A stretch of 64,000 bases of DNA. Source: Sphingomonas telluris (GTDB taxonomy: Bacteria > Pseudomonadota > Alphaproteobacteria > Sphingomonadales > Sphingomonadaceae). Position 1 is the stretch's first letter, and every line of letters starts with the position of its first letter. A program made the translations under genes and the position numbers. Positions 1 to 64,000 of the stretch are shown one piece after another. The notes below the pieces were generated by a model. That model made no database searches, had not been told where the DNA came from, and saw nothing but the letters and a program-made list of their open reading frames with translations. The stretch covers positions 1 through 64,000 of the forward strand of contig NZ_JAKZHW010000002.1 of NCBI RefSeq assembly GCF_022568775.1, given 5' to 3'.

Positions 1-1
1 G

Positions 2-805
2 AACTTGCTTGTGCAGCTCGCGGCTCGTTACGGCTTTTCCAACACCAATGTCGCCCAAGAGTGGTTGGACGCTGACGCCGCAGCGCAGAGGGCGATAGAA
101 CTGGCGCCGCAACTTGGCTCCGCATACTCCGCTCTCGCCGAGCTCCAGATCGGCCGGCTCGATTTCGCGAATGGGCTCGCAAATTTGAACCGCGCCATCT
201 CGCTTGTCCCAAACAATGCGGAAGTGCTTGCCATTGGCGCTCGTGAGCTGCCTTGGCTCAGCGACGCGAAGGAGGGCCTTCGGCTTGCAGATCAGGCCAT
301 TGCCCTCGATCCACTGAACGGGCCAACTTACCAATGGCGAGCATATGCACTGATCGTGCTTTGCCGCTTCTCGGATGCCATCGCCGCCGGAAGGAAGGTC
401 CTGGAGGTCGCGCCCAAACAACTCACTGCGCACGCCCAGATCGGCAATTCGCTTATCGCGCTGAACCAGCTCGAAGCTGCAGCGGCTGAGTTCAAACAGA
501 TGCCAGTGGACCATCCACTGCGCATGGCCGGTGAGGCAATGATCGCCGCACGCAGAGGGCAGATCCAACAAGTCGACCGCATGATTGCGCACATGCGCTC
601 GCTGGTGGGCCCAGCTCGGTTCCAATACGGACAGGTTTACACCCAGACAGGAAATCTGGACCGCGCGTTCGCCGAGTTCGATAAAGCAGCCGCGGCAAAG
701 ACGCCGGGAATGATCTACCTTCGGGCAGATCCGCTGATTGAGCCAATCAGACGAGATCCCCGGTATTTCGCTCTGCTTAAGCGGCTGCGCTTCCCGACCG
801 TCTGA
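2..805 (+). CDS. TPR-repeat protein, C-terminal part (5' end outside window)
   Basis: The frame is open to the left edge of the window, so the start is missing. About 267 residues are visible, built of helical pairs with TPR-type spacing such as AIELAPQLGSAYSALAEL and AIALDPLNGPTYQWRAYAL. The protein ends in LIEPIRRDPRYFALLKRLRF, a tail often seen in TPR proteins fused to an N-terminal winged-helix or cyclase domain. Which N-terminal domain is present cannot be seen. TPRs mediate protein-protein contacts; no catalytic motif is visible. The TPR assignment is firm, the role is not known. Confidence 0.8.
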   Translation, partial: NLLVQLAARYGFSNTNVAQEWLDADAAAQRAIELAPQLGSAYSALAELQIGRLDFANGLANLNRAISLVPNNAEVLAIGARELPWLSDAKEGLRLADQAIALDPLNGPTYQWRAYALIVLCRFSDAIAAGRKVLEVAPKQLTAHAQIGNSLIALNQLEAAAAEFKQMPVDHPLRMAGEAMIAARRGQIQQVDRMIAHMRSLVGPARFQYGQVYTQTGNLDRAFAEFDKAAAAKTPGMIYLRADPLIEPIRRDPRYFALLKRLRFPTV

Positions 806-811
806 GAGCCT

Positions 812-841
812 AGCGGCAGCTTTCCACCGTTGCGGACAGTC
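812..841 (+). repeat. REP-like palindromic repeat, copy 1 (degenerate)
   Basis: The core GGCAGCTTTCCACC is shared with the copies at 1050 and 2031, but the right arm (GCGGACAG) has diverged. It lies just after the TPR stop codon, as expected of an extragenic palindrome. Confidence 0.5.
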
Positions 842-1049
842 GTCATGACCGCCACGATGATCGAACGATGTCCTTCTCGTTTGCAGCGAAAACCGGCTGC
901 GCAGTCCAACGGCCGAGCAAACTTTTGCCTCTCACCCTGGTATCAACGTCGCGTCAGCCGGGACGAACGCCGACGCCGACATTCCTCGAAAGGACGAAGG
1001 TCTGGTCCGTCTTTTTGAGGGCTCGGGTCACTCGCTTCCTTCCGATCTG

Positions 1050-1079
1050 AGTGGCAGCTTTCGACCCATTCCTGCCACT
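1050..1079 (+). repeat. REP-like palindromic repeat, copy 2
   Basis: Perfect 8-base arms AGTGGCAG and CTGCCACT enclose the 14-base loop CTTTCGACCCATTC. It is the inverted counterpart of the copy at 2031-2064, whose loop on the other strand differs by one base. The pair flanks the recombinase gene and the small ORF after it. Confidence 0.75.
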
Positions 1080-1116
1080 AGACGGTTGAACGAAGCTCCT
1101 AGCTAGGAGCTAACCC

Positions 1117-1707
1117 ATGTACCGACCTCCGCAAGTCATAGTGGGGGCGAAGCTTCCACTCCGGCCGATGCACGTTTGGGCGGTCCGCGTGCGCCTTCAG
1201 ATCGAGCGGCGCGTTCGAGACCTGGCGCTGTTCGACATCGCTTTGGACAGCAAGCTGAGAGGCTGCGACGTCGTGTCGCTATGCCTGCCCGATGTTCTTA
1301 GGGGCGGAGCATTGCGGCGGCGTGCGATCGTTATCCAGCAGAAGACCGGCAGACCCGTGCAGTTCGAGATTACTGAGCAAGCGCGGCGCTCCCTGGCGGA
1401 ATGGCTCAAGGTTAGACGCGGAAATGCGAGCTGGCTCTTCCCGAGCCGAATGCATCCCGACGCCCACCTGTCCACGCGCCAATACATCCGGCTCGTGAAG
1501 TCGTGGGTTGCTCGCATCGGCCTGGAAGCAGCCGACTACGGGAGCCACAGTCTCAGGCGAACCAAGGTTTCGATGCTCTACAGGAAGACTGGCAACCTGC
1601 GGGCGTGCCAGTTGCTGCTTGGCCATACCAAGCTTGAGAGCACCGTCCGCTACCTGGGCGTCGAGTTGGATGATGCGCTGGAGCTGTCGGAGGCACTGGA
1701 AATTTAA
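1117..1707 (+). CDS. short tyrosine recombinase (integrase catalytic domain)
   Basis: This 196-residue protein has the full set of catalytic-domain signatures: the first Arg in SKLRGCDVVSL, a Lys in QQKTGRP, the His and Arg of HSLRRTK, and the second His and Tyr of GHTKLESTVRYLG. It lacks the N-terminal core-binding domain found in integrases of 300-400 residues, so it is a minimal recombinase. Such proteins catalyse site-specific DNA strand exchange through a 3'-phosphotyrosine. The ATG at 1117 follows GGAGCTAACCC. The gene lies between two inverted palindromic repeats (1050 and 2031). It may be active, or the remnant of a larger element. Confidence 0.85.
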   Translation: MYRPPQVIVGAKLPLRPMHVWAVRVRLQIERRVRDLALFDIALDSKLRGCDVVSLCLPDVLRGGALRRRAIVIQQKTGRPVQFEITEQARRSLAEWLKVRRGNASWLFPSRMHPDAHLSTRQYIRLVKSWVARIGLEAADYGSHSLRRTKVSMLYRKTGNLRACQLLLGHTKLESTVRYLGVELDDALELSEALEI

Positions 1708-1764
1708 TCGTCCGGCCGATTCCTGACTAGCCATGTGTTCGCTGTCTGTTCCATCGATCCAGCG

Positions 1765-2034
1765 ATGCGAATCGAGGATCCTTCCGACAACGGCGGCCGG
1801 GGCTGGCGGCGATTGAACGCGGAAGAGGTCCGAGCCCTCGCCTATTTGGCGATACGACTGATCGGTAAAGGCGTGAGAGCCGACCTGGCTGGTCGTAATG
1901 CGCAGAAGGCTGACGAGGCCGCCAGGAAGCTCGCTGAAGCTGTTTCAGCTCGGCTCGCTGCATACCCAATCTTTGGACCCGCGCGAGCCGCTAGAGGCCA
2001 TTCGGCTGGCTCACAGCCTGACGAACACTCCTAG
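1765..2034 (+). CDS. small hypothetical protein, helical
   Basis: An 89-residue ORF from the ATG at 1765; an in-frame GTG at 1735 is an alternative start. The middle is strongly helical and alanine-rich (NAEEVRALAYLAIRLIGKG, then AQKADEAARKLAEAVSARL). I recognise no family. It starts 57 bases after the recombinase stop and ends inside the repeat at 2031-2064, so it may belong to the same unit. The last 20 residues look like read-through into repeat DNA. Confidence 0.4.
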   Translation: MRIEDPSDNGGRGWRRLNAEEVRALAYLAIRLIGKGVRADLAGRNAQKADEAARKLAEAVSARLAAYPIFGPARAARGHSAGSQPDEHS

Positions 2035-2064
2035 TGGCAGGAATGGGTGGAAAGCTGCCACTAG
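2031..2064 (-). repeat. REP-like palindromic repeat, copy 3 (inverted)
   Basis: Perfect 10-base arms CTAGTGGCAG and CTGCCACTAG enclose GAATGGGTGGAAAG. Read on the minus strand the loop matches copy 2 at 13 of 14 positions. This is the longest and most regular copy in the window. Confidence 0.8.
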
Positions 2065-2126
2065 CGAACCGTCCGACCGAGCGAGTAGAACACGCTCGAA
2101 ACCTTGGCTCTCTAGCGCGAAGCCGA

Positions 2127-3626
2127 TCAGGCGAACGTCGGGATGACGAAGGCGCTCTCGCCATGCGCTTCGCCGTCGGGCCAGCGCTGGGTGACGATCT
2201 TGTTCTTCGTCCAGAACTTCACGCCTTCCATGCCGTACTGGTTGATGTCGCCGAAGCCCGAGCGCTTCCACCCGCCGAAGCTGTGGTAGCTGACAGGAAC
2301 GGGGATCGGCACGTTCACTCCGACCATGCCGACGTTGACGCGCGCGGTGAATTCCCGGGCCGCGTGGCCGTTGCGAGTGAAGATCGCGACGCCGTTGCCA
2401 TATTCATGCTCGGACGGCAGCCGCACCGCCTCCTCAAAGTCCTTGGCGCGGACCATCTGCAGAACGGGGCCGAAGATCTCTTCCTTGTAGGTCTGCATCG
2501 TCGGCTTGACGTGGTCGAAGAAGGTCGGGCCGATGAAGAAGCCTTCCTCGTGGCCTTGGAGCGTGAAACCGCGGCCGTCGACGACCAGCTCCGAGCCTTC
2601 GTCGATCGCCATCTGGATGTAGCGTTCGACCTTTTCCTTGTGCGCCTTGGTGACCACCGGGCCATAATGAGCCTCCGGGTCCGTCGAGACGCCGACGCGC
2701 AGCTTCTCGATCGCCGGGATCAGCTTTTCGCGAAGGGCGTTGGCCGTTTCCTCGCCGACCGGAACGACGACCGGGAGGGCCATGCAGCGCTCGCCCGCCG
2801 AACCGAAGGCCGCGCCGGTCAGGTCGGTGACGACCTGGTCGAGGTCGGCGTCGGGCATGACGATGCCGTGGTTCTTGGCGCCGCCGAAAGCTTGCACGCG
2901 CTTCCCGTTCGCCGTGCCGCGCGAGTAGATGTACTGCGCGATGTCGGACGATCCGACGAAACTGACCGCCTTGATGTCAGGATGGTCGAGAATGGCGTCG
3001 ACCATTTCCTTGTCGCCGTGGACGACGTTGAGGATGCCGTCGGGAAGGCCTGCTTCCTTCATCAGCTCGGCAAGGCGGATCGGAACGGTCGGGTCGCGCT
3101 CGGAGGGCTTCAGGATGAAGGCGTTGCCGCAAGCGATCGCCATTCCGAACATCCACATCGGGATCATCGCCGGGAAGTTGAACGGCGTGATGCCCGCGCC
3201 GATGCCGAGCGGCTGGCGCATCGAATAGACGTCGATGCCGGGGCCGGCGCCCATGGAATATTCGCCCTTCAGCGCCTGCGGGATGCCGGTCGCGAATTCG
3301 ATGACCTCGAGGCCGCGCTGAACGTCGCCCTTGGCGTCCGCAATGACCTTTCCGTGCTCGGACGAGAGCGCGTGAGCGAGCTCGTCCATGTGCGCTTCGA
3401 CCAGTTCCTTGAACTTGAACATGACGCGGGCGCGGCGCTGCGGGTTGGTCGCGGCCCATGCGGGCTGGGCGGCCTTGGCGGCATCGATCGCACGCTCGAG
3501 ATCGGCGGCGGTGCCGAGCCTGACCTTGGCCTGCACCTGACCCTGGTTGGGGTCGAAAACGTCGCCGCTGCGTTCGCCCGAGGAAAAGCTCTCGCCGCCG
3601 ATGAAATGGTCGATGCTTCGAAGCAT
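2127..3626 (-). CDS. mmsA: CoA-acylating methylmalonate-semialdehyde dehydrogenase
   Basis: This 499-residue aldehyde dehydrogenase has full family length. It oxidises methylmalonate semialdehyde (and malonate semialdehyde) to propionyl-CoA (acetyl-CoA) with NAD+ and CoA, in valine and inositol breakdown. ITPFNFPAMIPMWM near residue 147 is the MmsA form of the cofactor-binding segment. The catalytic cysteine is Cys281 in GSAGERCMAL. EEIFGPVLQ and the C-terminal SFGGWKRSGFGD are standard for the superfamily. The ATG at 3626 is preceded by TAGGAG. That site overlaps the stop codon of a truncated upstream frame (3638-3760). Confidence 0.93.
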   Translation of the reverse strand: MLRSIDHFIGGESFSSGERSGDVFDPNQGQVQAKVRLGTAADLERAIDAAKAAQPAWAATNPQRRARVMFKFKELVEAHMDELAHALSSEHGKVIADAKGDVQRGLEVIEFATGIPQALKGEYSMGAGPGIDVYSMRQPLGIGAGITPFNFPAMIPMWMFGMAIACGNAFILKPSERDPTVPIRLAELMKEAGLPDGILNVVHGDKEMVDAILDHPDIKAVSFVGSSDIAQYIYSRGTANGKRVQAFGGAKNHGIVMPDADLDQVVTDLTGAAFGSAGERCMALPVVVPVGEETANALREKLIPAIEKLRVGVSTDPEAHYGPVVTKAHKEKVERYIQMAIDEGSELVVDGRGFTLQGHEEGFFIGPTFFDHVKPTMQTYKEEIFGPVLQMVRAKDFEEAVRLPSEHEYGNGVAIFTRNGHAAREFTARVNVGMVGVNVPIPVPVSYHSFGGWKRSGFGDINQYGMEGVKFWTKNKIVTQRWPDGEAHGESAFVIPTFA

Positions 3627-3637
3627 GTGTGAAACTC

Positions 3638-3760
3638 CTAAACCGCGACCGTACCCGAACGCGCTCGCGCTTCGGCGATTGTTTTGCGTGCGAGGTCGTC
3701 CGCCACGATGTTGGTCGCGCTTTCAAGCTGGCGGGCGTCCCACCAAATCAAGCTCAGCGC
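3638..3760 (-). pseudogene. C-terminal remnant of an unknown gene upstream of mmsA
   Basis: Between the RidA gene and mmsA, the minus strand carries about 40 codons with coding-like third-position GC. They read SLIWWDARQLESATNIV and then DDLARKTIAEARARSG, and end with TAG at 3640-3638. There is no start codon, and the frame is closed just inside the RidA gene. The stop touches the ribosome-binding site of mmsA, as in a true operon partner. I infer that an mmsA neighbour lost its 5' part when the DNA to the right arrived. The family is not recognised. Confidence 0.4.
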
Positions 3761-4104
3761 TTCTCACTCGGCTTTTTTGCTACAAACTCAATTTCAATGA
3801 GGGCGCCCTCGAGAACCAGACCTGCAACCGTGGTCGAGCGTGCGGGTCGATGGTCGCCGAAGTACTGTGCGTAGGCTTCGTTGGCGGCCTCAAAGTTTTG
3901 CGCGTCTGTAATCCAGATGGTCGTCTTCACCACGGTCTCCCGCGTCATGCCGAGTTCGGCAAGATAGACATCGAGATTGCGGAAGATCTGCTGCGCTTGG
4001 GACGTTATACCGCCTTCAACTAAAACACCTGGTGCCTCGAAGCCAATTTGGCCTGAGAAAAACACGAACTCATCGGCGACTACGAACTGAGATAAATGAG
4101 CCAC
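3754..4104 (-). CDS. RidA family protein (enamine/imine deaminase-like)
   Basis: This 116-residue protein has the usual RidA/YjgF length and fold signals: an N-terminal EFVFFSGQIGFE, a central QAQQIFRNLDVYLAELGM helix, and the C-terminal ARSTTVAGLVLEGALIEIE, whose Arg and Glu are the positions that bind substrate carboxylate and water in active members. Family members hydrolyse reactive imines made by amino-acid oxidases and PLP enzymes. The GTG at 4104 follows AGAGGAG. It lies downstream of a FAD amine/amino-acid oxidase, which fits a role in clearing the imine product. It appears to be last in the leftward run. Confidence 0.85.
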   Translation of the reverse strand: MAHLSQFVVADEFVFFSGQIGFEAPGVLVEGGITSQAQQIFRNLDVYLAELGMTRETVVKTTIWITDAQNFEAANEAYAQYFGDHRPARSTTVAGLVLEGALIEIEFVAKKPSEKR

Positions 4105-4127
4105 TTAATCTCCTCTTCCATCAAATC

Positions 4128-4562
4128 CTAAGCGATCGCCGCCTTCTCGATGTTCATCTCTGCGGCACGGCCAAGCGCGTCTAAGTAGGCACCGCAGGAA
4201 GCCGTCAAAGCGTCAGGGCCACTATACCACCCGGTCATTTCTACAGTACCGAAGCGAACACTCACGCAGGCGCTTACGTGCCATTCGCCGTTGTTCCTCC
4301 GACCGCCCGAAACGTTGAGCCTTTCCAGCCTTCCATTGGTCCCCAATATCTGATTGATCGCGCGGAACGCTGTCTCGACACCTCCTTCGCCACTTGCGAG
4401 ATCCGTCAGCTTGCCTCGGATTTCGTGAAGGAGCTCAATCCTGACGGCCACGTCATTCCCGCGTACCATCCGTGTCCGAATGTCGACACGTTTGAACTTC
4501 CACGGTGACCGAGCGTGCTTGGGGCCGGTCCCTCCGAGATTGCGATGAATCACCGGAGCCAC
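4128..4562 (-). CDS. stand-alone LeuA-type regulatory (dimerisation) domain protein
   Basis: This 144-residue protein resembles the C-terminal allosteric domain of 2-isopropylmalate/citramalate synthases without any catalytic barrel. The signs are GEGGVETAFRAINQIL (compare G-GPVDA-FKAI), then a strand with EWHVSACVSVRF, and GPDALTASCGAYLDALGRA (compare the D-I-ASA-AYLNALNRL end of LeuA). In LeuA this domain binds leucine. It sits 5 bases after the FAD oxidase stop and 23 bases before RidA, so it is co-transcribed with both. A ligand-sensing or accessory role is only a guess. The family link is my pattern reading, not a search result. Confidence 0.55.
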   Translation of the reverse strand: MAPVIHRNLGGTGPKHARSPWKFKRVDIRTRMVRGNDVAVRIELLHEIRGKLTDLASGEGGVETAFRAINQILGTNGRLERLNVSGGRRNNGEWHVSACVSVRFGTVEMTGWYSGPDALTASCGAYLDALGRAAEMNIEKAAIA

Positions 4563-4567
4563 GTCGC

Positions 4568-5800
4568 CTAGGCCAGCACGCTTTGCTGAGCTAATTCGAT
4601 TGGCCTGCGATCGAAGCTCAGAAAGGTTCTCGGAACGGCCGTATCGAAGGCATGCTTACTACCCGCTATGGCTTGGGCAATAAGCGACCCGATGGCAGGC
4701 GCCAGCTTGAAACCATGGCCGCTGCACCCGTTAGCGACGAAGAAGCCACCGAGTGGTGTTTCGCCCACAATTGGATGAACGTCAGCCCAGTTCATGGTGT
4801 ACAGACCGCTGTACCCGCGAACACCGCGCAGCGGGCCAATTGACGGCATTCGATGTTGAACGGCGTGAAGCTTCGAGCGAACAAAGCTGTCATCAGCGGA
4901 ACGGTCAAATTCGTCCGGGTCGTCCACCGTCTCGCGTTCGTCTTCTGGCAATACGGAGCCAACGATGATGTGCTTCCGCTGACCTTGGGTTCGAAAGTAA
5001 ATTCCTCCGGCCAAATCGGCACACACGGGCATGCTTCCGGGCAGATGCGGGGGCATGTCAAACTGGGCCATCTGAATCCGGGTGGGTCGTAAGGGCCAGC
5101 GATCTGCCAGCCCCACCTTGGCCAGGAGTTGATTACACCACGGGCCACTCGCGTTTACTACTAGGCCGCACGCGTACCCTGACCCGTCCGCAAGCGTCAC
5201 GCCCGCGACCCGATCAGAGATTGTTTCTATACCAGTCACCCGCGCGCCGAACTGCACTTCGACACCATTGTTACGAACAGCGGTCAGCAGATCCTGAAGG
5301 GCGTCCGTCGGCTCGATATACCCACCCTCACTTTCAAGGATGTATCTCTCACCTGAGCGACACTCGTGAGGTTCGCCAGCCAGAAGATCAGGCGGAATTG
5401 TGCAGGGGCTCAGGGCTGGGAAATTATCCTGAACATCGGCGTCATCGAGCAAGGTGGCTGCGACCCCCAGACGCTGCAGCCGAGCAACCTCGGCGCTGCT
5501 GCCTATGCCGCCGCCCAGCCAAATGACGCCCGTTTGATGGAAGCGAGCAACCGGCGCTGTCAGCTCAAGGAAATCGCTCCAGTTGCGGTAGGCTCGTATG
5601 CCGTCTTTTGCGAGCTCGACCATCTCGTCGCGAGAATATCGGAATCGACAGACAGCCGAGGATGCACCTGTCGAGCCTTCGCCCAGTCCTGCCCCCTTCT
5701 CTAAGACAAGAATCCGGTCCGAAGTTCTCAGCGCCAGTTGGTACGCTACACTCAGGCCAATAACGCCTGCGCCAACAACGACGATGTCCGTAGATTGCAT
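4568..5800 (-). CDS. FAD-dependent oxidoreductase, DAO family (amine or D-amino-acid oxidase-like)
   Basis: This 410-residue protein opens with the dinucleotide-binding motif IVVVGAGVIGLSVAYQLA, followed by an acidic strand end (LVLEKG) and GSTGASSAVCRFRYS. The C-terminal GYSGLYTMNWADVHPIVGET and NGCSGHGFKLAPAIG are the flavin-binding end of the DAO fold, closest in style to sarcosine/dimethylglycine oxidase beta-type proteins. Expected reaction: oxidation of a secondary amine or amino acid to an imine. The RidA gene downstream fits that. The start at 5800 (MQSTDIVVV) is set by the motif. Substrate unknown. Confidence 0.82.
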   Translation of the reverse strand: MQSTDIVVVGAGVIGLSVAYQLALRTSDRILVLEKGAGLGEGSTGASSAVCRFRYSRDEMVELAKDGIRAYRNWSDFLELTAPVARFHQTGVIWLGGGIGSSAEVARLQRLGVAATLLDDADVQDNFPALSPCTIPPDLLAGEPHECRSGERYILESEGGYIEPTDALQDLLTAVRNNGVEVQFGARVTGIETISDRVAGVTLADGSGYACGLVVNASGPWCNQLLAKVGLADRWPLRPTRIQMAQFDMPPHLPGSMPVCADLAGGIYFRTQGQRKHIIVGSVLPEDERETVDDPDEFDRSADDSFVRSKLHAVQHRMPSIGPLRGVRGYSGLYTMNWADVHPIVGETPLGGFFVANGCSGHGFKLAPAIGSLIAQAIAGSKHAFDTAVPRTFLSFDRRPIELAQQSVLA

Positions 5801-5958
5801 TTCGCACCTTCACGCATGAGACGGACAACAACGAACTCGTTCGGCGGTGACGATTCCGACTTGGCCGATGAGATTCCGACGACGTGTGAGCCGAGCCTGA
5901 CCCAGACAGAGCTACCGCGTCGCTATTCGGGGCAGGCCCAGGCTTCCTAACCCTCCGG

Positions 5959-8214
5959 TTAGAAAGCGTATTCCGCAGCAAGACCGAACGTGCGCGGCTG
6001 AACTGGAATCACGGTGTATTGAATCGGAAGTCCAAGCAGCAGCGTCCGTGAAACCGCCCCTTTCGAACCCGTGAGATTCCGACCGTAGATACGCACGGTC
6101 CAGTGCTGATCCACCGTAAGTTCACCGTGAGCATCCAGGGTTGTGTAGGCGGCTGCGGGTACGGACCCGGGACTACTCTCCACAAGTGACAGGCGCCGCC
6201 CGATATGGCGAACGCCAGCGCCTACGTTCGCGCGGTTGGAGCCGACGTCAAAGCTATAATCCGCGGTGAGCGACCCGCTCCATTTGGGAGCATTCGGAAG
6301 GCGGTCCCCGTCAAGCCCTCCGATCGGCGGCGCATCTTCGGTCAGGTATGCATCCACATAGGAGCCATTTGCCGCGAGGCTAAGAGCAGGCACGGGATGA
6401 AAGATCAGTGAACCCTCGATGCCCCGACTTCGGGCACGGCCGCCGTTAACCGCGGCGCTGACCCCGCCGATGACCTCGGTAAGCTGAATTTTTTTCCACT
6501 CCAGATCATAGGCAGCAAACTCGAAAGAGAGGCGGGGGTCGATGAGAGTTCCCTTGATCCCGATTTCATAGCTGGTGAGCCTGCTTGACTGAACCTGTGG
6601 CGGCACGCCCGGAACTGCGACGTTCGGGCCGCCGGGGAGATACCCGGTCGCAATCCGCCCGTAGATCATCGCAGTCTCGCCGAGATGAATTTGCGGGCTC
6701 ACGCTGAAAGTGAACACGTCCTCGTCTGATTGGCCGGGTATATTCTTCGGAGTTCCGAAAAGCAGACCACTCGTGATCTGGCGGAAGTCCTGCTTATTTC
6801 GCGCCCAACGCATGCCGCCTGTAAAGTCAAACGAGTCCGTGAGGTGGAAAGTACCGTTCCCGAAAATTGCGAACTCGCGGTAGGTCGTGGGAAGAGAAAC
6901 CTCTGCCAGCGGATTGAGCGCTGGGATCGGCTCTTCATTCATGGTCAAGGCGGGTACGACCTGGCGGTTCTCTGTCTCTTCATGAGTATAGAAGCCGCCG
7001 ACCAACCATTCGAAGCGGCCGCCGTTTGGCGAGGTGAGCCGGACTTCTTCCGTAACCTTATCCAGGTCGAGGCTGAGGTCGAATGGCGCTAATCCGGCTG
7101 GAATCGCACCTCCCGTGAGCAGCGGATACAGCGACCCGTAAACCCGGCTCGCATCGATCGTCTGGCGGATTTTCGTACTGCTGTAGCTTGTCGCGGAAGT
7201 GAGTGTCGCAAAGCCGAAGTCATAATCCAGGGTGCCTGAGTAGAACTGGAATTTCTTGGTGAAAGGCTCGTCGAGGTAGTTGTTATTCGCATATCCGTCG
7301 CCGAGACGTTCGCCAGTGGATATTTCCTCCACGACCTGCGCATTGTTGTCGGAATCGACCTTCTGGTAGATTGCCGAGAAACGCGCCGAGAAACGATCGT
7401 TGGGCTTGACCAGCAGGCTGAGTCGGCCGCCCAGCTGATCATAATCATTCTGGTCGCGGCGCCCGGTCTGGACGTTGTTAACGTAACCCGGCGATTTCCG
7501 ATAGGCGATGCTCGCGCTGAGCCCGACGCGGTCCTGCACCACGGGCGTGTTGATGAGTGCTTGACCCGCGTAACCGAAGCCGTGGGCGTGATCGATGTCG
7601 AAGACCTCTCCACCGACTACCCCGCTGGTACGAGTTAAGCTGGGAGTCACCGTGACATATTTGATGAGGCCACCGATCGAACTCGCGCCGTACAGCGTCC
7701 CCTGTGGTCCGCGGAGGATCTCGAGCCGATTGATGTCGTAGGGCAGCAGATCGAGAGAGAAGATGCTGCTCCGTGCGTAAATGCTGGACGACCCAACCGG
7801 CGCATCGTCGACATATATCCCGACGGTCTGGGCTCCCGTTAGAGGAGTCACGCCACGCAGAGTCACTGTGGTCTGCCCGGGAGTACCGGCACTGTCGACC
7901 TGCAGACCCGGAACGTAACCGGAAAGGTCGACGAGTTGCGTCGCGCCAGCCTTGCGCATCTGGTCACCGGCGACAACGCTGATCGAGATCGGCACGTCCT
8001 GGAGGATCTCTGGCCGCTTCTGCGCCGTGACCACGATCTCGCCCTCGCTGCCAGCGAGCGACGGCTGATCGGGAGACTTCGGTGCGCTAGCGTCGGCAGG
8101 CTGGCTCGACGACGCCTGTTCTGACTGCGCGTGTGCAGCTGTACCGGCACACAATGCAGCCGCAGCTGTCGTCAGGCTCATCCACCGAAGGCGAACTTGG
8201 ACACTACGCTTCAT
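5959..8214 (-). CDS. TonB-dependent outer-membrane receptor
   Basis: A 751-residue receptor. The start is placed at 8214 because it gives a signal peptide (MKRSVQVRLRWM, a hydrophobic stretch, AHAQ) preceded by GGGAGGGAAAGC; the frame remains open further upstream without coding character. The plug follows (EIVVTAQKRPEILQDVPISI near residue 50, then LRGVTP and EILRGPQGTLYGASSIGG). The rest is a beta-barrel ending in an aromatic residue (GLAAEYAF), the outer-membrane insertion signal. Such receptors import bulky substrates with TonB energy. Its place between an MFS carrier and catabolic oxidases suggests nutrient uptake rather than iron. Confidence 0.92.
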   Translation of the reverse strand: MKRSVQVRLRWMSLTTAAAALCAGTAAHAQSEQASSSQPADASAPKSPDQPSLAGSEGEIVVTAQKRPEILQDVPISISVVAGDQMRKAGATQLVDLSGYVPGLQVDSAGTPGQTTVTLRGVTPLTGAQTVGIYVDDAPVGSSSIYARSSIFSLDLLPYDINRLEILRGPQGTLYGASSIGGLIKYVTVTPSLTRTSGVVGGEVFDIDHAHGFGYAGQALINTPVVQDRVGLSASIAYRKSPGYVNNVQTGRRDQNDYDQLGGRLSLLVKPNDRFSARFSAIYQKVDSDNNAQVVEEISTGERLGDGYANNNYLDEPFTKKFQFYSGTLDYDFGFATLTSATSYSSTKIRQTIDASRVYGSLYPLLTGGAIPAGLAPFDLSLDLDKVTEEVRLTSPNGGRFEWLVGGFYTHEETENRQVVPALTMNEEPIPALNPLAEVSLPTTYREFAIFGNGTFHLTDSFDFTGGMRWARNKQDFRQITSGLLFGTPKNIPGQSDEDVFTFSVSPQIHLGETAMIYGRIATGYLPGGPNVAVPGVPPQVQSSRLTSYEIGIKGTLIDPRLSFEFAAYDLEWKKIQLTEVIGGVSAAVNGGRARSRGIEGSLIFHPVPALSLAANGSYVDAYLTEDAPPIGGLDGDRLPNAPKWSGSLTADYSFDVGSNRANVGAGVRHIGRRLSLVESSPGSVPAAAYTTLDAHGELTVDQHWTVRIYGRNLTGSKGAVSRTLLLGLPIQYTVIPVQPRTFGLAAEYAF

Positions 8215-8360
8215 GCTTTCCCTCCCACTTTTCCAAGAACGCGAAACACGGCTACGGCGGCGGCATGGCCCACGAGATGGACGGTTCGCCCCAATCGTCT
8301 CCCCAGGATGTATGGGCACAGCCTCTCCCAAAGCGGGATAACATGCAAGACCGTATTTTA

Positions 8361-9641
8361 TTAGTCCTCGGTGTCGCGTTCGACGGACGTGGCGGCCGCC
8401 CATAGGGCCATCCCGGAAAGCACTAGGGCCGCGAACGCGATCATGAGCGAATATCGTAACCCAACCGGACCGTAGGCCGCGCTGAAATGATCGCTGAGCA
8501 CACCGGTGAGAACTGGGCCGAGGCCGAGACCTACCAAGTTCGCGAAAAAGAAGAGGATTGCGACTGCCATCGAGCGCCGGGGTGACCCACAAATCCGATG
8601 CAGCAACGTAAAGAAAGCAGGCACTGCGGCACTAAGGCCCACCGCTCCAACAAACGATGCCGCATAAAAGAGGACGGGTTCGTTACTGAAAAGCGCGAGC
8701 TCATAAAAAGGAACCACGCCAATCATGATCAGTGATGGCACGCGCGCAGCGTAAGCCCCACCGCGCCTCGTCGCGAAATCGGTAATAAGACCGCCGAAGA
8801 CACTGCCCACGAGAGAAGCGACGGCGCCGAGTGCCCCGAAGATGGCACCGACCGACACGAGGTCGAGATGGAGGACCCGCACCAGATAGGAAGGGAACCA
8901 GATCACCGCCCCATAGGCGACAAGAAAGTAAAGTATGGTGGCGACGCAGAGGAGTACGAATGTGCGCTTGCCTGCCAATGCTGCCAGTGTCGTGCGAAGC
9001 GACTCCTGCTGCGGCCTTTGATCCTTCTGCGTTCGCAGCCTCGGTTCTCGAAGTCCAAACAGCGTTAGGACACACAGGAGCAAACCGGGTGCTCCAAGCG
9101 CAACGAAGGCCGACCGCCAGCCATGAGTCGCTGCTAGCCATGCACCTAAGGTGAAAGCCAGCAGGTAGCCGGCCGTTGACGACGAAATGAATACGCCAAG
9201 TGCACGCGCGCGTTGATCGGGAGGAAAGTAGTCCGCGATGAGCGACTGCGCGGGAGGCATCGCCCCCGCCTCGCCTGCTCCGACACCGACGCGCGCCAGG
9301 ACAAGCTCGGGCAAAGTTCGTGCCATGCCGCAGAGGAGCGTCATTATACTCCAGACGGCCAATGCCGCAGAGATGACCAGCTTACGGTCACCGCGATCGG
9401 CAAAGCGCGCCACCGGGAGGCCGAGTGTGGCGTACAAGGCGGCGAAAGCGAAGCCGCCAAGTAAGCCCATCACCGTGTCGGAAGCGTGAAATTCCGCCTT
9501 TATCGGCTCAATCAGTACCGACATGACATGCCGATCGATGGAGCTCGACGCGGAAGCGAGAAACAGGATACCAAGAAAACCCCAGCGCTGCGACGGACGG
9601 TACAAAGTCCACGCAGGTGCGCGGTCAGCCTCGCCGCTCAT
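8361..9641 (-). CDS. MFS transporter
   Basis: This 426-residue protein has about 12 hydrophobic segments. The MFS loop 2-3 signature is present as LPVARFADRGDRKLVISAAL, and LARVGVGAGEAGAMPPAQS matches the motif of transmembrane segment 5 in organic-anion and hexuronate-type carriers. It is an inner-membrane carrier, probably proton-coupled. Its ATG overlaps the stop of the DUF885 gene by four bases (ATGA), so the two are translationally coupled. The receptor gene follows 146 bases later. A role in moving the island's substrate into the cytoplasm is inferred. Confidence 0.9.
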   Translation of the reverse strand: MSGEADRAPAWTLYRPSQRWGFLGILFLASASSSIDRHVMSVLIEPIKAEFHASDTVMGLLGGFAFAALYATLGLPVARFADRGDRKLVISAALAVWSIMTLLCGMARTLPELVLARVGVGAGEAGAMPPAQSLIADYFPPDQRARALGVFISSSTAGYLLAFTLGAWLAATHGWRSAFVALGAPGLLLCVLTLFGLREPRLRTQKDQRPQQESLRTTLAALAGKRTFVLLCVATILYFLVAYGAVIWFPSYLVRVLHLDLVSVGAIFGALGAVASLVGSVFGGLITDFATRRGGAYAARVPSLIMIGVVPFYELALFSNEPVLFYAASFVGAVGLSAAVPAFFTLLHRICGSPRRSMAVAILFFFANLVGLGLGPVLTGVLSDHFSAAYGPVGLRYSLMIAFAALVLSGMALWAAATSVERDTED

Positions 9642-11356
9642 GCAACCAACTGCTCCGTAGCGCTGGCAATATTCTCGGCGACCAGCGGGAGCGGCAGGGC
9701 GCCAGGCTTGAGCACCGCATCGTGAAAGTCGCGAAGATCGAACCGCTCCCCAAGACGCGCCCGCATCTCTTCACGCCTCGCTGTAAGAAAGTGCTCGCCA
9801 ATCTTGTAGGCGAGCGACTGTCCCGGAATGTCGCATGAGTAACGGATGCTCTCGGAGCGGATCTCCGTCTCGGGCACGAAAGCGTTCTCGCGCATAAACG
9901 TGCGCGCCTCTTCCAGCGACCAGCCCATGGCATTCATCCCCGTGTCGACGACCAGGCGACAAGCAAGAAATGCGTCCATCATGAGCCGCCCAAAACGCTC
10001 CTCCGGCGCCTGGTACATCCCCAGCTCCCCCGCAAGGGTTGCGGCATATTCGGCCCAACCCTCATTGAACGCATTGAACAAAGCGTTGGCCCTCACGGGA
10101 TGCAGAGCCTCGTTCTCCCGCTGGGAGGCCAAATGAAAATGATGTCCGGGAACAAGCTCGTGGTAATTTAGGGACGCGATATTGCCGAGCGGACCGCCGG
10201 CCAAGTTGGTGGCGTTGAAGAGGTATCGGCCAGCCGGCTGGTTCGGCCCGGGTGCGTCATAATATCCGAACGTCATCGAACCGGCGAGCATCTCCGGGAG
10301 CGGCGCTGCGGCGTGCGGTGCATTCGGCTTGAAACGAAACACGTCGTCCAGAAGAGGCGCGATTCGTTCGATGTAGCGATTGAAGAACGCCTCAATTTCC
10401 TCGGAACTTTGTGCACGCCACGCGGGATCCCGCCCGGTAGCGGCCAGGTAATCGGACGGAGAGCCCTCGAATGGTACTTCGCGGATCAGTTCCGCCATCG
10501 CCGCGCGGACGGCCGCCACTTGCTCGAGACCTTGAGCGTGCACTTGCTCCGGGGAGACGTCGAGCGTGGTGTGCTCGTGAACCAGCTCCCGGTATAGTGC
10601 TTCACCGCCTGGATACTGGGCTATGCCGACGGTTTCGGGCGCGCGTGCGTCGTAGTCCGCTTCGGAAAGCAGCGAGAGTAATGTTTCGAAGGCGGGGTCG
10701 ACGGCGCGATCCAACCGCTCCCGGATGAGGTCCGCGGCTCTGTCTGAGCCCGCCCCCTGGAGCCGATCGGACGATGGTACCAGGGCGGTCACCCCACGGC
10801 GGAACCGCGAGACCAGTTCGCGTGACTGTTCGAGCTGCGGGCGGGGAATTCGTATGCCACGTCGGGCCTGACCGGCGGTCCGTTCCCGCAGCTGATCGAT
10901 CAGGCGCGCATAGTCCTCCAGCAATCCGAGATAACGATGAAGATCGCCCTCCGTCTCGAAGGCGAACTTGGCAAGCATTCCGCCGACGTGCCCGAGCAAA
11001 AAGCCCCCGCAGTAGGCCGTGGGCGCGAACATCGCGAAGAACCCGATGCCGAGCGGATCAAAGGCCAGCCAGTAGCGATCTGCCTCAGCTGCCATCCGCG
11101 CTGCGGTCAGCCTGGCGACGGTGTGCGTTAACTTCAGTTCGCGAGGCAGAAACGCCTCGTTGGCGCGGTCGAGAGCGTATAAGGCCTCTGCTGCGCGACG
11201 ACTACGAGCGGCAACGGCAGCCTCGCCGATGTCCGGAAGCCTATCAACTGGCAGTCCTAAATCGCGCTCGACCCAAGGCGTGCGTCGAACCTCTGCCCAC
11301 ACCTTGTCGATGCCGACTAGCGCCAGTGCAATCGCCTCTCCCGTGGCATCGTCCAT
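9638..11356 (-). CDS. DUF885 family protein, putative zinc-dependent hydrolase
   Basis: This 572-residue protein has the DUF885 signature NYHELVPGHHFHLASQREN in the second half, an HExxxGHH-type metal site, followed by NEGWAEYAATLAGELGMY with the expected Glu. It ends with DIPGQSLAYKIGEHFLTARRE. Family members are related to M32/M3-like metallopeptidases and are often secreted in proteobacteria. No signal peptide is seen here (MDDATGEAIALALVGIDKV), so it is probably cytoplasmic. It heads the leftward run, divergent from the TetR gene, with a palindromic operator between them. A peptidase activity is likely but unproven. Confidence 0.85.
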   Translation of the reverse strand: MDDATGEAIALALVGIDKVWAEVRRTPWVERDLGLPVDRLPDIGEAAVAARSRRAAEALYALDRANEAFLPRELKLTHTVARLTAARMAAEADRYWLAFDPLGIGFFAMFAPTAYCGGFLLGHVGGMLAKFAFETEGDLHRYLGLLEDYARLIDQLRERTAGQARRGIRIPRPQLEQSRELVSRFRRGVTALVPSSDRLQGAGSDRAADLIRERLDRAVDPAFETLLSLLSEADYDARAPETVGIAQYPGGEALYRELVHEHTTLDVSPEQVHAQGLEQVAAVRAAMAELIREVPFEGSPSDYLAATGRDPAWRAQSSEEIEAFFNRYIERIAPLLDDVFRFKPNAPHAAAPLPEMLAGSMTFGYYDAPGPNQPAGRYLFNATNLAGGPLGNIASLNYHELVPGHHFHLASQRENEALHPVRANALFNAFNEGWAEYAATLAGELGMYQAPEERFGRLMMDAFLACRLVVDTGMNAMGWSLEEARTFMRENAFVPETEIRSESIRYSCDIPGQSLAYKIGEHFLTARREEMRARLGERFDLRDFHDAVLKPGALPLPLVAENIASATEQLVA

Positions 11357-11373
11357 TCACCGCTCCCGATTTT

Positions 11374-11387
11374 GTACACTAGTGTAT
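11374..11387. promoter_or_regulatory. palindromic operator, TACACTAGTGTA
   Basis: A perfect 12-base palindrome lies between the divergent DUF885 and TetR genes, 18 bases before the DUF885 start codon. The same half-sites with the same 4-base spacer occur at 18441-18454. It is the natural candidate site for the adjacent TetR protein. Confidence 0.7.
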
Positions 11388-11467
11388 CTCGTAGGCGAGT
11401 AAAGCTTGGCAGGACAAGGCACGGGTGGCAGGGTGAGAGAAATGTTCGCTCATATGGAGAGCCCTTA

Positions 11468-12079
11468 GTGGGACGCGCCCAAAAAGTTTCATCTGAGACG
11501 TGGGTCGACACAGCACGACAGGTGCTGGTTGAGGAAGGGATCGCGGGGGTTAAAGTTGATCGTCTGGCCCAGCGGCTGGGGGTAACACGCGGAGGTTTCT
11601 ACCATAATTTCCGCGACCGCGAGGACTTGCTCGATGCATTATTGCAGCGTTGGGAAGAGGAATGTCGCTTCCTGCCTGATTTCCCAACTAGCCGAAGCTT
11701 AGCAGCGGTTGGCGCTTGGTTTGACAGGGCCGTAGCCAGGTTAATCGAGGAAGACGGCTACGACCACGATTTCGATATGTCAGTCCGCGAATGGGCGCGG
11801 TCAGATCAGCGCGCGACTTGGGCCGTTGAGCGATCTGATCGCGAACGCATGGCAACCCTGCAACGCTTCTTCGACGCGCTCGGCTATTCAAAGGACGAAG
11901 CGCTGATGCGCGCTCGCGTTTTCTACTATCATCAGATTGGATATTACGCGATCGGCGTTCGCGAAAGCACGGCCGTTCGCAAGCGAATCGCGCACCTTTA
12001 TATCGATATTCTTTGCGGCCAAGACGTGATGGAACGCGTCCGCTCCGCCGTGCGCCGAGAGGCCAAACTGAGCGCCTAA
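11468..12079 (+). CDS. TetR family transcriptional regulator
   Basis: The protein is 203 residues if translation starts at the GTG at 11468 (VGRAQKVSSETWVDTARQVL); the frame is open further up but without coding character. The N-terminal helix-turn-helix reads VDRLAQRLGVTRGGFYHNFRDREDLLDALL, typical of TetR. The C-terminal part is helical and would bind an inducer. It is divergent from the DUF885 gene across a 12-base palindrome and ends convergently with the alpha-hydroxy-acid oxidase gene, their stop codons overlapping by four bases. It is inferred to repress both catabolic runs, because the operator recurs at 18441. Confidence 0.88.
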   Translation: MGRAQKVSSETWVDTARQVLVEEGIAGVKVDRLAQRLGVTRGGFYHNFRDREDLLDALLQRWEEECRFLPDFPTSRSLAAVGAWFDRAVARLIEEDGYDHDFDMSVREWARSDQRATWAVERSDRERMATLQRFFDALGYSKDEALMRARVFYYHQIGYYAIGVRESTAVRKRIAHLYIDILCGQDVMERVRSAVRREAKLSA

Positions 12080-13254
12080 CGCGTACGTTCGATTAGGTCG
12101 CCGGAGATATCGCGAACAGAGGTGCTTCCCAAGAGCGCCATCGTCCGCGCGACTTCGTCGGCGAGCAAAGTCAGTGCACGAACGACACCCGCTTCTCCTC
12201 CGGCAGCAAGGCCGTAGAGGTAAGCGCGGCCCAAGGAGCAGGCATTAGCGCCGAGAGCGAGCGCTTTGACCACTTGGCTTCCACGACGCACGCCGCCGTC
12301 CACGATGAGCTCAGGGGCGTCTCCGACCGCATCGCGAATCCCAGGCACGAGGTCGACGGGCGCGACGGCTCCGTCGAGTTGGCGACCGCCATGGTTCGAG
12401 ATCATTATTGCATTTGCCCCAATCTCGACCGCCCGCTTCGCATCGACGATAGATTGCACGCCTTTGATAACGAATGGTCCGGGCCAAAGCGCACGAAGCG
12501 CGGCAGCATCGTCCCACCCCACTGTCCTATCGAACTGCCCGTTGACGTAGTCGATCAGGCTGACGCTCTTTCCTTGGAGCGCGTCCACCCGATGTGCGAC
12601 GTTCTTGATATCGAAATCGGGATTGCGCAGGAAGGCTAGCAGCCAGGCGGGATGGCTGGCGAAACTGACCAAGCTTCTTAGGGTGAAGCGCGGCGGCATT
12701 TCCATGCCCGTCACCCGGTCCCGCTCCCTGTTCCCAGCTACCGGCGTGTCGATGGTGAGGCAAAGCGCGTCGTAGCGCGCCGTCACGCACCGTTGAACCA
12801 GCTCCGCCGTCAGTCCTTTGTCCTTGAACAGATAGACTTGGAACATTTTCGGGCCAGCAGTCGTGATCGCGATGTCTTCCAGCAAGGTCGTGGCCATGGT
12901 GGACAATGAGTAGAAAGTCCCGGTCTTCCCCGCTGCGCGCGCGACCGCCGGCTCCGCGCCATGATGAAACAGCCGCGACATGCCCGTCGGAGACAGAATG
13001 AAAGGGACCGCGATGCGCTGGTTCAGGAGAGTTGTGGACGTGTCGATCGCTGAGACGTCGCGAAGCGTTCGCGGCAGAAAGCTGTAGTCATCGAAAGCCG
13101 AGCTGTTTCGTCGAAGCGTAACTTCGTCGTCCGATCCGCCGTCGATGTAGTTAAACAGAGCAGTTGGCAGCTTGCGCCAAGCCAGAAAGCGCAGGTCCTC
13201 AATACTAAAGCAGCGCTTGAGCGACCTGGGGCGGCGGGCGGGTTCCAGCGTCAT
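12076..13254 (-). CDS. FMN-dependent alpha-hydroxy-acid oxidase/dehydrogenase
   Basis: This 392-residue protein belongs to the L-lactate/mandelate dehydrogenase and glycolate oxidase family. The start (CFSIEDLRFLAWRKLPTALF) and YIDGGSDDEVTLRRN are the usual N-terminal elements. The active-site segment ISNHGGRQLDGAVAP carries the catalytic His and the substrate-binding Arg, and LIVDGGVRRGSQVVKAL binds the FMN phosphate. It oxidises an L-2-hydroxy acid to the 2-oxo acid. It is last in the run that begins at 18292, 61 bases after the esterase gene. Substrate specificity cannot be read; a hydroxy acid released by the esterase is an attractive guess. Confidence 0.9.
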   Translation of the reverse strand: MTLEPARRPRSLKRCFSIEDLRFLAWRKLPTALFNYIDGGSDDEVTLRRNSSAFDDYSFLPRTLRDVSAIDTSTTLLNQRIAVPFILSPTGMSRLFHHGAEPAVARAAGKTGTFYSLSTMATTLLEDIAITTAGPKMFQVYLFKDKGLTAELVQRCVTARYDALCLTIDTPVAGNRERDRVTGMEMPPRFTLRSLVSFASHPAWLLAFLRNPDFDIKNVAHRVDALQGKSVSLIDYVNGQFDRTVGWDDAAALRALWPGPFVIKGVQSIVDAKRAVEIGANAIMISNHGGRQLDGAVAPVDLVPGIRDAVGDAPELIVDGGVRRGSQVVKALALGANACSLGRAYLYGLAAGGEAGVVRALTLLADEVARTMALLGSTSVRDISGDLIERTR

Positions 13255-13315
13255 GCAACTGTGTCTCCCGCGTAGGCGCCGGCGCCAAAGGATGGATTGA
13301 CCTTACGAAATCTCA

Positions 13316-14245
13316 TCATGCCGCGAGCGGCGATCGACCCGGCTGACCTGGGAGGCAGGTACGCAAATAGTCGGCCCAGGATGCAAGACCACCCGTCGCA
13401 TGCGATTCCAAAGGAATAATGCGACTGGTCAAGGTCAGTCCCTTGAGGGGCTGCGTGCCGGCGAGCATCAGGAACTCGCTAACCCCTGCGCCGATCGCCG
13501 CTTGATAGTACCCGGGCACGGTGAGTTCGGTCTCGCAGACGGTGAGATGCAAACGGCGACCTCCATGATCGACGTCGTCCTCGCGATCCTTTCTGTACAG
13601 GTCGAAAATCCGCGAACTGCCTGCCAAGATTCCTGGACTGCCAGCTCCAATGCGAGTGACGAGCGTTGGCCGCCGAAGGGCGGCATAGGCGGCGAACAGG
13701 CCGCCGTAAGAATAGCCGAAAAGACCGTGATCGCCGGGTTTCACGCGCCATTGTGCCGCAATCATCGGAAACAGTTCGTCGGTGATGAAAGCGAGGAATT
13801 TGTCGGCAGCGGGCGCGCGCAGATGGCGTAGATACAGGTCCGCCCCCTCCTGATCCAACAGCCCCATAGCCACGATTTTGCTCATGCTCTGCTCCACACC
13901 CTCGGGGAGAGCCTCGCCGGGCGGGAGGAGATCCCGTGCTCTCACGGCGAGCGTGCGGCCGGCATCCTTACCGCAATACCCAATGCACACCAGGATGAAC
14001 GGTTCGATCGGGGCGATCGGGTCGGTGGAGAGCATCTGCATACGCGGCGCCGCTCCAGGGGCCATACCGTTACCGTCGGGCGCGAAGACAAGAGTGTAAT
14101 GCTCTTCGCCGTTCAACTCATATTGGGGCGGCACAGTCACCCACACAGCGTAGCGAGCGCCAGCGCGGGCGGAGTCGACTTCGAAATAACGCGTGTTTGG
14201 AAGAAGTGCCCATTCCGGGAATTGCTGTTCGACGAGACCGCTCAT
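13316..14245 (-). CDS. alpha/beta-hydrolase, esterase D/IroE-like
   Basis: A 309-residue protein with the layout of the Fes/IroE/esterase D family. The N-terminal strand pair is RYAVWVTVPPQYELNGEEHYTLVFAPDGNG. The nucleophile elbow is GLFGYSYGGLFAAYAALR (Ser in GYSYGG), and the C-terminal ESHATGGLASW supplies the His. There is no signal peptide. Family members cleave esters, including trilactone siderophores, and some act on carboxylic esters generally. It sits between the DadA-like and alpha-hydroxy-acid oxidase genes on the same strand, with gaps of 50 and 61 bases. Confidence 0.82.
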   Translation of the reverse strand: MSGLVEQQFPEWALLPNTRYFEVDSARAGARYAVWVTVPPQYELNGEEHYTLVFAPDGNGMAPGAAPRMQMLSTDPIAPIEPFILVCIGYCGKDAGRTLAVRARDLLPPGEALPEGVEQSMSKIVAMGLLDQEGADLYLRHLRAPAADKFLAFITDELFPMIAAQWRVKPGDHGLFGYSYGGLFAAYAALRRPTLVTRIGAGSPGILAGSSRIFDLYRKDREDDVDHGGRRLHLTVCETELTVPGYYQAAIGAGVSEFLMLAGTQPLKGLTLTSRIIPLESHATGGLASWADYLRTCLPGQPGRSPLAA

Positions 14246-14295
14246 CGCCTTGCCTTCATGGTGAGAGCCAATTTCGAACTCCGCTGCACAGAACG

Positions 14296-15543
14296 CTAAT
14301 TAAAGAGCCGCGAAGGAGCGAGAGACGAAATGGTGTGAGCGGAACCCTTAGACATCGCGTCCGCCAAAAGTTCTCCAGTTGTCGGTCCGAGTGTGAAACC
14401 TTGATGACCATGCCCGAAGTTGAACCACAACCCACGATGTCGAGGCGCTGCTCCTACAACTGGCATCATGTCCGGCATGCACGGGCGCACGCCGGTCCAA
14501 GGTGACTTTTCGATCGGTTCGCCGATATCCAGTAATTCACGGGCGGCGGCTTCAGCGCGTCGAAGCTGCCGTGGCTGACAATTGCTTGTCGCTGACAGGT
14601 CAGCCCCTGTGGCAATCCGCAGTCCCGCCCGCATCGGGGAATAGATCGCGCCGAAAGCGGCGTCCAAGAGCGGGAGATTAAGACGCGGGACACTCTCATC
14701 GGTCGGATAGTCGAAATGCAGGTGGTAGCCACGCTTTCGAACCATCTCGACCTTGTAGCCCAGTGGGGCGAGCGCTTGCGGCGCCCAGGGCCCTAAGGCC
14801 ACCACCACATGCTCGGTGTCGAAGGTACCCTCGCTGGACCGCAACTTCCACCCGATGGCACTTGGTTCGAAACCAAGAAGCTCCACCTTGAGCAGTTCTC
14901 CGCCCTGCTTCTCAAACAGTGCAGAATAGGCTCGGACCAGCGCGCCAGGGTCGCTGCACGTCCAAGCATCCCGCCAGTGAATGGCCCCGACTAGCGGCTG
15001 GCGCAAAGCAGGTTCAGCGGCAGCGAGAGTTGCGCTTTCTTCCCGCTCAAATTCGATGCCATAAAGGTCCCGTAGTCGTTCTGCCTGGCGCGTTTGCAAT
15101 TCGAAGGCAGCGCCGTCACGAAATGCAATGCGATACCCGTCCCTTCGGATCAGGGTTTCAGCCCCGGACGCCGCAATCCACCTCGCATGATCGTGCGTCG
15201 CACGGCGTGCTAGCGTTGAATATTGCGCGCCAAGTGTCCGATGGTAGTTGGGCGCTGAATGGCGCCAGTACGACACGAGGGACGGCGCCGAACGCCAAAG
15301 GCCGGCAACGTCCCAATCTACGCTGTTGTCGTCCTTGAACGCGATACGGCACAACGTTTTGATGTCGCGCGGTAATGAATAGGGTTCGCAGGCCTCTCCT
15401 TGGATGACGCCTGCATTACCGTAACTCGTCTCGCTGCCAGGTGCAGAGCGGTCCACAAGCACGACGCTAAAACCGCGGGCCTGCAGGGCGAGGGCGGTTC
15501 CTGTCCCCACCATCCCGGCGCCAAGAACCACGACGTTCTTCAC
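14296..15543 (-). CDS. D-amino-acid dehydrogenase (DadA-like) FAD oxidoreductase
   Basis: This 415-residue DAO-fold protein begins VVVLGAGMVGTGTALALQARG, followed by VVLVDRSAPGSETSYGNAGVI; the S-YGNAG element is typical of DadA. The C-terminal GVRPCMPDMMPVVGAAPRHRGLWF and FGHGHQGFTLGPTTGELLAD are also DadA-like. Expected reaction: oxidative deamination of a D-amino acid to a 2-oxo acid and ammonia, passing electrons to the respiratory chain. The GTG start overlaps the stop of the upstream amidohydrolase gene (GTGA), so the two are coupled. It supports a D-residue in the island's substrate. Confidence 0.85.
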   Translation of the reverse strand: MKNVVVLGAGMVGTGTALALQARGFSVVLVDRSAPGSETSYGNAGVIQGEACEPYSLPRDIKTLCRIAFKDDNSVDWDVAGLWRSAPSLVSYWRHSAPNYHRTLGAQYSTLARRATHDHARWIAASGAETLIRRDGYRIAFRDGAAFELQTRQAERLRDLYGIEFEREESATLAAAEPALRQPLVGAIHWRDAWTCSDPGALVRAYSALFEKQGGELLKVELLGFEPSAIGWKLRSSEGTFDTEHVVVALGPWAPQALAPLGYKVEMVRKRGYHLHFDYPTDESVPRLNLPLLDAAFGAIYSPMRAGLRIATGADLSATSNCQPRQLRRAEAAARELLDIGEPIEKSPWTGVRPCMPDMMPVVGAAPRHRGLWFNFGHGHQGFTLGPTTGELLADAMSKGSAHTISSLAPSRLFN

Positions 15544-16781
15544 GGACGAAGTTCGTTCTTGTGGAAGGCGCCAGCCTTCATGATGACCGAAAGATTACTG
15601 CCCCCGCGGCCGAGGATGCGCACGTCCTCGAGCGGATTCCCGTCGACCAACAATATGTCCGCATGAGCTCCGGGTGCGATGACCCCGAGGCGCCCTTCCT
15701 CCATCAGAATTTCAGCAGCGACCGACGTCGCGGAGATCAGGACGTCGAAGGGGTCGAGCACTTCCGCTCGGATGTCGAACTCAATGCCTTGTCGTTCGTG
15801 ATGTTGCGCGAGAAGGTCGGTACCAAAGCCGATCTTCACACCGGCTTCCTTCATGATCGTCAGCCCGGCAAGCATGGCATCAAACAGGTTCGCCAACTTG
15901 TCTATGCTGGGCTGCGGCAACCCGAACTTGGCGCCGTCATCGTTGAGGGCCTTCACGACGGCCAGCGTGGGCACCCCGTAGGTGCCATTCTTCGCCATGA
16001 TGGCAGCGGTATCCGGTGTGAGCATGCTTACATGTTCAATGCAACGCACCCCGAGTTCCGAGCACCGGCGGATCGCTGCGTCGGGATGACAATGCGCAAA
16101 GACGTAGGAGCCGCGCCTGTTTGCTTCGTCGACCGCGGCCAGGATCTCCTCGTCGGTGAACTGGAGCTTGTCGAGCGGGTCCGTGGGGCTGGCGACTCCG
16201 CCGGATGCCATGATCTTGATGGCTCTCGCCCCGCGACGGAACTCTTCCCGGACAGCCTTGCGGACCGCATCCGCCCCATCGGCAATTGCGGTGAAGCGCT
16301 CGTGCCTTGGCGGGCAGCACATGCAATCCGTGAACGCCTGCTCGTGACCGGCTCGGAAGTCGCCATGCCCCCCGGTCTGGGAGATGTAGCGCCCGCTGTG
16401 GTAGAAGCGAGGACTCGGGATCCACCCCTTCTCGATCGCCATTGCGAAGCCGGCATCCGTGCCACCGGCGTCGCGCAGGGTGGTGAACCCGCGATTCAGG
16501 CTCGACTGAAGAAAGTTTGCGGCAAACAGGCTATAATACTCGGCCGGCATCTGGCTGAGCTTCACAACGTCCATGTCGGCGGCCCAGATATGAACATGCA
16601 GGTCGATGAGACCCGGCATGAGGGTGCGCCCGTTAGCTTCGACCCGGACATCGACGGGGGTGTGGATTGGGGCGTCCGACACTTCCCTGATGAACCCGTC
16701 CTCGACCAGGACGTGACCCTCCTGAAGCGCGCGGGATACACCATCGAAAATCAGGGCGTCTGCGAAGAGGACTCGCGTCAT
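15540..16781 (-). CDS. metal-dependent amidohydrolase, Xaa-dipeptidase/imidazolonepropionase-like
   Basis: A 413-residue amidohydrolase-superfamily protein. Metal ligands visible are HVH in GLIDLHVHIW near residue 61, the Lys of AIKIMASGGV that would be carboxylated, the His of VFAHCHPDAAI, the His of CIEHVSML, and the Asp of IGFGTDLLA. This pattern fits the group that includes Caulobacter and Sgx carboxypeptidases and dipeptidases acting on Xaa-Arg, Xaa-Lys or Xaa-Pro. There is no signal peptide. Its ATG overlaps the stop of the M81 gene by four bases. A peptidase role fits the island but the substrate is not determined. Confidence 0.87.
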   Translation of the reverse strand: MTRVLFADALIFDGVSRALQEGHVLVEDGFIREVSDAPIHTPVDVRVEANGRTLMPGLIDLHVHIWAADMDVVKLSQMPAEYYSLFAANFLQSSLNRGFTTLRDAGGTDAGFAMAIEKGWIPSPRFYHSGRYISQTGGHGDFRAGHEQAFTDCMCCPPRHERFTAIADGADAVRKAVREEFRRGARAIKIMASGGVASPTDPLDKLQFTDEEILAAVDEANRRGSYVFAHCHPDAAIRRCSELGVRCIEHVSMLTPDTAAIMAKNGTYGVPTLAVVKALNDDGAKFGLPQPSIDKLANLFDAMLAGLTIMKEAGVKIGFGTDLLAQHHERQGIEFDIRAEVLDPFDVLISATSVAAEILMEEGRLGVIAPGAHADILLVDGNPLEDVRILGRGGSNLSVIMKAGAFHKNELRP

Positions 16782-18292
16782 CGGTTGTGCGCCGCGAGGC
16801 TCGAGGCACGGACTGCATCGCGACTAAACACCTCCGGCTCAGGGGCGCCGCTGGCCCAAGGATCCGCCTCCCGTGGGAAGAAGTTCAGGTTCCTCTTGGT
16901 GTATGGCATTCGTGCGAAGTCGAGCCGCAGCGTCCCTGGCGAGGTCACATGCCAGAGGTGATCAGCGTCGGCTCGAAACCCGGCCTGGTAGTGGTTGCTC
17001 GACTTCACGACGATCAGCCGCCTGTCCTCGAGCGGGATGCCGAGCCCGGTGAAAGCGTCGCGCTCGTAGACTTGGGTTCTGATCGAGCACACGGCGATGT
17101 CGATCCCCCGCGAATGCAGCCAGACGGAACGGCCCATCGGCTGCCTCTGCCCAAACACTCCGGCGCTATGGTTTTCGACGACACCTCTGACCTCGACTTC
17201 GAGATCGATCGGCTCCCCCGAAGTCGGGCCGCATTTCCCGCCAAGTCGCACATCAAGGATCGCCCCAACGCCGGCCTCTGCGCAGACCTGCGCGACGAGC
17301 GGATCCCAGAAAGCGCCGATGACGACATCACTCAGTTCACGCTCCAGCAGCGCGCGGAGGATGAACGTGCTGTCTCCCGGAGCGCCGCCGCCCGGGTTGT
17401 CGGCGAAATCGCCCAGCACGACCTGTCCGTTCGACTGACGAAGCCGATCGATGGAGTCATCGACCCCCGGGTAGTCGGGAAGCAGCGCGTGGCGTTGCTC
17501 GTAAAGCGTGGCGGCGACGTCCCGGGCCACGGTCACGGCCGCGTCTTCATCCTGATCCGCGTAGACCAGGACCCTGGTCCCAACGTCCTCCACGTCGGCC
17601 CAAGGGAAACCGTGAGCGAGGCTCATCGACAGGATTGGACCTGTTTCAGCCGCCGTCAGCCCGTCAACGATCTGGCGCATCGGCGGATCGAAAGTCGGAT
17701 AAAAGCCGACCATCTTGGTGTCCAAGAGGACCGCGACCGGGGCGACCTCGCCGAGCGCAATGCGGCGGCAGAGCGCGTAGAGTTCCCGCGCGCGATCGTC
17801 GAAATCGATGTGCGGATACTCTTTGGCGATGATGATGACATCTGCCTCTGACACCATCTGCGAAGTGAGGTGACAGTGAGGATCTAACTCGACCCCTACG
17901 ACGGCATTCGGAGCGATCCCGCGTACGCGCGTTATGAGATCGCCCTCACAATCGTCGTAACCCTGCGCGACCATTGCGCCGTGAAGCATCAGGACGACGA
18001 TATCGACAGCACCGGCGGCGCTTAGATCGTCCAGAATTGTGTCGCGGAGACGCTCATAAACGGCGCGCACCGTCGGGCCGCCCGGCTGTGCGAAGCTCGT
18101 GATCGTCTCGACCACGTCGCATCCGTCGGCCTCGGCACAGCTACGGAAGACTTTCAGAGGCCCACCCAGCGGCGAGCTGTCGTTGAGCGACGTATCGCGT
18201 CCAATGCCATATTCCTCGAAAGCGGACAGCGCCGTCGGAAACGGTGCGAAGGTGTTGGTTTCGGTCGCGAGACCGCCGATGAAGACGCGCAT
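16778..18292 (-). CDS. M81 family (MlrC-like) metallopeptidase
   Basis: A 504-residue member of the microcystinase C family. The N-terminal GGLATETNTFAP has the conserved Glu, and VGVELDPHCHLTSQM gives the D-x-H-x-H metal site. ADNPGGGAPGDSTFILRALL is a family hallmark, and VVKSSNHYQAGF holds the third conserved His. Known MlrC proteins cleave the linear tetrapeptide made during microcystin breakdown in sphingomonads; many M81 members have unknown substrates. It heads the leftward run of five genes and is divergent from the D-aminopeptidase-like gene across an operator-like palindrome. Confidence 0.88.
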   Translation of the reverse strand: MRVFIGGLATETNTFAPFPTALSAFEEYGIGRDTSLNDSSPLGGPLKVFRSCAEADGCDVVETITSFAQPGGPTVRAVYERLRDTILDDLSAAGAVDIVVLMLHGAMVAQGYDDCEGDLITRVRGIAPNAVVGVELDPHCHLTSQMVSEADVIIIAKEYPHIDFDDRARELYALCRRIALGEVAPVAVLLDTKMVGFYPTFDPPMRQIVDGLTAAETGPILSMSLAHGFPWADVEDVGTRVLVYADQDEDAAVTVARDVAATLYEQRHALLPDYPGVDDSIDRLRQSNGQVVLGDFADNPGGGAPGDSTFILRALLERELSDVVIGAFWDPLVAQVCAEAGVGAILDVRLGGKCGPTSGEPIDLEVEVRGVVENHSAGVFGQRQPMGRSVWLHSRGIDIAVCSIRTQVYERDAFTGLGIPLEDRRLIVVKSSNHYQAGFRADADHLWHVTSPGTLRLDFARMPYTKRNLNFFPREADPWASGAPEPEVFSRDAVRASSLAAHNR

Positions 18293-18440
18293 GGATGCTT
18301 CCCGATCAGTCTTCCAGCGCCCGCCAGGTGGGCGCGGCGACTAGCACGGATGTGGAGCCTGGCTTTGTAGTGCTCATACGAATGGCGAACTCAGCATCGG
18401 TCAGGATCAAGCCGTTCATCCTCAGCTATGCAGAAATATC

Positions 18441-18454
18441 ATACAGTAGTGTAT
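18441..18454. promoter_or_regulatory. palindromic operator, ATACA-GTAG-TGTAT
   Basis: Half-sites ATACA and TGTAT are separated by four bases, the same geometry as the site at 11374-11387. It lies between the divergent M81 and D-aminopeptidase-like genes, 55 bases before the latter's likely start at 18510. It is inferred to bind the island's TetR protein. Confidence 0.65.
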
Positions 18455-18509
18455 ATTGACTTGACCCGGATCAAAAGGGAAGACGCAATCTGCGCGAAGG
18501 AGGATGCCC

Positions 18510-20102
18510 ATGACCGACGTCCTAACTGAAGAGATGTCGTTGCAGCCCGGTTCGCGGGGAGCAGCTCGCGTCGATCCCGCCGAACTAGATAAGCTGCTCG
18601 ATCCTTTTGACCGGACTGGTCAGCCAGGATTCGCGGTCGGAGTCAGCCTTGGAGGGGTGCCGCTATATCGCCGTGGAGTGGGCACCGCGAGTGTAGAGCT
18701 CCCGATTGCCCTGTCCCCACAAATTCGGATGCGCATCGGATCGACAACCAAGCAGTTCTGCGCCCTCGCCATCATGCTTTTGGCCGAAGACGGGCAGCTC
18801 AGTATCGAGGATACGCCGCGTAAGTATGTCCCGGAGCTGCCGGATTGGGCGGATGAGTTCACCATCCGCCAGCTCCTCTCCCACACGAGCGGAATGCGGG
18901 ACAGCTTCGATCTTCTGTTTCAGACATGCGGACCCGGAATAGTGACGCCGCCCGACACACCGCTGAAGATGCTGCTCGATTTCGATGACCTGAATTACAC
19001 GCCGGGAGCCAGCTGGCGCTACAACAATAGCGGCTATGTCCTGCTCAGCGAGATCGTTGAACGCGTAAGCGGACAGACTTTCGGTGATTTCCTCCGCACC
19101 CGCATCCTCGAGCCCGTTGGAATGTACCAAAGCCTCCTCCGCCCCCTCGACACGGACATGTTGTCGAACAGCGCCTCGCTTCACTCGCCCCTGCCGGGTG
19201 GCGGTTGGTCGAGGGGCGTGTTCGGCGTCCCACTCCGCGGCGAAGGGGGCCTGGTGTCGACCGTTGACGACATGCTCCAGTGGCTCAGGCACATGTCTGA
19301 CCCAGTGGTCGGCAGCCATGACAGCTGGCAGCAGATGCGCACGGCCTGCTCCACCCACGGCTATGGGTTCGGACTGTTCATGCAGAAGCATCGTGGTCTC
19401 GACACGGTACATCACGCCGGCGCAGTCGCGGGCGGAAGCAGTCAGGCGCTCAAAGTTGTCGACTACGACCTCGACATTGTCGTGCTGAACAATAACGGCC
19501 TGAACGTCCTGGCGATGTACCAGCTCGTGGACGCCATCATCGACGCGTGCGTGCCAGGCCTGCCTCCCATTCCGGCGGATAGCGGAGCAACCCCGTTAGG
19601 TGGGACTTTCTACTCAAAGGCCACTGGGCGCGTGATGGCCCTCATCCCGCACGAGGGAGCTCAACTGGTGAACCTTTCCGGAATGATGCTGCCGACCAAC
19701 CGGGACTCGGACGGCGGGATCACGGTCCAGATTGTTCCTACTGACCTTGTCATTCGCCCAGACACCGAAGGGTCCAGGCTGGAAGTTCGTGAGTTTGGAT
19801 CCGACGATATACTTGACCGAATAGAGCCTTCACCGGGCGAATCTCTCGACGAGTGGGTCGGCGACTACAGCATCGTTCCCGGAAAGATTTCGGCTGCCTT
19901 GTCCCGTAGCGGCGACGGGTTCCAACTCAGTCTCGTTAACGGCCTGGGATCTCTGACCTATCCTCTTGTGCCCTTGGGCCCGCGACTCTGGCAAATGGTG
20001 TCGCCAGTGCCGATGCCGCTAGGTGGGACTCTGGAATTCGAAGAAGGAGCATTCCTGTTCTCAACCGCTAGCACCACACGCCTGCGGTTTCATCGTTCCT
20101 AA
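18510..20102 (+). CDS. D-aminopeptidase/MlrB-like serine hydrolase
   Basis: The protein has 530 residues from the ATG at 18510, which is better spaced from AAGGAGG (18497-18503) than the ATG at 18504. The beta-lactamase fold motifs are complete: Ser78-Thr-Thr-Lys81, Tyr171-Asn-Asn173 and His302-Ala-Gly304. About 190 further residues form two beta-rich domains (LSGMMLPTNRDSDGG and GESLDEWVGDYSIVPG regions). This three-domain length matches Ochrobactrum D-aminopeptidase and the microcystin-pathway MlrB. It should release N-terminal residues from short peptides, D-residues if it follows DAP. There is no signal peptide. It is divergent from the M81 gene across a shared operator. Confidence 0.83.
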   Translation: MTDVLTEEMSLQPGSRGAARVDPAELDKLLDPFDRTGQPGFAVGVSLGGVPLYRRGVGTASVELPIALSPQIRMRIGSTTKQFCALAIMLLAEDGQLSIEDTPRKYVPELPDWADEFTIRQLLSHTSGMRDSFDLLFQTCGPGIVTPPDTPLKMLLDFDDLNYTPGASWRYNNSGYVLLSEIVERVSGQTFGDFLRTRILEPVGMYQSLLRPLDTDMLSNSASLHSPLPGGGWSRGVFGVPLRGEGGLVSTVDDMLQWLRHMSDPVVGSHDSWQQMRTACSTHGYGFGLFMQKHRGLDTVHHAGAVAGGSSQALKVVDYDLDIVVLNNNGLNVLAMYQLVDAIIDACVPGLPPIPADSGATPLGGTFYSKATGRVMALIPHEGAQLVNLSGMMLPTNRDSDGGITVQIVPTDLVIRPDTEGSRLEVREFGSDDILDRIEPSPGESLDEWVGDYSIVPGKISAALSRSGDGFQLSLVNGLGSLTYPLVPLGPRLWQMVSPVPMPLGGTLEFEEGAFLFSTASTTRLRFHRS

Positions 20103-20150
20103 TGCTTTACGGAATGCCGTCCCGGTCTTTGCCCATCGAAGGAATTGCAG

Positions 20151-20309
20151 ATGGCGAATAAGCGAGAGCCCTGGCAGACCCGCTGGGGATTTGGCGAACC
20201 AGACACCCCGGGCGAGGATGACGCCAAGCTATGCCCACATTGCGGATCAGATCTCGGCGATCCTTCAAACAAATGTCACAACTGCCAATCCCGGCGATCA
20301 CCTGACTGA
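20151..20309 (+). CDS. 52-residue zinc-ribbon protein
   Basis: The ATG at 20151 follows GAAGGAATTGCAG, a good ribosome-binding site 48 bases after the serine hydrolase stop. The 52-residue product starts MANKREPWQTRWGFGEPDTP and has two knuckles, C28-PH-C31 and C42-HN-C45, which would bind one zinc. The tail is basic (SRRSPD). No family is recognised; it looks like a miniature zinc ribbon of the kind that helps a larger enzyme or binds nucleic acid. The motif and the ribosome-binding site together make it more likely real than chance. Confidence 0.6.
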   Translation: MANKREPWQTRWGFGEPDTPGEDDAKLCPHCGSDLGDPSNKCHNCQSRRSPD

Positions 20310-20370
20310 ACCTGCGAGCGGTTTGAAAGACCTGTTAGCAATCTCCTCGCCAGATAAATCAGTAGATTGC

Positions 20371-20394
20371 GTCCGCTTTGCATCGAAAACAGAC
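20371..20394 (+). repeat. REP-like palindromic repeat, degenerate copy
   Basis: GTCCGCTTTGCATCGAAAACAGAC has imperfect outer arms (GTCCG and CAGAC) and resembles the GCTTT-GGTCGAAAGC core of the copies at 22653 and 24081. It lies in the gap before the second serine hydrolase. Confidence 0.3.
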
Positions 20395-20510
20395 ACTGTG
20401 CTGACCTTGGGAAACTGCCCTGCTTGGCGCTCTTGTGTCTGCACTGGACCGGGTCAATACAGCGGATCGCGACGGTAGCTGGGCTGGCAGCTTGTCGAGG
20501 GGGATTTGAG

Positions 20511-22529
20511 ATGGCGCTATCGATTTCGCGCTGGGCCAAGGAACTCGTTAGCAAGGCCGCTGTGGGTGCGGCGGGACTGATTGCAGTTATTTCGCTTCCG
20601 CTGCTCGCGCAAACGCGAACTCCGCAGCCGCTGTCCCCCGTTGCCGAGACGGCGAGGCCAGACGTCGCCGTTCCTACAAGCGAACCGTCGCTGCCTACGG
20701 GCCGGTCGTTAACCGCCGACGACGTCAATGCCTGGCTTGACGGCTACATGCCCTATGCACTCGGCAAGGGTCAGATCCCGGGCGCCGTTGTCGTGGTCGT
20801 CAAGGACGGCCAGATCCTTACTCAGCGCGGATACGGCTTCTCTGACGTTGCCAAACAGAAGCCGGTCGACCCGCGCATCACCCTGTTTCGGCCCGGATCG
20901 ATCTCCAAACTGTTCACCTGGACCGCGGTCATGCAGCAGGTCGAGCAGGGCAAGATCGACCTCGATGCGGACGTCAACAAGTACCTCGACTTCAAGATCC
21001 CGCCCTATCAGGGCAAGCCAATCACGATGCGCAATATCATGACGCATACGTCGGGCTTCGAAGAGCAGATCAAAGACCTGATCGTGACCGATGAAAAACA
21101 GTATGTTCCGTACGAGAAGCTGCTGAAACGCTGGGTGCCGCACCGCATCTATGCGCCGGGTGAAGTGCCGGCCTATTCCAATTATGCCACCTCGCTTGCC
21201 GGCTACATCGTGCAGCGCGTCTCGGGCGAGCAGTTCGATGCCTATGTAGAGCGGCACATCCTTGCGCCCCTGGGAATGACGCATTCCACCTTCCGCCAGC
21301 CCGTGCCGGCCAATCTGAGGCCATTCGTTTCGGAGGGTTATGTTCCTGGGCAGGACAAGCCCTACGGCTACGAATATGTCAGTTCGGCTCCAGCGGGCGC
21401 CCTTTCGGCAACCGGCGAGGATATGGGCCGCTTCATGATCGCCCATCTGCAGAACGGCGCAGGTCTCCTGAAGCCGGAGACGGCGCAGCTAATGCATTCG
21501 CCCGCCAACCGGTCGATTCAAGGGCTCCACGGCATGTGCCTTGGCTTTTACGAGGACGATATCAACGGGCGCCGGATCATCGCGCACGCCGGCGATACGA
21601 GCGCCTTCCACAGCGACCTTAACCTGTTCCTCAACGAGGGCGTGGGCATCTACATCTCCATGAACAGCCCGGGCAAGGAGGCTTCCGCCTATTCCGTGCG
21701 CGGCACTCTCCTCCAGGAGTTCGCGGACCGATACTTCCCCGCTGCGAAACCCAAGCCGCAGGCGCTCGATAGCAAGACGGCTCGCGAGAATGCCGAGAAG
21801 TTGGCGGGCACCTGGACGAGCTCGCGCCGGATAGATTCGAGCTTCCTCTCGGTCGCCAATCTGTTCAGCCAAAACAAGATCAGCGTGGGCAAGGACGGCC
21901 AATTGATTGCGCCCGTCGCCGACATCCTCCAGGCGAGACCATCAAAGTGGATCGCGGTAGGGCCTATGCTTTGGCGCGACGCCTACAGCCATGAACTGCT
22001 CGGCGCGAAGCTGTCGGACGGAAAGGTCACGCAGATCAGCGTCAGCACCATCGCGCCGTTCACGGTCTTGCTGCCGACGCCCTGGTACCTGAATTCGGCC
22101 TGGCTACTGCCTCTCCTGTATCTAAGCCTTGCAGTGCTTGTGATCACCATGCTGCTATGGCCGACCCGAGCGATCGTCCGTCGGCGCTTCGGCGCCACGC
22201 TGGCGCTCGAAGGCCGCGACCTTCGCGCGTTCCGGTGGAGCCGCATCTCGGCGGTCGCGATCATTGCCGTTCTGATCAGTTGGTTCATCACCGTGTCCCT
22301 GATCTTCAAGGACATGGATCTCAGCGCGCTTATTCTGTTGATGGGATTCCTCAGCCTGGTCGCCTTTGTAGGCGGTTTCCTGGCAATGCTCTGGTATGCC
22401 TTGAGGGTCTGGCAGAGCGGCGCGCGCTGGCCGGCCAAGGTGTGGAGCATCGCGCTGGTGATTGCCTCCGCGACTGTCCTTCACATCGCGATCAACTTTC
22501 ACCTGATCGGCTTCAGAACGAACTTCTGA
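20511..22529 (+). CDS. serine beta-lactamase-like hydrolase with C-terminal membrane domain
   Basis: A 672-residue protein from the ATG at 20511 (preceded by GAGGGGGAT). An N-terminal hydrophobic segment (LIAVISLPLLAQ) is a signal or anchor. The class C beta-lactamase-like domain follows, with Ser130-Ile-Ser-Lys133, YSN in VPAYSNYATS and HAG in IIAHAGDTSAF. The last 170 residues contain about four membrane helices (around LPLLYLSLAVLVITMLL, VAIIAVLISWFITVSLI, LSLVAFVGGFLAML and IALVIASATVLHIAI). The catalytic domain should face the periplasm. Likely a peptidase or esterase of the penicillin-binding-protein-like family; substrate unknown. It does not share the DAP-type tail of the gene at 18510. 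Confidence 0.85.
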   Translation: MALSISRWAKELVSKAAVGAAGLIAVISLPLLAQTRTPQPLSPVAETARPDVAVPTSEPSLPTGRSLTADDVNAWLDGYMPYALGKGQIPGAVVVVVKDGQILTQRGYGFSDVAKQKPVDPRITLFRPGSISKLFTWTAVMQQVEQGKIDLDADVNKYLDFKIPPYQGKPITMRNIMTHTSGFEEQIKDLIVTDEKQYVPYEKLLKRWVPHRIYAPGEVPAYSNYATSLAGYIVQRVSGEQFDAYVERHILAPLGMTHSTFRQPVPANLRPFVSEGYVPGQDKPYGYEYVSSAPAGALSATGEDMGRFMIAHLQNGAGLLKPETAQLMHSPANRSIQGLHGMCLGFYEDDINGRRIIAHAGDTSAFHSDLNLFLNEGVGIYISMNSPGKEASAYSVRGTLLQEFADRYFPAAKPKPQALDSKTARENAEKLAGTWTSSRRIDSSFLSVANLFSQNKISVGKDGQLIAPVADILQARPSKWIAVGPMLWRDAYSHELLGAKLSDGKVTQISVSTIAPFTVLLPTPWYLNSAWLLPLLYLSLAVLVITMLLWPTRAIVRRRFGATLALEGRDLRAFRWSRISAVAIIAVLISWFITVSLIFKDMDLSALILLMGFLSLVAFVGGFLAMLWYALRVWQSGARWPAKVWSIALVIASATVLHIAINFHLIGFRTNF

Positions 22530-22652
22530 TCGGCGTATACTCCGCTGATGTCCTGATCTCGAACCTAGCGATCGGCTCTATCTTGGCTCTCGACCGCAGC
22601 GGTTTTGATAGGACCCAATCATAACCGCCGGTAAATAAGTCGCGGCATTCGC

Positions 22653-22685
22653 GATGACCGCTTTGGGTCGAAAGCTACCGCTAAG
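22653..22685 (+). repeat. REP-like palindromic repeat, copy with GGGTCGAAAGC core
   Basis: GACCGCTTTGGGTCGAAAG is followed by CTACCGCTAAG. The GGGTCGAAAGC core is shared with the copies at 1050 (minus strand) and 25594. It overlaps the stop codon of the NrtS-like gene. Confidence 0.5.
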
Positions 22686-22902
22686 AAGGGTTTCGAAACG
22701 CGGCGAAGCTCCCATAGCTCGCGACTAGGAAGGGCACGACATAGGTGAGCCCAAGCTTCCAAATGACCGGCCACTTGCCTGAGAGCATCTCGGGACCTTG
22801 GTTTATGAGATTGAGCGCTGTCCCGACAACAAGCGCGACCATGAGCGAGCGCCTGAGGGAGTTGCCGGTCAGAGTGCGCCTTGCAGCTTCGCGAACTTCC
22901 AT
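22681..22902 (-). CDS. NrtS-like small membrane protein
   Basis: A 73-residue protein with two hydrophobic segments. The pattern ALVVGTALNLINQGPEMLSG followed by KLGLTYVVPFLVASYGS closely follows the NrtS domain (nitrate/nitrite transporter NrtS), where VVGT-LNLINQG and LTY-VPY--S-YGA are the hallmarks. In its founding context NrtS pairs form a nitrate/nitrite transporter, but most copies stand alone, as here. No nitrate genes lie nearby. The start at 22902 (MEVREAARRTLTG) gives a basic cytoplasmic N-terminus. Confidence 0.7.
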   Translation of the reverse strand: MEVREAARRTLTGNSLRRSLMVALVVGTALNLINQGPEMLSGKWPVIWKLGLTYVVPFLVASYGSFAAFRNPS

Positions 22903-23028
22903 GCGCGACCTGATAGGTCCGGCGCGTGCGACCGCAATGGCCGTCAGCCCGCTCTAGGCTTCAAGGTTGAACTGTCTGCGAAGAGATGACAGCTTCGATT
23001 TCGTTTGAGGCAACGACTGGGAGGGGCA

Positions 23029-24069
23029 GTGCGGCGCTTATCTTTCGGCTTGATCGCCGCGATCGCAGTAGCATCGGCAAGCCCTGCAACAGCTAATACT
23101 GACGCAAGAGACGGGACACTTCTCGGCTCACGACCGTGTCCCTCGAACTCCGTGAGGAGCTACGAAGACTACCTAAGATCTGTGGGCGCAGAGTTGGACA
23201 GTGAAGCAGCGTACGCTCGGCAAGAGAGCAAGGACATGCCGAGGATTAGCGAAGCGCGCCTTGTAGCTTCGCTACCCACCCGCGAAGAGGTCGAGGAGCA
23301 CCTCGCATTTCGGGGTTTCGAGTGCCGGGTCATCACCTACGCGAGTGGGGGGCTGAAGATTGCCGGCCTCCTCTGGAAGCCGATCGATACGACCGGAAAG
23401 AAGCATCCGCTCATTATCGCCTTGAGGGGCGGCAATAATAAATTCGGACCCATGGAGCCTTGGCGGTACTGGGGCTGGCACGATTTTCTCAAAGCCGGCT
23501 ACGTCGTGCTTTCCTCTCAATACCGTGGCGGTCCTGGAAGCGAGGGCAGCGACACCTTTGGCAGTGAAGCAGATCTAAACGATGTCCCGAACCTGATCCC
23601 ACTGGCGAAGAGCTTGGGCTACGTGGACACGGATCAAGTCTTTGCTCACGGCGGCTCTCGCGGCGGTATGGAACTGTATATGCTCGCGCACACGGGCCTT
23701 CCGTTAATTGCGATGGCCATCCGTGCCGGCCTGGCCGATATTCGAAGGGCTTTTGAGGCAAGACCTAAAGGCCTCGGCTCGCTGACCGAGATGATGACCG
23801 ATTACTCGGCTGATCCCGATGCCGCCTTGGACCGTCGATCTGCCGTCAAATGGGCGTCTGAACTGAAGGTGCCGACGATCATCTTTCACGGCACAGATGA
23901 TTGGCGGCTATCTCCACAAGACTCCCTAGACGTGGCCAATGAATTGCAGCGGGCGCACATCCCTTACGAGTTACACCTCTACGAGGCGGACACCCATGCA
24001 ATCGACCTAAACCAGGCTGACATGATCAAGCATACACTCGCTTTCTTCGAGAGTAGGCAAACGCGCTAA
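23029..24069 (+). CDS. secreted alpha/beta hydrolase, prolyl-oligopeptidase-like
   Basis: The GTG at 23029, preceded by GGGAGGGG, gives a 346-residue protein with a signal peptide (VRRLSFGLIAAIAVASASPA). The frame also has a TTG at 23005. The hydrolase domain begins near residue 100 (KKHPLIIALRGGNN). The nucleophile is the Ser of FAHGGSRGGMELYML, the Asp lies in IIFHGTDDWRLSPQ, and the His in YEADTHAIDLN, giving an S9-type triad. An oxyanion tyrosine is likely at SSQYRGG. Expected location is the periplasm or outside the cell. Substrate unknown. Confidence 0.8.
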   Translation: MRRLSFGLIAAIAVASASPATANTDARDGTLLGSRPCPSNSVRSYEDYLRSVGAELDSEAAYARQESKDMPRISEARLVASLPTREEVEEHLAFRGFECRVITYASGGLKIAGLLWKPIDTTGKKHPLIIALRGGNNKFGPMEPWRYWGWHDFLKAGYVVLSSQYRGGPGSEGSDTFGSEADLNDVPNLIPLAKSLGYVDTDQVFAHGGSRGGMELYMLAHTGLPLIAMAIRAGLADIRRAFEARPKGLGSLTEMMTDYSADPDAALDRRSAVKWASELKVPTIIFHGTDDWRLSPQDSLDVANELQRAHIPYELHLYEADTHAIDLNQADMIKHTLAFFESRQTR

Positions 24070-24080
24070 CGCCTTTGCTA

Positions 24081-24107
24081 TGTCTGCTTTGGGTGGAAGG
24101 CGGACGT
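24081..24107 (+). repeat. REP-like palindromic repeat, copy with GGGTGGAAGGC core
   Basis: TGTCTGCTTTGGGTGGAAGG is followed by CGGACGT, with partial dyad symmetry around TGGGT. It lies 12 bases after the stop of the hydrolase gene and before the convergent sigma factor gene. Confidence 0.5.
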
Positions 24108-24135
24108 TCCCTCGGCGGCTGCCACTTTCGCATTG

Positions 24136-25014
24136 TCAGGCCATTTGCTCGGCCAGTATCGCTTCGACATGGCGCAACTTATCCGGGTTGCGTACGATGT
24201 AGAGCGCGGTGATCTTTCCGCCGCGGACTTCGAGCGCCGTGGTCTGCAGCACCTCTCCTCGATCGATGCTAACGAAGCCGGGCAGGCCATCGATCATCAC
24301 GTTGCGTAGCAGTTGCGGCCGATACGCAGCCTTTCGCGCCAGCCCTTGAAAAAGGCGCAGGACCCGGTCAATTCCGCGGACGACGTTGCGGAAGGCAAGG
24401 ACCTTGCCGCCCCCGTCGGAAAAGACAGCGACCTCGTCGGCAAGGATACCGCTCAACATCTTGATGTCGCCTTTAGTGCTGGCCTCATGGAAGGCCCGCA
24501 CGAGTTCCGACGCGCTTTGCGGCGAAAGCGTAAAGCGCGGTCGCGCCTCGCGGACGTGGCGGCGGGCGCGGGATGCGAGCTGTCGAACCGCTGCAGGCTC
24601 GCGTTCCAGCGTAGCCGCGACTTCGTTCAGCGGTGTTTCGAAGATGTCATGCAGCAGGAAAGCGGCGCGCTCGAGGGGGGAGAGCCTCTCCATGGCCATC
24701 ATGAGCGTCAGGGTAACGTCGTCCGCGATGGCCTCCTCGCCGGCTTGCTGCAACAGCGGCTCCGGCAACCAGGCGCCGACATATTCCTCGCGCCGCGCCC
24801 GCGCCGATTTCAGCTGGTCGAGGCACAAGCGGGTCACGATCCGGGTGAGATAAGCCGCCGGCAAGTCGACTCCGCCGCTTATTGCTGCCCAGCGCGGCCA
24901 GGCATCCTGCACCACATCCTCGGCCTCGCTCAGCGTCCCTAGCATGCGGTAAGCGAGGCGCAGCAACCGCGGCCGCTGCGCCTCGAAATCGGCTAGGCGC
25001 TGGTCAGGCGGCAT
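24136..25014 (-). CDS. ECF41-type RNA polymerase sigma factor with SnoaL-like tail
   Basis: The protein has 292 residues from MPPDQRLADFEAQRP at 25014; a longer frame lacks coding character. Region 2 (LRLAYRMLGTLSEAEDVVQDAW) and region 4 (LSPLERAAFLLHDIFETPLNEVA, then AVRQLASRARRHV) are standard. Two ECF41 hallmarks are present: WLPEP in the linker between regions 2 and 4, and DGGGK in the C-terminal SnoaL-like domain, which tunes activity in ECF41 proteins. It starts 11 bases inside the end of the CMD gene, so the two form an operon. It probably drives the promoter at 25510-25543, making the pair autoregulated. Confidence 0.9.
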   Translation of the reverse strand: MPPDQRLADFEAQRPRLLRLAYRMLGTLSEAEDVVQDAWPRWAAISGGVDLPAAYLTRIVTRLCLDQLKSARARREEYVGAWLPEPLLQQAGEEAIADDVTLTLMMAMERLSPLERAAFLLHDIFETPLNEVAATLEREPAAVRQLASRARRHVREARPRFTLSPQSASELVRAFHEASTKGDIKMLSGILADEVAVFSDGGGKVLAFRNVVRGIDRVLRLFQGLARKAAYRPQLLRNVMIDGLPGFVSIDRGEVLQTTALEVRGGKITALYIVRNPDKLRHVEAILAEQMA

Positions 25015-25474
25015 CAGCGCGCATCGCTGCACCACGCGGCGGATGAGCGACGTGGAAGCCGACCTGAAGCCGATTCCAGACGTTGATCGCGCCAATGGCG
25101 AAGGTCAGCTGCACTCGCTCTTGATCACTGAAATGTTCGGCGAGCGCATTGTACTCGTCATCGGGTGCGCCTTCATTTGCGACACGGGTCAGGACTTCAG
25201 TCCACGCAAGCGCCGCTCGCTCGCGTTCGGAAAAGAGGTACGAGTCCCGCCAGGCATTCAGCAGATACAGCTTCATCTCGTCCACTCCGCGCTTACGCAA
25301 GTCGCTGGTGTGCATGTAAATGCAAAAGGCGCAGCCGTTCATCTGGGACGCGCGTAACTTCACAAGTTCCAGCAATTCCGGATCGATCGCTTGGGCCAGC
25401 GCTTGCTCGAGCGCGACCATTGCCTTGAAGCCGGCGGGGAACAGTGCAGACGGGTTGTCGAGGCGAGGGGTCAT
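25004..25474 (-). CDS. carboxymuconolactone decarboxylase/AhpD-like protein
   Basis: A 156-residue protein. The start at 25474 (MTPRLDNPSALF) is chosen because AAGGAG lies seven bases upstream; a longer frame to 25498 lacks this. The AhpD/CMD core is clear: LLELVKLRASQMNGCAFCIY, MHTSDLRKRG, and LAWTEVLT. The CxxC (CAFC) followed by MHT is the peroxidase-type redox site. CMD genes are the usual partners and targets of ECF41 sigma factors, and here the sigma gene follows with an 11-base overlap. Confidence 0.9.
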   Translation of the reverse strand: MTPRLDNPSALFPAGFKAMVALEQALAQAIDPELLELVKLRASQMNGCAFCIYMHTSDLRKRGVDEMKLYLLNAWRDSYLFSERERAALAWTEVLTRVANEGAPDDEYNALAEHFSDQERVQLTFAIGAINVWNRLQVGFHVAHPPRGAAMRADAA

Positions 25475-25509
25475 CAGGGGTCTCCTTGTAACGAGCATCG
25501 AAGCGCTCG

Positions 25510-25543
25510 GAACAATGACGAGACAGGCCCGACCGGTGTGACA
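25510..25543 (-). promoter_or_regulatory. ECF41-type promoter upstream of the CMD-sigma operon
   Basis: On the minus strand TGTCACA (25543-25537) is followed by exactly 16 bases and then CGTC (25520-25517). This is the published ECF41 target promoter form TGTCACA-N16-CGTC. A transcript starting near 25510 would have a leader of about 35 bases before the CMD start codon. It implies autoregulation by the sigma factor encoded downstream. Confidence 0.85.
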
Positions 25544-25593
25544 TCGGTTCGGGAAATGTTGAAAGAAGCATTCTCACATCAGGTGCCAGCAAT

Positions 25594-25619
25594 GTCGGCA
25601 ATGGGTCGAAAGCTGCCAC
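25594..25619 (-). repeat. REP-like palindromic repeat beside the 199-bp palindrome
   Basis: GTCGGCAATGGGTCGAAAGC is followed by TGCCAC. The loop ATGGGTCGAAAG is the reverse of the copy at 1050 without mismatch, but the left arm is shorter. It sits at the left edge of the integrative element, 18 bases from the long palindrome. Confidence 0.55.
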
Positions 25620-25636
25620 AAGACACTTAGATGGAC

Positions 25637-25835
25637 AGGGGGTGTCGAAATCCTTGAAATCTTTGGACCGGAGAGCGGTCCAAGACGGCGGCTTAAACGC
25701 TAACTGGAGATTTTCCCCTCGCGCGCGCCCGCGCGTACGGGGCATCCAATTACCGGGAAAAAACTGGTTTAGCGTTGAAACGGCGGACTGGAGCCGCTCT
25801 CCGCTTCGAAGGGCGCAGGGATCCGGACACCCCCT
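25637..25835. repeat. 199-bp concentric imperfect palindrome
   Basis: Four arm pairs share one centre near 25736: AGGGGGTGTC (25637-25646) with GACACCCCCT (25826-25835); GGAGAGCGGTCCA (25670-25682) with TGGAGCCGCTCTCC (25789-25802); AACGCTAA (25696-25703) with TTAGCGTT (25769-25776); TTTTCCC (25711-25717) with GGGAAAA (25755-25761). A GC-rich alternating stretch lies in the loop. As RNA or single-stranded DNA it would fold into one long hairpin. It directly follows the HUH Rep-like gene. It could be a replication origin, a transfer site, a structured RNA or a strong transcription stop. The stretch 25544-25850 holds no gene. Confidence 0.8.
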
Positions 25836-25850
25836 CCCCTCTATTCTTCA

Positions 25851-26786
25851 CTATTTTATTCCGCCGAAGCGGAGCCGAGCGGCTCGGCCGATGTTCTCGG
25901 TCGTGCCACATCGCTTACCCCAGAGCTCGCCGCCATCCTGGCGCTTGCTGATGCGATGCGCGGCCCTTGCATGGGTGTCCGCGCCTTTCAGCAGGTAGTG
26001 CAACGCACCTGTTAGCGCCCGTTTATACAGGTCGGTCGTGGCTTGATTAAATGCGAGCTTGTGGCTCCCGCCGATCGGCCGGCTCTTATAGACACCCCTT
26101 TTCCAAGCGGCCCCGATCTTCTTGAACCAGCCTCGCTGCATGCGCGTAAACGAGCCTAAGACAGGCGGAGGGATGCTGAGCAGGATATGCACGTGCTCGC
26201 CTTTGGTGGAGCCTGCCTCACGCACCCACACCGCTGTTATGCCGGTGTTATAACACCGGAGCCAATCGCCCATGAGCTTCAGCAGTTGGCCCGTGGCTTT
26301 GACTGGGTCGCAGATGCCCGCCGCATCGAAGTGGACCGTCAGCATCCGGTTCAAGGGCTTGCCGATGCCGATTGCATGCTCGGCAGCGAGCAGCAGGTTC
26401 TCGCAGTCCCTCAACCGTAAGGCGGTGGAGCGGCGTCCCTTTCGATAGGGCCGAGCAGAGCCATGCAGCGCACCCTTACTATTACTGTAAATTGCAACGA
26501 CCGTGCCAAGCGGTCGGCTGGACCAGTCAGCTTGATTTTTTGATTGTTTTTCAAAGCTGTTGCTGCGCGCCGGAGGTGCCCCGTTGGCATGCGCGCGTAA
26601 TGCTTTCGAAACTCTGGAGCGAGCGGGGGAAAAAGCGGCTGTACGAGGCACCCGGACACCTGACGGCTCGCGCTTGGCTAGTGGCCATTCGCAAGTTTTG
26701 AATGCTGTGAGATGACGGCCGGATCGACTGTATCTTGGCTGTTGAAACAGCCATGCCGCAGATACGCGCTCGCGTGCGCGCGTCAC
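25851..26786 (-). CDS. HUH-type Rep/relaxase-like protein of the integrative element (start uncertain)
   Basis: The coding part is clear from about 26440 leftward. RMLTVHFDAAG is a strand resembling Rep motif 1, GEHVHILLSIP carries the H-x-H of the metal-binding HUH motif, and LTGALHYLLKGAD carries a Y-x-x-K that would supply the nicking tyrosine. This layout fits rolling-circle replication initiators of small plasmids and filamentous phages. The 5' part of the frame to 26786 looks non-coding and no good ATG is visible, so the start may be a GTG or TTG around 26420-26600. It is last in the element's leftward operon and faces a 199-bp palindrome. Confidence 0.55.
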   Translation of the reverse strand: MTRARERVSAAWLFQQPRYSRSGRHLTAFKTCEWPLAKREPSGVRVPRTAAFSPARSRVSKALRAHANGAPPARSNSFEKQSKNQADWSSRPLGTVVAIYSNSKGALHGSARPYRKGRRSTALRLRDCENLLLAAEHAIGIGKPLNRMLTVHFDAAGICDPVKATGQLLKLMGDWLRCYNTGITAVWVREAGSTKGEHVHILLSIPPPVLGSFTRMQRGWFKKIGAAWKRGVYKSRPIGGSHKLAFNQATTDLYKRALTGALHYLLKGADTHARAAHRISKRQDGGELWGKRCGTTENIGRAARLRFGGIK

Positions 26787-26819
26787 CTGCGCAACCGACC
26801 CGGGCCGCCGTCGTTAAGG

Positions 26820-27074
26820 CTAGGCTGCCATCGACCCACGAGTGGCGCGAACGTGCTCAGCCATGGCGCTCAGCGCTTCAGCCAGTTCTTCCACGCGCTC
26901 GATGGGAACGATGCAGCCATTGGCATCACGCCAACCGCCGCACGGCTTCCAGTCACCGCTCTGTCGATCCTGGTAATGCGCCCAGATCGAAAGCCGTGGC
27001 TCGCCGCGAAACTCTGACAAGGCGATCCGCCACAGCTTGTCCCGATAGATGACCTCGAAGGCTGCACTGCTCAT
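26820..27074 (-). CDS. PC4/p15-like single-stranded DNA-binding protein (putative)
   Basis: An 84-residue protein. LWRIALSEFRGEPRLSIWAH, then DWKPCGGW, a short loop and VEELAEALSAM resemble the PC4/p15 fold (strand pattern with SEF-G-P-L-IR-WY and EWKPT-KG, then a helix). Bacterial PC4-like proteins bind single-stranded DNA. Its ATG overlaps the stop of the zinc-binding protein gene by four bases, so it is part of the coupled operon. Next to a possible HUH Rep protein, a role with single-stranded intermediates is plausible. The family call is a pattern judgment. Confidence 0.5.
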   Translation of the reverse strand: MSSAAFEVIYRDKLWRIALSEFRGEPRLSIWAHYQDRQSGDWKPCGGWRDANGCIVPIERVEELAEALSAMAEHVRATRGSMAA

Positions 27075-27355
27075 GCTGCCCTCCCGAGGTCCGGCGTGCC
27101 GTCGTTAAAACCAATTGTCGGCGCTAAGAACGCGTCCAAATGGTCATTGGCTGCCTCAGGTGCCAATTCGACGTCGCGCCCGTCCTTGGCTGATTTTGTG
27201 GCCCTTACGGGCAACGGGCGAACGGGATGCAGCGGACAGTTGCTCGATGAGCAGCCCTGGACCTGTTCTCGCCAAGCACCATTGCCGTTGCCGGGGTCGT
27301 ACAGGCAGCTCTTGCACATGGCGTTGATCGCAGCTCGAAGCGAGGGGCGACTCAT
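27071..27355 (-). CDS. small Cys-rich (zinc-binding) element protein
   Basis: A 94-residue protein. CKSCLYDPGNGNG followed by VQGCSSSNCPLHPVRP gives a C-x2-C and C-x4-C pair, a pattern common in small proteins of proteobacterial phages and islands. It probably binds one zinc. The C-terminal half is acidic and low in structure. The start at 27355 overlaps the stop of the 48-residue ORF, and its own stop overlaps the PC4-like start. Function is not known. Confidence 0.7.
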   Translation of the reverse strand: MSRPSLRAAINAMCKSCLYDPGNGNGAWREQVQGCSSSNCPLHPVRPLPVRATKSAKDGRDVELAPEAANDHLDAFLAPTIGFNDGTPDLGRAA

Positions 27356-27498
27356 ATGGCACCTCCCCGCCGTTCGAACGTGCTAGCGTCACGTCCGGGT
27401 TCCGGGCTATGGAGCACTGTCGACTTTCCTGAGGCGACATCACCGGCCTTCGGAGCGGCGGCAACCGCTTCGGAGGCCATTTGCTTTTCGGCATTCAT
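27352..27498 (-). CDS. 48-residue hypothetical protein
   Basis: The ATG at 27498 overlaps the stop of the AlpA gene by four bases, and its own stop overlaps the next start in the same way. The product starts MNAEKQMASEAVAAAPKAGD and looks unstructured. No family is recognised. Position in a chain of coupled genes is the main evidence that it is translated; it may serve mainly to couple its neighbours. Confidence 0.5.
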   Translation of the reverse strand: MNAEKQMASEAVAAAPKAGDVASGKSTVLHSPEPGRDASTFERRGGAI

Positions 27499-27671
27499 CC
27501 GGCAGTCCCTCCGCTTGCAATTGCGCGAACGCTGTCGGCGCGGACCAGCCGCCGCCGCCCGATATTCACCGTTAGCAATCGGCCTTCGCTGATCAGCTGA
27601 TAGGTCTTCGACCGGCCGATGCTGAGTGTCTCGGCTGCCTTGTCGATTGAGATAAGGATAGGCTCGTCCAT
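27495..27671 (-). CDS. AlpA-like helix-turn-helix regulator/excisionase
   Basis: A 58-residue protein starting MDEPILISIDKAAETLSIGR. The winged helix-turn-helix reads IDKAAETLSIGRSKTYQLIS, then EGRLLTVNIGRRRLV, the standard excisionase/AlpA DNA-binding unit. Such proteins control integrase expression or direct excision. It is the first gene of the leftward operon that ends with the Rep-like gene and it is transcribed away from the integrase end of the element. Its stop overlaps the next start (ATGA). Confidence 0.85.
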   Translation of the reverse strand: MDEPILISIDKAAETLSIGRSKTYQLISEGRLLTVNIGRRRLVRADSVRAIASGGTAG

Positions 27672-27772
27672 ACTCGTCCTTCCATTGCTGAGTGCACGTG
27701 TCGGTGCGCGTTGAAGATGGAGCACAACTGGCCACCCTCCAACGAGAACAATTGTACGTCAGACATCATCAG

Positions 27773-27849
27773 CTGTGGATAGAATGTGGGCCCTTAGCGG
27801 TCTGCGTGAGAGGCCGTCACTCAGAATGCACAGACCGGGACATCCACAG
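27773..27849. promoter_or_regulatory. inverted CTGTGGAT/ATCCACAG sites before the AlpA operon
   Basis: CTGTGGAT (27773-27780) and ATCCACAG (27842-27849) are a perfect 8-base inverted pair 61 bases apart. They lie in the control region between the integrase and AlpA genes. Each resembles a DnaA box (TTATCCACA) at seven or eight of nine positions. They could be binding sites for DnaA or the AlpA protein. No other structure is apparent in this 250-base gap. Confidence 0.35.
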
Positions 27850-27920
27850 AATAATTAGCCGGAAAATCGCCTGCCGGAATCGCAGTTCTTCATATTGAAA
27901 CTCGTTGCTGACGAGACGGC

Positions 27921-29092
27921 CTAGGCTGAGGCAAGCCTCACGACGGTCGCGTTCGATGCCGAACAGAAGGCGGCCCAACTGTCCATCAGCTTGCGGCGTT
28001 TTTCGAGAAAGTTAGTCCGCCGATATGCCGCTTCGACCTTGTTCGGAATTGCATGTGCCAAGGCGGCCTCTGCAACTTCTCCGGAGAAGCTGGTTTCCTC
28101 CGCGCACCAGTCACGGAACGATGACCGGAACCCGTGGACCGTGGCGTCCACCTTCATGTCGCGAAGGATCTTCAACAGGGTCATGTCGCTGAGCGGGCGC
28201 CCCCGTTTCGCACTCGGAAACACGAGGTCTGTCCCACCTGTTCGAAACTCTGTGGCGCGCTTGAACACGCTCAGCGCCGCTTCTGACAATGGCACAATAT
28301 GGGTCTTGCCTGCCTTCATGCGCTCAGCCGGAACGGTCCATGTCGCCTTGTCCATGTCGATCTCGCTCCAACGCGCCAACCGCACCTCGCCGGAGCGGGC
28401 AGCTGTCAGGATCAGCGCTTCAAGCGCCAGCCGCCCAACGCTGACCCGCTCACGCAGCTTGGCGAGGAAGGGTGGAACATCGGCATAGGGCAGCGCCTCG
28501 AAGCGACCGGACTTGCGCGGCTGCTTGGGAAGAGCCTTGTTCACCGCTGACATCACGAATGGCTCGCGCCAGCCCTTTCCGTGGGCGTAGTCCATCACGG
28601 TGCCGATGCGTTGCCGCACGCGCCGCGCAGTCTCGGGCTTTGTGAGCCAGATGTCCGCTAGAAGGTCTCGCACGTGACCAGTCGTCACGGCATCGACCCG
28701 AAGAGGCCCAATTGTAGGGAACGCATAGGTCTTCAATGTGGAGAGCCACTGAGCGCCATGCTTGCCGTTGCGCCACCCGCGCTTGTGCTCTTCGTGCACG
28801 GTCCCGGCCGCCTCAGCAAAGGTGGGCGTCCTGCTAACGGTGCGCCGCGCGGCAACGGGTCCAGCCCAAGCCGCAACTTCTTCCTGTAGTCTCGCGCCAG
28901 GTCGCGGGCTTCCGACAGCCCGATATCCTTGAAGGAGCCAAGGCCGTAGTCGCGGCGCTTGCCGCCTGCCTGGAGCCGAACCACCCAGCTTTTTGATCCG
29001 CTGGGTTTCACTTCCAGCATCAAACCGTCGCCGTCCATGTAGCGGCCAGGTGCAGTCAGGCTCTTTACTTGGATCGGATTGAGCTTCCCCAT
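27921..29092 (-). pseudogene. tyrosine integrase (P4/DUF4102 type), frameshifted
   Basis: Two adjoining frames together make one integrase of about 390 residues. The first (from 29092) carries the N-terminal DUF4102-type arm-binding domain (YMDGDGLMLEVKPSGSKSWV, KRRDYGLGSF). The second carries the catalytic domain: Arg in LTAARSGEVRLARW, HGFRSSFRDW, a late His in ALAHAIPNKVEAAYRRTN, and the Tyr in AAYRRT. Continuity is restored by adding one base at the GGG run 28857-28859, which reads GLDP then VAARRTVSRTPTFAEAAG. The gene lies 149 bases from the 3' end of tRNA-Ser, the expected attachment site. It is either inactivated or a sequencing slip. Confidence 0.85.
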
Positions 29093-29241
29093 TGCCGCGG
29101 CTCCGTCATCCCAACGTCTCTCCCCACACTTTGCGTCGGATGCCTACAACTGTCAATGGACGCCGGCAAACGACGCTCCGCGTCTTCCTCTTGATAAATC
29201 TTGATTGTTTTCATGTCCGCGAACATCAGCGAATAAGTAGT

Positions 29242-29332
29242 TGGCGGAGCGGGAGGGATTCGAACCCTCGATACGGTTTTGCCGTATACTCACTTTCCAG
29301 GCGAGCGCCTTCGACCACTCGGCCACCGCTCC
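29242..29332 (-). tRNA. tRNA-Ser (anticodon GGA)
   Basis: A 91-base gene on the minus strand. The acceptor stem GGAGCGG pairs with CCGCTCC, followed by G and an encoded CCA. The anticodon loop CTGGAAA gives GGA. The long variable arm (TATACGGCAAAACCGTATC) is typical of tRNA-Ser, and the T-arm reads GGGTTCGAATCCC. Its 3' end faces the integrase gene, so it is the likely integration target of the element. Confidence 0.95.
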
Positions 29333-29419
29333 GCATTCGCTGGAAGGCCGCCCCTGTAGGCAAGGCTGAGCGCTCTAGCAACCTTGCCGCGCTCGCCCGT
29401 CAGCCCCTATGCCGCGAAC

Positions 29420-29818
29420 ATGCGGCCGTTCGGACCCCCGCCCTCCGCCGAGGAGATGGAAGCACTGGCGCGGCGCGCCCTTTCCGCGCTGCCCGAGCCC
29501 TTCGCCGAACACCTCAACGACGTCGTACTTCTCATTGAGGATTTCGCCGATGATGAGACCCTCGACACGATGGGCATCGAGGATCCGTTCGACCTGACCG
29601 GCATCTACGAGGGGATCCCGATTACCGAGCGCAGCGTCGATCACAGCGGCACCCTGCCCGACCGCATTCGTCTCTTCCGACGTCCGATCCTGGACGAATG
29701 GGCCGGAAGCGAGGACACGCTCGAACATCTGATCGCGCACGTCCTGGTACATGAGGTCGGGCACCATTTCGGCCTATCGGACGAGGACATGCACGCGCTC
29801 GAGGAAGCCGTGGAGTGA
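29420..29818 (+). CDS. minimal zincin-type metallopeptidase family protein
   Basis: A 132-residue protein from MRPFGPPPSAEEMEALARRA. The zinc motif is HEVGHHFGLSDED near the C-terminus, preceded by LEHLIAHVLV, as in the bacterial metallopeptidase family often labelled DUF1025. Acidic spacing and the GIYEGIPITER segment also fit that family. It is cytoplasmic with no known substrate. Its stop overlaps the GTG of ccmA (GTGA), so the two are translated together. Confidence 0.85.
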   Translation: MRPFGPPPSAEEMEALARRALSALPEPFAEHLNDVVLLIEDFADDETLDTMGIEDPFDLTGIYEGIPITERSVDHSGTLPDRIRLFRRPILDEWAGSEDTLEHLIAHVLVHEVGHHFGLSDEDMHALEEAVE

Positions 29819-30366
29819 GTTCGCTCCTGCGGTTCGAAGGCGTGACGTGCCGGCGCGGCGGACGCATCCTGTTCGAAGATCTTGATCTGGAGCTTCGGCA
29901 GGGAGAGGCGCTGCATCTTTCAGGACCCAACGGCAGCGGCAAGTCGAGCCTGTTACGCCTCGCCGCCGGTCTGCTCCATGCGGAGAACGGTGGAGTTCAT
30001 CGCGGTAGCGTCGCGCTTGCAGACGAGCATTTGGCGCTCGACCGCGAGTTGCCGCTGGCCCGGGCGCTCAGCTTCTGGAGCGGGCAAGTGGATGAGGCGA
30101 TCGACGCCATGGGCCTGCGCCGGCTCGAGGCGGTCCCCGTGCGCCTCCTGTCCACCGGCCAAGCCATGCGCGCGACACTGGCTAGGGTAGCCGCGTCAGA
30201 CGCTGCGTTGTGGCTTCTCGATGAGCCGCTCAATGGCCTGGATGCGGACGGCGTCGAAAGGCTCGACGCGCTCGTTGCCGCGCATCTGGAGCGGGGAGGC
30301 GCAGTCCTCGCGGCCTCACATGGACCGCTCGGCGGGACCTGGTCCCGGATGGAGCTCAGCGCTTGA
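29815..30366 (+). CDS. ccmA: haem exporter ATP-binding protein CcmA
   Basis: A 183-residue ABC ATPase, slightly short for the family. The Walker A motif is SGPNGSGKSSLLRL, the signature region is LLSTGQAMRATLARV (a degenerate LSxGQ), and Walker B is LWLLDEPLNGLD. The switch His lies in AASHGPLG. With CcmB it forms the ABC part of the cytochrome c maturation machinery that releases holo-CcmE. It starts at a GTG overlapping the upstream stop and ends overlapping the ccmB start. Confidence 0.9.
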   Translation: MSSLLRFEGVTCRRGGRILFEDLDLELRQGEALHLSGPNGSGKSSLLRLAAGLLHAENGGVHRGSVALADEHLALDRELPLARALSFWSGQVDEAIDAMGLRRLEAVPVRLLSTGQAMRATLARVAASDAALWLLDEPLNGLDADGVERLDALVAAHLERGGAVLAASHGPLGGTWSRMELSA

Positions 30367-31001
30367 TCGGAAAGCTGATCGCCCGCGACGTTCGGCGCGC
30401 GATCGGCGGTGCGGCGTGGCTGCCCGTCGGCTTCTTCCTCGTCGTCGCGACGCTCGTGCCGTTCGCGGTGGGTCCTGACGCCCGCCTGCTGGAACGCATT
30501 GCAGCCGGTGGTCTGTGGATCGCGGCGCTGACAGCGGCTCTCCTGCCGATCGAACGCCTCGTCGAGCCGGACAGGGCCAATGGAACGCTGGACCAACTCA
30601 CCATCCACGGCGTCTCTGAAGAAGCGGTCGGCGCAGCCAAGGTGGTGGCGCACTGGCTGACCTTCGGGCCGCTCCTTCTCGTTGCTGCTTTGCCTGGATC
30701 CTTCATCCTCGGAATCGCGCCGGGCGCATTGGGGCGAACGCTGATTGCATTCGCCGTCGGCACGCCAGGGCTGGCCGCGCTGGCAGTCATGGTTGCCGCG
30801 TTGACAGCGGGACTTCCCCGCGCGGGCGCGTTGGCCGGTGTCCTGCTGCTGCCGCTGGCGGTTCCGCTCCTGATCTTCGGAGCCGCCGCGGCCGGCGACG
30901 CGACGTCCGGCGCGCTGCTCCTCGAAGCGGCGATTTCGCTTTTGCTGGTCGCCCTATCGCCCTTCGTCGTGGGCGCCGCGATCCGGGCGTCGAGGACCTA
31001 G
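30363..31001 (+). CDS. ccmB: haem exporter permease CcmB
   Basis: A 212-residue membrane protein with about six hydrophobic segments. LIARDVRRAIGGAAWLPVGF and PIERLVEPDRANGTLDQLTI are conserved features of CcmB, the permease partner of CcmA. The start is a TTG overlapping the ccmA stop (TTGA). It ends overlapping, on the opposite strand, the end of the methyltransferase gene. ccmC and later genes of the maturation system are not beside it. Confidence 0.9.
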   Translation: MIGKLIARDVRRAIGGAAWLPVGFFLVVATLVPFAVGPDARLLERIAAGGLWIAALTAALLPIERLVEPDRANGTLDQLTIHGVSEEAVGAAKVVAHWLTFGPLLLVAALPGSFILGIAPGALGRTLIAFAVGTPGLAALAVMVAALTAGLPRAGALAGVLLLPLAVPLLIFGAAAAGDATSGALLLEAAISLLLVALSPFVVGAAIRASRT

Positions 31002-31858
31002 CGCGACCAGCGCGCGAAGATTGCCGTCGGCAGCAGCAGCCCGCGCGCTTCCTCGCGTACGGCCATCTCACCGAGCTCCACCTTGCCACCGAGGTCCGAG
31101 AGCATCTGTTTGACCAACTCACCGATCGCGAGCGCGGACATCCGGACGGCATAGACGGTCAGCACGAGGAAGCGGCTATTCTCGTCGAGCAGCCTTCGAC
31201 AATCCGCGAGCAGCGGCGCCAGATTTTCCTCCAGCCGCCACACCTCGCCGGTCGGCCCGCGTCCGAACTTCGGCGGATCGAGCAGGATACCGTCGTACCG
31301 CCGCTCGCGCCGCACCTCACGCGCGGTGAACTTGCTCGCATCATCCACGATCCAGCGGATGGGCTTGTCCGCGAGGCCTGAAAGCACGGCGTTCTCCTTG
31401 CCCTGCTCGACCGATTTCTTCGAGGCGTCGACATGGACCATGCGCGCGCCCGCTTCGCTGAGAAGGAGCGTTCCGACGCCGGTGTACCCGAACAGGTTGA
31501 GCACGTCGGCGTCGGTGGCGCGTTCCCGCATCCAGTCCCACTGCGGAGCCATGTCCGGGAAGAAGCCAAGGTGACGAAACGGAGTGAGCGATGCGTTGAA
31601 GCGGACCTTCCCTCGCGACAACTCCCATTGCCTCGGCACGGGGCGATGCTGGACCCAGCGCCCGCCGCCCTCTTCGTCCGATCCGGGAACGAAGGTCGCG
31701 TCGGCAGCCCAACTTTCCCTTGACGGGGCCCACATGGCCTGCGGTTCGGGCCGGACTACCGTGTGGGGGCCGTAGCGTTCGAGCTTCTCGCCGTTGCCGC
31801 TATCGATCAGGCCCCAGTCGCTCCAGGGCTCGGCGACCAGCGTTTCGAGGTTGCTCAC
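30998..31858 (-). CDS. class I SAM-dependent methyltransferase (RlmI-type fold)
   Basis: A 286-residue protein from the GTG at 31858 (VSNLETLVAEPWSDWGLIDS), which overlaps the stop of the M16 gene; the frame is open further up but only as a shadow of that gene. LNLFGYTGVGTLLLSEAGA is the SAM-binding motif, VHVDASKKSV motif II, and ILLDPPKFGRGPTGE the N/DPP-type catalytic segment found in rRNA methyltransferases such as RlmI/RlmK. Likely substrate is rRNA. It is the last gene of the cox assembly run. Confidence 0.85.
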   Translation of the reverse strand: MSNLETLVAEPWSDWGLIDSGNGEKLERYGPHTVVRPEPQAMWAPSRESWAADATFVPGSDEEGGGRWVQHRPVPRQWELSRGKVRFNASLTPFRHLGFFPDMAPQWDWMRERATDADVLNLFGYTGVGTLLLSEAGARMVHVDASKKSVEQGKENAVLSGLADKPIRWIVDDASKFTAREVRRERRYDGILLDPPKFGRGPTGEVWRLEENLAPLLADCRRLLDENSRFLVLTVYAVRMSALAIGELVKQMLSDLGGKVELGEMAVREEARGLLLPTAIFARWSR

Positions 31859-33084
31859 GCGACTGCCGCCAGGCGCGCTCCCACCGAAGCGATGGCGATG
31901 CGGCCGTCCAGCAGCGATGCACCTGCGGCCTTCGCTGCTTCCGCATCCACGGCTCGAAGGTCGGCAAGCAGCTCTTCCAGCGGCACGATGCGGCCGAACA
32001 CCTCGACCGAACGCGCCATCTGGTCCGCGCGTCCCTGAGGCGTTTCCATCGCCATCAGCATGCCGGCTTCCATCTGGGCGCGGGCGCGGCGTACCTCGAC
32101 CTCGTCGAGGGTCTCGATAGCCTCGGCCAGGACGTTGCGCGCAAGGTTCATCGACTCCGCTGCCCGGGCGCGATCCGCGGCACAGCCGATCGTGACCATG
32201 CCCGTGTCGGCATAAGCCTGCTGCCAGGCGCCGACCGAATAGGCCATTCCGCGTTCCTCGCGCAGTTCCTGGAACAGCCGTGAGGATGTCCCGCCGCCCA
32301 AAGCCTGAACGAAGGTCGACAGCGCGGACATGCGCGGGTCGGACGCCTGCATTCCAGGCAGGCCAAGGCACCAGTGCGCCTGTTCCGACTGGCGGCGGTC
32401 GTTGCGCACTCCGCCGGTGAAATGAGCCGTTCCAATCGGCGTGCCGGATCTGTCTTCCATGTCGCCGAACAGGTGCTCCGCGAGCTTCAGCAACTCGTCG
32501 GCGTCCACCTTGCCGCTGGCGGCAAAGATCAGGCGCGACGGCACCAGCTCTCCAGCCATCCAGGCTACGCAGTCCTCGCGCGTGATCGCCTGAAGGCCTT
32601 CTTCGCGGCCGAGCACGGAGCGGCCGAGCGGCTGGTCCTTGAACGCCGCCTCGAAAAGGTGGTCGTGGACGAGATCGTCCGGGGAATCGAACGTCTCGCC
32701 AATCTCGGAAAGGATGACGTCCTTCTCACGCTCGAGATGGGTCTCGTCGAGGTGCGGCTCGCGGACCAAGTCGGCGATCAGCTCGGCAAGCAGAGCGGTG
32801 TCGCGGCCGAGCACGCGGCCGTGAAAAGTCGTCTGGTCGCGCGAGGTCCAGGCGTTCATGAAGCCGCCGACGTCCTCGATCGCTTCGGCAAGCTCGCGCG
32901 TGTTGCGCTTCCCGGCGCCCTTGAAAACCATGTGCTCGACAAGGTGGGCGAGACCACACAGATGCTCGGGTTCGGAACGCGAACCCACCATGGCGTAAAG
33001 GCCGAGCGACGCGCTCTCCGCGCCGGCGAGCGGATCGACGGCGACGGTCAGGCCATTGCCCAGGCGATGCATCACAGCGCTCAC
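31855..33084 (-). CDS. M16 family zinc metallopeptidase (processing-peptidase-like)
   Basis: A 409-residue protein from the GTG at 33084, overlapping the SURF1 stop (GTGA). The inverse zinc motif is LAHLVEHMVFKG (HxxEH) near residue 55, with the distal Glu in EREKDVILSEI. QALGGGTSSRLFQELREERGMAYSV is the conserved C-terminal domain element. Family members clip small peptides and presequence-like segments. In sphingomonads an M16 gene commonly follows surf1, often with thrC between; here thrC is absent. Probably cytoplasmic. Confidence 0.9.
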   Translation of the reverse strand: MSAVMHRLGNGLTVAVDPLAGAESASLGLYAMVGSRSEPEHLCGLAHLVEHMVFKGAGKRNTRELAEAIEDVGGFMNAWTSRDQTTFHGRVLGRDTALLAELIADLVREPHLDETHLEREKDVILSEIGETFDSPDDLVHDHLFEAAFKDQPLGRSVLGREEGLQAITREDCVAWMAGELVPSRLIFAASGKVDADELLKLAEHLFGDMEDRSGTPIGTAHFTGGVRNDRRQSEQAHWCLGLPGMQASDPRMSALSTFVQALGGGTSSRLFQELREERGMAYSVGAWQQAYADTGMVTIGCAADRARAAESMNLARNVLAEAIETLDEVEVRRARAQMEAGMLMAMETPQGRADQMARSVEVFGRIVPLEELLADLRAVDAEAAKAAGASLLDGRIAIASVGARLAAVA

Positions 33085-33683
33085 GCCCTCGTCTGCTCCT
33101 CTTTCTTCCACCTCAGCCGCAACGCCAGCACATAGATGATCGCCGCGATGGCGGCGAATGCGAACCACTGGATGGCATAGGACATGTGGTTGTTCGGTAC
33201 GGAGCTGAGCGAGGGGGGTGCTACCGTCTCCAGTCCTGGCGGCGCGCTGCCCGCGACCAGCCGCATGCGCGATCGCGAATCCGGCGCGATGATCCCGCTC
33301 ACCGGCCCGCCGCTCCAATTCACGGCCGCATTCGGATTCTTCGACCAGCCGACGGCGACGCTCATCCCAGGCCCTTCGGCGCCGGTTGTGCAGTCGACGA
33401 TGTGGACGTAGCCGGGCTCGCCCGAGACGCCCTCGCCCGCGACGGTGCGCTTGCCGACCGGTCGCAGGCAGACGCCGGTCGCATGTCGGAACAAGGGCAA
33501 CTGGTCGTCGGCCACGGGAAGCGTCGGCCACGCGATCGGCGGAAGCTTCTCGGCCTGCGCATAGCGGGCGATCAGGCTGTCCTTCCACTTAGCGCGCTGC
33601 AGCTGCCAGACACCGAGGCCGATCATCACCGCGATGGCGCCGATGACGAGGATCGTCGGAATGAGGGGGATACGCTTGCTCAT
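33081..33683 (-). CDS. SURF1 family cytochrome oxidase assembly protein
   Basis: A 200-residue inner-membrane protein with one helix at each end (IPTILVIGAIAVMIGLGVW and IQWFAFAAIAAIIYVLAL). GVWQLQRAKWKDSLIARY and the C-terminal NNHMSYAIQWFAF are SURF1 hallmarks. It helps insert haem a into subunit I. The start ATG at 33683 overlaps the DUF983 stop (ATGA). Operon position between subunit III and M16 supports the call. Confidence 0.92.
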   Translation of the reverse strand: MSKRIPLIPTILVIGAIAVMIGLGVWQLQRAKWKDSLIARYAQAEKLPPIAWPTLPVADDQLPLFRHATGVCLRPVGKRTVAGEGVSGEPGYVHIVDCTTGAEGPGMSVAVGWSKNPNAAVNWSGGPVSGIIAPDSRSRMRLVAGSAPPGLETVAPPSLSSVPNNHMSYAIQWFAFAAIAAIIYVLALRLRWKKEEQTRA

Positions 33684-34054
33684 GACGCGATCCTGCCTTC
33701 CGCCGCGCGGTGGCGATACTCTTGCGCGATCAGCCATGCCTTACCCGAGCGAAGGCCGCCGATGGTAAGGGCGAGGCCGACCGGCAGCCAGACGAGATGT
33801 ACCCACCAAGGTGGCGAGGCAACCTGATCCACCACAACGGCCAGCACGGTGAGCACCGCGCCGACGATCAGGATCAGGAAAGCGGCTGGTCCGTCGCCGA
33901 CGTTGAAGCTGTCGAAGTCGAGGCCGCACGCATTGCAGCGCGGCGCGAAACGAACCCAGCCGGCAAAGAGACGGCCCTGCCCGCACCGCGGGCAGAGGCC
34001 TTTGAGGGCAGCGACAAGAGGCGTGGGCTCTTTCACCCCGCCCAGGCCCGTCAC
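33680..34054 (-). CDS. DUF983 family protein
   Basis: A 124-residue protein. The GTG at 34054 overlaps the ctaE stop; a GTG at 34036 is possible. GLCPRCGQGRLFAG followed by CNACGLDFDSFNVGDGPA gives two CxxC knuckles, and two membrane helices follow (FLILIVGAVLTVLAVVV and LVWLPVGLALTIGGL). DUF983 proteins are regular members of alphaproteobacterial cox operons, with a presumed part in oxidase assembly. Confidence 0.88.
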   Translation of the reverse strand: MTGLGGVKEPTPLVAALKGLCPRCGQGRLFAGWVRFAPRCNACGLDFDSFNVGDGPAAFLILIVGAVLTVLAVVVDQVASPPWWVHLVWLPVGLALTIGGLRSGKAWLIAQEYRHRAAEGRIAS

Positions 34055-34881
34055 CCGGCGTGCGGCGCGCCCCAGCCGCCCCACACGTAGATGGAGACGA
34101 ACAGGAAGAGCCATACGACGTCGACGAAATGCCAGTACCAGGCGGCCGCTTCGAAGCCGAAGTGCTGCTTCGGCGTGAAGTCGCCCTTCCATGCGCGGAT
34201 CAGGCAGACCGTCAGGAAGATGGTGCCGACAATCACGTGGAAGCCGTGGAAGCCGGTCGCCATGAAGAAGGTCGAACCGTAGATGGTGCCGCCGTTCGCC
34301 TGCTTGAACGCGAAGGGCGCGTGCATGTACTCGTACGCCTGGATGCTGGTGAACAGCACGCCGAGGAGCACGGTCATCAGCAGGCCGAGCTTCAGCCCTT
34401 CGCGATCACCGTGGATTAGCGAGTGGTGCGCGTAGGTCACCGTCGTGCCGGAGCACAGCAGGATCAAGGTGTTGAGCAGCGGGAAGCCGAACGGGTCGAG
34501 CACGTTCTGGCCCTTGGGCGGCCAGACTCCGCCGATCACTTCGGCGCTCGACGGGAACAACGACGCATCGAAATAGGCCCAGAACCAGGCGAGGAAGAAC
34601 ATCACCTCTGAGGCGATGAACAGGATCATGCCGTAGCGCAGATGAAGTTGAACGACCGGCGTGTGATACCCCTGGTGCGCTTCCTTGATCGTGTTGCCCC
34701 ACCAACTGGCCATCGTAATGAGGACACCGATCAGGCCTGCGATGCAGACGAACGGTCCGAACCGGTTGTCGTGAAGCCACATCACCAGCCCGCCGAAGAG
34801 AGCGAACGCGGAGAAGGAGCCGATCAGCGGCCAGGGATCCGGATCTACGAGATGATAATCGTGGTTCTTCGTTGCGGCCAT
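34051..34881 (-). CDS. ctaE: cytochrome c oxidase subunit III
   Basis: A 276-residue membrane protein with about seven helices. KNHDYHLVDPDPWPLIGS is the standard N-terminus, MILFIASEVMFFLAWFWAYF carries the conserved Glu of helix III, and GFHGFHVIVGTIFL and AAWYWHFVDVVWLFLF are invariant in subunit III. It is a structural subunit of the aa3-type terminal oxidase. Its stop overlaps the DUF983 start. Confidence 0.96.
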   Translation of the reverse strand: MAATKNHDYHLVDPDPWPLIGSFSAFALFGGLVMWLHDNRFGPFVCIAGLIGVLITMASWWGNTIKEAHQGYHTPVVQLHLRYGMILFIASEVMFFLAWFWAYFDASLFPSSAEVIGGVWPPKGQNVLDPFGFPLLNTLILLCSGTTVTYAHHSLIHGDREGLKLGLLMTVLLGVLFTSIQAYEYMHAPFAFKQANGGTIYGSTFFMATGFHGFHVIVGTIFLTVCLIRAWKGDFTPKQHFGFEAAAWYWHFVDVVWLFLFVSIYVWGGWGAPHAG

Positions 34882-34916
34882 GCGCGGGGCTTTCCTCGTC
34901 TCGTTTGAATCGGCCT

Positions 34917-35462
34917 CTAGCGAGCCGTTGCGGGAGTTTCCACTGGGTAAAATGTATAGCTTAGAGTGATCTCGTCGATGTCCTTCGTATCCGGGTCATC
35001 CTTGATCTTCGGATCGACGTAAAACACGACGGGCATGTCGACGGATTGGCCGCCCTTCAGCGTCTGTTCGGTGAAGCAGAAGCACTCGATTTTCGAGAAG
35101 TAGGGGCCGGCCGTTTCCGGCGTCACGTTGAATACCGCCTGGCCCGTCGTGGTCCGCGCAGTCAGGTTCGTTGCACGATACAGGATCTGGGTCCGCGCAC
35201 CCGGCGCGATCCGCACGGTTTCCTGGACCGGCTCGAACTTCCACGGCAGCGCGGCATTGATGTTGGCGTCGAAGCGGACACCGATCTGGCCCGCGACGGC
35301 GCCCGGCGCTCTTTCGGCCCGCAGCGGAGTGCCGTCGAAGCCGGTGAGCTGGCAGAAGGCGCGGTAGAGCGGGACGGCTGCGAAGGCCAAAGCCAGCATG
35401 CACGCTGCCACCAGCGCCATCATCCGCGCGGTGCGGACGTTGCGGCTTGCGACGGCCGTCAC
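34917..35462 (-). CDS. ctaG: cytochrome c oxidase assembly protein CtaG/Cox11
   Basis: A 181-residue protein from the GTG at 35462, which overlaps the stop of the 43-residue gene. One N-terminal helix (MMALVAACMLALAFAAVPLY) anchors a periplasmic domain with YRAFCQLTGF and the copper-binding KIECFCFTEQTL (C-F-C). It delivers copper to the CuB site of subunit I. The C-terminal DPDTKDIDEITLSYTFY is family-typical. Confidence 0.94.
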   Translation of the reverse strand: MTAVASRNVRTARMMALVAACMLALAFAAVPLYRAFCQLTGFDGTPLRAERAPGAVAGQIGVRFDANINAALPWKFEPVQETVRIAPGARTQILYRATNLTARTTTGQAVFNVTPETAGPYFSKIECFCFTEQTLKGGQSVDMPVVFYVDPKIKDDPDTKDIDEITLSYTFYPVETPATAR

Positions 35463-35590
35463 CTGTGCAGCCCGATTTTGGCGACCGTGATCAGGAACAG
35501 CAGGATCACGAACGCGCCGAGAAGCCAGGCCATCAGCCGCGCACGTTCGCGCTGCCGCTTGAGCAGTTCGTCTTCCGGCATCGGGTTCAT
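35459..35590 (-). CDS. 43-residue single-helix protein of the cox operon
   Basis: Starts [20 protein letters not shown], followed by one membrane helix ([17 protein letters not shown]) and a basic end. The ATG at 35590 overlaps the ctaB stop, and its stop overlaps the ctaG start, so translation is coupled on both sides. Short proteins at this position are common in alphaproteobacterial cox operons. Function not established. Confidence 0.75.
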
Positions 35591-36492
35591 GCGGCCATCC
35601 AGCGATCGAGGACAAGCGCTGCGAACAGCGCGAAAAGATAGAGGATGGAGAAAGCGAACAGGCGCCGCTCCGGCTTCATCCCGCTCGGCTCCGAAGCCCG
35701 ATTGGCGAAGACGGCGACCGCCAGGGCGAGGAAAACGATGCTCAGGACGGCGGCTGCGATACCGTAGATCGCGCCCGTCAGGCTGAACGCCCACGGCGCC
35801 ACGGCCGCGACCGCGACGGTCAGGCTATAGAGAAGGATCTGCAGCCGCGTGTTCTGGATGCCCGCGACCACCGGCAGCATCGGCACATTCGCAGCGGCGT
35901 AGTCCGACTTCACGAACAGCGACAGCGCCCAGAAATGCGGCGGCGTCCACAGGAAGATGATGGCGAACAGAAGCACGGGCAGCAGTTCGATCCGGCCCGT
36001 CGCGGCGACCCATCCGATCAGCGGCGGGAAGGCTCCGGCGGCTCCGCCGATGACGATGTTCTGGGCCGTCCGCCGCTTCAGCCAGACGGTGTAGACCAGC
36101 ACATAGAAGAGGATCGAAACGGCCAGCAGCAGGGCAGCGAGATGATTAGTCGCGAGGTCCATAAGGACGACCGAGAAGACCGACAGGCCGACGCCGAAGT
36201 GCAATGCCGACTGCCGATCCATCCGCCGCGCGGGCAGCGGGCGATTGGCCGTGCGGCGCATCTTTGCGTCGAGGTCCGCTTCGTACCACTGGTTGAGCGC
36301 TCCCGCCGCGCCTGCACCCAGCGCAATGCACAGGATGGCGGTGAAGCCGAGAACGGGGGGCAGGCTTACCGGAGCCGCGAGTAGTCCGCACAGGCCGGTG
36401 AAGACCACCAGGCTCATGACGCGCGGCTTGGTCAGCGCGACGAGGTCGCGCCAGTCGGCGGGCAGGGTTGGTTGCGCGATCGAGGGAGTCAT
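35587..36492 (-). CDS. ctaB: protoheme IX farnesyltransferase
   Basis: A 301-residue UbiA-fold membrane protein making haem o from haem b and farnesyl diphosphate. [19 protein letters not shown] is the N-terminal signature. [21 protein letters not shown] holds the first Asp-rich site with the conserved NRPL. Nine or so helices follow. It starts this operon run, in the order ctaB, 43-residue protein, ctaG, ctaE, DUF983, SURF1, M16, methyltransferase. Confidence 0.95.
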
Positions 36493-36562
36493 GACTCGCG
36501 CCGGGCTATAGAGGGGAGAAGCGGAGACTGGAACCCTCGGCGGCCATGGTTAGATTCGCAGA

Positions 36563-37153
36563 ATGATGATCCGATTCGCCTTTGCGCTCAGCTTGTTGCT
36601 CGCCTCCCCCGTCGCAGCCCAGACCGCCCCGGCGGCACCGGCTCCGGCTGAAGACCAGGTCAAGGTCGCGCTCGACACCAGCGCGGGCCGCATCGTCCTC
36701 GCGCTGGACCGCGCCCATGCGCCCATCACGACCGCGAACTTCCTGAAATATGTCGATGCCGGCCGCTTCAACGGCGAGAGTTTCTACCGCGCAATGAAGT
36801 TCACTGACGGCGGCGGGATAATCCAGGGTGGCATCACCAGCGACGCCCGCAAGCTCTATCCGGCGATCAAGCACGAGCCGGTCAGCGAGACGGGCATCAG
36901 GCATGTCGCGGGGACGGTCTCGATGGCCGCCTTCTCTCCCGGCTCGGCTAAGGCCGACTTCTTCATCCTGACGACCGACATCCCGTCCTTTGACAAGAAT
37001 TTCGCGGCGTTCGGCCACGTCGTCGAAGGGATGGACGTGGTGAAGTCGATCCTCGTCGCCCCGACGTCGCCGACGAAAGGCGAAGGTGTAATGCGCGGCC
37101 AGATGCTCGACCCGGTGGTGAAGATCACGAAGGCGACGCGCGTCGCCGGATAG
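36563..37153 (+). CDS. periplasmic cyclophilin-type peptidyl-prolyl isomerase
   Basis: A 196-residue protein with a signal peptide (MMIRFAFALSLLLASPVAAQ). The cyclophilin core follows: VKVALDTSAGRIVLALDRAH, TANFLKYVDAGRFNGESFYRA, and FILTTDIPSFDKNFAAFGHV. The usual FHRV element is changed to FYRAMKF, so the catalytic Arg may be shifted as in some bacterial cyclophilins. It is divergent from ctaB and convergent with the PEP-CTERM gene. Confidence 0.88.
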   Translation: MMIRFAFALSLLLASPVAAQTAPAAPAPAEDQVKVALDTSAGRIVLALDRAHAPITTANFLKYVDAGRFNGESFYRAMKFTDGGGIIQGGITSDARKLYPAIKHEPVSETGIRHVAGTVSMAAFSPGSAKADFFILTTDIPSFDKNFAAFGHVVEGMDVVKSILVAPTSPTKGEGVMRGQMLDPVVKITKATRVAG

Positions 37154-37156
37154 GAG

Positions 37157-37951
37157 CTACGCGAGTGCTGGCTGGGCCGCGGCGCGCCGACGCCGCATCG
37201 CGAAACCGACCGCGCCGAACCCAAGCAGCATCATCGCCCAGGTTGCAGGCTCCGGAACGCCGCCGCTCGTGCTTCCACTGACGTAGCTGAACGCATTCAC
37301 GCCCTCGATGTTGGGCGGGTCCTGCAAGAACTGCGTACTCCCAAGAAGGTACCCCATCTGGGTGCCAGCGGTGTCCGGTAGCGCCAGGGTCAGCGTTCCC
37401 TCGGAATCGAGGAAGCTCTGGCCGTGGATAAACTCGAACCGGATTTCGCCGGATGAAGCGTCGATCAGAAGATGGATGTAAGGCGTCGGGAAGCCGCCGC
37501 CGTCCAGCGAGCTGAGGAACGTTATCACCGCGATGTCCGTGCCGAAGTTCGGCTGCGTTTCGGGGAACGTTCCCGCGCTCATCGTCCCGAAGAAGGCGTC
37601 GTACGGGCCCGCCGTGCCGGTGTTGCCCGGCGCATAGAGCGGCGCGATCACCGGTACGCCGAAGGTCGTGAAGTCGGCGTTGGCGTCCACGCCGAGCGGG
37701 ATCTCCTCGCCGAACGAGACAATCCCGCGATCGTAGATGTAGGCCTGGTCCGTGAGGCCGTTGCCGAAGTCGAAGCTGAATCCCAGCGATGTCCCGGTGC
37801 ATGCAACACCGATCGTGCAGGGCGTGATCTCAGTTCCGATGTCGATGAACTGCCCCTGGTCGATCACCGTACGACGGGCCGATGCAGGAGCGGCGAGAAG
37901 GCTGGCCGAAAGGGCGACAGCAGCAATCAGAGAGAGAGCACGCCGCGACAT
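37157..37951 (-). CDS. PEP-CTERM sorting-signal protein
   Basis: A 264-residue secreted protein from MSRRALSLIAAVALSASLLA (a second Met lies two codons upstream). The C-terminus is VPEPATWAMMLLGFGAVGF followed by AMRRRRAA, the PEP-CTERM anchor: a PEP box, a helix and an Arg cluster. The body has a nidogen-like look (NADFTTFGVPVIAPLYA, AVITFLSSLD, EIRFEFIHGQ). In exosortase-bearing sphingomonads such proteins are cleaved and exported, but no exosortase is in this window. Confidence 0.88.
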   Translation of the reverse strand: MSRRALSLIAAVALSASLLAAPASARRTVIDQGQFIDIGTEITPCTIGVACTGTSLGFSFDFGNGLTDQAYIYDRGIVSFGEEIPLGVDANADFTTFGVPVIAPLYAPGNTGTAGPYDAFFGTMSAGTFPETQPNFGTDIAVITFLSSLDGGGFPTPYIHLLIDASSGEIRFEFIHGQSFLDSEGTLTLALPDTAGTQMGYLLGSTQFLQDPPNIEGVNAFSYVSGSTSGGVPEPATWAMMLLGFGAVGFAMRRRRAAAQPALA

Positions 37952-38047
37952 TCTCATTCCTTCCGTGAGACGTGTGCAGGGGAGCGACTCGATTGATGTA
38001 AGTTTATCATTAACCAGGAGCAGATCGAAGCCGCCTCTCCCGCAAAA

Positions 38048-39034
38048 TCAACGCGGCGGCATGTCTTCTTCCAGTACAGTCTGCGATCGGCCGGTGCTTC
38101 CGGCGTGCAGGGACTCCGGCGTGACGATGATCACGCTCCCTGGCCGGAGCGCCGCTCCGACGTCGTATCGAAACTTTTCCGGCGCCTCGAACCGCTTCGC
38201 TTCGGACTGGTCGACTTCCATGCTTTCGCCCGCTCCAGCGAACTGCAGCTTCAGCCAGTGCCTGCCGGTGGAGTCCCACGCGCGGAGCACGTAGGCCATC
38301 GGCCTGGTCTCGCCAGTTACGCGGACGGGAGCCGACCCGATCTCGATCCCGTTGCGCATGACCACGGCTTTTCCGTCCGCGACGCTGATGACCACGGACA
38401 CGATGCTGTCCTCATGCGCCGGCGAGCGCTCCGGATGCCATTCATAGGGCGCGTTGGAGAGCGGCACGGTAGGCGTGGCGGCCGCCATGGTCGCGAGCGC
38501 CGGCGCATCCGATCCACTCGGCACGGCGGGGATGCTGGTGATGACGACCGTCATGCCCATCTCGGTCGCGCCGAACAGCAAGGTCGAGAAAGCATGAGGC
38601 AACCGGATGCAGCCATGGGAGGCCGGATATCCCGGCAGTTTGCCCGCATGGAGAGCGATCCCGCTCCACGTTAGGCGCTGCATGTTGGGCATGGGCGCAT
38701 TGTTGTAGGTCTTCGAATAATGCTCCTTGCGCTTCTGCAGGATGGTGAAGACGCCGGTGGGAGTCTCGTTTCCGGCCTTTCCCGATGAGATGGTCGTCGC
38801 CGCGATGGGCACGCCGTTGCGGAACAGCACCGCCCGCTGCGTCTCCAGATTGACCACGAAGAGAGCCGGCCCCGTGGGGCTGAGCTCCGGCGCCCAGACA
38901 TATTCGCCGTTCTTCAGCTGGCTGCCGACGGTCAGGATCGGACGATCGCCGCGCGCGACCTCCTGCGCCGATGCGGGGGCCGTCAGAAGGGCGGCGGAAG
39001 CGGTGCAGGCCAGCACCAGGGCAAGTCTCTTCAT
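38048..39034 (-). CDS. L,D-transpeptidase (YkuD domain) with extended tail
   Basis: A 328-residue protein with a signal peptide (MKRLALVLACTASAALLTAP). The YkuD domain has ETPTGVFTILQKRKEHYSK, SGIALHAGKLPGYPASHGC and IRLP, with the catalytic His and Cys. A C-terminal beta-rich region of about 130 residues follows with no motif I recognise. It should form 3-3 crosslinks or anchor proteins to murein. The longer frame upstream is ruled out by the signal peptide. Confidence 0.88.
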   Translation of the reverse strand: MKRLALVLACTASAALLTAPASAQEVARGDRPILTVGSQLKNGEYVWAPELSPTGPALFVVNLETQRAVLFRNGVPIAATTISSGKAGNETPTGVFTILQKRKEHYSKTYNNAPMPNMQRLTWSGIALHAGKLPGYPASHGCIRLPHAFSTLLFGATEMGMTVVITSIPAVPSGSDAPALATMAAATPTVPLSNAPYEWHPERSPAHEDSIVSVVISVADGKAVVMRNGIEIGSAPVRVTGETRPMAYVLRAWDSTGRHWLKLQFAGAGESMEVDQSEAKRFEAPEKFRYDVGAALRPGSVIIVTPESLHAGSTGRSQTVLEEDMPPR

Positions 39035-39101
39035 CGGGCGATGATTGCCGCGTGCCGTGAGGGAGTCAGTCGGGGTTTTCCCGAAGACACACCGCACAAA
39101 C

Positions 39102-39133
39102 AAAAAACGCCCCGGCGCGAACCGGGGCGTTTC
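39102..39133 (-). terminator. Rho-independent terminator after ctaD
   Basis: On the minus strand AAACGCCCCGG, a 6-base loop and CCGGGGCGTTT are followed by a run of T. This is a strong hairpin 20 bases after the ctaD stop, ending the ctaC-ctaD transcript. Confidence 0.9.
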
Positions 39134-39153
39134 TGTCTCGTATCTCGAACCGC

Positions 39154-40827
39154 TTACTTGATGACCGGCAGGGTCGAGAACTGGTGGAACGGCGGCGGGC
39201 TGGACAGCGTCCATTCCAGCGTGGTGGCACCCTCGCCCCATGGATTGTCCGGAGCCTTCTTGCCGGCCGCGAGCGACCAGATCAGGTTGACGAAGAAGAT
39301 CGCCATGCCCGCAATCGTGACCATGTAGCCGTAGGTCGCGATCTGGTTGAAGTGCGTGAACGCCGGCGTGTAGTCCGGGATACGCCGCGGCATGCCGTCC
39401 AGCCCAAGGAAGTGCATCGGGAAGAAGACCATGTTCACGCCGACGAACATGACGAAGAAGTGCAGCTTGCCGAGAAGCTCGTTGTACATCTTCCCACTCA
39501 TCTTCGGGAACCAGTAGTAGAAGCCGGCGAAGATCGCGAACACCGCGCCGAGGCTGAGCACGTAGTGGAAGTGCGCAACCACGTAGTAGGTGTCGTGCAT
39601 GTAGTTATCGACGCCGCCGTTCGCGAGCACGACGCCCGTAACGCCGCCGACCGTGAACAGGAAGATGAAGCCGATCGCCCACAGCATCGGGGTCTCGAAC
39701 GTCAGCGAGCCGCCCCACATCGTGGCGATCCAGCTGAAGATCTTCACGCCGGTGGGAACCGCGATGATCATCGTCGCGGCGGTGAAGTACATCTTCACTT
39801 CCATGGAGAGGCCGACGGTGAACATGTGGTGGGCCCACACGACGAAGCCGACGACGCCGATGGCGACCATCGCATAGGCCATGCCGAGGTAGCCGAAGAC
39901 CGGCTTACGGCTGAAGGTCGCGATGATCTGGCTGACCATGCCGAAGCCGGGCAGGATCATGATGTACACTTCGGGGTGGCCGAAGAACCAGAACAGGTGC
40001 TGGTAGAGCACAGGGTTACCGCCGCCCGAAGGATCGAAGAAGCTGGTGCCGAAGTTGCGGTCGGTCAGCAGCATCGTGATCGCACCGGCAAGGACCGGGA
40101 GCGCGAGAAGAAGCAGGAACACCGTCACCAGGATCGACCAGACGAATAGCGGCATCTTGTGCAGCGTCATGCCCGGTGCGCGCATGTTGAAGATGGTCGT
40201 GATGAAGTTGATCGCGCCGAGGATCGAGCTCGCACCCGCAAGGTGGAGCGAGAAGATCGCCATGTCGACCGCGGGCCCCGCGGAGCCTGTCGTTGATAGC
40301 GGTGCGTAGACCGTCCAGCCGGTACCCGCGCCGAGCCCCGTTCCACCCGACACAAAGGTCGAGCCGAGGAGCAGGAGGAAGGCCGGGACGAGCAGCCAGA
40401 AGCTGATGTTGTTCATGCGCGGGAACGCCATGTCCGGCGCGCCGATCATCAGCGGAACGAACCAATTGCCGAAGCCGCCGATCATCGCCGGCATGACCAT
40501 GAAGAAGACCATGATCAGGCCGTGCGCGGTGATCAGCACGTTCCAGTGGTGCGTCCATTCGTCGAAGTTCGCGGTGCCGGCGCCGATCGGCCAGGCGCGG
40601 TTAAGGACCTGGATGCCCGGCTCCATCAGCTCCCAGCGCATGATGCCGGAGATGCCGCCGCCGATGATGCCCGCGATGATCGCGAAGATCAGGTAGAGCG
40701 TGCCGATGTCCTTGTGGTTCGTCGACATGAACCAGCGGGTGAAAAAGCCCGGCTTGTGATCGGCATCGTGATGCGCGTCATGCGCCTCGTGCGACTTCAG
40801 CGGGAGGGTGTCAGCGGTCGTTGCCAT
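39154..40827 (-). CDS. ctaD: cytochrome c oxidase subunit I
   Basis: A 557-residue, 12-helix haem-copper oxidase subunit. [18 protein letters not shown] is the standard start. The haem a ligand is in [20 protein letters not shown], the CuB and cross-linked His-Tyr site in [18 protein letters not shown], and the paired His in [15 protein letters not shown]. The K-channel and D-channel positions look normal, so it is an aa3-type oxidase of type A. It is followed by a terminator and preceded by ctaC. Confidence 0.98.
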
Positions 40828-40851
40828 TGGCTCTCGTTCCGATCGTAAGCT

Positions 40852-41949
40852 TTAACGCGCCGCGGGCTGAGCGGCTGCAGGTGTCGTGGTGGCAGGCGCC
40901 GCGGCCGGCGTCGGCGCAGGCGTTGCGGCGGCCGCGGGAGCTGCGGCAGGCTGCGCACCCGGCATGGTCCCGCCCTTGGCAGCGATCCACTGCGCATATT
41001 TCTCAGGTGAAACGACCTCGACGACGATGGGCATGTAGCCATGGCGCGCGCCGCAAAGCTCGGTGCACTGGCCGAAGTAGACGCCCGGACGGTCGACCTT
41101 AGCCCAGATCTGGTTCACCTGACCCGGGTTGGCGTCGATCTTGCTATAGAAGGCAGGCACCCAGAAGGCGTGGATCACGTCGTTCGAGGTAACCAGGAAC
41201 TTCACCACCTTGCCGGCCGGGAGGACCATGCGCTCGTCGACCGCGAGCAGCGGCGGCCCGTCCGCGTCGGTGCGGAAGCGCTCGCCGGGCTTCACGTCCT
41301 TCTGCTCCTTGAGCAGGTTGGAGACGATCTCGAACCCGCCGTTGTCGGGATAGGAGTAGGTCCAGAACCACTGGTTGCCGGTGACCTTCACCGTCACGTC
41401 GGCCTTGGGGAAGGTGTACTGCGTGCGCAGCAGCCGCATCGACGGAATGGCGATGGCGACGAGGATGACGACAGGAACGAGCGTCCAGGCCACCTCGAGC
41501 CACGTATTGTGCGACGTGCGCGACGGCGTCGGGTTCGCTCCGCGTCGATAACGGACGATGGTCCAGCCGAGGAGCACCAGGACGAACAGGCTGATCACGG
41601 CGCAAAGCAGGAGGAGCCAGTTATTGTGGAAGCTGGCGGCCGTGCGTCCAACCTCAGTCACCTGCTCCTGGATGCCCGTGCCCGCCTTGATCGGCATACC
41701 GATGCTGCTTTCCGGCAGCGCATGGCCGACGCCCGTCTCCGTCGTCGTCACCGCAGCCGGATTGGCCTTGTCGGGAGTCGACGGGGCCGGCGCATTCGCG
41801 GCGGCCGGCGACTGCGGTCCGGGCTGAGCGGACGCGGGCTGAGCGGCCTGCGTCTGCGCAGCCGTCGGCTGGGCAGCTTGCGGAGCTTGCGCTGCTGCGG
41901 GTGTAAGGCCGGCGGCAGCGAGGGCGAGTGCCCATGCAATCAGTTTCAT
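40852..41949 (-). CDS. ctaC: cytochrome c oxidase subunit II
   Basis: A 365-residue protein from the ATG at 41949 (signal peptide MKLIAWALALAAAGLTPAAA). An Ala/Pro/Gln-rich linker of about 80 residues precedes two membrane helices (LLLLCAVISLFVLVLLGWTI and TLVPVVILVAIAIPSMRLL). The CuA site is in GQCTELCGARHGYMPIVVEV. The C-terminus carries another Ala/Pro-rich tail. These low-complexity ends make it longer than usual. Confidence 0.96.
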   Translation of the reverse strand: MKLIAWALALAAAGLTPAAAQAPQAAQPTAAQTQAAQPASAQPGPQSPAAANAPAPSTPDKANPAAVTTTETGVGHALPESSIGMPIKAGTGIQEQVTEVGRTAASFHNNWLLLLCAVISLFVLVLLGWTIVRYRRGANPTPSRTSHNTWLEVAWTLVPVVILVAIAIPSMRLLRTQYTFPKADVTVKVTGNQWFWTYSYPDNGGFEIVSNLLKEQKDVKPGERFRTDADGPPLLAVDERMVLPAGKVVKFLVTSNDVIHAFWVPAFYSKIDANPGQVNQIWAKVDRPGVYFGQCTELCGARHGYMPIVVEVVSPEKYAQWIAAKGGTMPGAQPAAAPAAAATPAPTPAAAPATTTPAAAQPAAR

Positions 41950-42115
41950 TTTCACCCCGGTGACTTGGGTATGGGACTGGAGCACCAGAGAGGGACCCCC
42001 TGAATCAGCGGCCTTATAGGCATGGCTTTTCGCTCTCTCAAGCGCCTCATCTACAGGTGTTGAAGGGCGTGCCCCAGCGGCCTATTCACGCGGTCGTTCA
42101 GGAAGAGGATCGCCA

Positions 42116-42700
42116 ATGACCGACGAGGACGTGCTGGCCGAATTCAGGGCCGCGGACGCGCTGCTCGAGGGCCATTTCATCCTGTCGTCGGGCCTGCGCA
42201 GCCCCCGGTATCTGCAATGCGCGCGGCTGCTGATGGACCCCGCTCGGGCGGAGCGGATCGCCCGCGCGCTCGCCGCACGGATTCCGGAACAGACGCGCAA
42301 TGCGATCGACATCGTCGTCTCGCCGGCGATGGGCGGCGTCATCATCGGCCATGAAATGGGCCGCGCGCTCGGCAAACCGGCCGTTTTCGTCGAGCGGCCG
42401 CAAGGCACGTTCGAGCTGCGCCGTGGCTTCCGCCTCGATCCGGGCAACAAGGTCCTGATGGTCGAGGACGTCGTGACGACCGGGCTCTCGTCCCGCGAGG
42501 CGATCAATGCGATCGAAGGAGCCGGCGGCGAGGTCATCGCCGCCGCGTCCATCGTCGACCGCTCCGGCGGGACGGCGGACCTCGGCGTCCCCTACACCTC
42601 GCTGATCCGCATCGACGTGCCGACATACGAAGCGGACAAGGTCCCGCCCGAGCTCGCGGCAATTCCGGCGGTCAAGCCCGGGAGCCGCGCGGCCGCGTGA
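42116..42700 (+). CDS. pyrE: orotate phosphoribosyltransferase
   Basis: A 194-residue enzyme of pyrimidine synthesis, joining orotate to PRPP. The PRPP loop is [19 protein letters not shown], and [20 protein letters not shown] is the N-terminal substrate-binding signature. [17 protein letters not shown] is also conserved. It begins a run of five rightward genes; its stop overlaps the pdxJ start (GTGA). Confidence 0.95.
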
Positions 42701-43440
42701 CTGGCAAGCTCCGTCCGAATTTGCTCAGAATGGGCGTCAACATCGATCACGTCGCGACCATCCGGAACGCGCGCGGGGGCGATCATCCCGACCCGGTGCG
42801 CGCCGCAGTCCTGGCCGCCGAAGCTGGTGCTGACGGCATCACCGCGCATCTTCGCGAGGACCGTCGCCACATCACCGACCGCGACATCGACCGGCTGATG
42901 GCGGAGATCGACCTGCCGCTGAATCTGGAGATGGCCGCAACGGAGGAAATGCTGGCGATCGCGCTTCGCCATAAGCCGCACGCGGCCTGCATCGTCCCGG
43001 AGCACCGCGAGGAGCGCACCACCGAAGGAGGGCTCGACGCCGCGGGGCAGCACAACCACCTCGCGTACTTCACCGATAAGCTCGGTGCTGCGGGCATCCG
43101 CGTCAGCCTGTTCATCGAGCCGTCCGAGCGTCAGGTCGAAGCCGCATTGCGGCTCGGCGCGCCGGTCGTCGAGTTCCACACCGGGCGCTACGCCCATGTG
43201 GAGCGCGAAGTCCGTGCAGCGGAGCTCAAGCGGATCGCGGATTGCGCCGCGCTGGCCGTGAAGAACGGTATCGAGCCGCACGCCGGCCATGGCCTGACCT
43301 TCGACAATGTCGTGCCGGTCGCGGCCATTCCGCAGATTGCGGAGCTCAACATCGGCCACTTCCTCATCGGCGAGGCGATCTTCACGGGCCTCGACGCCAG
43401 CGTCCGCCGCATGCGCGAACTGATGGACCAGGCGCGGTGA
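42697..43440 (+). CDS. pdxJ: pyridoxine 5'-phosphate synthase
   Basis: A 247-residue TIM-barrel enzyme making pyridoxine 5'-phosphate from deoxyxylulose 5-phosphate and aminoacetone phosphate. The start [20 protein letters not shown] has the catalytic His. [26 protein letters not shown] and [14 protein letters not shown] are family signatures. The GTG start overlaps the pyrE stop and its own stop overlaps the acpS start. Confidence 0.96.
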
Positions 43441-43844
43441 TCGTCGGCATCGGATCCGACCTCTGCAACATCGAGCGGATCGAGAATTCGCTGAAGCGGT
43501 TCGGTGACCGTTTCCTCAACCGCGTCTTCACCGACGTCGAGCGGCGAAAAGCAGCTTCCCGCCCGCACACCATCGCCGGCACGCTCGCCAAGCGCTTCGC
43601 CGCGAAGGAGGCCTTCTCCAAGGCGGTCGGCACCGGCTTCAAGCGCGGCGTCTACATGAAGGACATCGGCGTCGTTAATGCGCCGTCAGGGGCGCCGACA
43701 TTACAACTCGCGGGCGGAGCAAAGGCGCGGCTTGACGCTCTTGCGCCGGAAGGCCACGCCATCGACATCCATTTGACCATGACCGACGATTATCCTTGGG
43801 CGCAGGCCTTCGTTATCCTGGCCGCCCGCAAGCTGGAGCCCTGA
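43437..43844 (+). CDS. acpS: holo-[acyl-carrier-protein] synthase
   Basis: A 135-residue phosphopantetheinyl transferase. The start ([20 protein letters not shown]) carries the Mg-binding Asp, and [19 protein letters not shown] the second acidic site. It activates apo-ACP with coenzyme A. The GTG start overlaps the pdxJ stop; lepB follows immediately at a TTG. Confidence 0.95.
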
Positions 43845-44723
43845 TTGACCGATACTGTTCCCGAAGCGAGCGCCGACCCGGTGGTCGCGCCGCCGGTCGA
43901 AAAGAAGGAAAGCCACGGCTCCGCCATCTGGCGCGAGGTGAAGGGACTGCTGTGGGTGCTCGTTGCGGTGCTGCTGTTCCACAGCTTCGTCGCCAAGCCG
44001 TTCTACATCCCGTCCGAATCCATGATGCCTGCATTGCTCAAGGGCGACCGGCTGGTCGTCAGCAAGTATCCGTACGGCTGGTCCTGGGTGTCCCCTAGCT
44101 TCCACGTCTTCCCGCACTGGGATGGACGCCTGCTTGGCAAGATGCCGGAACGCGGCGACATCGTCATCGTCACTCCGCCGGGCCAAAGCGACGACTATAT
44201 CAAGCGGGTCATCGGCCTTCCCGGCGACACCATCGAGGTGCGCGACGGCCGCCTCGTCATCAACGGCAAACCCGTGAAGTCGGAGCGCCGCGCGCCGGTG
44301 ATGGTGCCGGTCGACGCCAACGTCCCGTGCGGCATCGAATTCTCAGGCTTTCAGGTGGAGACTGCCGACGGCAAGGCCTTCTGCCGTCTGCCGATCGTCC
44401 GTGAGACGCTGCCGAACGGCGTCACCTACGACACGATCGACCTCGGCCAGAGTCCGGGCGACAATTACGGCCCGATCACCGTTCCCGCCGATCACCTCTT
44501 CCTGATGGGCGACAATCGCGACCGGAGCGCCGACAGCCGGTTCGATCTGGGTCCGCCCGAGAACGGCCTCGGCGGTCCGGTGCCGTGGGAGAATATTGGC
44601 GGGAGGGCCGAGTTCATCACCTTCTCGCTCGATGGAACGGGGCAGGTCCTGAACCCGCTCAGCTGGTTCGAGGCGCTTCGCTCCGGCCGCGCCGGGACCT
44701 CGCTAAGAGGTCACAAGGAGTAA
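43845..44723 (+). CDS. lepB: signal peptidase I
   Basis: A 292-residue inner-membrane protease. One helix (LLWVLVAVLLFHSFV) is followed by the catalytic Ser59 in YIPSESMMPALLKGD and the Lys in DDYIKRVIGLPGD. FLMGDNRDRSADSRF is box E. It removes signal peptides of exported proteins. The TTG at 43845 directly follows the acpS stop. In many alphaproteobacteria rnc and era come next; here an AI-2E family gene does. Confidence 0.94.
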   Translation: MTDTVPEASADPVVAPPVEKKESHGSAIWREVKGLLWVLVAVLLFHSFVAKPFYIPSESMMPALLKGDRLVVSKYPYGWSWVSPSFHVFPHWDGRLLGKMPERGDIVIVTPPGQSDDYIKRVIGLPGDTIEVRDGRLVINGKPVKSERRAPVMVPVDANVPCGIEFSGFQVETADGKAFCRLPIVRETLPNGVTYDTIDLGQSPGDNYGPITVPADHLFLMGDNRDRSADSRFDLGPPENGLGGPVPWENIGGRAEFITFSLDGTGQVLNPLSWFEALRSGRAGTSLRGHKE

Positions 44724-44725
44724 GC

Positions 44726-45826
44726 GTGGCCCGGCCGCCGACGACCGAACCGCACGTCGAGCGACCAGGCCCCGCCGAATTCCGCGACCCTCTCGTTCGC
44801 CGCGAGCTTCAGAAGGCGGCGGTCTGGTTCGGCCTCGCACTCCTGATTGTCGGCGTCATTGTCCTCGCTCAGCCGCTCCTCCTGATTGTCGGCGGCATGA
44901 TCTTCGCCGTATTCCTCGATGGTGGCGCCCGTCTCCTCGGTCGAGTGCTTCCGATCCGGCGCGGCCTCCGCCTCCTGCTCGTCCTCATCCTCGGCTTCGG
45001 CTTCCTGGCCTGGGTCATCTGGTTCGCGGGCACCACCATTGCTGCCCAGTTCGAAGCCCTGCGCGGCGTGGTGACCCTGCAGTTCAACCGATTGATGGAG
45101 TTCGCGGCGTCGCTGGGGCTGATCCCCAAGGGGCCGCCGACGAATCTCGGGTCGCAGCTGCTGGGGTCGGTCGGCCGCCTGACGAGCGCGGTAGGCAGCG
45201 CCATCGGCGCCCTGACTAGCGTCATCCTGATGATCGTCATCGGAATCTTCTTGGCGATCGAGCCGCGCATCTACGACCGCGGCATTGCGTGGATGCTGCC
45301 GATCCGCCATCGGGAGCGCTTCTACCGGATAGCCGCACACGTCGGCTTCACGCTGCGCCGCCTGCTCTTCGGGCGCCTGCTCGGCATGGTCTTCGAAGGT
45401 GTGTTCACGTGGATCATGCTGTCGCTGGGAGGCGTGCCGATGGCCGCGCTGCTCGGCCTCATTACCGGCCTGTTGGCCTTCATCCCCAATATCGGCGCGA
45501 TCACCTCGGGCGTGCTGATGGTGGCAGTCGGATTCAGTGCCGGCCCGCATCAAGGCCTGTGGGCGATCTTCGTCTACTTCTTCGTTCAGAACGTCGACGG
45601 CTATCTGGTCATCCCGTACATCGCCCGGCGGACGGTGGACCTCGCGCCGGCCATCGTGCTCGCCATGCAACTGCTGATGGGCGCTTTGTTCGGGCTCCTC
45701 GGCGTCCTGTTCGCCGACCCAATTCTAGCAACGCTGAAGGTCATGCTCGTCGATCTCAGCGGCGCGCACGCCGAGGATGAAGGCGAAACTCCCGAGGTCG
45801 TCGGGAAGAAGCCGAAACCGGCCTAG
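44726..45826 (+). CDS. AI-2E transporter family membrane protein
   Basis: A 366-residue protein from the GTG at 44726, preceded by AAGGAG; the frame is open further up inside lepB. About eight helices are present, with the family signature GLITGLLAFIPNIGAITSGV and VQNVDGYLVIPYIARRTVDL. The C-terminus is charged. Members export small molecules or ions (TqsA, PerM); the substrate here is not known. Its stop lies one base from the end of the convergent FKBP gene. Confidence 0.88.
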   Translation: MARPPTTEPHVERPGPAEFRDPLVRRELQKAAVWFGLALLIVGVIVLAQPLLLIVGGMIFAVFLDGGARLLGRVLPIRRGLRLLLVLILGFGFLAWVIWFAGTTIAAQFEALRGVVTLQFNRLMEFAASLGLIPKGPPTNLGSQLLGSVGRLTSAVGSAIGALTSVILMIVIGIFLAIEPRIYDRGIAWMLPIRHRERFYRIAAHVGFTLRRLLFGRLLGMVFEGVFTWIMLSLGGVPMAALLGLITGLLAFIPNIGAITSGVLMVAVGFSAGPHQGLWAIFVYFFVQNVDGYLVIPYIARRTVDLAPAIVLAMQLLMGALFGLLGVLFADPILATLKVMLVDLSGAHAEDEGETPEVVGKKPKPA

Positions 45827-45827
45827 T

Positions 45828-46418
45828 TTACTGCTGCGGCTGGGGCTGAGCCTCAGGTTGAGGCGGCAGTTGCGCTTCGGGCTGCGGCTGGCCTTCCGGC
45901 GGAGCGGCCTGAGGCTCGCCGCCAGCGCCCGGAGCGCCGGCCATCAGCGCGGCGTTGGGCACGATCTGGACGATGTGCACGTCGAAATCGAGGTCGGCAT
46001 TCGGTCCGAACGGGCTGCCCGGCGGCGGGTTCTCGCCATAGGCTTCCTTGCCCGGGATATGGATCTTGTACTTGCCGCCCTTCTGCATCTTCGAAAGGGC
46101 TTCAGCGAAGCCGGGGATCACCTGGCCCGCAATCATCGGCTGCGGACCGCCGTGGCGGGCGCTGTCGTCGAACACGGTTCCGTCGGGCAGGCGGCCCTCA
46201 TATTCGACCATCACGCCGTCCTGCGCCTGGATGAAGGGGCCTTCGCCCGCCTTCACCGTGCGGATGACCACGCCGGTAGGCGTCGTCTCGCCGCGCAGCG
46301 GGCTTGCGCCCAGCCACGCCACGGCAACGCCAGCTACGATGACGGCAAGCAGAGCCAGCCAGGTTTTCAGGCCGCGCCCTCTGTGCTCGGGGCGGTTAGC
46401 GGTCTCACTAACGGACAT
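45828..46418 (-). CDS. FKBP-type peptidyl-prolyl isomerase
   Basis: A 196-residue protein with an N-terminal membrane anchor (LLAVIVAGVAVAWLGASPL) and one FKBP domain. VMVEYEGRLPDGTVFDDSAR, VIPGFAEALSKMQKGGKYKI and HIPGKEAYGENPPPGS are family motifs. The C-terminus is rich in Pro, Gln and Glu. It should fold exported proteins in the periplasm. Confidence 0.9.
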   Translation of the reverse strand: MSVSETANRPEHRGRGLKTWLALLAVIVAGVAVAWLGASPLRGETTPTGVVIRTVKAGEGPFIQAQDGVMVEYEGRLPDGTVFDDSARHGGPQPMIAGQVIPGFAEALSKMQKGGKYKIHIPGKEAYGENPPPGSPFGPNADLDFDVHIVQIVPNAALMAGAPGAGGEPQAAPPEGQPQPEAQLPPQPEAQPQPQQ

Positions 46419-46447
46419 GCTCGTCGCCCCGTGTTCTGGAGTAAAGC

Positions 46448-46654
46448 TTAACGCGAACCTTCGCGCTCGGCGCGCTTGCGCTCGAGCTTGCGGGCGCGGC
46501 GGATGGCAGCGGCACGCTCCCGCGCACGCTTTTCCGACGGCTTCTCATAATGGCGGCGCAGCTTCATCTCGCGATAGACGCCTTCACGCTGCAGCTTCTT
46601 CTTCAGTGCGCGAAGCGCCTGGTCGACGTTGTTGTCGCGAACGATGATCTGCAT
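46448..46654 (-). CDS. rpsU: 30S ribosomal protein S21
   Basis: A 68-residue basic protein. The start [20 protein letters not shown] and the following [20 protein letters not shown] are invariant S21 features, with a basic tail typical of alphaproteobacteria. The ATG at 46654 is chosen over a longer frame that extends into non-coding DNA. Confidence 0.95.
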
Positions 46655-46929
46655 AAATGCCCTGTCGAAACTCCGAATTTTGCTGTTGCGGCCAGAACGA
46701 CCGAATCGTTCCGCCCAATACATCTCGCCCGGCGCAGCAGGGCTGTGTCGGGGCGCGGCCTTTAGCAGCGTCCCCAGAGGCATGCAAGGCGATTCCCGGG
46801 CGATGAACCGTTCAGTCCTGCGGTGAAACGAGTTCTTGGCACGATAAGCTAAATATCTGCATAGTCTCGGTTATCGGCGATTAACCTTCCCAATGGTACA
46901 AGGCCCGCTTCATCGAGAGTGGGGAAGTA

Positions 46930-47610
46930 ATGGGGTTGAATCGAAGGGAAGTCCTGCGTTGGGGGGCTGTTGGTGCTGCGGGGGCAATGCTCTCGTCGGC
47001 CGCGAGCTCGGTTGGGCTCCCATCCATCGTTTATGCGCCGCCGCCGGTTCCGAAGGATCCGCTTGCGCCGCTCGTCCCGGCTCAGCCGGCGCCTTACGGT
47101 GTCGACCAGCGCCTGTTCGAGAAGGCCAAGGCTGCGCTCGATTCACACCGTTATCAGGCCCGCGCGCGCGACGTGATCGGCATCGTCGATTTCTCGAAGC
47201 CGTCGAGCGAACCCCGTTTCCACGTCGTCGACCTCATGAATGGCTCGGTCGAAAGCCACATGGTCGCGCATGGCCGCGGCTCCGATCCCGATCATTCCGG
47301 CTTCGTCGAGCGCTTCTCGAACGAGTTCGGTTCCTACGCGACTTCGAACGGCACTTACGTCACCGGCGATTATTACGACGGCAAGTACGGCCTTTCGATG
47401 AAGGTCGCAGGCCTGGATTGGACCAACAACAATGCCGAGGCGCGCGCCATCGTCATCCACAACGCCTGGTATGCCGAGCCCGACATGATCGCGGCCCACG
47501 GCAAGCTCGGCCGCTCAGAAGGCTGCTTCGCCTTCAGCCGAAAGAGCCAATGGGACGTGATGCGGAAGCTGGCCGGCGGCCGCATGATCTACGCGGACAA
47601 GCTCGCCTAG
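46930..47610 (+). CDS. murein L,D-transpeptidase catalytic-domain protein (YkuD-2 type)
   Basis: A 226-residue protein with a twin-arginine-like signal (MGLNRREVLRWGAVGAAGA). The domain has HVVDLMNGSVESHMVAHGRG, a conserved RAIVIHNAWYAEPDMI, and HGKLGRSEGCFAFS with the catalytic Cys. This is the YkuD-like family that uses SEGCF instead of SHGCI. Preceded by GGGGAAGTA. Expected in the periplasm, acting on murein; activity is not certain for this branch. Confidence 0.85.
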   Translation: MGLNRREVLRWGAVGAAGAMLSSAASSVGLPSIVYAPPPVPKDPLAPLVPAQPAPYGVDQRLFEKAKAALDSHRYQARARDVIGIVDFSKPSSEPRFHVVDLMNGSVESHMVAHGRGSDPDHSGFVERFSNEFGSYATSNGTYVTGDYYDGKYGLSMKVAGLDWTNNNAEARAIVIHNAWYAEPDMIAAHGKLGRSEGCFAFSRKSQWDVMRKLAGGRMIYADKLA

Positions 47611-47634
47611 GAGCACCGGACAGAATCAGCAGAG

Positions 47635-47666
47635 GGCCCCGGAAGCGATTCCGGGGCCTTTTCTTT
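47635..47666 (+). terminator. Rho-independent terminator
   Basis: GGCCCCGGAA, loop GCGA and TTCCGGGGCC are followed by TTTTCTTTT. It lies 24 bases after the transpeptidase-like gene at 46930 and ends that transcript. Confidence 0.92.
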
Positions 47667-47686
47667 TGCGCTAACGGTCGGCGGCC

Positions 47687-48358
47687 ATGGACCCGCTGAA
47701 CGTCTCCATTCCCGTCGGCGAGGATGAGGTGTCCGGATTGTTGCTTCGGCCCCCGAACGCACGGGCGCTGTATCTCTTCGCTCATGGCGCCGGCACCAAC
47801 ATGACTCACCGCTCGTTGGCCTCGAATGCGGCAGGTCTCGCGGAGCGCGGCATCGCCACCCTGCGCTACAACTTCCTTTACACGGAGAAGGGCGGGAAGC
47901 GCCCTGACCCCCCGAGGCTCGCCCATACGGCAGTTCGAGCTGCCGCGGCGAGGGCCGCCGAACTTGCGGGAGACCTGCCGCTGTTTGCGGGCGGACGCTC
48001 TTTCGGAGGGCGGATGACTTCACAGACTCAGGCGGAGGAGCCGTTGCCCAATGTCCGCGGTCTCGCTTTCCTCGGCTTTCCTCTGCACCCCGCAGGCAAG
48101 CCAGGCGTCGATCGGGCGGACCATCTGACGAACGTCCGCGTGCCGATGCTCTTCATCTCGGGGACCCGCGATGCGCTCGCGGAACTCGACCTTCTGCAGC
48201 CGGTGATCGCGAGGCTGGGCGGTCGCACCAGCCTCCACCTCGTCGATGAGGCCGACCATTCGTTCAAGGTCGCCGCCAAGAGCGGCCGAACCAATGCCGA
48301 AGCCGAAGCCGAAGCGCTCGATGCGCTCGCGAACTGGGCAATCCTACTAGCGAACTAG
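47687..48358 (+). CDS. alpha/beta hydrolase, KANL3/Tex30-like
   Basis: A 223-residue protein. LYLFAHGAGTNMTHRSLASN is the oxyanion strand, LFAGGRSFGGRMTS the nucleophile elbow (Ser in GRSFGG), FISGTRDALAE the Asp, and LVDEADHSFKV the His. This spacing fits the small KANL3/Tex30 hydrolases of bacteria. Cytoplasmic, substrate unknown. Its stop overlaps the end of the convergent YcbB-like gene. Confidence 0.85.
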   Translation: MDPLNVSIPVGEDEVSGLLLRPPNARALYLFAHGAGTNMTHRSLASNAAGLAERGIATLRYNFLYTEKGGKRPDPPRLAHTAVRAAAARAAELAGDLPLFAGGRSFGGRMTSQTQAEEPLPNVRGLAFLGFPLHPAGKPGVDRADHLTNVRVPMLFISGTRDALAELDLLQPVIARLGGRTSLHLVDEADHSFKVAAKSGRTNAEAEAEALDALANWAILLAN

Positions 48359-49719
48359 CGCGAAGCGACCTTGTCCTTGGGCTTGGCGGCCGACTTGGGA
48401 GCCCTGGGCATGTCGTTCAGGGCCGCCAGGACCTTGCCGTCCTTCTTGTAGATGTCGGCATAGTCCTTGATCGATCCGTCCGCGAGCGCGGCCGACGACA
48501 TGTAGACGATGTAGACCGGCAGCGGCTTCGGGAAGTTCGCCTGGATCGTCTTGCGGCTGGCGACCGTCTCGCGAACTCTCTCGGGCGTCCAGATCGTAGT
48601 GCCCTCGGGGGCGGTTGCCGGATCCGGGGCGCCCTCCGTCAGCAGCCGCTCGGCGAGCAGCATGATGTGCTCGGTGCGGATGCAGCCGTGGCTGTAGGCA
48701 CGCGCCTTGGCATCGAACAGGCTCTTTGCGGTCGTGTCGTGCAGATAGATGTTCTGCGGATTGTACATCACGAACTTGATCTGCCCGAGCGCGTTGCGCG
48801 GCCCCGGCGGCTGCCGCCAGCGCAGAAGCTTTCCGTCTGGGCTCTTGAGCGCGACGTAGCCCGGCTTGCCCGCGACCTCTTTCGAGATGCTGGGCGGCAC
48901 TTCCCACCAAGGGTTGAGGATCACGCCGACGGCGTTCGCCATCAGCTGCGGGGTCGGCGTCTTCACCGCCCCCGACACCGCGCGGTGGCGCGAAACCGTG
49001 ACGCCGTTCTCGACCAGCGCCGCCGTATAGGCCGGCACGTTCACGATGATGTAGCGCTCCCCAAGATCGCGCGGCAGCCAGCGCCAGCGGTCCATGTTGA
49101 GGCGGATGCGGTCGACCTTCGCAGTCTCGGTCTTCGGCGTCACCTCCAGCGCATGCCGGAGCGCCAGATATTGCGGATGCGTCGGCAGCAGTCCCGTGAG
49201 CGCCTCGCCAACGCGGTGCGTGGCCAGCGATGCGCGGAGGAGCTGGTCCTGACGAGCGGCATCGAGGTCCGGGTCCGGAATATGCCAGTTCTGCCGGTCG
49301 TCACCGCGCACGTGGCCTAGCGCCAGGTCCGACGACAGCTTGTTGAACCGCTCGGTCGCGGCCGCAGATAGCTGCACCGGATCGTTCGTGCGCATCGCAG
49401 CGATCAGCCCGGCAGCATCATAATCGATCGGGTCGAGCCCCTCCTTCGCCGACGTCAGGATCGTCATCAGGAGCTGGTTAGCATCCGCGGCGGTCCAGAG
49501 GGGCGGCGGTGGCGGAGGAGGAGGAGGCAGTGCCGGCTGCGGCTGCGCTTGCGGGACGGCCCCCTGCGGGGCGGGCTGCGCGACTGGCGGCGACGCTGGA
49601 GTCGGCTGGACCGGAGTTGCCGCCACCGGCGCCCTCACGGGCTGCGTCGGCTGCGCAAGCGCCAGGCCGGCCGGAAGCGCCGCGAGCGCAGTGAACATCA
49701 GGATGCTTTTCGACCCCAC
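48355..49719 (-). CDS. L,D-transpeptidase, YcbB (LdtD)-like
   Basis: A 454-residue protein from the GTG at 49719, which follows GAGGTGG; signal peptide around ILMFTALAALPAGLALAQ. A Pro/Ala-rich linker (about residues 25-75) is followed by the scaffold domain (DAANQLLMTILTSAKEGLDP) and the YkuD domain with VNVPAYTAALVENG, IKFVMYNPQNIYLHDT, and AYSHGCIRTEHIMLLAERLL holding the His and Cys. YcbB enzymes make 3-3 murein crosslinks and give beta-lactam tolerance. Confidence 0.9.
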   Translation of the reverse strand: MGSKSILMFTALAALPAGLALAQPTQPVRAPVAATPVQPTPASPPVAQPAPQGAVPQAQPQPALPPPPPPPPPLWTAADANQLLMTILTSAKEGLDPIDYDAAGLIAAMRTNDPVQLSAAATERFNKLSSDLALGHVRGDDRQNWHIPDPDLDAARQDQLLRASLATHRVGEALTGLLPTHPQYLALRHALEVTPKTETAKVDRIRLNMDRWRWLPRDLGERYIIVNVPAYTAALVENGVTVSRHRAVSGAVKTPTPQLMANAVGVILNPWWEVPPSISKEVAGKPGYVALKSPDGKLLRWRQPPGPRNALGQIKFVMYNPQNIYLHDTTAKSLFDAKARAYSHGCIRTEHIMLLAERLLTEGAPDPATAPEGTTIWTPERVRETVASRKTIQANFPKPLPVYIVYMSSAALADGSIKDYADIYKKDGKVLAALNDMPRAPKSAAKPKDKVASR

Positions 49720-49907
49720 TCTTACCACCTCAAGAAAATCCCGTGTTTTGAGACGAGTAGCTGCGCCTTGGCACGGGCGGGATGCATGGTTCACCCATAC
49801 ACATGCTAAACTAGCGGTGCCAGTGACGCCGGAGCAACAGTTAGGTTGCTTCTGCAGTCCGGGCGACACGAATCCTTAAGTCCCGGGCATTTAGCCTTGG
49901 TTTCGAC

Positions 49908-50219
49908 GTGAGTTGGAGTGGGAACGTCATGCTTCATGGGTCGATGATACCGCGCAACGTGCGGCGAATGTTCGACGAACGGGCCGAGCCTCGCGAAGAG
50001 GTGGAATCGCAGACGGCGGTGCTGGAGCTTCGTGGCCGCAAGCACATGGTTCGCATCGCCAACGTATCGCCGTCGGGAGCTATGGTAATCTTTTCCCTCA
50101 TGCCGCATATCGGTGAAGGGGTTGTACTGCATTTGCTCGGCCGCGGCCGGGTCTATGGAACGGTGTGTTGGGTGCGCGACGGACGTATTGGCGTGAACTT
50201 TGCCGCGGCTGGAGAGTAG
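49908..50219 (+). CDS. PilZ domain protein
   Basis: A 103-residue protein; GTG at 49908, with an ATG at 49929 as an alternative. The PilZ fold is visible from residue 25 (FDERAEPREEVESQTAVLEL, then VRIANVSPSGAMVIFSLM), and it ends RDGRIGVNFAAAGE. The usual RxxxR reads RAEPREE and the D/NxSxxG reads NVSPSGA, so c-di-GMP binding is possible. A second PilZ gene follows 6 bases later. Confidence 0.8.
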   Translation: MSWSGNVMLHGSMIPRNVRRMFDERAEPREEVESQTAVLELRGRKHMVRIANVSPSGAMVIFSLMPHIGEGVVLHLLGRGRVYGTVCWVRDGRIGVNFAAAGE

Positions 50220-50225
50220 CGGCTC

Positions 50226-50552
50226 ATGGAGATGAGTTTTTCCATGATTAAGGCGCGCATCGGCGAGACCTCGGATGTCGAGGAAAGGCGGCGGGAGTCG
50301 CGCGTTCCGGTAGAACTCGAGGCGCGCGTAAGAGAACTGGGTGCGGAGGGCGTCGAAGCGCGGGTCCTCAATATTTCCGAACGCGGCTTCATGGCCGAGA
50401 CCGACGGCGAATTCGTGGTCGGCACGCGTGTCTGGCTGATGCTGCCCGGGAAGGAGCGCGTAAACGCGCTCGTCAAATGGGTCGCGGGAGACCGGATCGG
50501 CGCGGAATTCTCGGAACCGGTCCCAGTCGAAAACATCCACTCAGACGACTAA
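50226..50552 (+). CDS. PilZ domain protein
   Basis: A 108-residue protein with a clearer site than its neighbour: ERRRESRVPVELEARVRELG (RxxxR) and VLNISERGFMAET (NxSxxG). It ends VNALVKWVAGDRIGAEFSEP. It probably binds c-di-GMP and relays it to a partner. It is co-transcribed with the PilZ gene at 49908; the two may act as a pair. Confidence 0.85.
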   Translation: MEMSFSMIKARIGETSDVEERRRESRVPVELEARVRELGAEGVEARVLNISERGFMAETDGEFVVGTRVWLMLPGKERVNALVKWVAGDRIGAEFSEPVPVENIHSDD

Positions 50553-50693
50553 CCGCCTGCAGGCCGCCGCTCGCAGGACACTTCCTGCCGTTCCCCACGT
50601 TCTTGTTAACTCACTGAAGTTAACGGCAGTTCTCGTCGTTGCATGCAACCGCGCTTCCTTTCGCTCGTTAGGCGCTGTCGAAAGGAAGAGTAT

Positions 50694-50933
50694 ATGCCGA
50701 CGGACTCAGTCAGCTATTTGACCGGCAGAGGCTATCACGCCGTCTATCGCGAGCACGAAGTCAACCATTGCCCAGGCTGCGGCCGCACGCACTGGCTGAT
50801 CGGCCGCATGTCCGCCGAATGCGCATTCTGCGCGACCGCTCTTCCGCTCGCCGAGGCGAGCATGCGCTCGCATAACGCTCCGGTCATCATCCAGCACAAG
50901 AACCGGCACCACGACCGGGCTTGGGCGGCCTAG
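50694..50933 (+). CDS. 79-residue zinc-ribbon hypothetical protein
   Basis: The ATG at 50694 follows AAGGAAGAGT. The protein begins MPTDSVSYLTGRGYHAVYRE and has NHCPGCGRTHWLIGR and AECAFCATALPL, two CxxC knuckles that would bind a zinc. The tail is basic and His-rich (QHKNRHHDRAW). Small proteins like this are common and uncharacterised in sphingomonads. Its stop lies next to the convergent cyclophilin stop. Confidence 0.75.
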   Translation: MPTDSVSYLTGRGYHAVYREHEVNHCPGCGRTHWLIGRMSAECAFCATALPLAEASMRSHNAPVIIQHKNRHHDRAWAA

Positions 50934-50934
50934 C

Positions 50935-51819
50935 CTAGGAAGGCTTCCGCCTTATCGGCACCGGTGCATTGCACAGGTCGACGCCGCCCGCCGGACGGAT
51001 GAAGAAATCGTCGTTCCGATTGGCGCGGCCGCGCAGGTAGGCCGCAAAGGTCGCGCTGTTCGTGTCCATGACCTGGAAGGCCGGACGCTCCGCCGCCGGG
51101 ATCTCGCTTCCGAGCCGCACCATGGAGATCGGCACGTTCTGCCTCTCGGACTTGTAAAAGCCGAGCGCCTCCGTTCCGCGGGGCAGCGAACTCATCCGCT
51201 CAATGCCTTCGATCACTCGTCCGACGACGGCGATGTTCCTGTCGAGGTGTCGTGGCGCATGGCCGATCACGGCATATAGCTCACCTCCGGTGCCGGTGTC
51301 TGGGGAGAGGTCGCGCCCCACACCCACATAGCCATAGCAGTGCGTAAGGTTGGCGGTCCCCGCCTTGGCGTCGTAGCCAACCGGCCAACCCGACGCGTAG
51401 CCCGCCTGCGGCGCATAGTCGTCGGGATAGCCGAGCGGCCTGACCGTGAGGCCTTTTAGCGCCCGATGATATTCCGCCGGCGGCTTGGCCACGACGCCGG
51501 TCGGGAGAGGCTTCTTGCCCTCGTTGTTTCCCCACTGGACGACGTAATTGTCCTGGACGCGGTAGATGGTCGAGCCGGTCCACCAGCTGCCTTTCGCCAA
51601 CGCCCGTATGTTCGCCACGTGGACCGGTGCGAATTCTGGAGCGAGCTGGATGACCACACGTCCGCCGCTGCCGAGATCCATCACCAGCAGATCGTCGGGG
51701 TCGATGTCGCGCCACACGCTGGCGGGGGCCTGCGCGACGATCTCCGAGGGCGTCTTCGGCTTCTGTGGAGGAGCGGCCCCGATCAGCACAGCCGCGGACA
51801 GCAACAGCAACGCTCGCAT
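50935..51819 (-). CDS. secreted cyclophilin-like peptidyl-prolyl isomerase
   Basis: A 294-residue protein from MRALLLLSAAVLIGAAPPQ; the frame remains open far upstream only as a shadow of purT. The cyclophilin-like domain shows RVVIQLAPEFAPVHVANIRA, GSTIYRVQDNYVVQWG and ELYAVIGHAPRHLDRNIAVV. The catalytic FHR element is replaced by IYRVQDN, keeping an Arg. A C-terminal extension of about 70 residues is not recognised. Confidence 0.85.
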   Translation of the reverse strand: MRALLLLSAAVLIGAAPPQKPKTPSEIVAQAPASVWRDIDPDDLLVMDLGSGGRVVIQLAPEFAPVHVANIRALAKGSWWTGSTIYRVQDNYVVQWGNNEGKKPLPTGVVAKPPAEYHRALKGLTVRPLGYPDDYAPQAGYASGWPVGYDAKAGTANLTHCYGYVGVGRDLSPDTGTGGELYAVIGHAPRHLDRNIAVVGRVIEGIERMSSLPRGTEALGFYKSERQNVPISMVRLGSEIPAAERPAFQVMDTNSATFAAYLRGRANRNDDFFIRPAGGVDLCNAPVPIRRKPS

Positions 51820-51885
51820 CGACACCTCCCCCTTGCGAATGGCCCGGTCTAGCCGACGATTGCGCGTGCGGCTATCGGCGCAACC

Positions 51886-53058
51886 ATGCACATTGCCACT
51901 TTGATGCTCCTCGGCTCGGGCGAGCTCGGCCGAGAATTCGCCATCGCCGCCAAGCGCCTCGGATGCCGCGTCGTCGCTTGCGACCGCTACGAGAATGCGC
52001 CGGCCATGCAGGTCTCCGACGCATTCGAGGTGTTCTCGATGCTCGACGGCAAGGCGCTGCGCAGGGCCGTGGAGAAGCACAAGCCGGACGTCATCATCCC
52101 CGAGATCGAGGCCATCGACACGGCGACGGTTGCGAAGCTCGAAAGCGAGGGCTGGCGGGTCGCTCCCTCCGCCAAGGCTGTGCAGCTGACCATGAACCGC
52201 GACGGCATCCGCGAGTTCGCCGCCCGCGAGCTGAACCTCATCACGTCGAAATATCGCTTCGCGGAATCGCGCGAGGAAGCTCTGGCGGCGGTCGAATATG
52301 TCGGCCTGCCCTGCGTCGTGAAGCCGGTCATGTCGAGCTCCGGCAAGGGCCAGAGCACGGCGAAGACCGCTGAGGAAGTCGGGGCTGCGTGGGACTATGC
52401 CGTCGCGAACATGCGCGGCGATCGTCCCCGCGTGATCCTCGAGGAATTCATTGCGTTCGACAGCGAGATCACCTTGCTGACGGTCGCGACCGAGGCCGGC
52501 GTCCTGTTCTGCTCGCCGATCGGTCACCGACAGGAGGCCGGCGATTATCGCGAGAGCTGGCAGCCGGCCGCGATCCCCGACGAGGCCCTGCTTTCGGCGC
52601 GCCGCCAAGCCCGCAAGGTGGTCGAAGCGCTCGGCGGCTACGGCATTTTCGGCGTCGAGTTCTTCATCAAGGGCGAGCAGGCGATCTTCTCCGAGCTCAG
52701 CCCCCGCCCGCACGACACGGGCATGGTGACGCTGATCACGCAGTTCCCGAACGAGTTCGAGCTGCACCTGCGTGCCGTGCTCGGCCTCCCGGTGCCGGCG
52801 ATCGAGCATATGCGCGCGGGCGCGTCGGCGGTGATCCTGGCCGACCGCGAAAGCATCGACTTCAGTTTCGAGGGCGTCGCCGAAGCGCTCTCGCGCGGAC
52901 GACCCGGAGCGCCGGTGGACCTGCGCCTGTTCTGCAAACCGAACACGCTCAAGAACCGCCGCATGGGCGTCGCCCTTGCTGGAGCGAAGGACGTCGAGGA
53001 TGCGCTGGCAACGGCCAAGGCTGCCGCCGCCGCCGTCCGGATCCGCTACGCCGAGTAG
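51886..53058 (+). CDS. purT: formate-dependent phosphoribosylglycinamide formyltransferase
   Basis: A 390-residue ATP-grasp enzyme of purine synthesis that makes formyl-GAR from GAR, formate and ATP. LMLLGSGELGREFAIAAKRL, CDRYENAPAMQVS, PVMSSSGKGQST and FFIKGEQAIFSELSPRPHDT are PurT hallmarks. The start MHIATLMLLG omits the longer N-terminus of some homologues. It stands divergent from the cyclophilin gene at 51819 and alone among non-purine genes. Confidence 0.94.
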   Translation: MHIATLMLLGSGELGREFAIAAKRLGCRVVACDRYENAPAMQVSDAFEVFSMLDGKALRRAVEKHKPDVIIPEIEAIDTATVAKLESEGWRVAPSAKAVQLTMNRDGIREFAARELNLITSKYRFAESREEALAAVEYVGLPCVVKPVMSSSGKGQSTAKTAEEVGAAWDYAVANMRGDRPRVILEEFIAFDSEITLLTVATEAGVLFCSPIGHRQEAGDYRESWQPAAIPDEALLSARRQARKVVEALGGYGIFGVEFFIKGEQAIFSELSPRPHDTGMVTLITQFPNEFELHLRAVLGLPVPAIEHMRAGASAVILADRESIDFSFEGVAEALSRGRPGAPVDLRLFCKPNTLKNRRMGVALAGAKDVEDALATAKAAAAAVRIRYAE

Positions 53059-53105
53059 AACCGACCGGGCGCTGCGTTGTTGTAGCTGTTGAAGGAGAAG
53101 AGGCG

Positions 53106-53501
53106 ATGCGAGCGTTTATCCTGGTCCCGATCGCCCTGATCGCCGCCACGGCGGCTTGCGGCGACCCCACTCCGCGCGGGCAGCCGCAGCAAACCAAGTC
53201 CATCCAGGTCCGCAGCGCCGAGCAGAATGCGATGCACAAGCTCAGCCCGATGAACCAGAAGATCGCACTTCGCCGCGCGATCTATGACAGCGGCAGCGCC
53301 TGCCGCACGGTCACCAAGGCCGGCTACGTCCAGGAATATGGGAACCTCTCGATGTGGACCGCCAGCTGCAATAGTGGGCGGAGCTTCGCCATTTTCGTCG
53401 GGCCGGACGGGTCAGCCCAGGTGCGCGACTGCCGGGAGATGGAACCGCTGAAGCTTCCTGCCTGCGTCATCAAAGGCGAAGCCAAGCCGGCGGCCGGTTA
53501 G
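53106..53501 (+). CDS. exported hypothetical protein, possible lipoprotein
   Basis: A 131-residue protein beginning MRAFILVPIALIAATAACGD, a signal peptide with a weak lipobox (TAAC). The mature part has four Cys (SACRTV, SCNSG, RDCRE, PACVIK), likely two disulphides. No family recognised. It lies 47 bases after purT, with a possible site GAAGGAG, and its stop overlaps the end of the convergent gene by four bases. Confidence 0.7.
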   Translation: MRAFILVPIALIAATAACGDPTPRGQPQQTKSIQVRSAEQNAMHKLSPMNQKIALRRAIYDSGSACRTVTKAGYVQEYGNLSMWTASCNSGRSFAIFVGPDGSAQVRDCREMEPLKLPACVIKGEAKPAAG

Positions 53502-53782
53502 TCGCAGCGGCGGCTTTCCTTATATTCGCCCGACGCAGTCTTTTCCTTGACCGTCACACAGCTTCCCTGACGCGATTCCTCGCGCCAGCTGCCGTCCGAA
53601 TTGACGATTCGATTGCCGCCCTTGGGGACGCGCTTGCCGTCGCGAATCTCGTAGTTCCAGTTCTTCGGCGTGGATTGCGCCTGCGCACTGCCACCTGCGG
53701 CCTGAGCGTATGCGGCACCCGCAAAGCCGGCGCCGATCAAGGCGACCGCGGCCATCAGGGCTCGTTTCGACACAGGCATCAT
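53498..53782 (-). CDS. exported hypothetical protein
   Basis: A 94-residue protein from the ATG at 53782, preceded by GAGGAG; signal peptide MMPVSKRALMAAVALIGAGF with cleavage near AYAQ. The mature part is charged (KNWNYEIRDGKRVPKGGNRI) and holds two Cys that may pair. Family not recognised; it looks like a small periplasmic protein. Confidence 0.7.
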   Translation of the reverse strand: MMPVSKRALMAAVALIGAGFAGAAYAQAAGGSAQAQSTPKNWNYEIRDGKRVPKGGNRIVNSDGSWREESRQGSCVTVKEKTASGEYKESRRCD

Positions 53783-53920
53783 CCGCAACTCCTCATTCCC
53801 TGCCTAAAATGGGAGAGGTGAACCGAGAGTGAAAGATGAATTGCGACGAATCCGCGCCGAATCGCCGCGGAAGTCCCAAGTTCCAGCAATGTTGGAGGGG
53901 CTTGGCCCCGCCGGGCGAGC

Positions 53921-54046
53921 TTAGCCCTGGCGAGCCTTGAAGCGCCGGTTCGTCTTGTTGATGACGTACGTGCGGCCACGCCGGCGGATCACGCGGCAAT
54001 CGCGGTGGCGCGACTTGAGCGACTTCAAGCTGTTGCGGATCTTCAT
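53921..54046 (-). CDS. rpmJ: 50S ribosomal protein L36 (alphaproteobacterial form)
   Basis: A 41-residue basic protein: [20 protein letters not shown], then [20 protein letters not shown] and a final Gly. It is the C-minus type L36 with one Cys. The gene lies alone between the exported protein gene and the M28 gene. It was located by reading the minus strand directly because it is very short. Confidence 0.96.
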
Positions 54047-54082
54047 GGCGCGCGCCTGTCTCTTCGTCTTATCTGGTCAAAA

Positions 54083-54124
54083 TAAAGGAAGGCCGCCCGC
54101 AGGGGCAGCCGCTCGCGGGCCGCT
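54083..54124 (-). terminator. probable terminator after the M28 peptidase gene
   Basis: On the minus strand GGCCCGC and GCGGGCGGCC form a hairpin followed by TTCCTTTATTTT. It lies 30 bases after the M28 stop and before rpmJ. Confidence 0.55.
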
Positions 54125-54153
54125 TAAGCGAGATTCGGCCTTCTCGTCAAGGT

Positions 54154-55764
54154 TCAGCGCTTCGCCTTGGGCTGGTTCGGAGCGAAAGTGTCTCCGAAAT
54201 AATCGCCTGAGTACCACATCGGCCGCTGGTCGGCGTCCGCCATCGTCCGCGCGATCCGGTAGTTGAGCTCCGCAAACCGGGCGCCTGCCCGCCAGTCGAT
54301 GGGCTGTGAGACGTCGTCCTTCGCCGTGTGGTAGGTGTTGGCGAGCCAGCGCTGCCAGATCGGCTTTCCGCCGTTCGCCCAGCCGGTCATCAGGAAGACC
54401 GCCGGAACGCCCCGCTTCACGAACGGATAATGGTCGGAGCGGACGAACAGGGTCTCGTCCGGCATGGGGTCCGGCGAAACGGCGACATTCATCCCCTTCC
54501 CCGCCTCGGCAACCGCCTTCGCGATCGTCGAATGCTCGAACCCGAAAGCTACGACGTCGGTAAAATCGTAGAGCAAGAGCGGCATGTCGAGATCTACGAG
54601 GCCCACGATCCTCTCCGCCGGCACCGTCGGATGGGCCGAGAAATAGTCCGCCCCGCGCAGGCCCAGCTCCTCGCCCGTGTTGGCGATGAACATGACCGAG
54701 CGCCGAGGCGGCTTGCCCGACTGCACGAACTCGCGCGCAGCCTCGATCAGGGTCGCCACGCCCGCCGCATTGTCGAGCGCACCGTTGTAGATCGCGTCCT
54801 CGCCGGACTTTGCGGACGCGTTCACGCCGAGATGGTCGAGGTGCCCCATCAGGACGATATGCTCGGCCGCAAGCTTCGGGTCTGACCCCGGCAGGACCGC
54901 GACCACTTCCGGACTCGTGAAGTCGTGCCAGTCGCTCTTCGCCGCCACGCTGAGCCGAGCGTTCAGGTTGAAGCCGCGGACCGGCTTGTTCTGGTTCGCG
55001 AGCGAGCGGACCTGCTGCAGCGACATAGGCGCGCCCTGGAACAGCTTCTCGGCCGTTGGAGAAGACAAGGCGATCGCAACGCCACCCGCTCCGGACCTGC
55101 CGGTCTGCCCCTGCGCATCGACCCAGTCGACGACAGGGCGGGTGGCGAAGCGTTGCACGTCCCCGGACGCGGAGACCGGATCGTCGATCGAGATGAATCC
55201 GACGGCCCCGTGCGCGACCGCCGTTTCTGCCTGGATGGAGCGCAGGTGCGAAGCGATGTCGCTTGCAATGCCTGGAGCCGACTCCGCGAGGCCGACGGCG
55301 ATTTTCCCACGCACGTCGAGCCCGGCATAATCGTCGATGCCGACGCGCCGGTCGCTCACGCCGCGCCCGACGAACACGAGCGGTGCCGCGACGGCCACAT
55401 CCTTCTGGGTCAGGCTCGGACGAACGGCAGCATCCTTGCCGGCCGCAAGCGTGCTCGTCTTGCCGCCGACGCTCAGCGAGATCGTCGGCGTGCCGGAAAG
55501 CGTCGCCTTGCGGAACGGAACGCGCAGGAACCAACTGCCCTTCTCGCCGCCAGGCGTCAGGCCCAGCTGGCGAAACTCGCTGGCGACATAGTTCGCGGCA
55601 ATCTCATGCCCGCGCGATCCCGTATCGCGGCCTTCCAGCAAGTCGCTCGCAAGAAACTCGATGTGCGCGCGAATGCGGTCCGCGGAGTGCGTGTCGGCAG
55701 GCGCAGGAGCCGCGCCGACAAGGGCTGCGGCAATCGCCAGGAGCCGCAGCGGCTTCGAAATCAC
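54154..55764 (-). CDS. M28 family zinc metallopeptidase
   Basis: A 536-residue exported peptidase. The GTG at 55764 overlaps the galE stop (GTGA) and gives a signal peptide (VISKPLRLLAIAAALVGAAP). A PA-type inserted domain lies in the middle (LVFVGRGVSDRR, then YAGLDVRGKIAVGL). Zinc ligands are visible in IVLMGHLDHLGV, DNAAGVATLIEAA, ANTGEELGLRGADYF, VDLDMP and RSDHYPFVKRG. M28 members are broad aminopeptidases. It is expected in the periplasm or outside the cell. Confidence 0.9.
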   Translation of the reverse strand: MISKPLRLLAIAAALVGAAPAPADTHSADRIRAHIEFLASDLLEGRDTGSRGHEIAANYVASEFRQLGLTPGGEKGSWFLRVPFRKATLSGTPTISLSVGGKTSTLAAGKDAAVRPSLTQKDVAVAAPLVFVGRGVSDRRVGIDDYAGLDVRGKIAVGLAESAPGIASDIASHLRSIQAETAVAHGAVGFISIDDPVSASGDVQRFATRPVVDWVDAQGQTGRSGAGGVAIALSSPTAEKLFQGAPMSLQQVRSLANQNKPVRGFNLNARLSVAAKSDWHDFTSPEVVAVLPGSDPKLAAEHIVLMGHLDHLGVNASAKSGEDAIYNGALDNAAGVATLIEAAREFVQSGKPPRRSVMFIANTGEELGLRGADYFSAHPTVPAERIVGLVDLDMPLLLYDFTDVVAFGFEHSTIAKAVAEAGKGMNVAVSPDPMPDETLFVRSDHYPFVKRGVPAVFLMTGWANGGKPIWQRWLANTYHTAKDDVSQPIDWRAGARFAELNYRIARTMADADQRPMWYSGDYFGDTFAPNQPKAKR

Positions 55765-56762
55765 TGCCAGTTCCGCGCCAGCAGCTTGCGCTCCCATTCC
55801 AGGGCGTGGCCGAGGATCACGTCGATGTCGGCATAGCGCGCGGACCAGTCGAGAGTCTCGGTCAGCGCCCGGTTGGACGAGATGAGCATCGGCGGATCGC
55901 CCGCGCGGCGGCCTTTCATCTCGCGCCGGATCGGCTTGTCGAGCTTGCGGTCGAGCGCGTCGAGGACCTCCAGAACCGAGAGCCCGCGACCGTAGCCGAG
56001 GTTGAGAATCAGGTTTTGCTCAGGCTTCTCGATCAGCCGCTCCAGCGCCTTGACGTGCGCCGCGGTCAGGTCGCTGACGTGGATATAGTCGCGGACGCAG
56101 CTGCCGTCCGGCGTCGGATAGTCGGTGCCGTAGACGTCGATATGATCGCGCTTCCCGACCGCCGCCTCGACGGCGACCTTGATCAAATGGGTCGATCCCT
56201 TTCCGACCTGGCCCGACCGTCCCTCCGGGTCCGCGCCCGACACGTTGAAATAGCGCAGGGCGGCATAGTTCAGCGGATAGGCGAACGAGGAATCCTCGAG
56301 CATGCGCTCGGTCATCAGCTTCGATGCGCCGTACGGGTTGATCGGAAGCTTCGGATCGCCCTCCTGCACCGGCACGCGCTCGGGCTCGCCATAGACGGCG
56401 GCGGTCGAGGAGAAGACGAAATGCTTCACGCCCGCGGCGACGGCGGCGGTCAGCAGCGCGTGGCTGGAGAGCGTGTTGTTGCGGTAATATTCGAGCGGCT
56501 GCTCGACGCTTTCCGGGACCACGATCGATCCCGCGAAATGCATGATCGCGCCAATGCCCTGCTCGGCGAAGATGCGGTCGACGAGCTCCCGGTCGGCGAC
56601 ATTGCCTTCATGGAAGGGCACGTCGTCCGGAACGACGTAGCGGGTTCCCGTCGAAAGGTTGTCGATCACGGCGACCTGCCAGCCGGCATCGCGCAGAGCG
56701 AGGACGGCGTGGCTGCCGATATAGCCGGCACCGCCGGTCACGAGCACAGGACATTTCGTCAT
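55761..56762 (-). CDS. galE: UDP-glucose 4-epimerase
   Basis: A 333-residue short-chain dehydrogenase-fold enzyme. The NAD site is VLVTGGAGYIGSHAVLAL, and the catalytic pair Tyr-x3-Lys lies in NPYGASKLMTERM, with Ser/Thr in VFSSTAAVYGEP. ALRYFNVSGADPEGRSGQVG is a GalE hallmark. It interconverts UDP-glucose and UDP-galactose for polysaccharide synthesis. The start at 56762 fits the N-terminal MTKCPVLVTGG. Confidence 0.95.
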   Translation of the reverse strand: MTKCPVLVTGGAGYIGSHAVLALRDAGWQVAVIDNLSTGTRYVVPDDVPFHEGNVADRELVDRIFAEQGIGAIMHFAGSIVVPESVEQPLEYYRNNTLSSHALLTAAVAAGVKHFVFSSTAAVYGEPERVPVQEGDPKLPINPYGASKLMTERMLEDSSFAYPLNYAALRYFNVSGADPEGRSGQVGKGSTHLIKVAVEAAVGKRDHIDVYGTDYPTPDGSCVRDYIHVSDLTAAHVKALERLIEKPEQNLILNLGYGRGLSVLEVLDALDRKLDKPIRREMKGRRAGDPPMLISSNRALTETLDWSARYADIDVILGHALEWERKLLARNWQ

Positions 56763-56842
56763 GCCGCGGCGCTAGCCCAGCGCCTGCGCCCGCGCCAGAG
56801 GCTATCTAGACCTGGCTAGGGCCAGGTGCGGCCCTCGGTCGA

Positions 56843-59800
56843 TTACGGACCGAAGAGGAAGTCGCCGTGGTCGACCGTTCCCGTCGGGCTCGTCAGGGTT
56901 GCGATTAGGATCCTCGCTCCTGCGCCGTTGCCGTCGGCGTCGTAATACAGGTTGCCCGTCGTCGTGTCGTAGAGAATGAAGTCATTTCCATCCTGCGCCG
57001 TCCCGCCCGCGTTCGCGGCGAACTCGGTGGCGTCGAAGGCGGCCCCGAGCGCACTGAATGCGGTTGAGTTCAGCGAAATCTTGTCCACGCCATTTGCATC
57101 GAAGTCGGTGATCGTATCGACGTTGTTCAGCGGCGAGGTGAAGACGAAGATGTCATTGCCTGCACCACCGGTGAGCTGGTCTGCACCCGTGCCACCGGTG
57201 ATCGTGTCGTTGCCGTTGCCGCCGTTGATGACGTCGTTTCCTCCGCCCCCTTGGAGGATGTCATTGCCCGCGCTGCCGGTGAGCGAATCGCTGAAATTGG
57301 TGCCGATAACGCCTTCCATGTTCTTGTAAGTGTCGGAGCCCAGGTTTGCCGCACCCGTGTTGAAGACGGTGTTCGAGCTACTTTGAACTAGGGCAAAAGT
57401 GATTCCCGCCGCGCCGTCCGAGAAGTCGATCAGGTCGCCAGTCCCGGCTCCGCCGTCCAGCGTGTCGTTCCCGCCACCGCCGCGAAGGATGTCGTTGAGG
57501 CTGCTACCGGTGATTGTGTCGGCCTGACTGGTGCCGATGACGCCTTCCATGTTCTGGTAGGTATCTCCATTGCCCAGACCGCCAGTTGCATTGGCGATCG
57601 CATGGCTGCCCGCAGTCTGATCCAACGTGAACGTGATCGCGGTAGTGCCATCCGAGAAATCGAGAAGATCGGTCCCGGCACCGCCGTCCATCTTATCGTT
57701 ATTTCCGATCCCGCCACGCAGGATGTCGTTGCCGGCTCCGCCCTGCAGATCGTCCGTATTATCGCCACCAATCAAAAGGTCGTTGCCGGCATTACCGATC
57801 AAAGTGTCATTATTGTCGCCACCGATCAGAGTACCCAAACCGGAGCCGTCAGTAAGGCTATCGTTGCCGCCGAGACTGCTGATGTAAGAGGCTTGGTAAG
57901 CACCGACGACCGCCTGCGAAAGATCGATTGTATCGGCATTGTTCAAGTCAGTCGTCACGACCTTCAGCGTGATAGTACCCGTGCTCGTGTTCCCAGCCCC
58001 ATCCGACTCAGTGTATGTCAGAGTGATGACCGTTGGCGCGGAAGTCGTGCCGCCTGCCGCTCCTGTCGTGAAGGAGAAAGTCCCGTCGGCATTCACCGTG
58101 ACGTTGCCGGATCCTCCCAACGCGCCCGCAGGTGCGCTCACGCTCACCAGCGTAAGCGCAAGCCCGTCAGTATCCGTATCGTTGCCAAGCAGGACGTCGC
58201 TGGACAGCGTTACGACGGTGTTGTTCGACGCCCAAATTACGTCGTTGGTGGGAACGGGCGGCTGATTCCCCGCCGTGACGTTAATCGTCGCCGTCGCGGT
58301 GCCGGTGTCGTCTCCGCCGTTCGCAACGCCATCGCCGTCGACCAGCGAATAGGTCACCGTCTTGGTCGCAGCGCCGCTCGTTGCGTTCGAGTAGCGGATG
58401 TCCTCGACCAACGCGCTCACCGCCGCCTGCGTCGCGCTTGCGTTGAAGTTGATCTGAAGCGCTGTGCCGCCGGAGCCGCCGCTGAACGTGCCGATGACGA
58501 CGCCGCCATATGTGACGTTCGAACCGCTGATGCCGATCTGCCCGGCGCCGGTGCCCTGGTTGAAGATCGTCAGCGTATCGGCTGCCGTTGCGCCCGAGAT
58601 TGCCACGTTGAGCGAACCGGTATCGAAGTTCGCGGAGTCGCGATCGGTGACGATGCCCGCCGGCGCGATCACCGCCGCGGCGCTTCCCGCCGTATAGTTG
58701 AGCGTTGCGCCCGTCCCGCCCGTCGCGCTGCCGTTCAGGTCCACGACAGGCTCGTCGTTCACGGCGTTGAAATTGATGGTCAGCGTTTGCGGCGCGCTGT
58801 TCGCGGTCCCATCGTTCGCTGTGAAGCTGAAGCTCGTCGACGTGGCCGCCTGCAATCCCTCGATCGCCGCGTCGTTGGGAACGAACTTGTACGCCCCGCT
58901 CGAGCTGTTCAGGTAGAGCGTGCCGTACGCATTGCTGACGGACTTATCGAAGCCGGTCTGGCTAAGATCGCTCACCTGACCCGTCGCGGAATAGGTCAGT
59001 GTGTCGTTATCGCGATCGCTTCCGCTGAGCGTGCCCGTCACGTTCGCAAACGTGTCGTCAGCGGCGGTGTCATTGTACGTCGCGGCGGTGATCGCCGCGA
59101 GCTGCGGTGTGTCGTTCACGCCGTTCAGGTTGATGGTCAGCGTCTGGCTGTTGCTGGTCGCGGCGCCATCGCTCGCGGTGAACGTGAAGCTGGTCGACGT
59201 GCCCGCCTTGAGCGCCTCGATGGCCCCATCATTCGGCACGAACTTGTAAGCACCGCTCGTGCTGTTGAGATAAAGCGTGCCGTACGTATTCGCGACCGAC
59301 TTGTCGAAACCGGCCTGGGTCAGGTCATTGACCTGTCCCGTGGCCGAGTAGGTCAGTGCATCGTTGTCCCTGTCGCTGCCGTTCAACGTCCCCGTCACGT
59401 TGACGAACGTGTCGTCAGCGGCGGTGTCATTGTACGTCGCCGCGGTGATCGCCGCGAGCTGCGGCGTGTCGCTCACGCCGTTCAGGTTGATGGTCAGCGT
59501 CTGGCTGTTACTGGTCGCAGTGCCATCGCTCGCGGTGAACGTGAAGCTGGTCGACGTGCCCGCCTTCAGCGCCTCAATCGCCGCGTCGTTCGGCACGAAC
59601 TTGTAAGCACCGCTGGTGCTGTTGAGATAGAGCGTGCCGTACGTATTCGCGACCGACTTGTCGTAACCGAGCTGAGTGTTGTCGTTGACCTGGCCCGTGG
59701 CGGCGTAGGTGAGCGCATCGTTGTCCCGGTCGGTCCCGGCCAACGTCCCCGTCACGTTGACGAACGTGTCGTCGCCGGCGGTGTCATTGTACGTCGCCGC

Positions 59801-62800
59801 CGTAATTGCCGCGAGCACGGGCGTATCGTTCACGCCATTGAGATTGATGGTCAGCGTCTGGGGCGCGCTGGTGGCCGATCCATCGCTGGCCGTGAACGTG
59901 AAGCTGGTGGTGGTGCCGGCCTTCAGCGCCTCGATCGCCGCGTCGTCCGGAACGAACTTGTACGCACCGCTCGTGCTGTTGAGGTAGAGCGTACCGTACG
60001 AATTGCTCACGGACTTGTCGAAGCCGAGCTGGGTTGCGTCGTTCACCTGCCCAGCAGCCGCGTAGGTCAGCGTATCGCCATCGCGGTCACTACCGCTCAG
60101 GGTGCCGGTATGATCGGCGAACGCGTCGTCAGCGGCCGTGTCGTTGTAGGTCGCCGCCGTGATCGCGGCGAGCTCCGGCGTGTCGTTGGCGCCGTTGAGA
60201 TTGATCGTGAGCGTCTGGCTGTCCGACGCCGTTCCATCGCTGGCCGTGAGGGTGAAGCTGGTGGTCGTGCCAGCCTTCAGGATCTCGATCGCTGCATCGT
60301 CCGGCACGAACTTGTACGCACCGCTCGTGCTGTTGAGGTAGAGCGTACCGTAGGCGTTGCTGACCTGCTTGTCGAAGCCGGGCTCCACCGAGGCGCTCTG
60401 GCCCGCCACCGAATAGGTCAGCGTATCGCCATCGCGATCGCTTGCGCTGAGCGTGCCGGTGTGCACCAGGAACGTGTCGTCACCGGGTGTGTCGTTGTAC
60501 GTCGCCGACGGGATCGCGGCGAGCAGCGGCGTATCGTTCACGCCGTTCAGGTTGATGGTCAGCGTCTGCGGTGCGCTGGTCGCTGTTCCGTCGCTCGCTG
60601 TGAAGGTGAAACTAGTGGTTGTCCCTGCCTTCAGCGCCTCGATCGCCGCATCGTCCGGAACGAACTTGTACGCACCGCTCGTGCTGTTCAGGTACAGAGT
60701 CCCGAAGCTGTTGGTGACCGACTTGTCGTAGCCGACCTGGCTCGCGTCGTTCACCTGCCCAGCAGCCGCATAGGTCAGCGAATCCCCATCCCGGTCGCTG
60801 CCGCCGAGCGTTCCAGTGTGATCGGCAAACGTGTCGTCACCCGCGGTGTCGTTGTAGGTCGCGGCCGTGATCGCGGCGAGGTCCGGCGTATCGTTGGCGC
60901 CGTTGAGATTGATCGTGAGCGTCTCGGTGTCAGTACCGCCGGACGCGTCCGTGACGGTCAGGGCAAATCCGAGGCTCGTGCCGGTCTTCAGCTGCTCGAT
61001 CGCGCCATCGTTCGGAACGAACGTGTACGCGCCGCTCGCGCTGTTCAGATAGAGCGTGCCGTAAGCGCTCGTCTTGGAGACGTTGTAGCCCGCTAGGCTG
61101 TTGTCGGCCCCGCCACCCGTAATGCCGTAGGTCGCGGTGTCGCCCGTGTCGCGGTCGGTCGAGCTAAGCGTGCCGTTGGCCGCGGTGAACGTGTCGTCCG
61201 CCGCCGTATCCGTGTACGTGGCGCTCGTCAGCGACGCGGTGAGTTCGGGATTGTCATTCGCGCCTGTGATGTTGATCGTCAGCGTTTCGCTGTCGCTGGC
61301 GCTCGATCCGTCGGTGACCGTCAGGGTGAAACCGACGCTCGTATCGGCCTTGAGCCCTTCGATCGCACTGTCGTTCGGAACGAAGGTGTACGCACCGGTC
61401 GCGCTGTCCAGATATAGCGTTCCGTAAGCGCTCGTCTTGGAGACGTTGTAGCCGGCCAGGCTGTTGTCCGGGCTGCCTCCGGTGATGCCGTAGACCGCGG
61501 TATCTCCTGCGTCGCGATCGACCGTGCTGAGGGTGCCGTTGACGGCGGCGAACGTATCGTCGGCGGCCGTATCCGTCAGCGTCGCCGCCGTGGTCGATGC
61601 GGTCAGTTCCGGAGTGTCGTTTACGCCGTTCAGCGTGATCGTCAGCGTGTCCGTGTCGAACGCGCCGGAGCCGTCGGTGACGCGGACCGTGAAGTCGACC
61701 TGATCGGTCGTTTTCAGGCCCTCGATGGCGGTGTCGTTCGGCACGAACTTGTACGCGCCTGAAGTGCTGTTCAGGTACAGCGTGCCGTACGTCGTCGCCA
61801 GCTCGCGATCGAAGCCAAATTCCGAGGAGGCAGACGAGCCGTCGATCGCGAACGTCTTCGTGTCAACCGTGTCGCGATCGGTCGCCGTCAGCGTCCCTGT
61901 GGTGTCGACGAACGTGTCGTCGCCTGACGTGTCGGTGTAGGTCGCCCCGGTGACCGTCCCGAGCTCGGGCGTATCGTTCGCGCCGTTGAGGTTGATGGTC
62001 AGCGTCTCCGGCGCGCTCGTTGCGGAGCCATCGCTGGCCGTGAAGCTGAAGCTCGTCGTCGTGGCGCTCTTCAGCCCTTCGATCGCCGTGTCATTCGGAA
62101 CGAACTTGTACGCACCCGACGTGCTGTTGAGGTACAGAGTCCCGAAGCTGTTCGTGACCGACTTGTCGAAGCCCAATTGGCTAGCATCATCGCCCTGTCC
62201 GGCGACGGCGTAGGTCAGCGTGGTATCGTCGCGGTCGCTTCCGCTCAACGTCCCCGAGTGTGCCAGGAACGTGTCGTCGCCGGCGGTATCGTTGTAGGTG
62301 GCCGCCGTGATCGCGGCGAGCTCCGGCGTGTCGTTTGCGCCGGTCAGATTGATGGTCAGCGTTTCGCTATCGGTTGCCGACGATCCGTCGGTCACCGTCA
62401 GCGTGAAGGTCGCGCTGGCATTTGCCTTGAGCGCCTCGATCGCGCCGTCGTTGGGAACGAACGTGTACGCACCGGTGGACGTGTTGAGGTACAGCTTGCC
62501 GTACGTGCTTGACTTCGAGACGTCGTAGCCTGCCAGGCTGTTGTCAGCGGCTCCGCCATCGATGCCGTAAGTGGCGGTGTCGGAGGCGTCGCGGTCGGTC
62601 GATGTCAGCGTTCCGTTCACGGCGCTGAACGTGTCGTCCGCAGCGGTGTCCACATAGGTGTGGCTCGTCAGGCTGGCGCTGAGCTCCGGCGTGTCATTCA
62701 CCCCGTTGAGCGTGATGGTCAGCGTGTCGATGTCGGTCGCGGATGAGCCATCAGTCACCGTGACGACGAAGTCCACGTGATCTGTGCTCTTCAGGCCCTC

Positions 62801-64000
62801 GATAGCCGCGTCGTTGGCGACGAACTTGTACGCACCCGACGTGCTGTTGAAGTACAGGGTGCCGTACGTGCTGAAGACCTTCTGGTTGTAGTCGGGGTCG
62901 CCAACGACGGCGGTTTGGCCGGGAACCGAAAACACACGGGTGTCGCCGCTGTCGCGATCGGTCGACGTGAACGTGCCGGTGATGTCGGAGAACGAGTCGT
63001 CGGCCGCCGTGTCCGTGTAGGACGCATCGGTGATCGTGCCGATCTCCGGCGTGTCATTCGCACCGTTCAAGGTGATCGTCAGCGTGTCGGAATCGCTTGC
63101 CAACGAACCGTCGGTCACGCGAACAGTAAAGTCGACGTGCTGCGTCGACTTCAGTCCCTCGATCGCACCGTCGTTGGGGACGAACTTGTACGCGCCGGTG
63201 GAGCCGTTGAGGTAGAGCGTGCCGTAGGCGGTCGCATATTCCTGGTCGAAGCCGCTTTCCAAGGTGCCCACTGCGCCATCGATCGAGAAAGTCTTCGTGT
63301 CGACGGTGTCACGGTCGCTCGAGGTCAAGATGCCCGTGACATTGCCGAACGTGTCGTCATTGGCGGTATCGGTGTAACTCGCGCCCGTGACCGTCCCGAG
63401 CTCCGGCGTGTCGTTGACGCCGTTGAGATTGATGGTCAGCGTCTGCGGCGCGCTAGTCGCCGTGCCGTCGCTCGCGGTGAAGCTGAAGCTCGTGGTCGTT
63501 GCCGACTTCAGGCCCTCGATCGCAGTATCGTTTGGAACGAACTTGTACGCACCGGTCGTGCTGTTGAGGTACAGAGTCCCGAAGCTGTTGGTGACCTGCT
63601 TGTCGAAGCCCGGTTCCACCGAGGCGCCCTGGCCCGCGACCGAATAAGTCAGCGTGTCATTATCGCGATCGCTTCCGCCGAGCGCGCCCGTAACATTTGC
63701 AAACGTGTCATCGCCGGCCGTGTCGTTGTAGGTCGCCGACGGGATGGCCGCGAGCTCTGGCGTGTCGTTCACGCCGTTGAGATTGATGGTCAGCGTCTTG
63801 CTGTCGCTGGCTCCCGATCCATCCGTCACGGTCAGTGAGAAGCCAACGCTCTCGGTACTCTTGAGATGCTCAATCCCACCGTCATTGGGAACGAACGTGT
63901 AAGCCCCGCTCGTGCTGTTGAGATACAGCGTTCCGTAGGTGCTGGACTTCGATACGTCGTAGCCCGCCAGTGTGTTGTCTGCCGCCCCGCCAGTGATGCC
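56843..64000 (-). CDS. giant VCBS-repeat RTX protein, C-terminal part (5' end outside window)
   Basis: About 2385 residues are visible and the frame runs off the right edge, so the start is missing. Going toward the C-terminus there are 14 VCBS-type repeats of about 118 residues (NGVNDTPELAAITAATYNDT... FGTLYLNSTSGAYKFVPND), then a bridging region (NDEPVVDLNGSATG to STGTITLKVV) with cadherin-like elements. Next come about six RTX-type calcium repeats (LIGNAGNDLLIGGDNTDDLQ, GGGGNDTLDGGAG, GGNGNDTITGGTGADQLTGG). The end (VDTITDFDANGVDKISLN, LYYDADGNGAGARI, DFLFGP) is the peptidase-M10-C-like type I secretion signal. It is a surface or biofilm adhesin in kind. No type I secretion genes are in view. 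Confidence 0.9.
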   Translation of the reverse strand, partial: GITGGAADNTLAGYDVSKSSTYGTLYLNSTSGAYTFVPNDGGIEHLKSTESVGFSLTVTDGSGASDSKTLTINLNGVNDTPELAAIPSATYNDTAGDDTFANVTGALGGSDRDNDTLTYSVAGQGASVEPGFDKQVTNSFGTLYLNSTTGAYKFVPNDTAIEGLKSATTTSFSFTASDGTATSAPQTLTINLNGVNDTPELGTVTGASYTDTANDDTFGNVTGILTSSDRDTVDTKTFSIDGAVGTLESGFDQEYATAYGTLYLNGSTGAYKFVPNDGAIEGLKSTQHVDFTVRVTDGSLASDSDTLTITLNGANDTPEIGTITDASYTDTAADDSFSDITGTFTSTDRDSGDTRVFSVPGQTAVVGDPDYNQKVFSTYGTLYFNSTSGAYKFVANDAAIEGLKSTDHVDFVVTVTDGSSATDIDTLTITLNGVNDTPELSASLTSHTYVDTAADDTFSAVNGTLTSTDRDASDTATYGIDGGAADNSLAGYDVSKSSTYGKLYLNTSTGAYTFVPNDGAIEALKANASATFTLTVTDGSSATDSETLTINLTGANDTPELAAITAATYNDTAGDDTFLAHSGTLSGSDRDDTTLTYAVAGQGDDASQLGFDKSVTNSFGTLYLNSTSGAYKFVPNDTAIEGLKSATTTSFSFTASDGSATSAPETLTINLNGANDTPELGTVTGATYTDTSGDDTFVDTTGTLTATDRDTVDTKTFAIDGSSASSEFGFDRELATTYGTLYLNSTSGAYKFVPNDTAIEGLKTTDQVDFTVRVTDGSGAFDTDTLTITLNGVNDTPELTASTTAATLTDTAADDTFAAVNGTLSTVDRDAGDTAVYGITGGSPDNSLAGYNVSKTSAYGTLYLDSATGAYTFVPNDSAIEGLKADTSVGFTLTVTDGSSASDSETLTINITGANDNPELTASLTSATYTDTAADDTFTAANGTLSSTDRDTGDTATYGITGGGADNSLAGYNVSKTSAYGTLYLNSASGAYTFVPNDGAIEQLKTGTSLGFALTVTDASGGTDTETLTINLNGANDTPDLAAITAATYNDTAGDDTFADHTGTLGGSDRDGDSLTYAAAGQVNDASQVGYDKSVTNSFGTLYLNSTSGAYKFVPDDAAIEALKAGTTTSFTFTASDGTATSAPQTLTINLNGVNDTPLLAAIPSATYNDTPGDDTFLVHTGTLSASDRDGDTLTYSVAGQSASVEPGFDKQVSNAYGTLYLNSTSGAYKFVPDDAAIEILKAGTTTSFTLTASDGTASDSQTLTINLNGANDTPELAAITAATYNDTAADDAFADHTGTLSGSDRDGDTLTYAAAGQVNDATQLGFDKSVSNSYGTLYLNSTSGAYKFVPDDAAIEALKAGTTTSFTFTASDGSATSAPQTLTINLNGVNDTPVLAAITAATYNDTAGDDTFVNVTGTLAGTDRDNDALTYAATGQVNDNTQLGYDKSVANTYGTLYLNSTSGAYKFVPNDAAIEALKAGTSTSFTFTASDGTATSNSQTLTINLNGVSDTPQLAAITAATYNDTAADDTFVNVTGTLNGSDRDNDALTYSATGQVNDLTQAGFDKSVANTYGTLYLNSTSGAYKFVPNDGAIEALKAGTSTSFTFTASDGAATSNSQTLTINLNGVNDTPQLAAITAATYNDTAADDTFANVTGTLSGSDRDNDTLTYSATGQVSDLSQTGFDKSVSNAYGTLYLNSSSGAYKFVPNDAAIEGLQAATSTSFSFTANDGTANSAPQTLTINFNAVNDEPVVDLNGSATGGTGATLNYTAGSAAAVIAPAGIVTDRDSANFDTGSLNVAISGATAADTLTIFNQGTGAGQIGISGSNVTYGGVVIGTFSGGSGGTALQINFNASATQAAVSALVEDIRYSNATSGAATKTVTYSLVDGDGVANGGDDTGTATATINVTAGNQPPVPTNDVIWASNNTVVTLSSDVLLGNDTDTDGLALTLVSVSAPAGALGGSGNVTVNADGTFSFTTGAAGGTTSAPTVITLTYTESDGAGNTSTGTITLKVVTTDLNNADTIDLSQAVVGAYQASYISSLGGNDSLTDGSGLGTLIGGDNNDTLIGNAGNDLLIGGDNTDDLQGGAGNDILRGGIGNNDKMDGGAGTDLLDFSDGTTAITFTLDQTAGSHAIANATGGLGNGDTYQNMEGVIGTSQADTITGSSLNDILRGGGGNDTLDGGAGTGDLIDFSDGAAGITFALVQSSSNTVFNTGAANLGSDTYKNMEGVIGTNFSDSLTGSAGNDILQGGGGNDVINGGNGNDTITGGTGADQLTGGAGNDIFVFTSPLNNVDTITDFDANGVDKISLNSTAFSALGAAFDATEFAANAGGTAQDGNDFILYDTTTGNLYYDADGNGAGARILIATLTSPTGTVDHGDFLFGP
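58755..64000 (-). repeat. tandem VCBS repeat array at DNA level
   Basis: The coding DNA of 14 whole repeats and part of another is itself repetitive, with a period of roughly 350 bases. Three sub-types recur: one with LAAITAATYNDTAGDDTF, one with ASLTSATYTDTAADDTF and ITGG-ADNSLAGYNVS, and one with LGTVTGASYTDT and VDTKTF. The NDTP and GTLYLNSTSGAYKFVPND blocks are nearly constant. Such arrays change copy number by recombination and are difficult to assemble. Confidence 0.85.

Follow-up and report, generated by a model that had tools for sequence, protein, structure and literature searches.

A predicted TetR regulon for probable D-residue peptide catabolism on an accessory island of Sphingomonas telluris

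Comparison with the microcystin mlr cluster

Natural products containing D-residues or depsipeptide bonds, such as antibiotics, cyanopeptides, and lipopeptides, resist ordinary peptidases, and to our knowledge few gene sets dedicated to their degradation have been described apart from that for microcystin. The latter, the mlr cluster (mlrBDAC, mlrE, and mlrF), is known from Sphingopyxis C-1 and Novosphingobium MD-1 and THN1. As described in PMC6563193, it shares with the island analyzed here, located in a 64,000-nucleotide stretch of S. telluris DNA (the window), an M81 zinc peptidase, an SxxK serine hydrolase, a carrier, and a setting in a genomic island. The S. telluris island differs in being without a full-length mlrA (CPBP microcystinase) candidate and in having a carrier of the MFS_1 rather than the PTR2 type; beyond the mlr complement, it contains a TonB receptor, two DAO oxidases, an FMN oxidase, a Rid protein, an esterase, a DUF885 protein, an amidohydrolase, and its own TetR regulator.

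The M81 peptidase (16778–18292, minus strand) contains both Pfam domains of the family (PF07364 and PF07171) and scores 332 bits against MlrC (7ylq). Its Glu11, Asp137, His139, and His161 align with the zinc ligands Glu39, Asp167, His169, and His191 of MlrC, as given in PMC9982164 and PMC4810221 (the former also gives His196 once). Several of the minus-strand protein queries lacked their first residue, which the M81 numbering takes into account. However, the score against the curated MlrC model is 346.5 versus a cut-off of 999. Ten substrate-binding residues of MlrC are given in PMC9982164; Ser485 and Arg492 fall outside the alignment, and four of the eight aligned residues differ, Asn41, Phe96, Asp341, and Ser392 being kept, and Trp59, Phe67, Glu70 (near an alignment gap), and Gln468 being changed. 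The genome has no full-length mlrA candidate, its sole PF02517 match being a 177-residue open frame (C1:828855), whereas MlrA is a 36-kDa protein and MlrD is of the PTR2 type according to PMC12474180. A cluster for microcystin or nodularin degradation of the mlr type, favored by the similarity to MlrC, the kept zinc ligands and substrate residues, and the SxxK motif that the serine hydrolase shares with MlrB, was ruled out as a candidate by the curated-model score, the substrate residues, and the lack of a full-length mlrA candidate, and we consider it highly improbable. The first-pass annotation had likewise held that this is not a plain mlr cluster.

Gene content and the promoter palindrome

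Profile searches with Pfam and NCBIfam located every gene class named in the first-pass annotation at the place claimed for it. The TetR and DAP-like genes are on the plus strand and all other genes of the set on the minus strand, with 4-base overlaps at the DUF885/MFS, DAO2/amidohydrolase, and amidohydrolase/M81 junctions. The left run contains a Rid-family (RidA-like) protein (3754–4104; PF01042, 97.7 bits), which carries the family domain and scores 89.1 bits with TIGR00004, below the cut-off of 106.25. It further contains the FAD oxidase DAO1 (4568–5800; PF01266), which, judged by NCBIfam and PDB comparison, is closer to sarcosine and N-methyl-amino-acid oxidases than to DadA, a TonB-dependent receptor (5959–8592; PF00593 and PF07715) with a likely start at 8214 and a signal-like N-terminus, an MFS inner-membrane carrier (8361–9641; PF07690), and a DUF885 hydrolase (9638–11356; PF05960, 388 bits) with the motif HELVPGHH at residue 399. 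The TetR-family regulator (11372–12079; PF00440) has its domain beginning at residue 46 and a possible GTG start at 11468. It is followed by the right run, composed of an FMN-dependent α-hydroxy-acid oxidase/dehydrogenase (12076–13254; FMN_dh, PF01070, 432 bits), a PF00756 esterase (13316–14245), the DadA-like DAO2 (14296–15543), a prolidase/Cc2672-type amidohydrolase (15540–16781; PF01979), and the M81 peptidase. The amidohydrolase scores 237 bits with NF051886 (cut-off, 500), and 377 and 331 bits with the PDB entries 3mkv and 3feq (prolidase), respectively. The DAP-like serine hydrolase (18504–20102; PF00144) is transcribed divergently from M81.

Two genes on the minus strand had been left out of the first-pass annotation. 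One encodes a stand-alone LeuA allosteric (dimerisation) domain protein (4128–4562; PF08502, 30 bits; cut-off, 24.9), possibly of 113 residues if started at an internal Met. A search of 5.8 billion proteins gave three matches to it among 41 candidates, its own entry included, and it was found in three of 199 family genomes, one being its own and the other two matches being weak and within longer frames; no relatives were found on plasmids. The other is an mmsA-like gene for a CoA-acylating (methyl)malonate-semialdehyde dehydrogenase (2127–3626; Aldedh, PF00171, with annotated mmsA/iolA matches). It is the second copy in the genome, with a paralogue at C1:1696446 (99% amino acid identity; 87 synonymous and five non-synonymous codon differences), and is separated from rid by 127 bp, so that the left run may extend to 2127 with this gene as a putative member. 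When plasmid relatives of the island DNA were sought with megablast, the best 10 of 34 records aligned with the mmsA stretch only.

The palindrome TACACTAGTGTA (11375–11386) lies within the TetR/DUF885 divergent promoter, and a one-mismatch copy, TACAGTAGTGTA (18442–18453), within the M81/DAP-like divergent promoter; we propose these as TetR operators 1 and 2, respectively. The pattern TACASTAGTGTA, fitted to these two promoter sites themselves, occurs at two places in the whole 3.03-Mb genome and at no third, and its reversed control at none. All one-mismatch variants of TACACTAGTGTA were searched in the window, the genome-wide scan covering TACASTAGTGTA; with up to one mismatch the window has two palindrome sites, a number reached in 0 of 100 shuffles. 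The one other 12-mer shared with one mismatch, at 11465 and at 3735 in the mmsA–rid gap, is non-palindromic. Near the genes of TetR homologues in relatives (41–42%), no clear copy of the palindrome was found, L103 having one two-mismatch site and L098 none. Because the palindrome or its one-mismatch copy lies at each of the two divergent promoters and TACASTAGTGTA has no third place in the genome, it is likely that both runs and the DAP-like gene belong to a single predicted TetR regulon, consistent with the TetR control proposed earlier for the whole set.

Predicted D-residue chemistry and distribution in relatives

The DAP-like protein has the motifs STTK (80–83), YNN (173), and HAG (304), which we take to play the roles of SxxK, YxN, and HxG in D-aminopeptidase (DAP), and C-terminal β domains. 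Its structure model (pLDDT, 71.3) matched best in Foldseek with the D-aminopeptidase of Ochrobactrum anthropi (1EI5) over the full length (536 columns; TM, 0.66/0.68; rmsd, 9.8), while the other 49 PDB matches listed gave TMq values of 0.49 or lower. Thus, the protein shares the three-domain fold and the motifs of DAP, with 18% identity in the structural alignment, and scores 103.5 with the NCBIfam DAP model (cut-off, 443). The best NCBIfam match of DAO2 is NF001933 (DadA; 145.4 bits, below the cut-off of 383), and some of its relatives are labeled D-amino-acid dehydrogenase by their source; this DadA-type assignment and the DgcA-, DgcN-, DppA-, and Rid-type assignments all score below curated cut-offs.

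M81 was found in one of the 71 genus genomes searched, and the set is therefore accessory. A relative (L090; genome, 86% complete) aligns with 25591–34431 and 1057–2062 of the window and has none of the set, and both findings agree with the accessory island proposed at first. Conserved synteny, which had been put forward as a check, was seen in part. The count took in 45 loci that are anchored on M81 and no shorter than 11 kb (the shorter L019, L026, L029, L049, and L054 and short genome-search loci being excluded, and five plasmid records from 492 matching and near-duplicates from Bosea, Paracoccus, and Nitrospirillum being included). Of the nine non-transporter families of the set other than M81, one or more occur in 16 of these loci and two or more in five, while 29 have none; eight loci from this and same-genus genomes, chosen for other reasons, have none of the ten families. 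The full set was not found in any relative among the loci compared, and three of the five plasmid loci fetched have ABC or TRAP transporters instead. The longest metagenome contigs carrying homologues of M81 (77–82%) and DAO2 (68–73%) match in size and source (25250, 16180, and 7376 bp), and are therefore probably the same contigs.

Parts of the set are found again next to D-residue enzymes in other bacteria. The best case is a locus of Variovorax paradoxus VAI-C (CP063167; L115), which like the island has a TonB receptor (35%), a DAP-like protein (34%), M81 (45%), RidA (31%), DAO2 (49%), and, by annotation, TetR and MFS. Unlike the island, it contains a DgcA-like epimerase and an aminotransferase, and within the 19.6 kb compared it lacks matches to the DUF885 protein, the amidohydrolase, the esterase, and the FMN oxidase. 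An Ensifer locus (L114) combines DAO2 (50%) and M81 (45%) with a DppA-type D-aminopeptidase and an annotated D,D-dipeptide ABC permease; Paracoccus loci (L107 and L111) have DAO2, TetR, MFS, a serine hydrolase, and M81; and a Novosphingobium locus (L018) has M81 (66%) and a DgcN-like protein. L098 and L106 have a TonB receptor, DAP-like (57 and 54%, respectively), MFS, and DgcA-like proteins, and L103, without M81, has, next to a D-Ser-dehydratase-domain protein, DUF885, MFS, amidohydrolase, TetR, and a TonB receptor. The DgcN/DgcA D-glutamate route and L-Ala-D/L-Glu epimerases thus have related proteins in L018, L098, L106, and L115 but are not in the set of the window, in which the DadA-like DAO2 may substitute for them. 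The 1EI5 fold match and the D-residue enzymes at the Variovorax and other related loci support the D-residue chemistry first suggested, and catabolism of a D-residue peptide is the best reading, D-specificity itself not being readable from sequence. No description of this gene set was found among the papers listed, most subscription journals lying outside the scope of the search. Altogether, the earlier interpretation is supported as to TetR control, the accessory island, D-residue chemistry, and the non-mlr character, and as to conserved synteny only piecewise.

Candidate substrates and proposed route

The depsipeptide part of the earlier interpretation depends on the esterase and the FMN enzyme. 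Ser179 and His282 of the esterase are invariant in a five-sequence alignment, and for its model (pLDDT, 83.6) the best 28 PDB chains are siderophore esterases (EstA/EstB and PfeE), the top folds, or related serine hydrolases (BES and IroE-like). These similarities, the TonB-siderophor model as the best NCBIfam match of the receptor (149 bits, below the cut-off of 223.5), and the FMN α-hydroxy-acid oxidase in the M81 run would fit a narrower form of the main reading. In this form, the compound degraded would be a depsipeptide, cyclic or linear, that combines amide bonds, ester bonds, and a 2-hydroxy acid, and it might be a peptide siderophore with D-residues or a lipopeptide lactone. Two related clusters also have a hydroxy-acid oxidase: L011 combines an FMN enzyme (48%) with M81, DAO, TonB receptor, MFS, and DAP-like genes, and L104 a GlcD-like oxidase with amidohydrolase (47%), esterase (46%), and MFS (45%). 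However, PF00756 esterases have many substrates, the identity to siderophore esterases is 19–23%, and an iron-reductase gene was not found among the proteins scanned. The FMN enzyme, which resembles lactate, glycolate, and mandelate enzymes in PDB, could burn lactate, having homologues in 91 of 199 family genomes at E 1e-90, and the loci of its four closest homologues (56–62%; L099–L102) have no M81, DAO, or DAP-like gene. Ester and hydroxy-acid steps are plausible, and the depsipeptide form is possible but falls well short of probable.

A broader role, in which the set scavenges L/D dipeptides as well as N-acyl or N-methyl amino acids in general and does not serve one natural product, is somewhat more doubtful still; cell-wall or aged protein debris could be the source. 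The broad families (prolidase type, DUF885, and M81), the mixed, recombining neighborhoods, and the DgcA or L-Ala-D/L-Glu epimerase-type neighbors in relatives fit with it, but a special substrate fits better with an operator-like site that is private to two promoters and with an M81 gene missing from 70 of 71 genus genomes. Two unrelated operons brought together by chance within the island would account for the recurrence of DUF885, MFS, amidohydrolase, and TetR without M81 in L103, and of M81 and DAO2 without DUF885 elsewhere; the L103-type amidohydrolase, however, lies within the M81 run with 4-bp overlaps, and the palindrome is common to both runs, making this arrangement unlikely.

We prefer, at a probability of about two in three, an acquired island under one TetR regulon that imports a small D-residue peptide and degrades it in the cytoplasm. 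Gene identities, conserved catalytic motifs, the two promoter sites, and the piecemeal recurrence come from the computations above. We infer the substrate, where and in what order the steps take place, repression by TetR, and what the esterase, the FMN enzyme, the LeuA-domain protein, and MmsA contribute, as follows. The peptide would be taken in by the TonB receptor and MFS carrier, and its amide bonds cut by the M81, DAP-like, prolidase-type amidohydrolase, and DUF885 enzymes, with the esterase acting on an ester or lactone. Released D- and/or N-methyl amino acids would be oxidized by the DadA-like and sarcosine-oxidase-like flavoenzymes, the imines hydrolyzed by the Rid protein, and a 2-hydroxy acid oxidized by the FMN enzyme, while acetyl- or propionyl-CoA may be formed by MmsA from a (methyl)malonate semialdehyde; TetR would repress at the two operators until its ligand arrives. 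A fuller version is speculative and improbable as a whole. In it, a single TetR regulon would completely mineralise a (cyclic) depsipeptide natural product with D-residues and ester bonds, beginning with uptake at the outer membrane and ending in CoA thioesters; the LeuA-domain protein would serve as an amino-acid-sensing helper, and the set would represent an mlr-like yet independent class of cluster for peptide catabolism.

The module is recognizable from its gene content and private operator-like site. The latter provides a direct handle, as reporter screening could reveal the inducing peptide, and the set would yield D-specific peptidases and oxidases.

Gene layout and enzymes of a probable catabolic set

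All gene classes named in the first-pass annotation were recovered in their places with Pfam and NCBIfam models. The first leftward run, read from the TetR promoter, consists of DUF885, MFS, TonB receptor, DAO1 (a sarcosine-oxidase-like DAO-fold enzyme), LeuA-domain, and Rid genes, and the second of M81 (MlrC-like zinc peptidase), amidohydrolase, DAO2 (DadA-like), esterase, and FMN-dependent alpha-hydroxy-acid oxidase (FMN enzyme) genes; M81 and the D-aminopeptidase-like (DAP-like) gene form a divergent pair, and four-base overlaps occur at three junctions inside the runs. The LeuA protein, a stand-alone regulatory (allosteric) domain (4128–4562) sitting in the catabolic run, was absent from the list originally drawn up for 3754–20102; besides its own entry, it has two homologues (79–80% identity) among 41 candidates out of 5.8 billion proteins. 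An mmsA-like aldehyde dehydrogenase gene (2127–3626), left of that range and also unlisted, is perhaps a further member of the first run. Its 99%-identical paralogue elsewhere in the genome differs by 87 synonymous and 5 non-synonymous codons, indicating purifying selection on the copy, and we infer its membership in the pathway. The DAP-like gene is followed by two more hydrolase genes (20367–24069), one for another penicillin-recognising enzyme, whose C-terminus is hydrophobic, and one for an enzyme of the S9 type.

In alignment with MlrC (reference numbering), M81 keeps all four zinc ligands, as well as Asn41, Phe96, Asp341, and Ser392; Trp59, Phe67, Glu70, and Gln468 are changed, and these four alterations suggest that its substrate may well differ from that of MlrC. 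The DAP-like protein contains STTK, YNN, and HAG motifs, and its model (pLDDT 71.3) fits D-aminopeptidase (PDB 1EI5) over the entire length, a match topping the other 49 PDB chains among the matches listed. For the esterase model (pLDDT 83.6), the best structural matches are siderophore esterases; the amidohydrolase most resembles PDB entries 3mkv and 3feq, the latter a prolidase.

A palindrome shared by two promoters

Comparison of the 12-mers of the TetR/DUF885 promoter with nine other intergenic regions revealed a palindrome, TACACTAGTGTA (11375–11386), recurring as the variant TACAGTAGTGTA (18442–18453) in the M81/DAP-like promoter, and one more shared, non-palindromic 12-mer in the mmsA–rid gap. 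Only these two palindrome-type sites occur in the window at up to one mismatch (shuffled mean, 0.01; never two), and the intergenic regions searched hold no copy of TACACTAGTGTA ahead of the hydrolase genes at 20367–24069. The pattern TACASTAGTGTA, built to match both sites and the sole variant scanned genome-wide, has just the two promoter places and no third (reversed control, 0). Because the palindrome lies at both promoters, the two runs and the DAP-like gene are tied, through putative operators, to one candidate regulator, in agreement with the TetR control proposed at first pass. Of 16 relatives' loci scanned, L103, which encodes a TetR of 41% identity, has a two-mismatch site in one of its divergent promoters, L104 has one as well, and the remaining 14 have none; 818 kb of other loci contained 0. 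Support from relatives for the site is thus weak.

Distribution and surroundings of the island

M81 was found in 8 of 199 family genomes (E 1e-30), a count that includes the genome studied here, which is also the only one of 71 genus genomes to give a match. In the relative whose mmsA is most similar (97%; genome 86% complete), a locus matches 25591–34431 and 1057–2062 but carries none of the set genes. An integrase gene (27921–28799) lies near tRNA-Ser (29242–29332), and the G+C content per 2 kb is 0.58–0.63 up to 30 kb and 0.62–0.68 past it. A 1-kb element (1050–2065) with 32-nt inverted ends (97% complementary) encodes a 196-residue tyrosine recombinase and a 99-residue ORF. Its hairpin-like end repeat occurs at ~40 places in the genome, partly clustered, and also in two other genomes (G208 and G228); to our knowledge, a tyrosine recombinase linked to a REP-like repeat would be unusual. 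A related copy is located at 25593–25622, and such repeats therefore flank the catabolic island. Nearby, an ECF-type sigma factor gene adjoins a carboxymuconolactone-decarboxylase-family gene (24136–25498). The contig start (2–828; TPR-repeat gene) recurs inverted at the other end (882000–882827, 93%), and a 2328-residue ORF (56843–63829), adhesin-like in appearance, has ~357-nt (119-residue) tandem repeats across about 58.7–63.9 kb.

Recurrence in relatives and proposed function

The conserved synteny put forward as a check was found in part: in tblastn searches against 45 M81-anchored loci (each at least 11 kb), 16 had one or more of the set's nine remaining non-transporter families and five had at least two, and 29 had none, so that many M81 genes live elsewhere. 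All ten families were absent from eight loci, retrieved for unrelated purposes, of the genome studied here and of others in its genus. Also counted against a conserved set are the loci of the four closest FMN-enzyme homologues (56–62%; L099–L102), sharing at most the TonB receptor, MFS, or a weak esterase match, and the ABC or TRAP transporters in three of five fetched M81 plasmid loci. The most telling related locus is Variovorax L115, found via the DAP-like gene, with TonB receptor, DgcA-like epimerase, TetR, DAP-like, MFS, M81, aminotransferase, RidA, and DAO2 genes. L011 combines M81, DAO, TonB receptor, MFS, DAP-like, and FMN enzyme genes; other related loci are L013, Paracoccus L107 and L111, Ensifer L114, Novosphingobium L018, L098, L106, L103, and L104, and two further Ensifer records have M81 and DAO2 matches ~1 kb apart. 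Adjoining proteins in related loci are DgcA-, DgcN-, and DppA-like or, in one case, contain a D-Ser-dehydratase domain, each by its top NCBIfam model below the curated cut-off. Two diverged neighbouring M81 genes occur in many of L024–L028, L030–L036, L048, L049, L053, and L055.

The set works like the mlr cluster for microcystin degradation in outline but fails mlr membership, as the first-pass annotation had held, and none of the papers listed in literature searches, which covered few subscription journals, describes it. On the best-supported account, to which we assign a probability of roughly two in three, the genes were acquired, are controlled by TetR, and serve the catabolism of D-residue peptides. 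Steps acting on esters and hydroxy acids are plausible, since a hydroxy-acid oxidase is encoded in two related clusters (L011 and L104).
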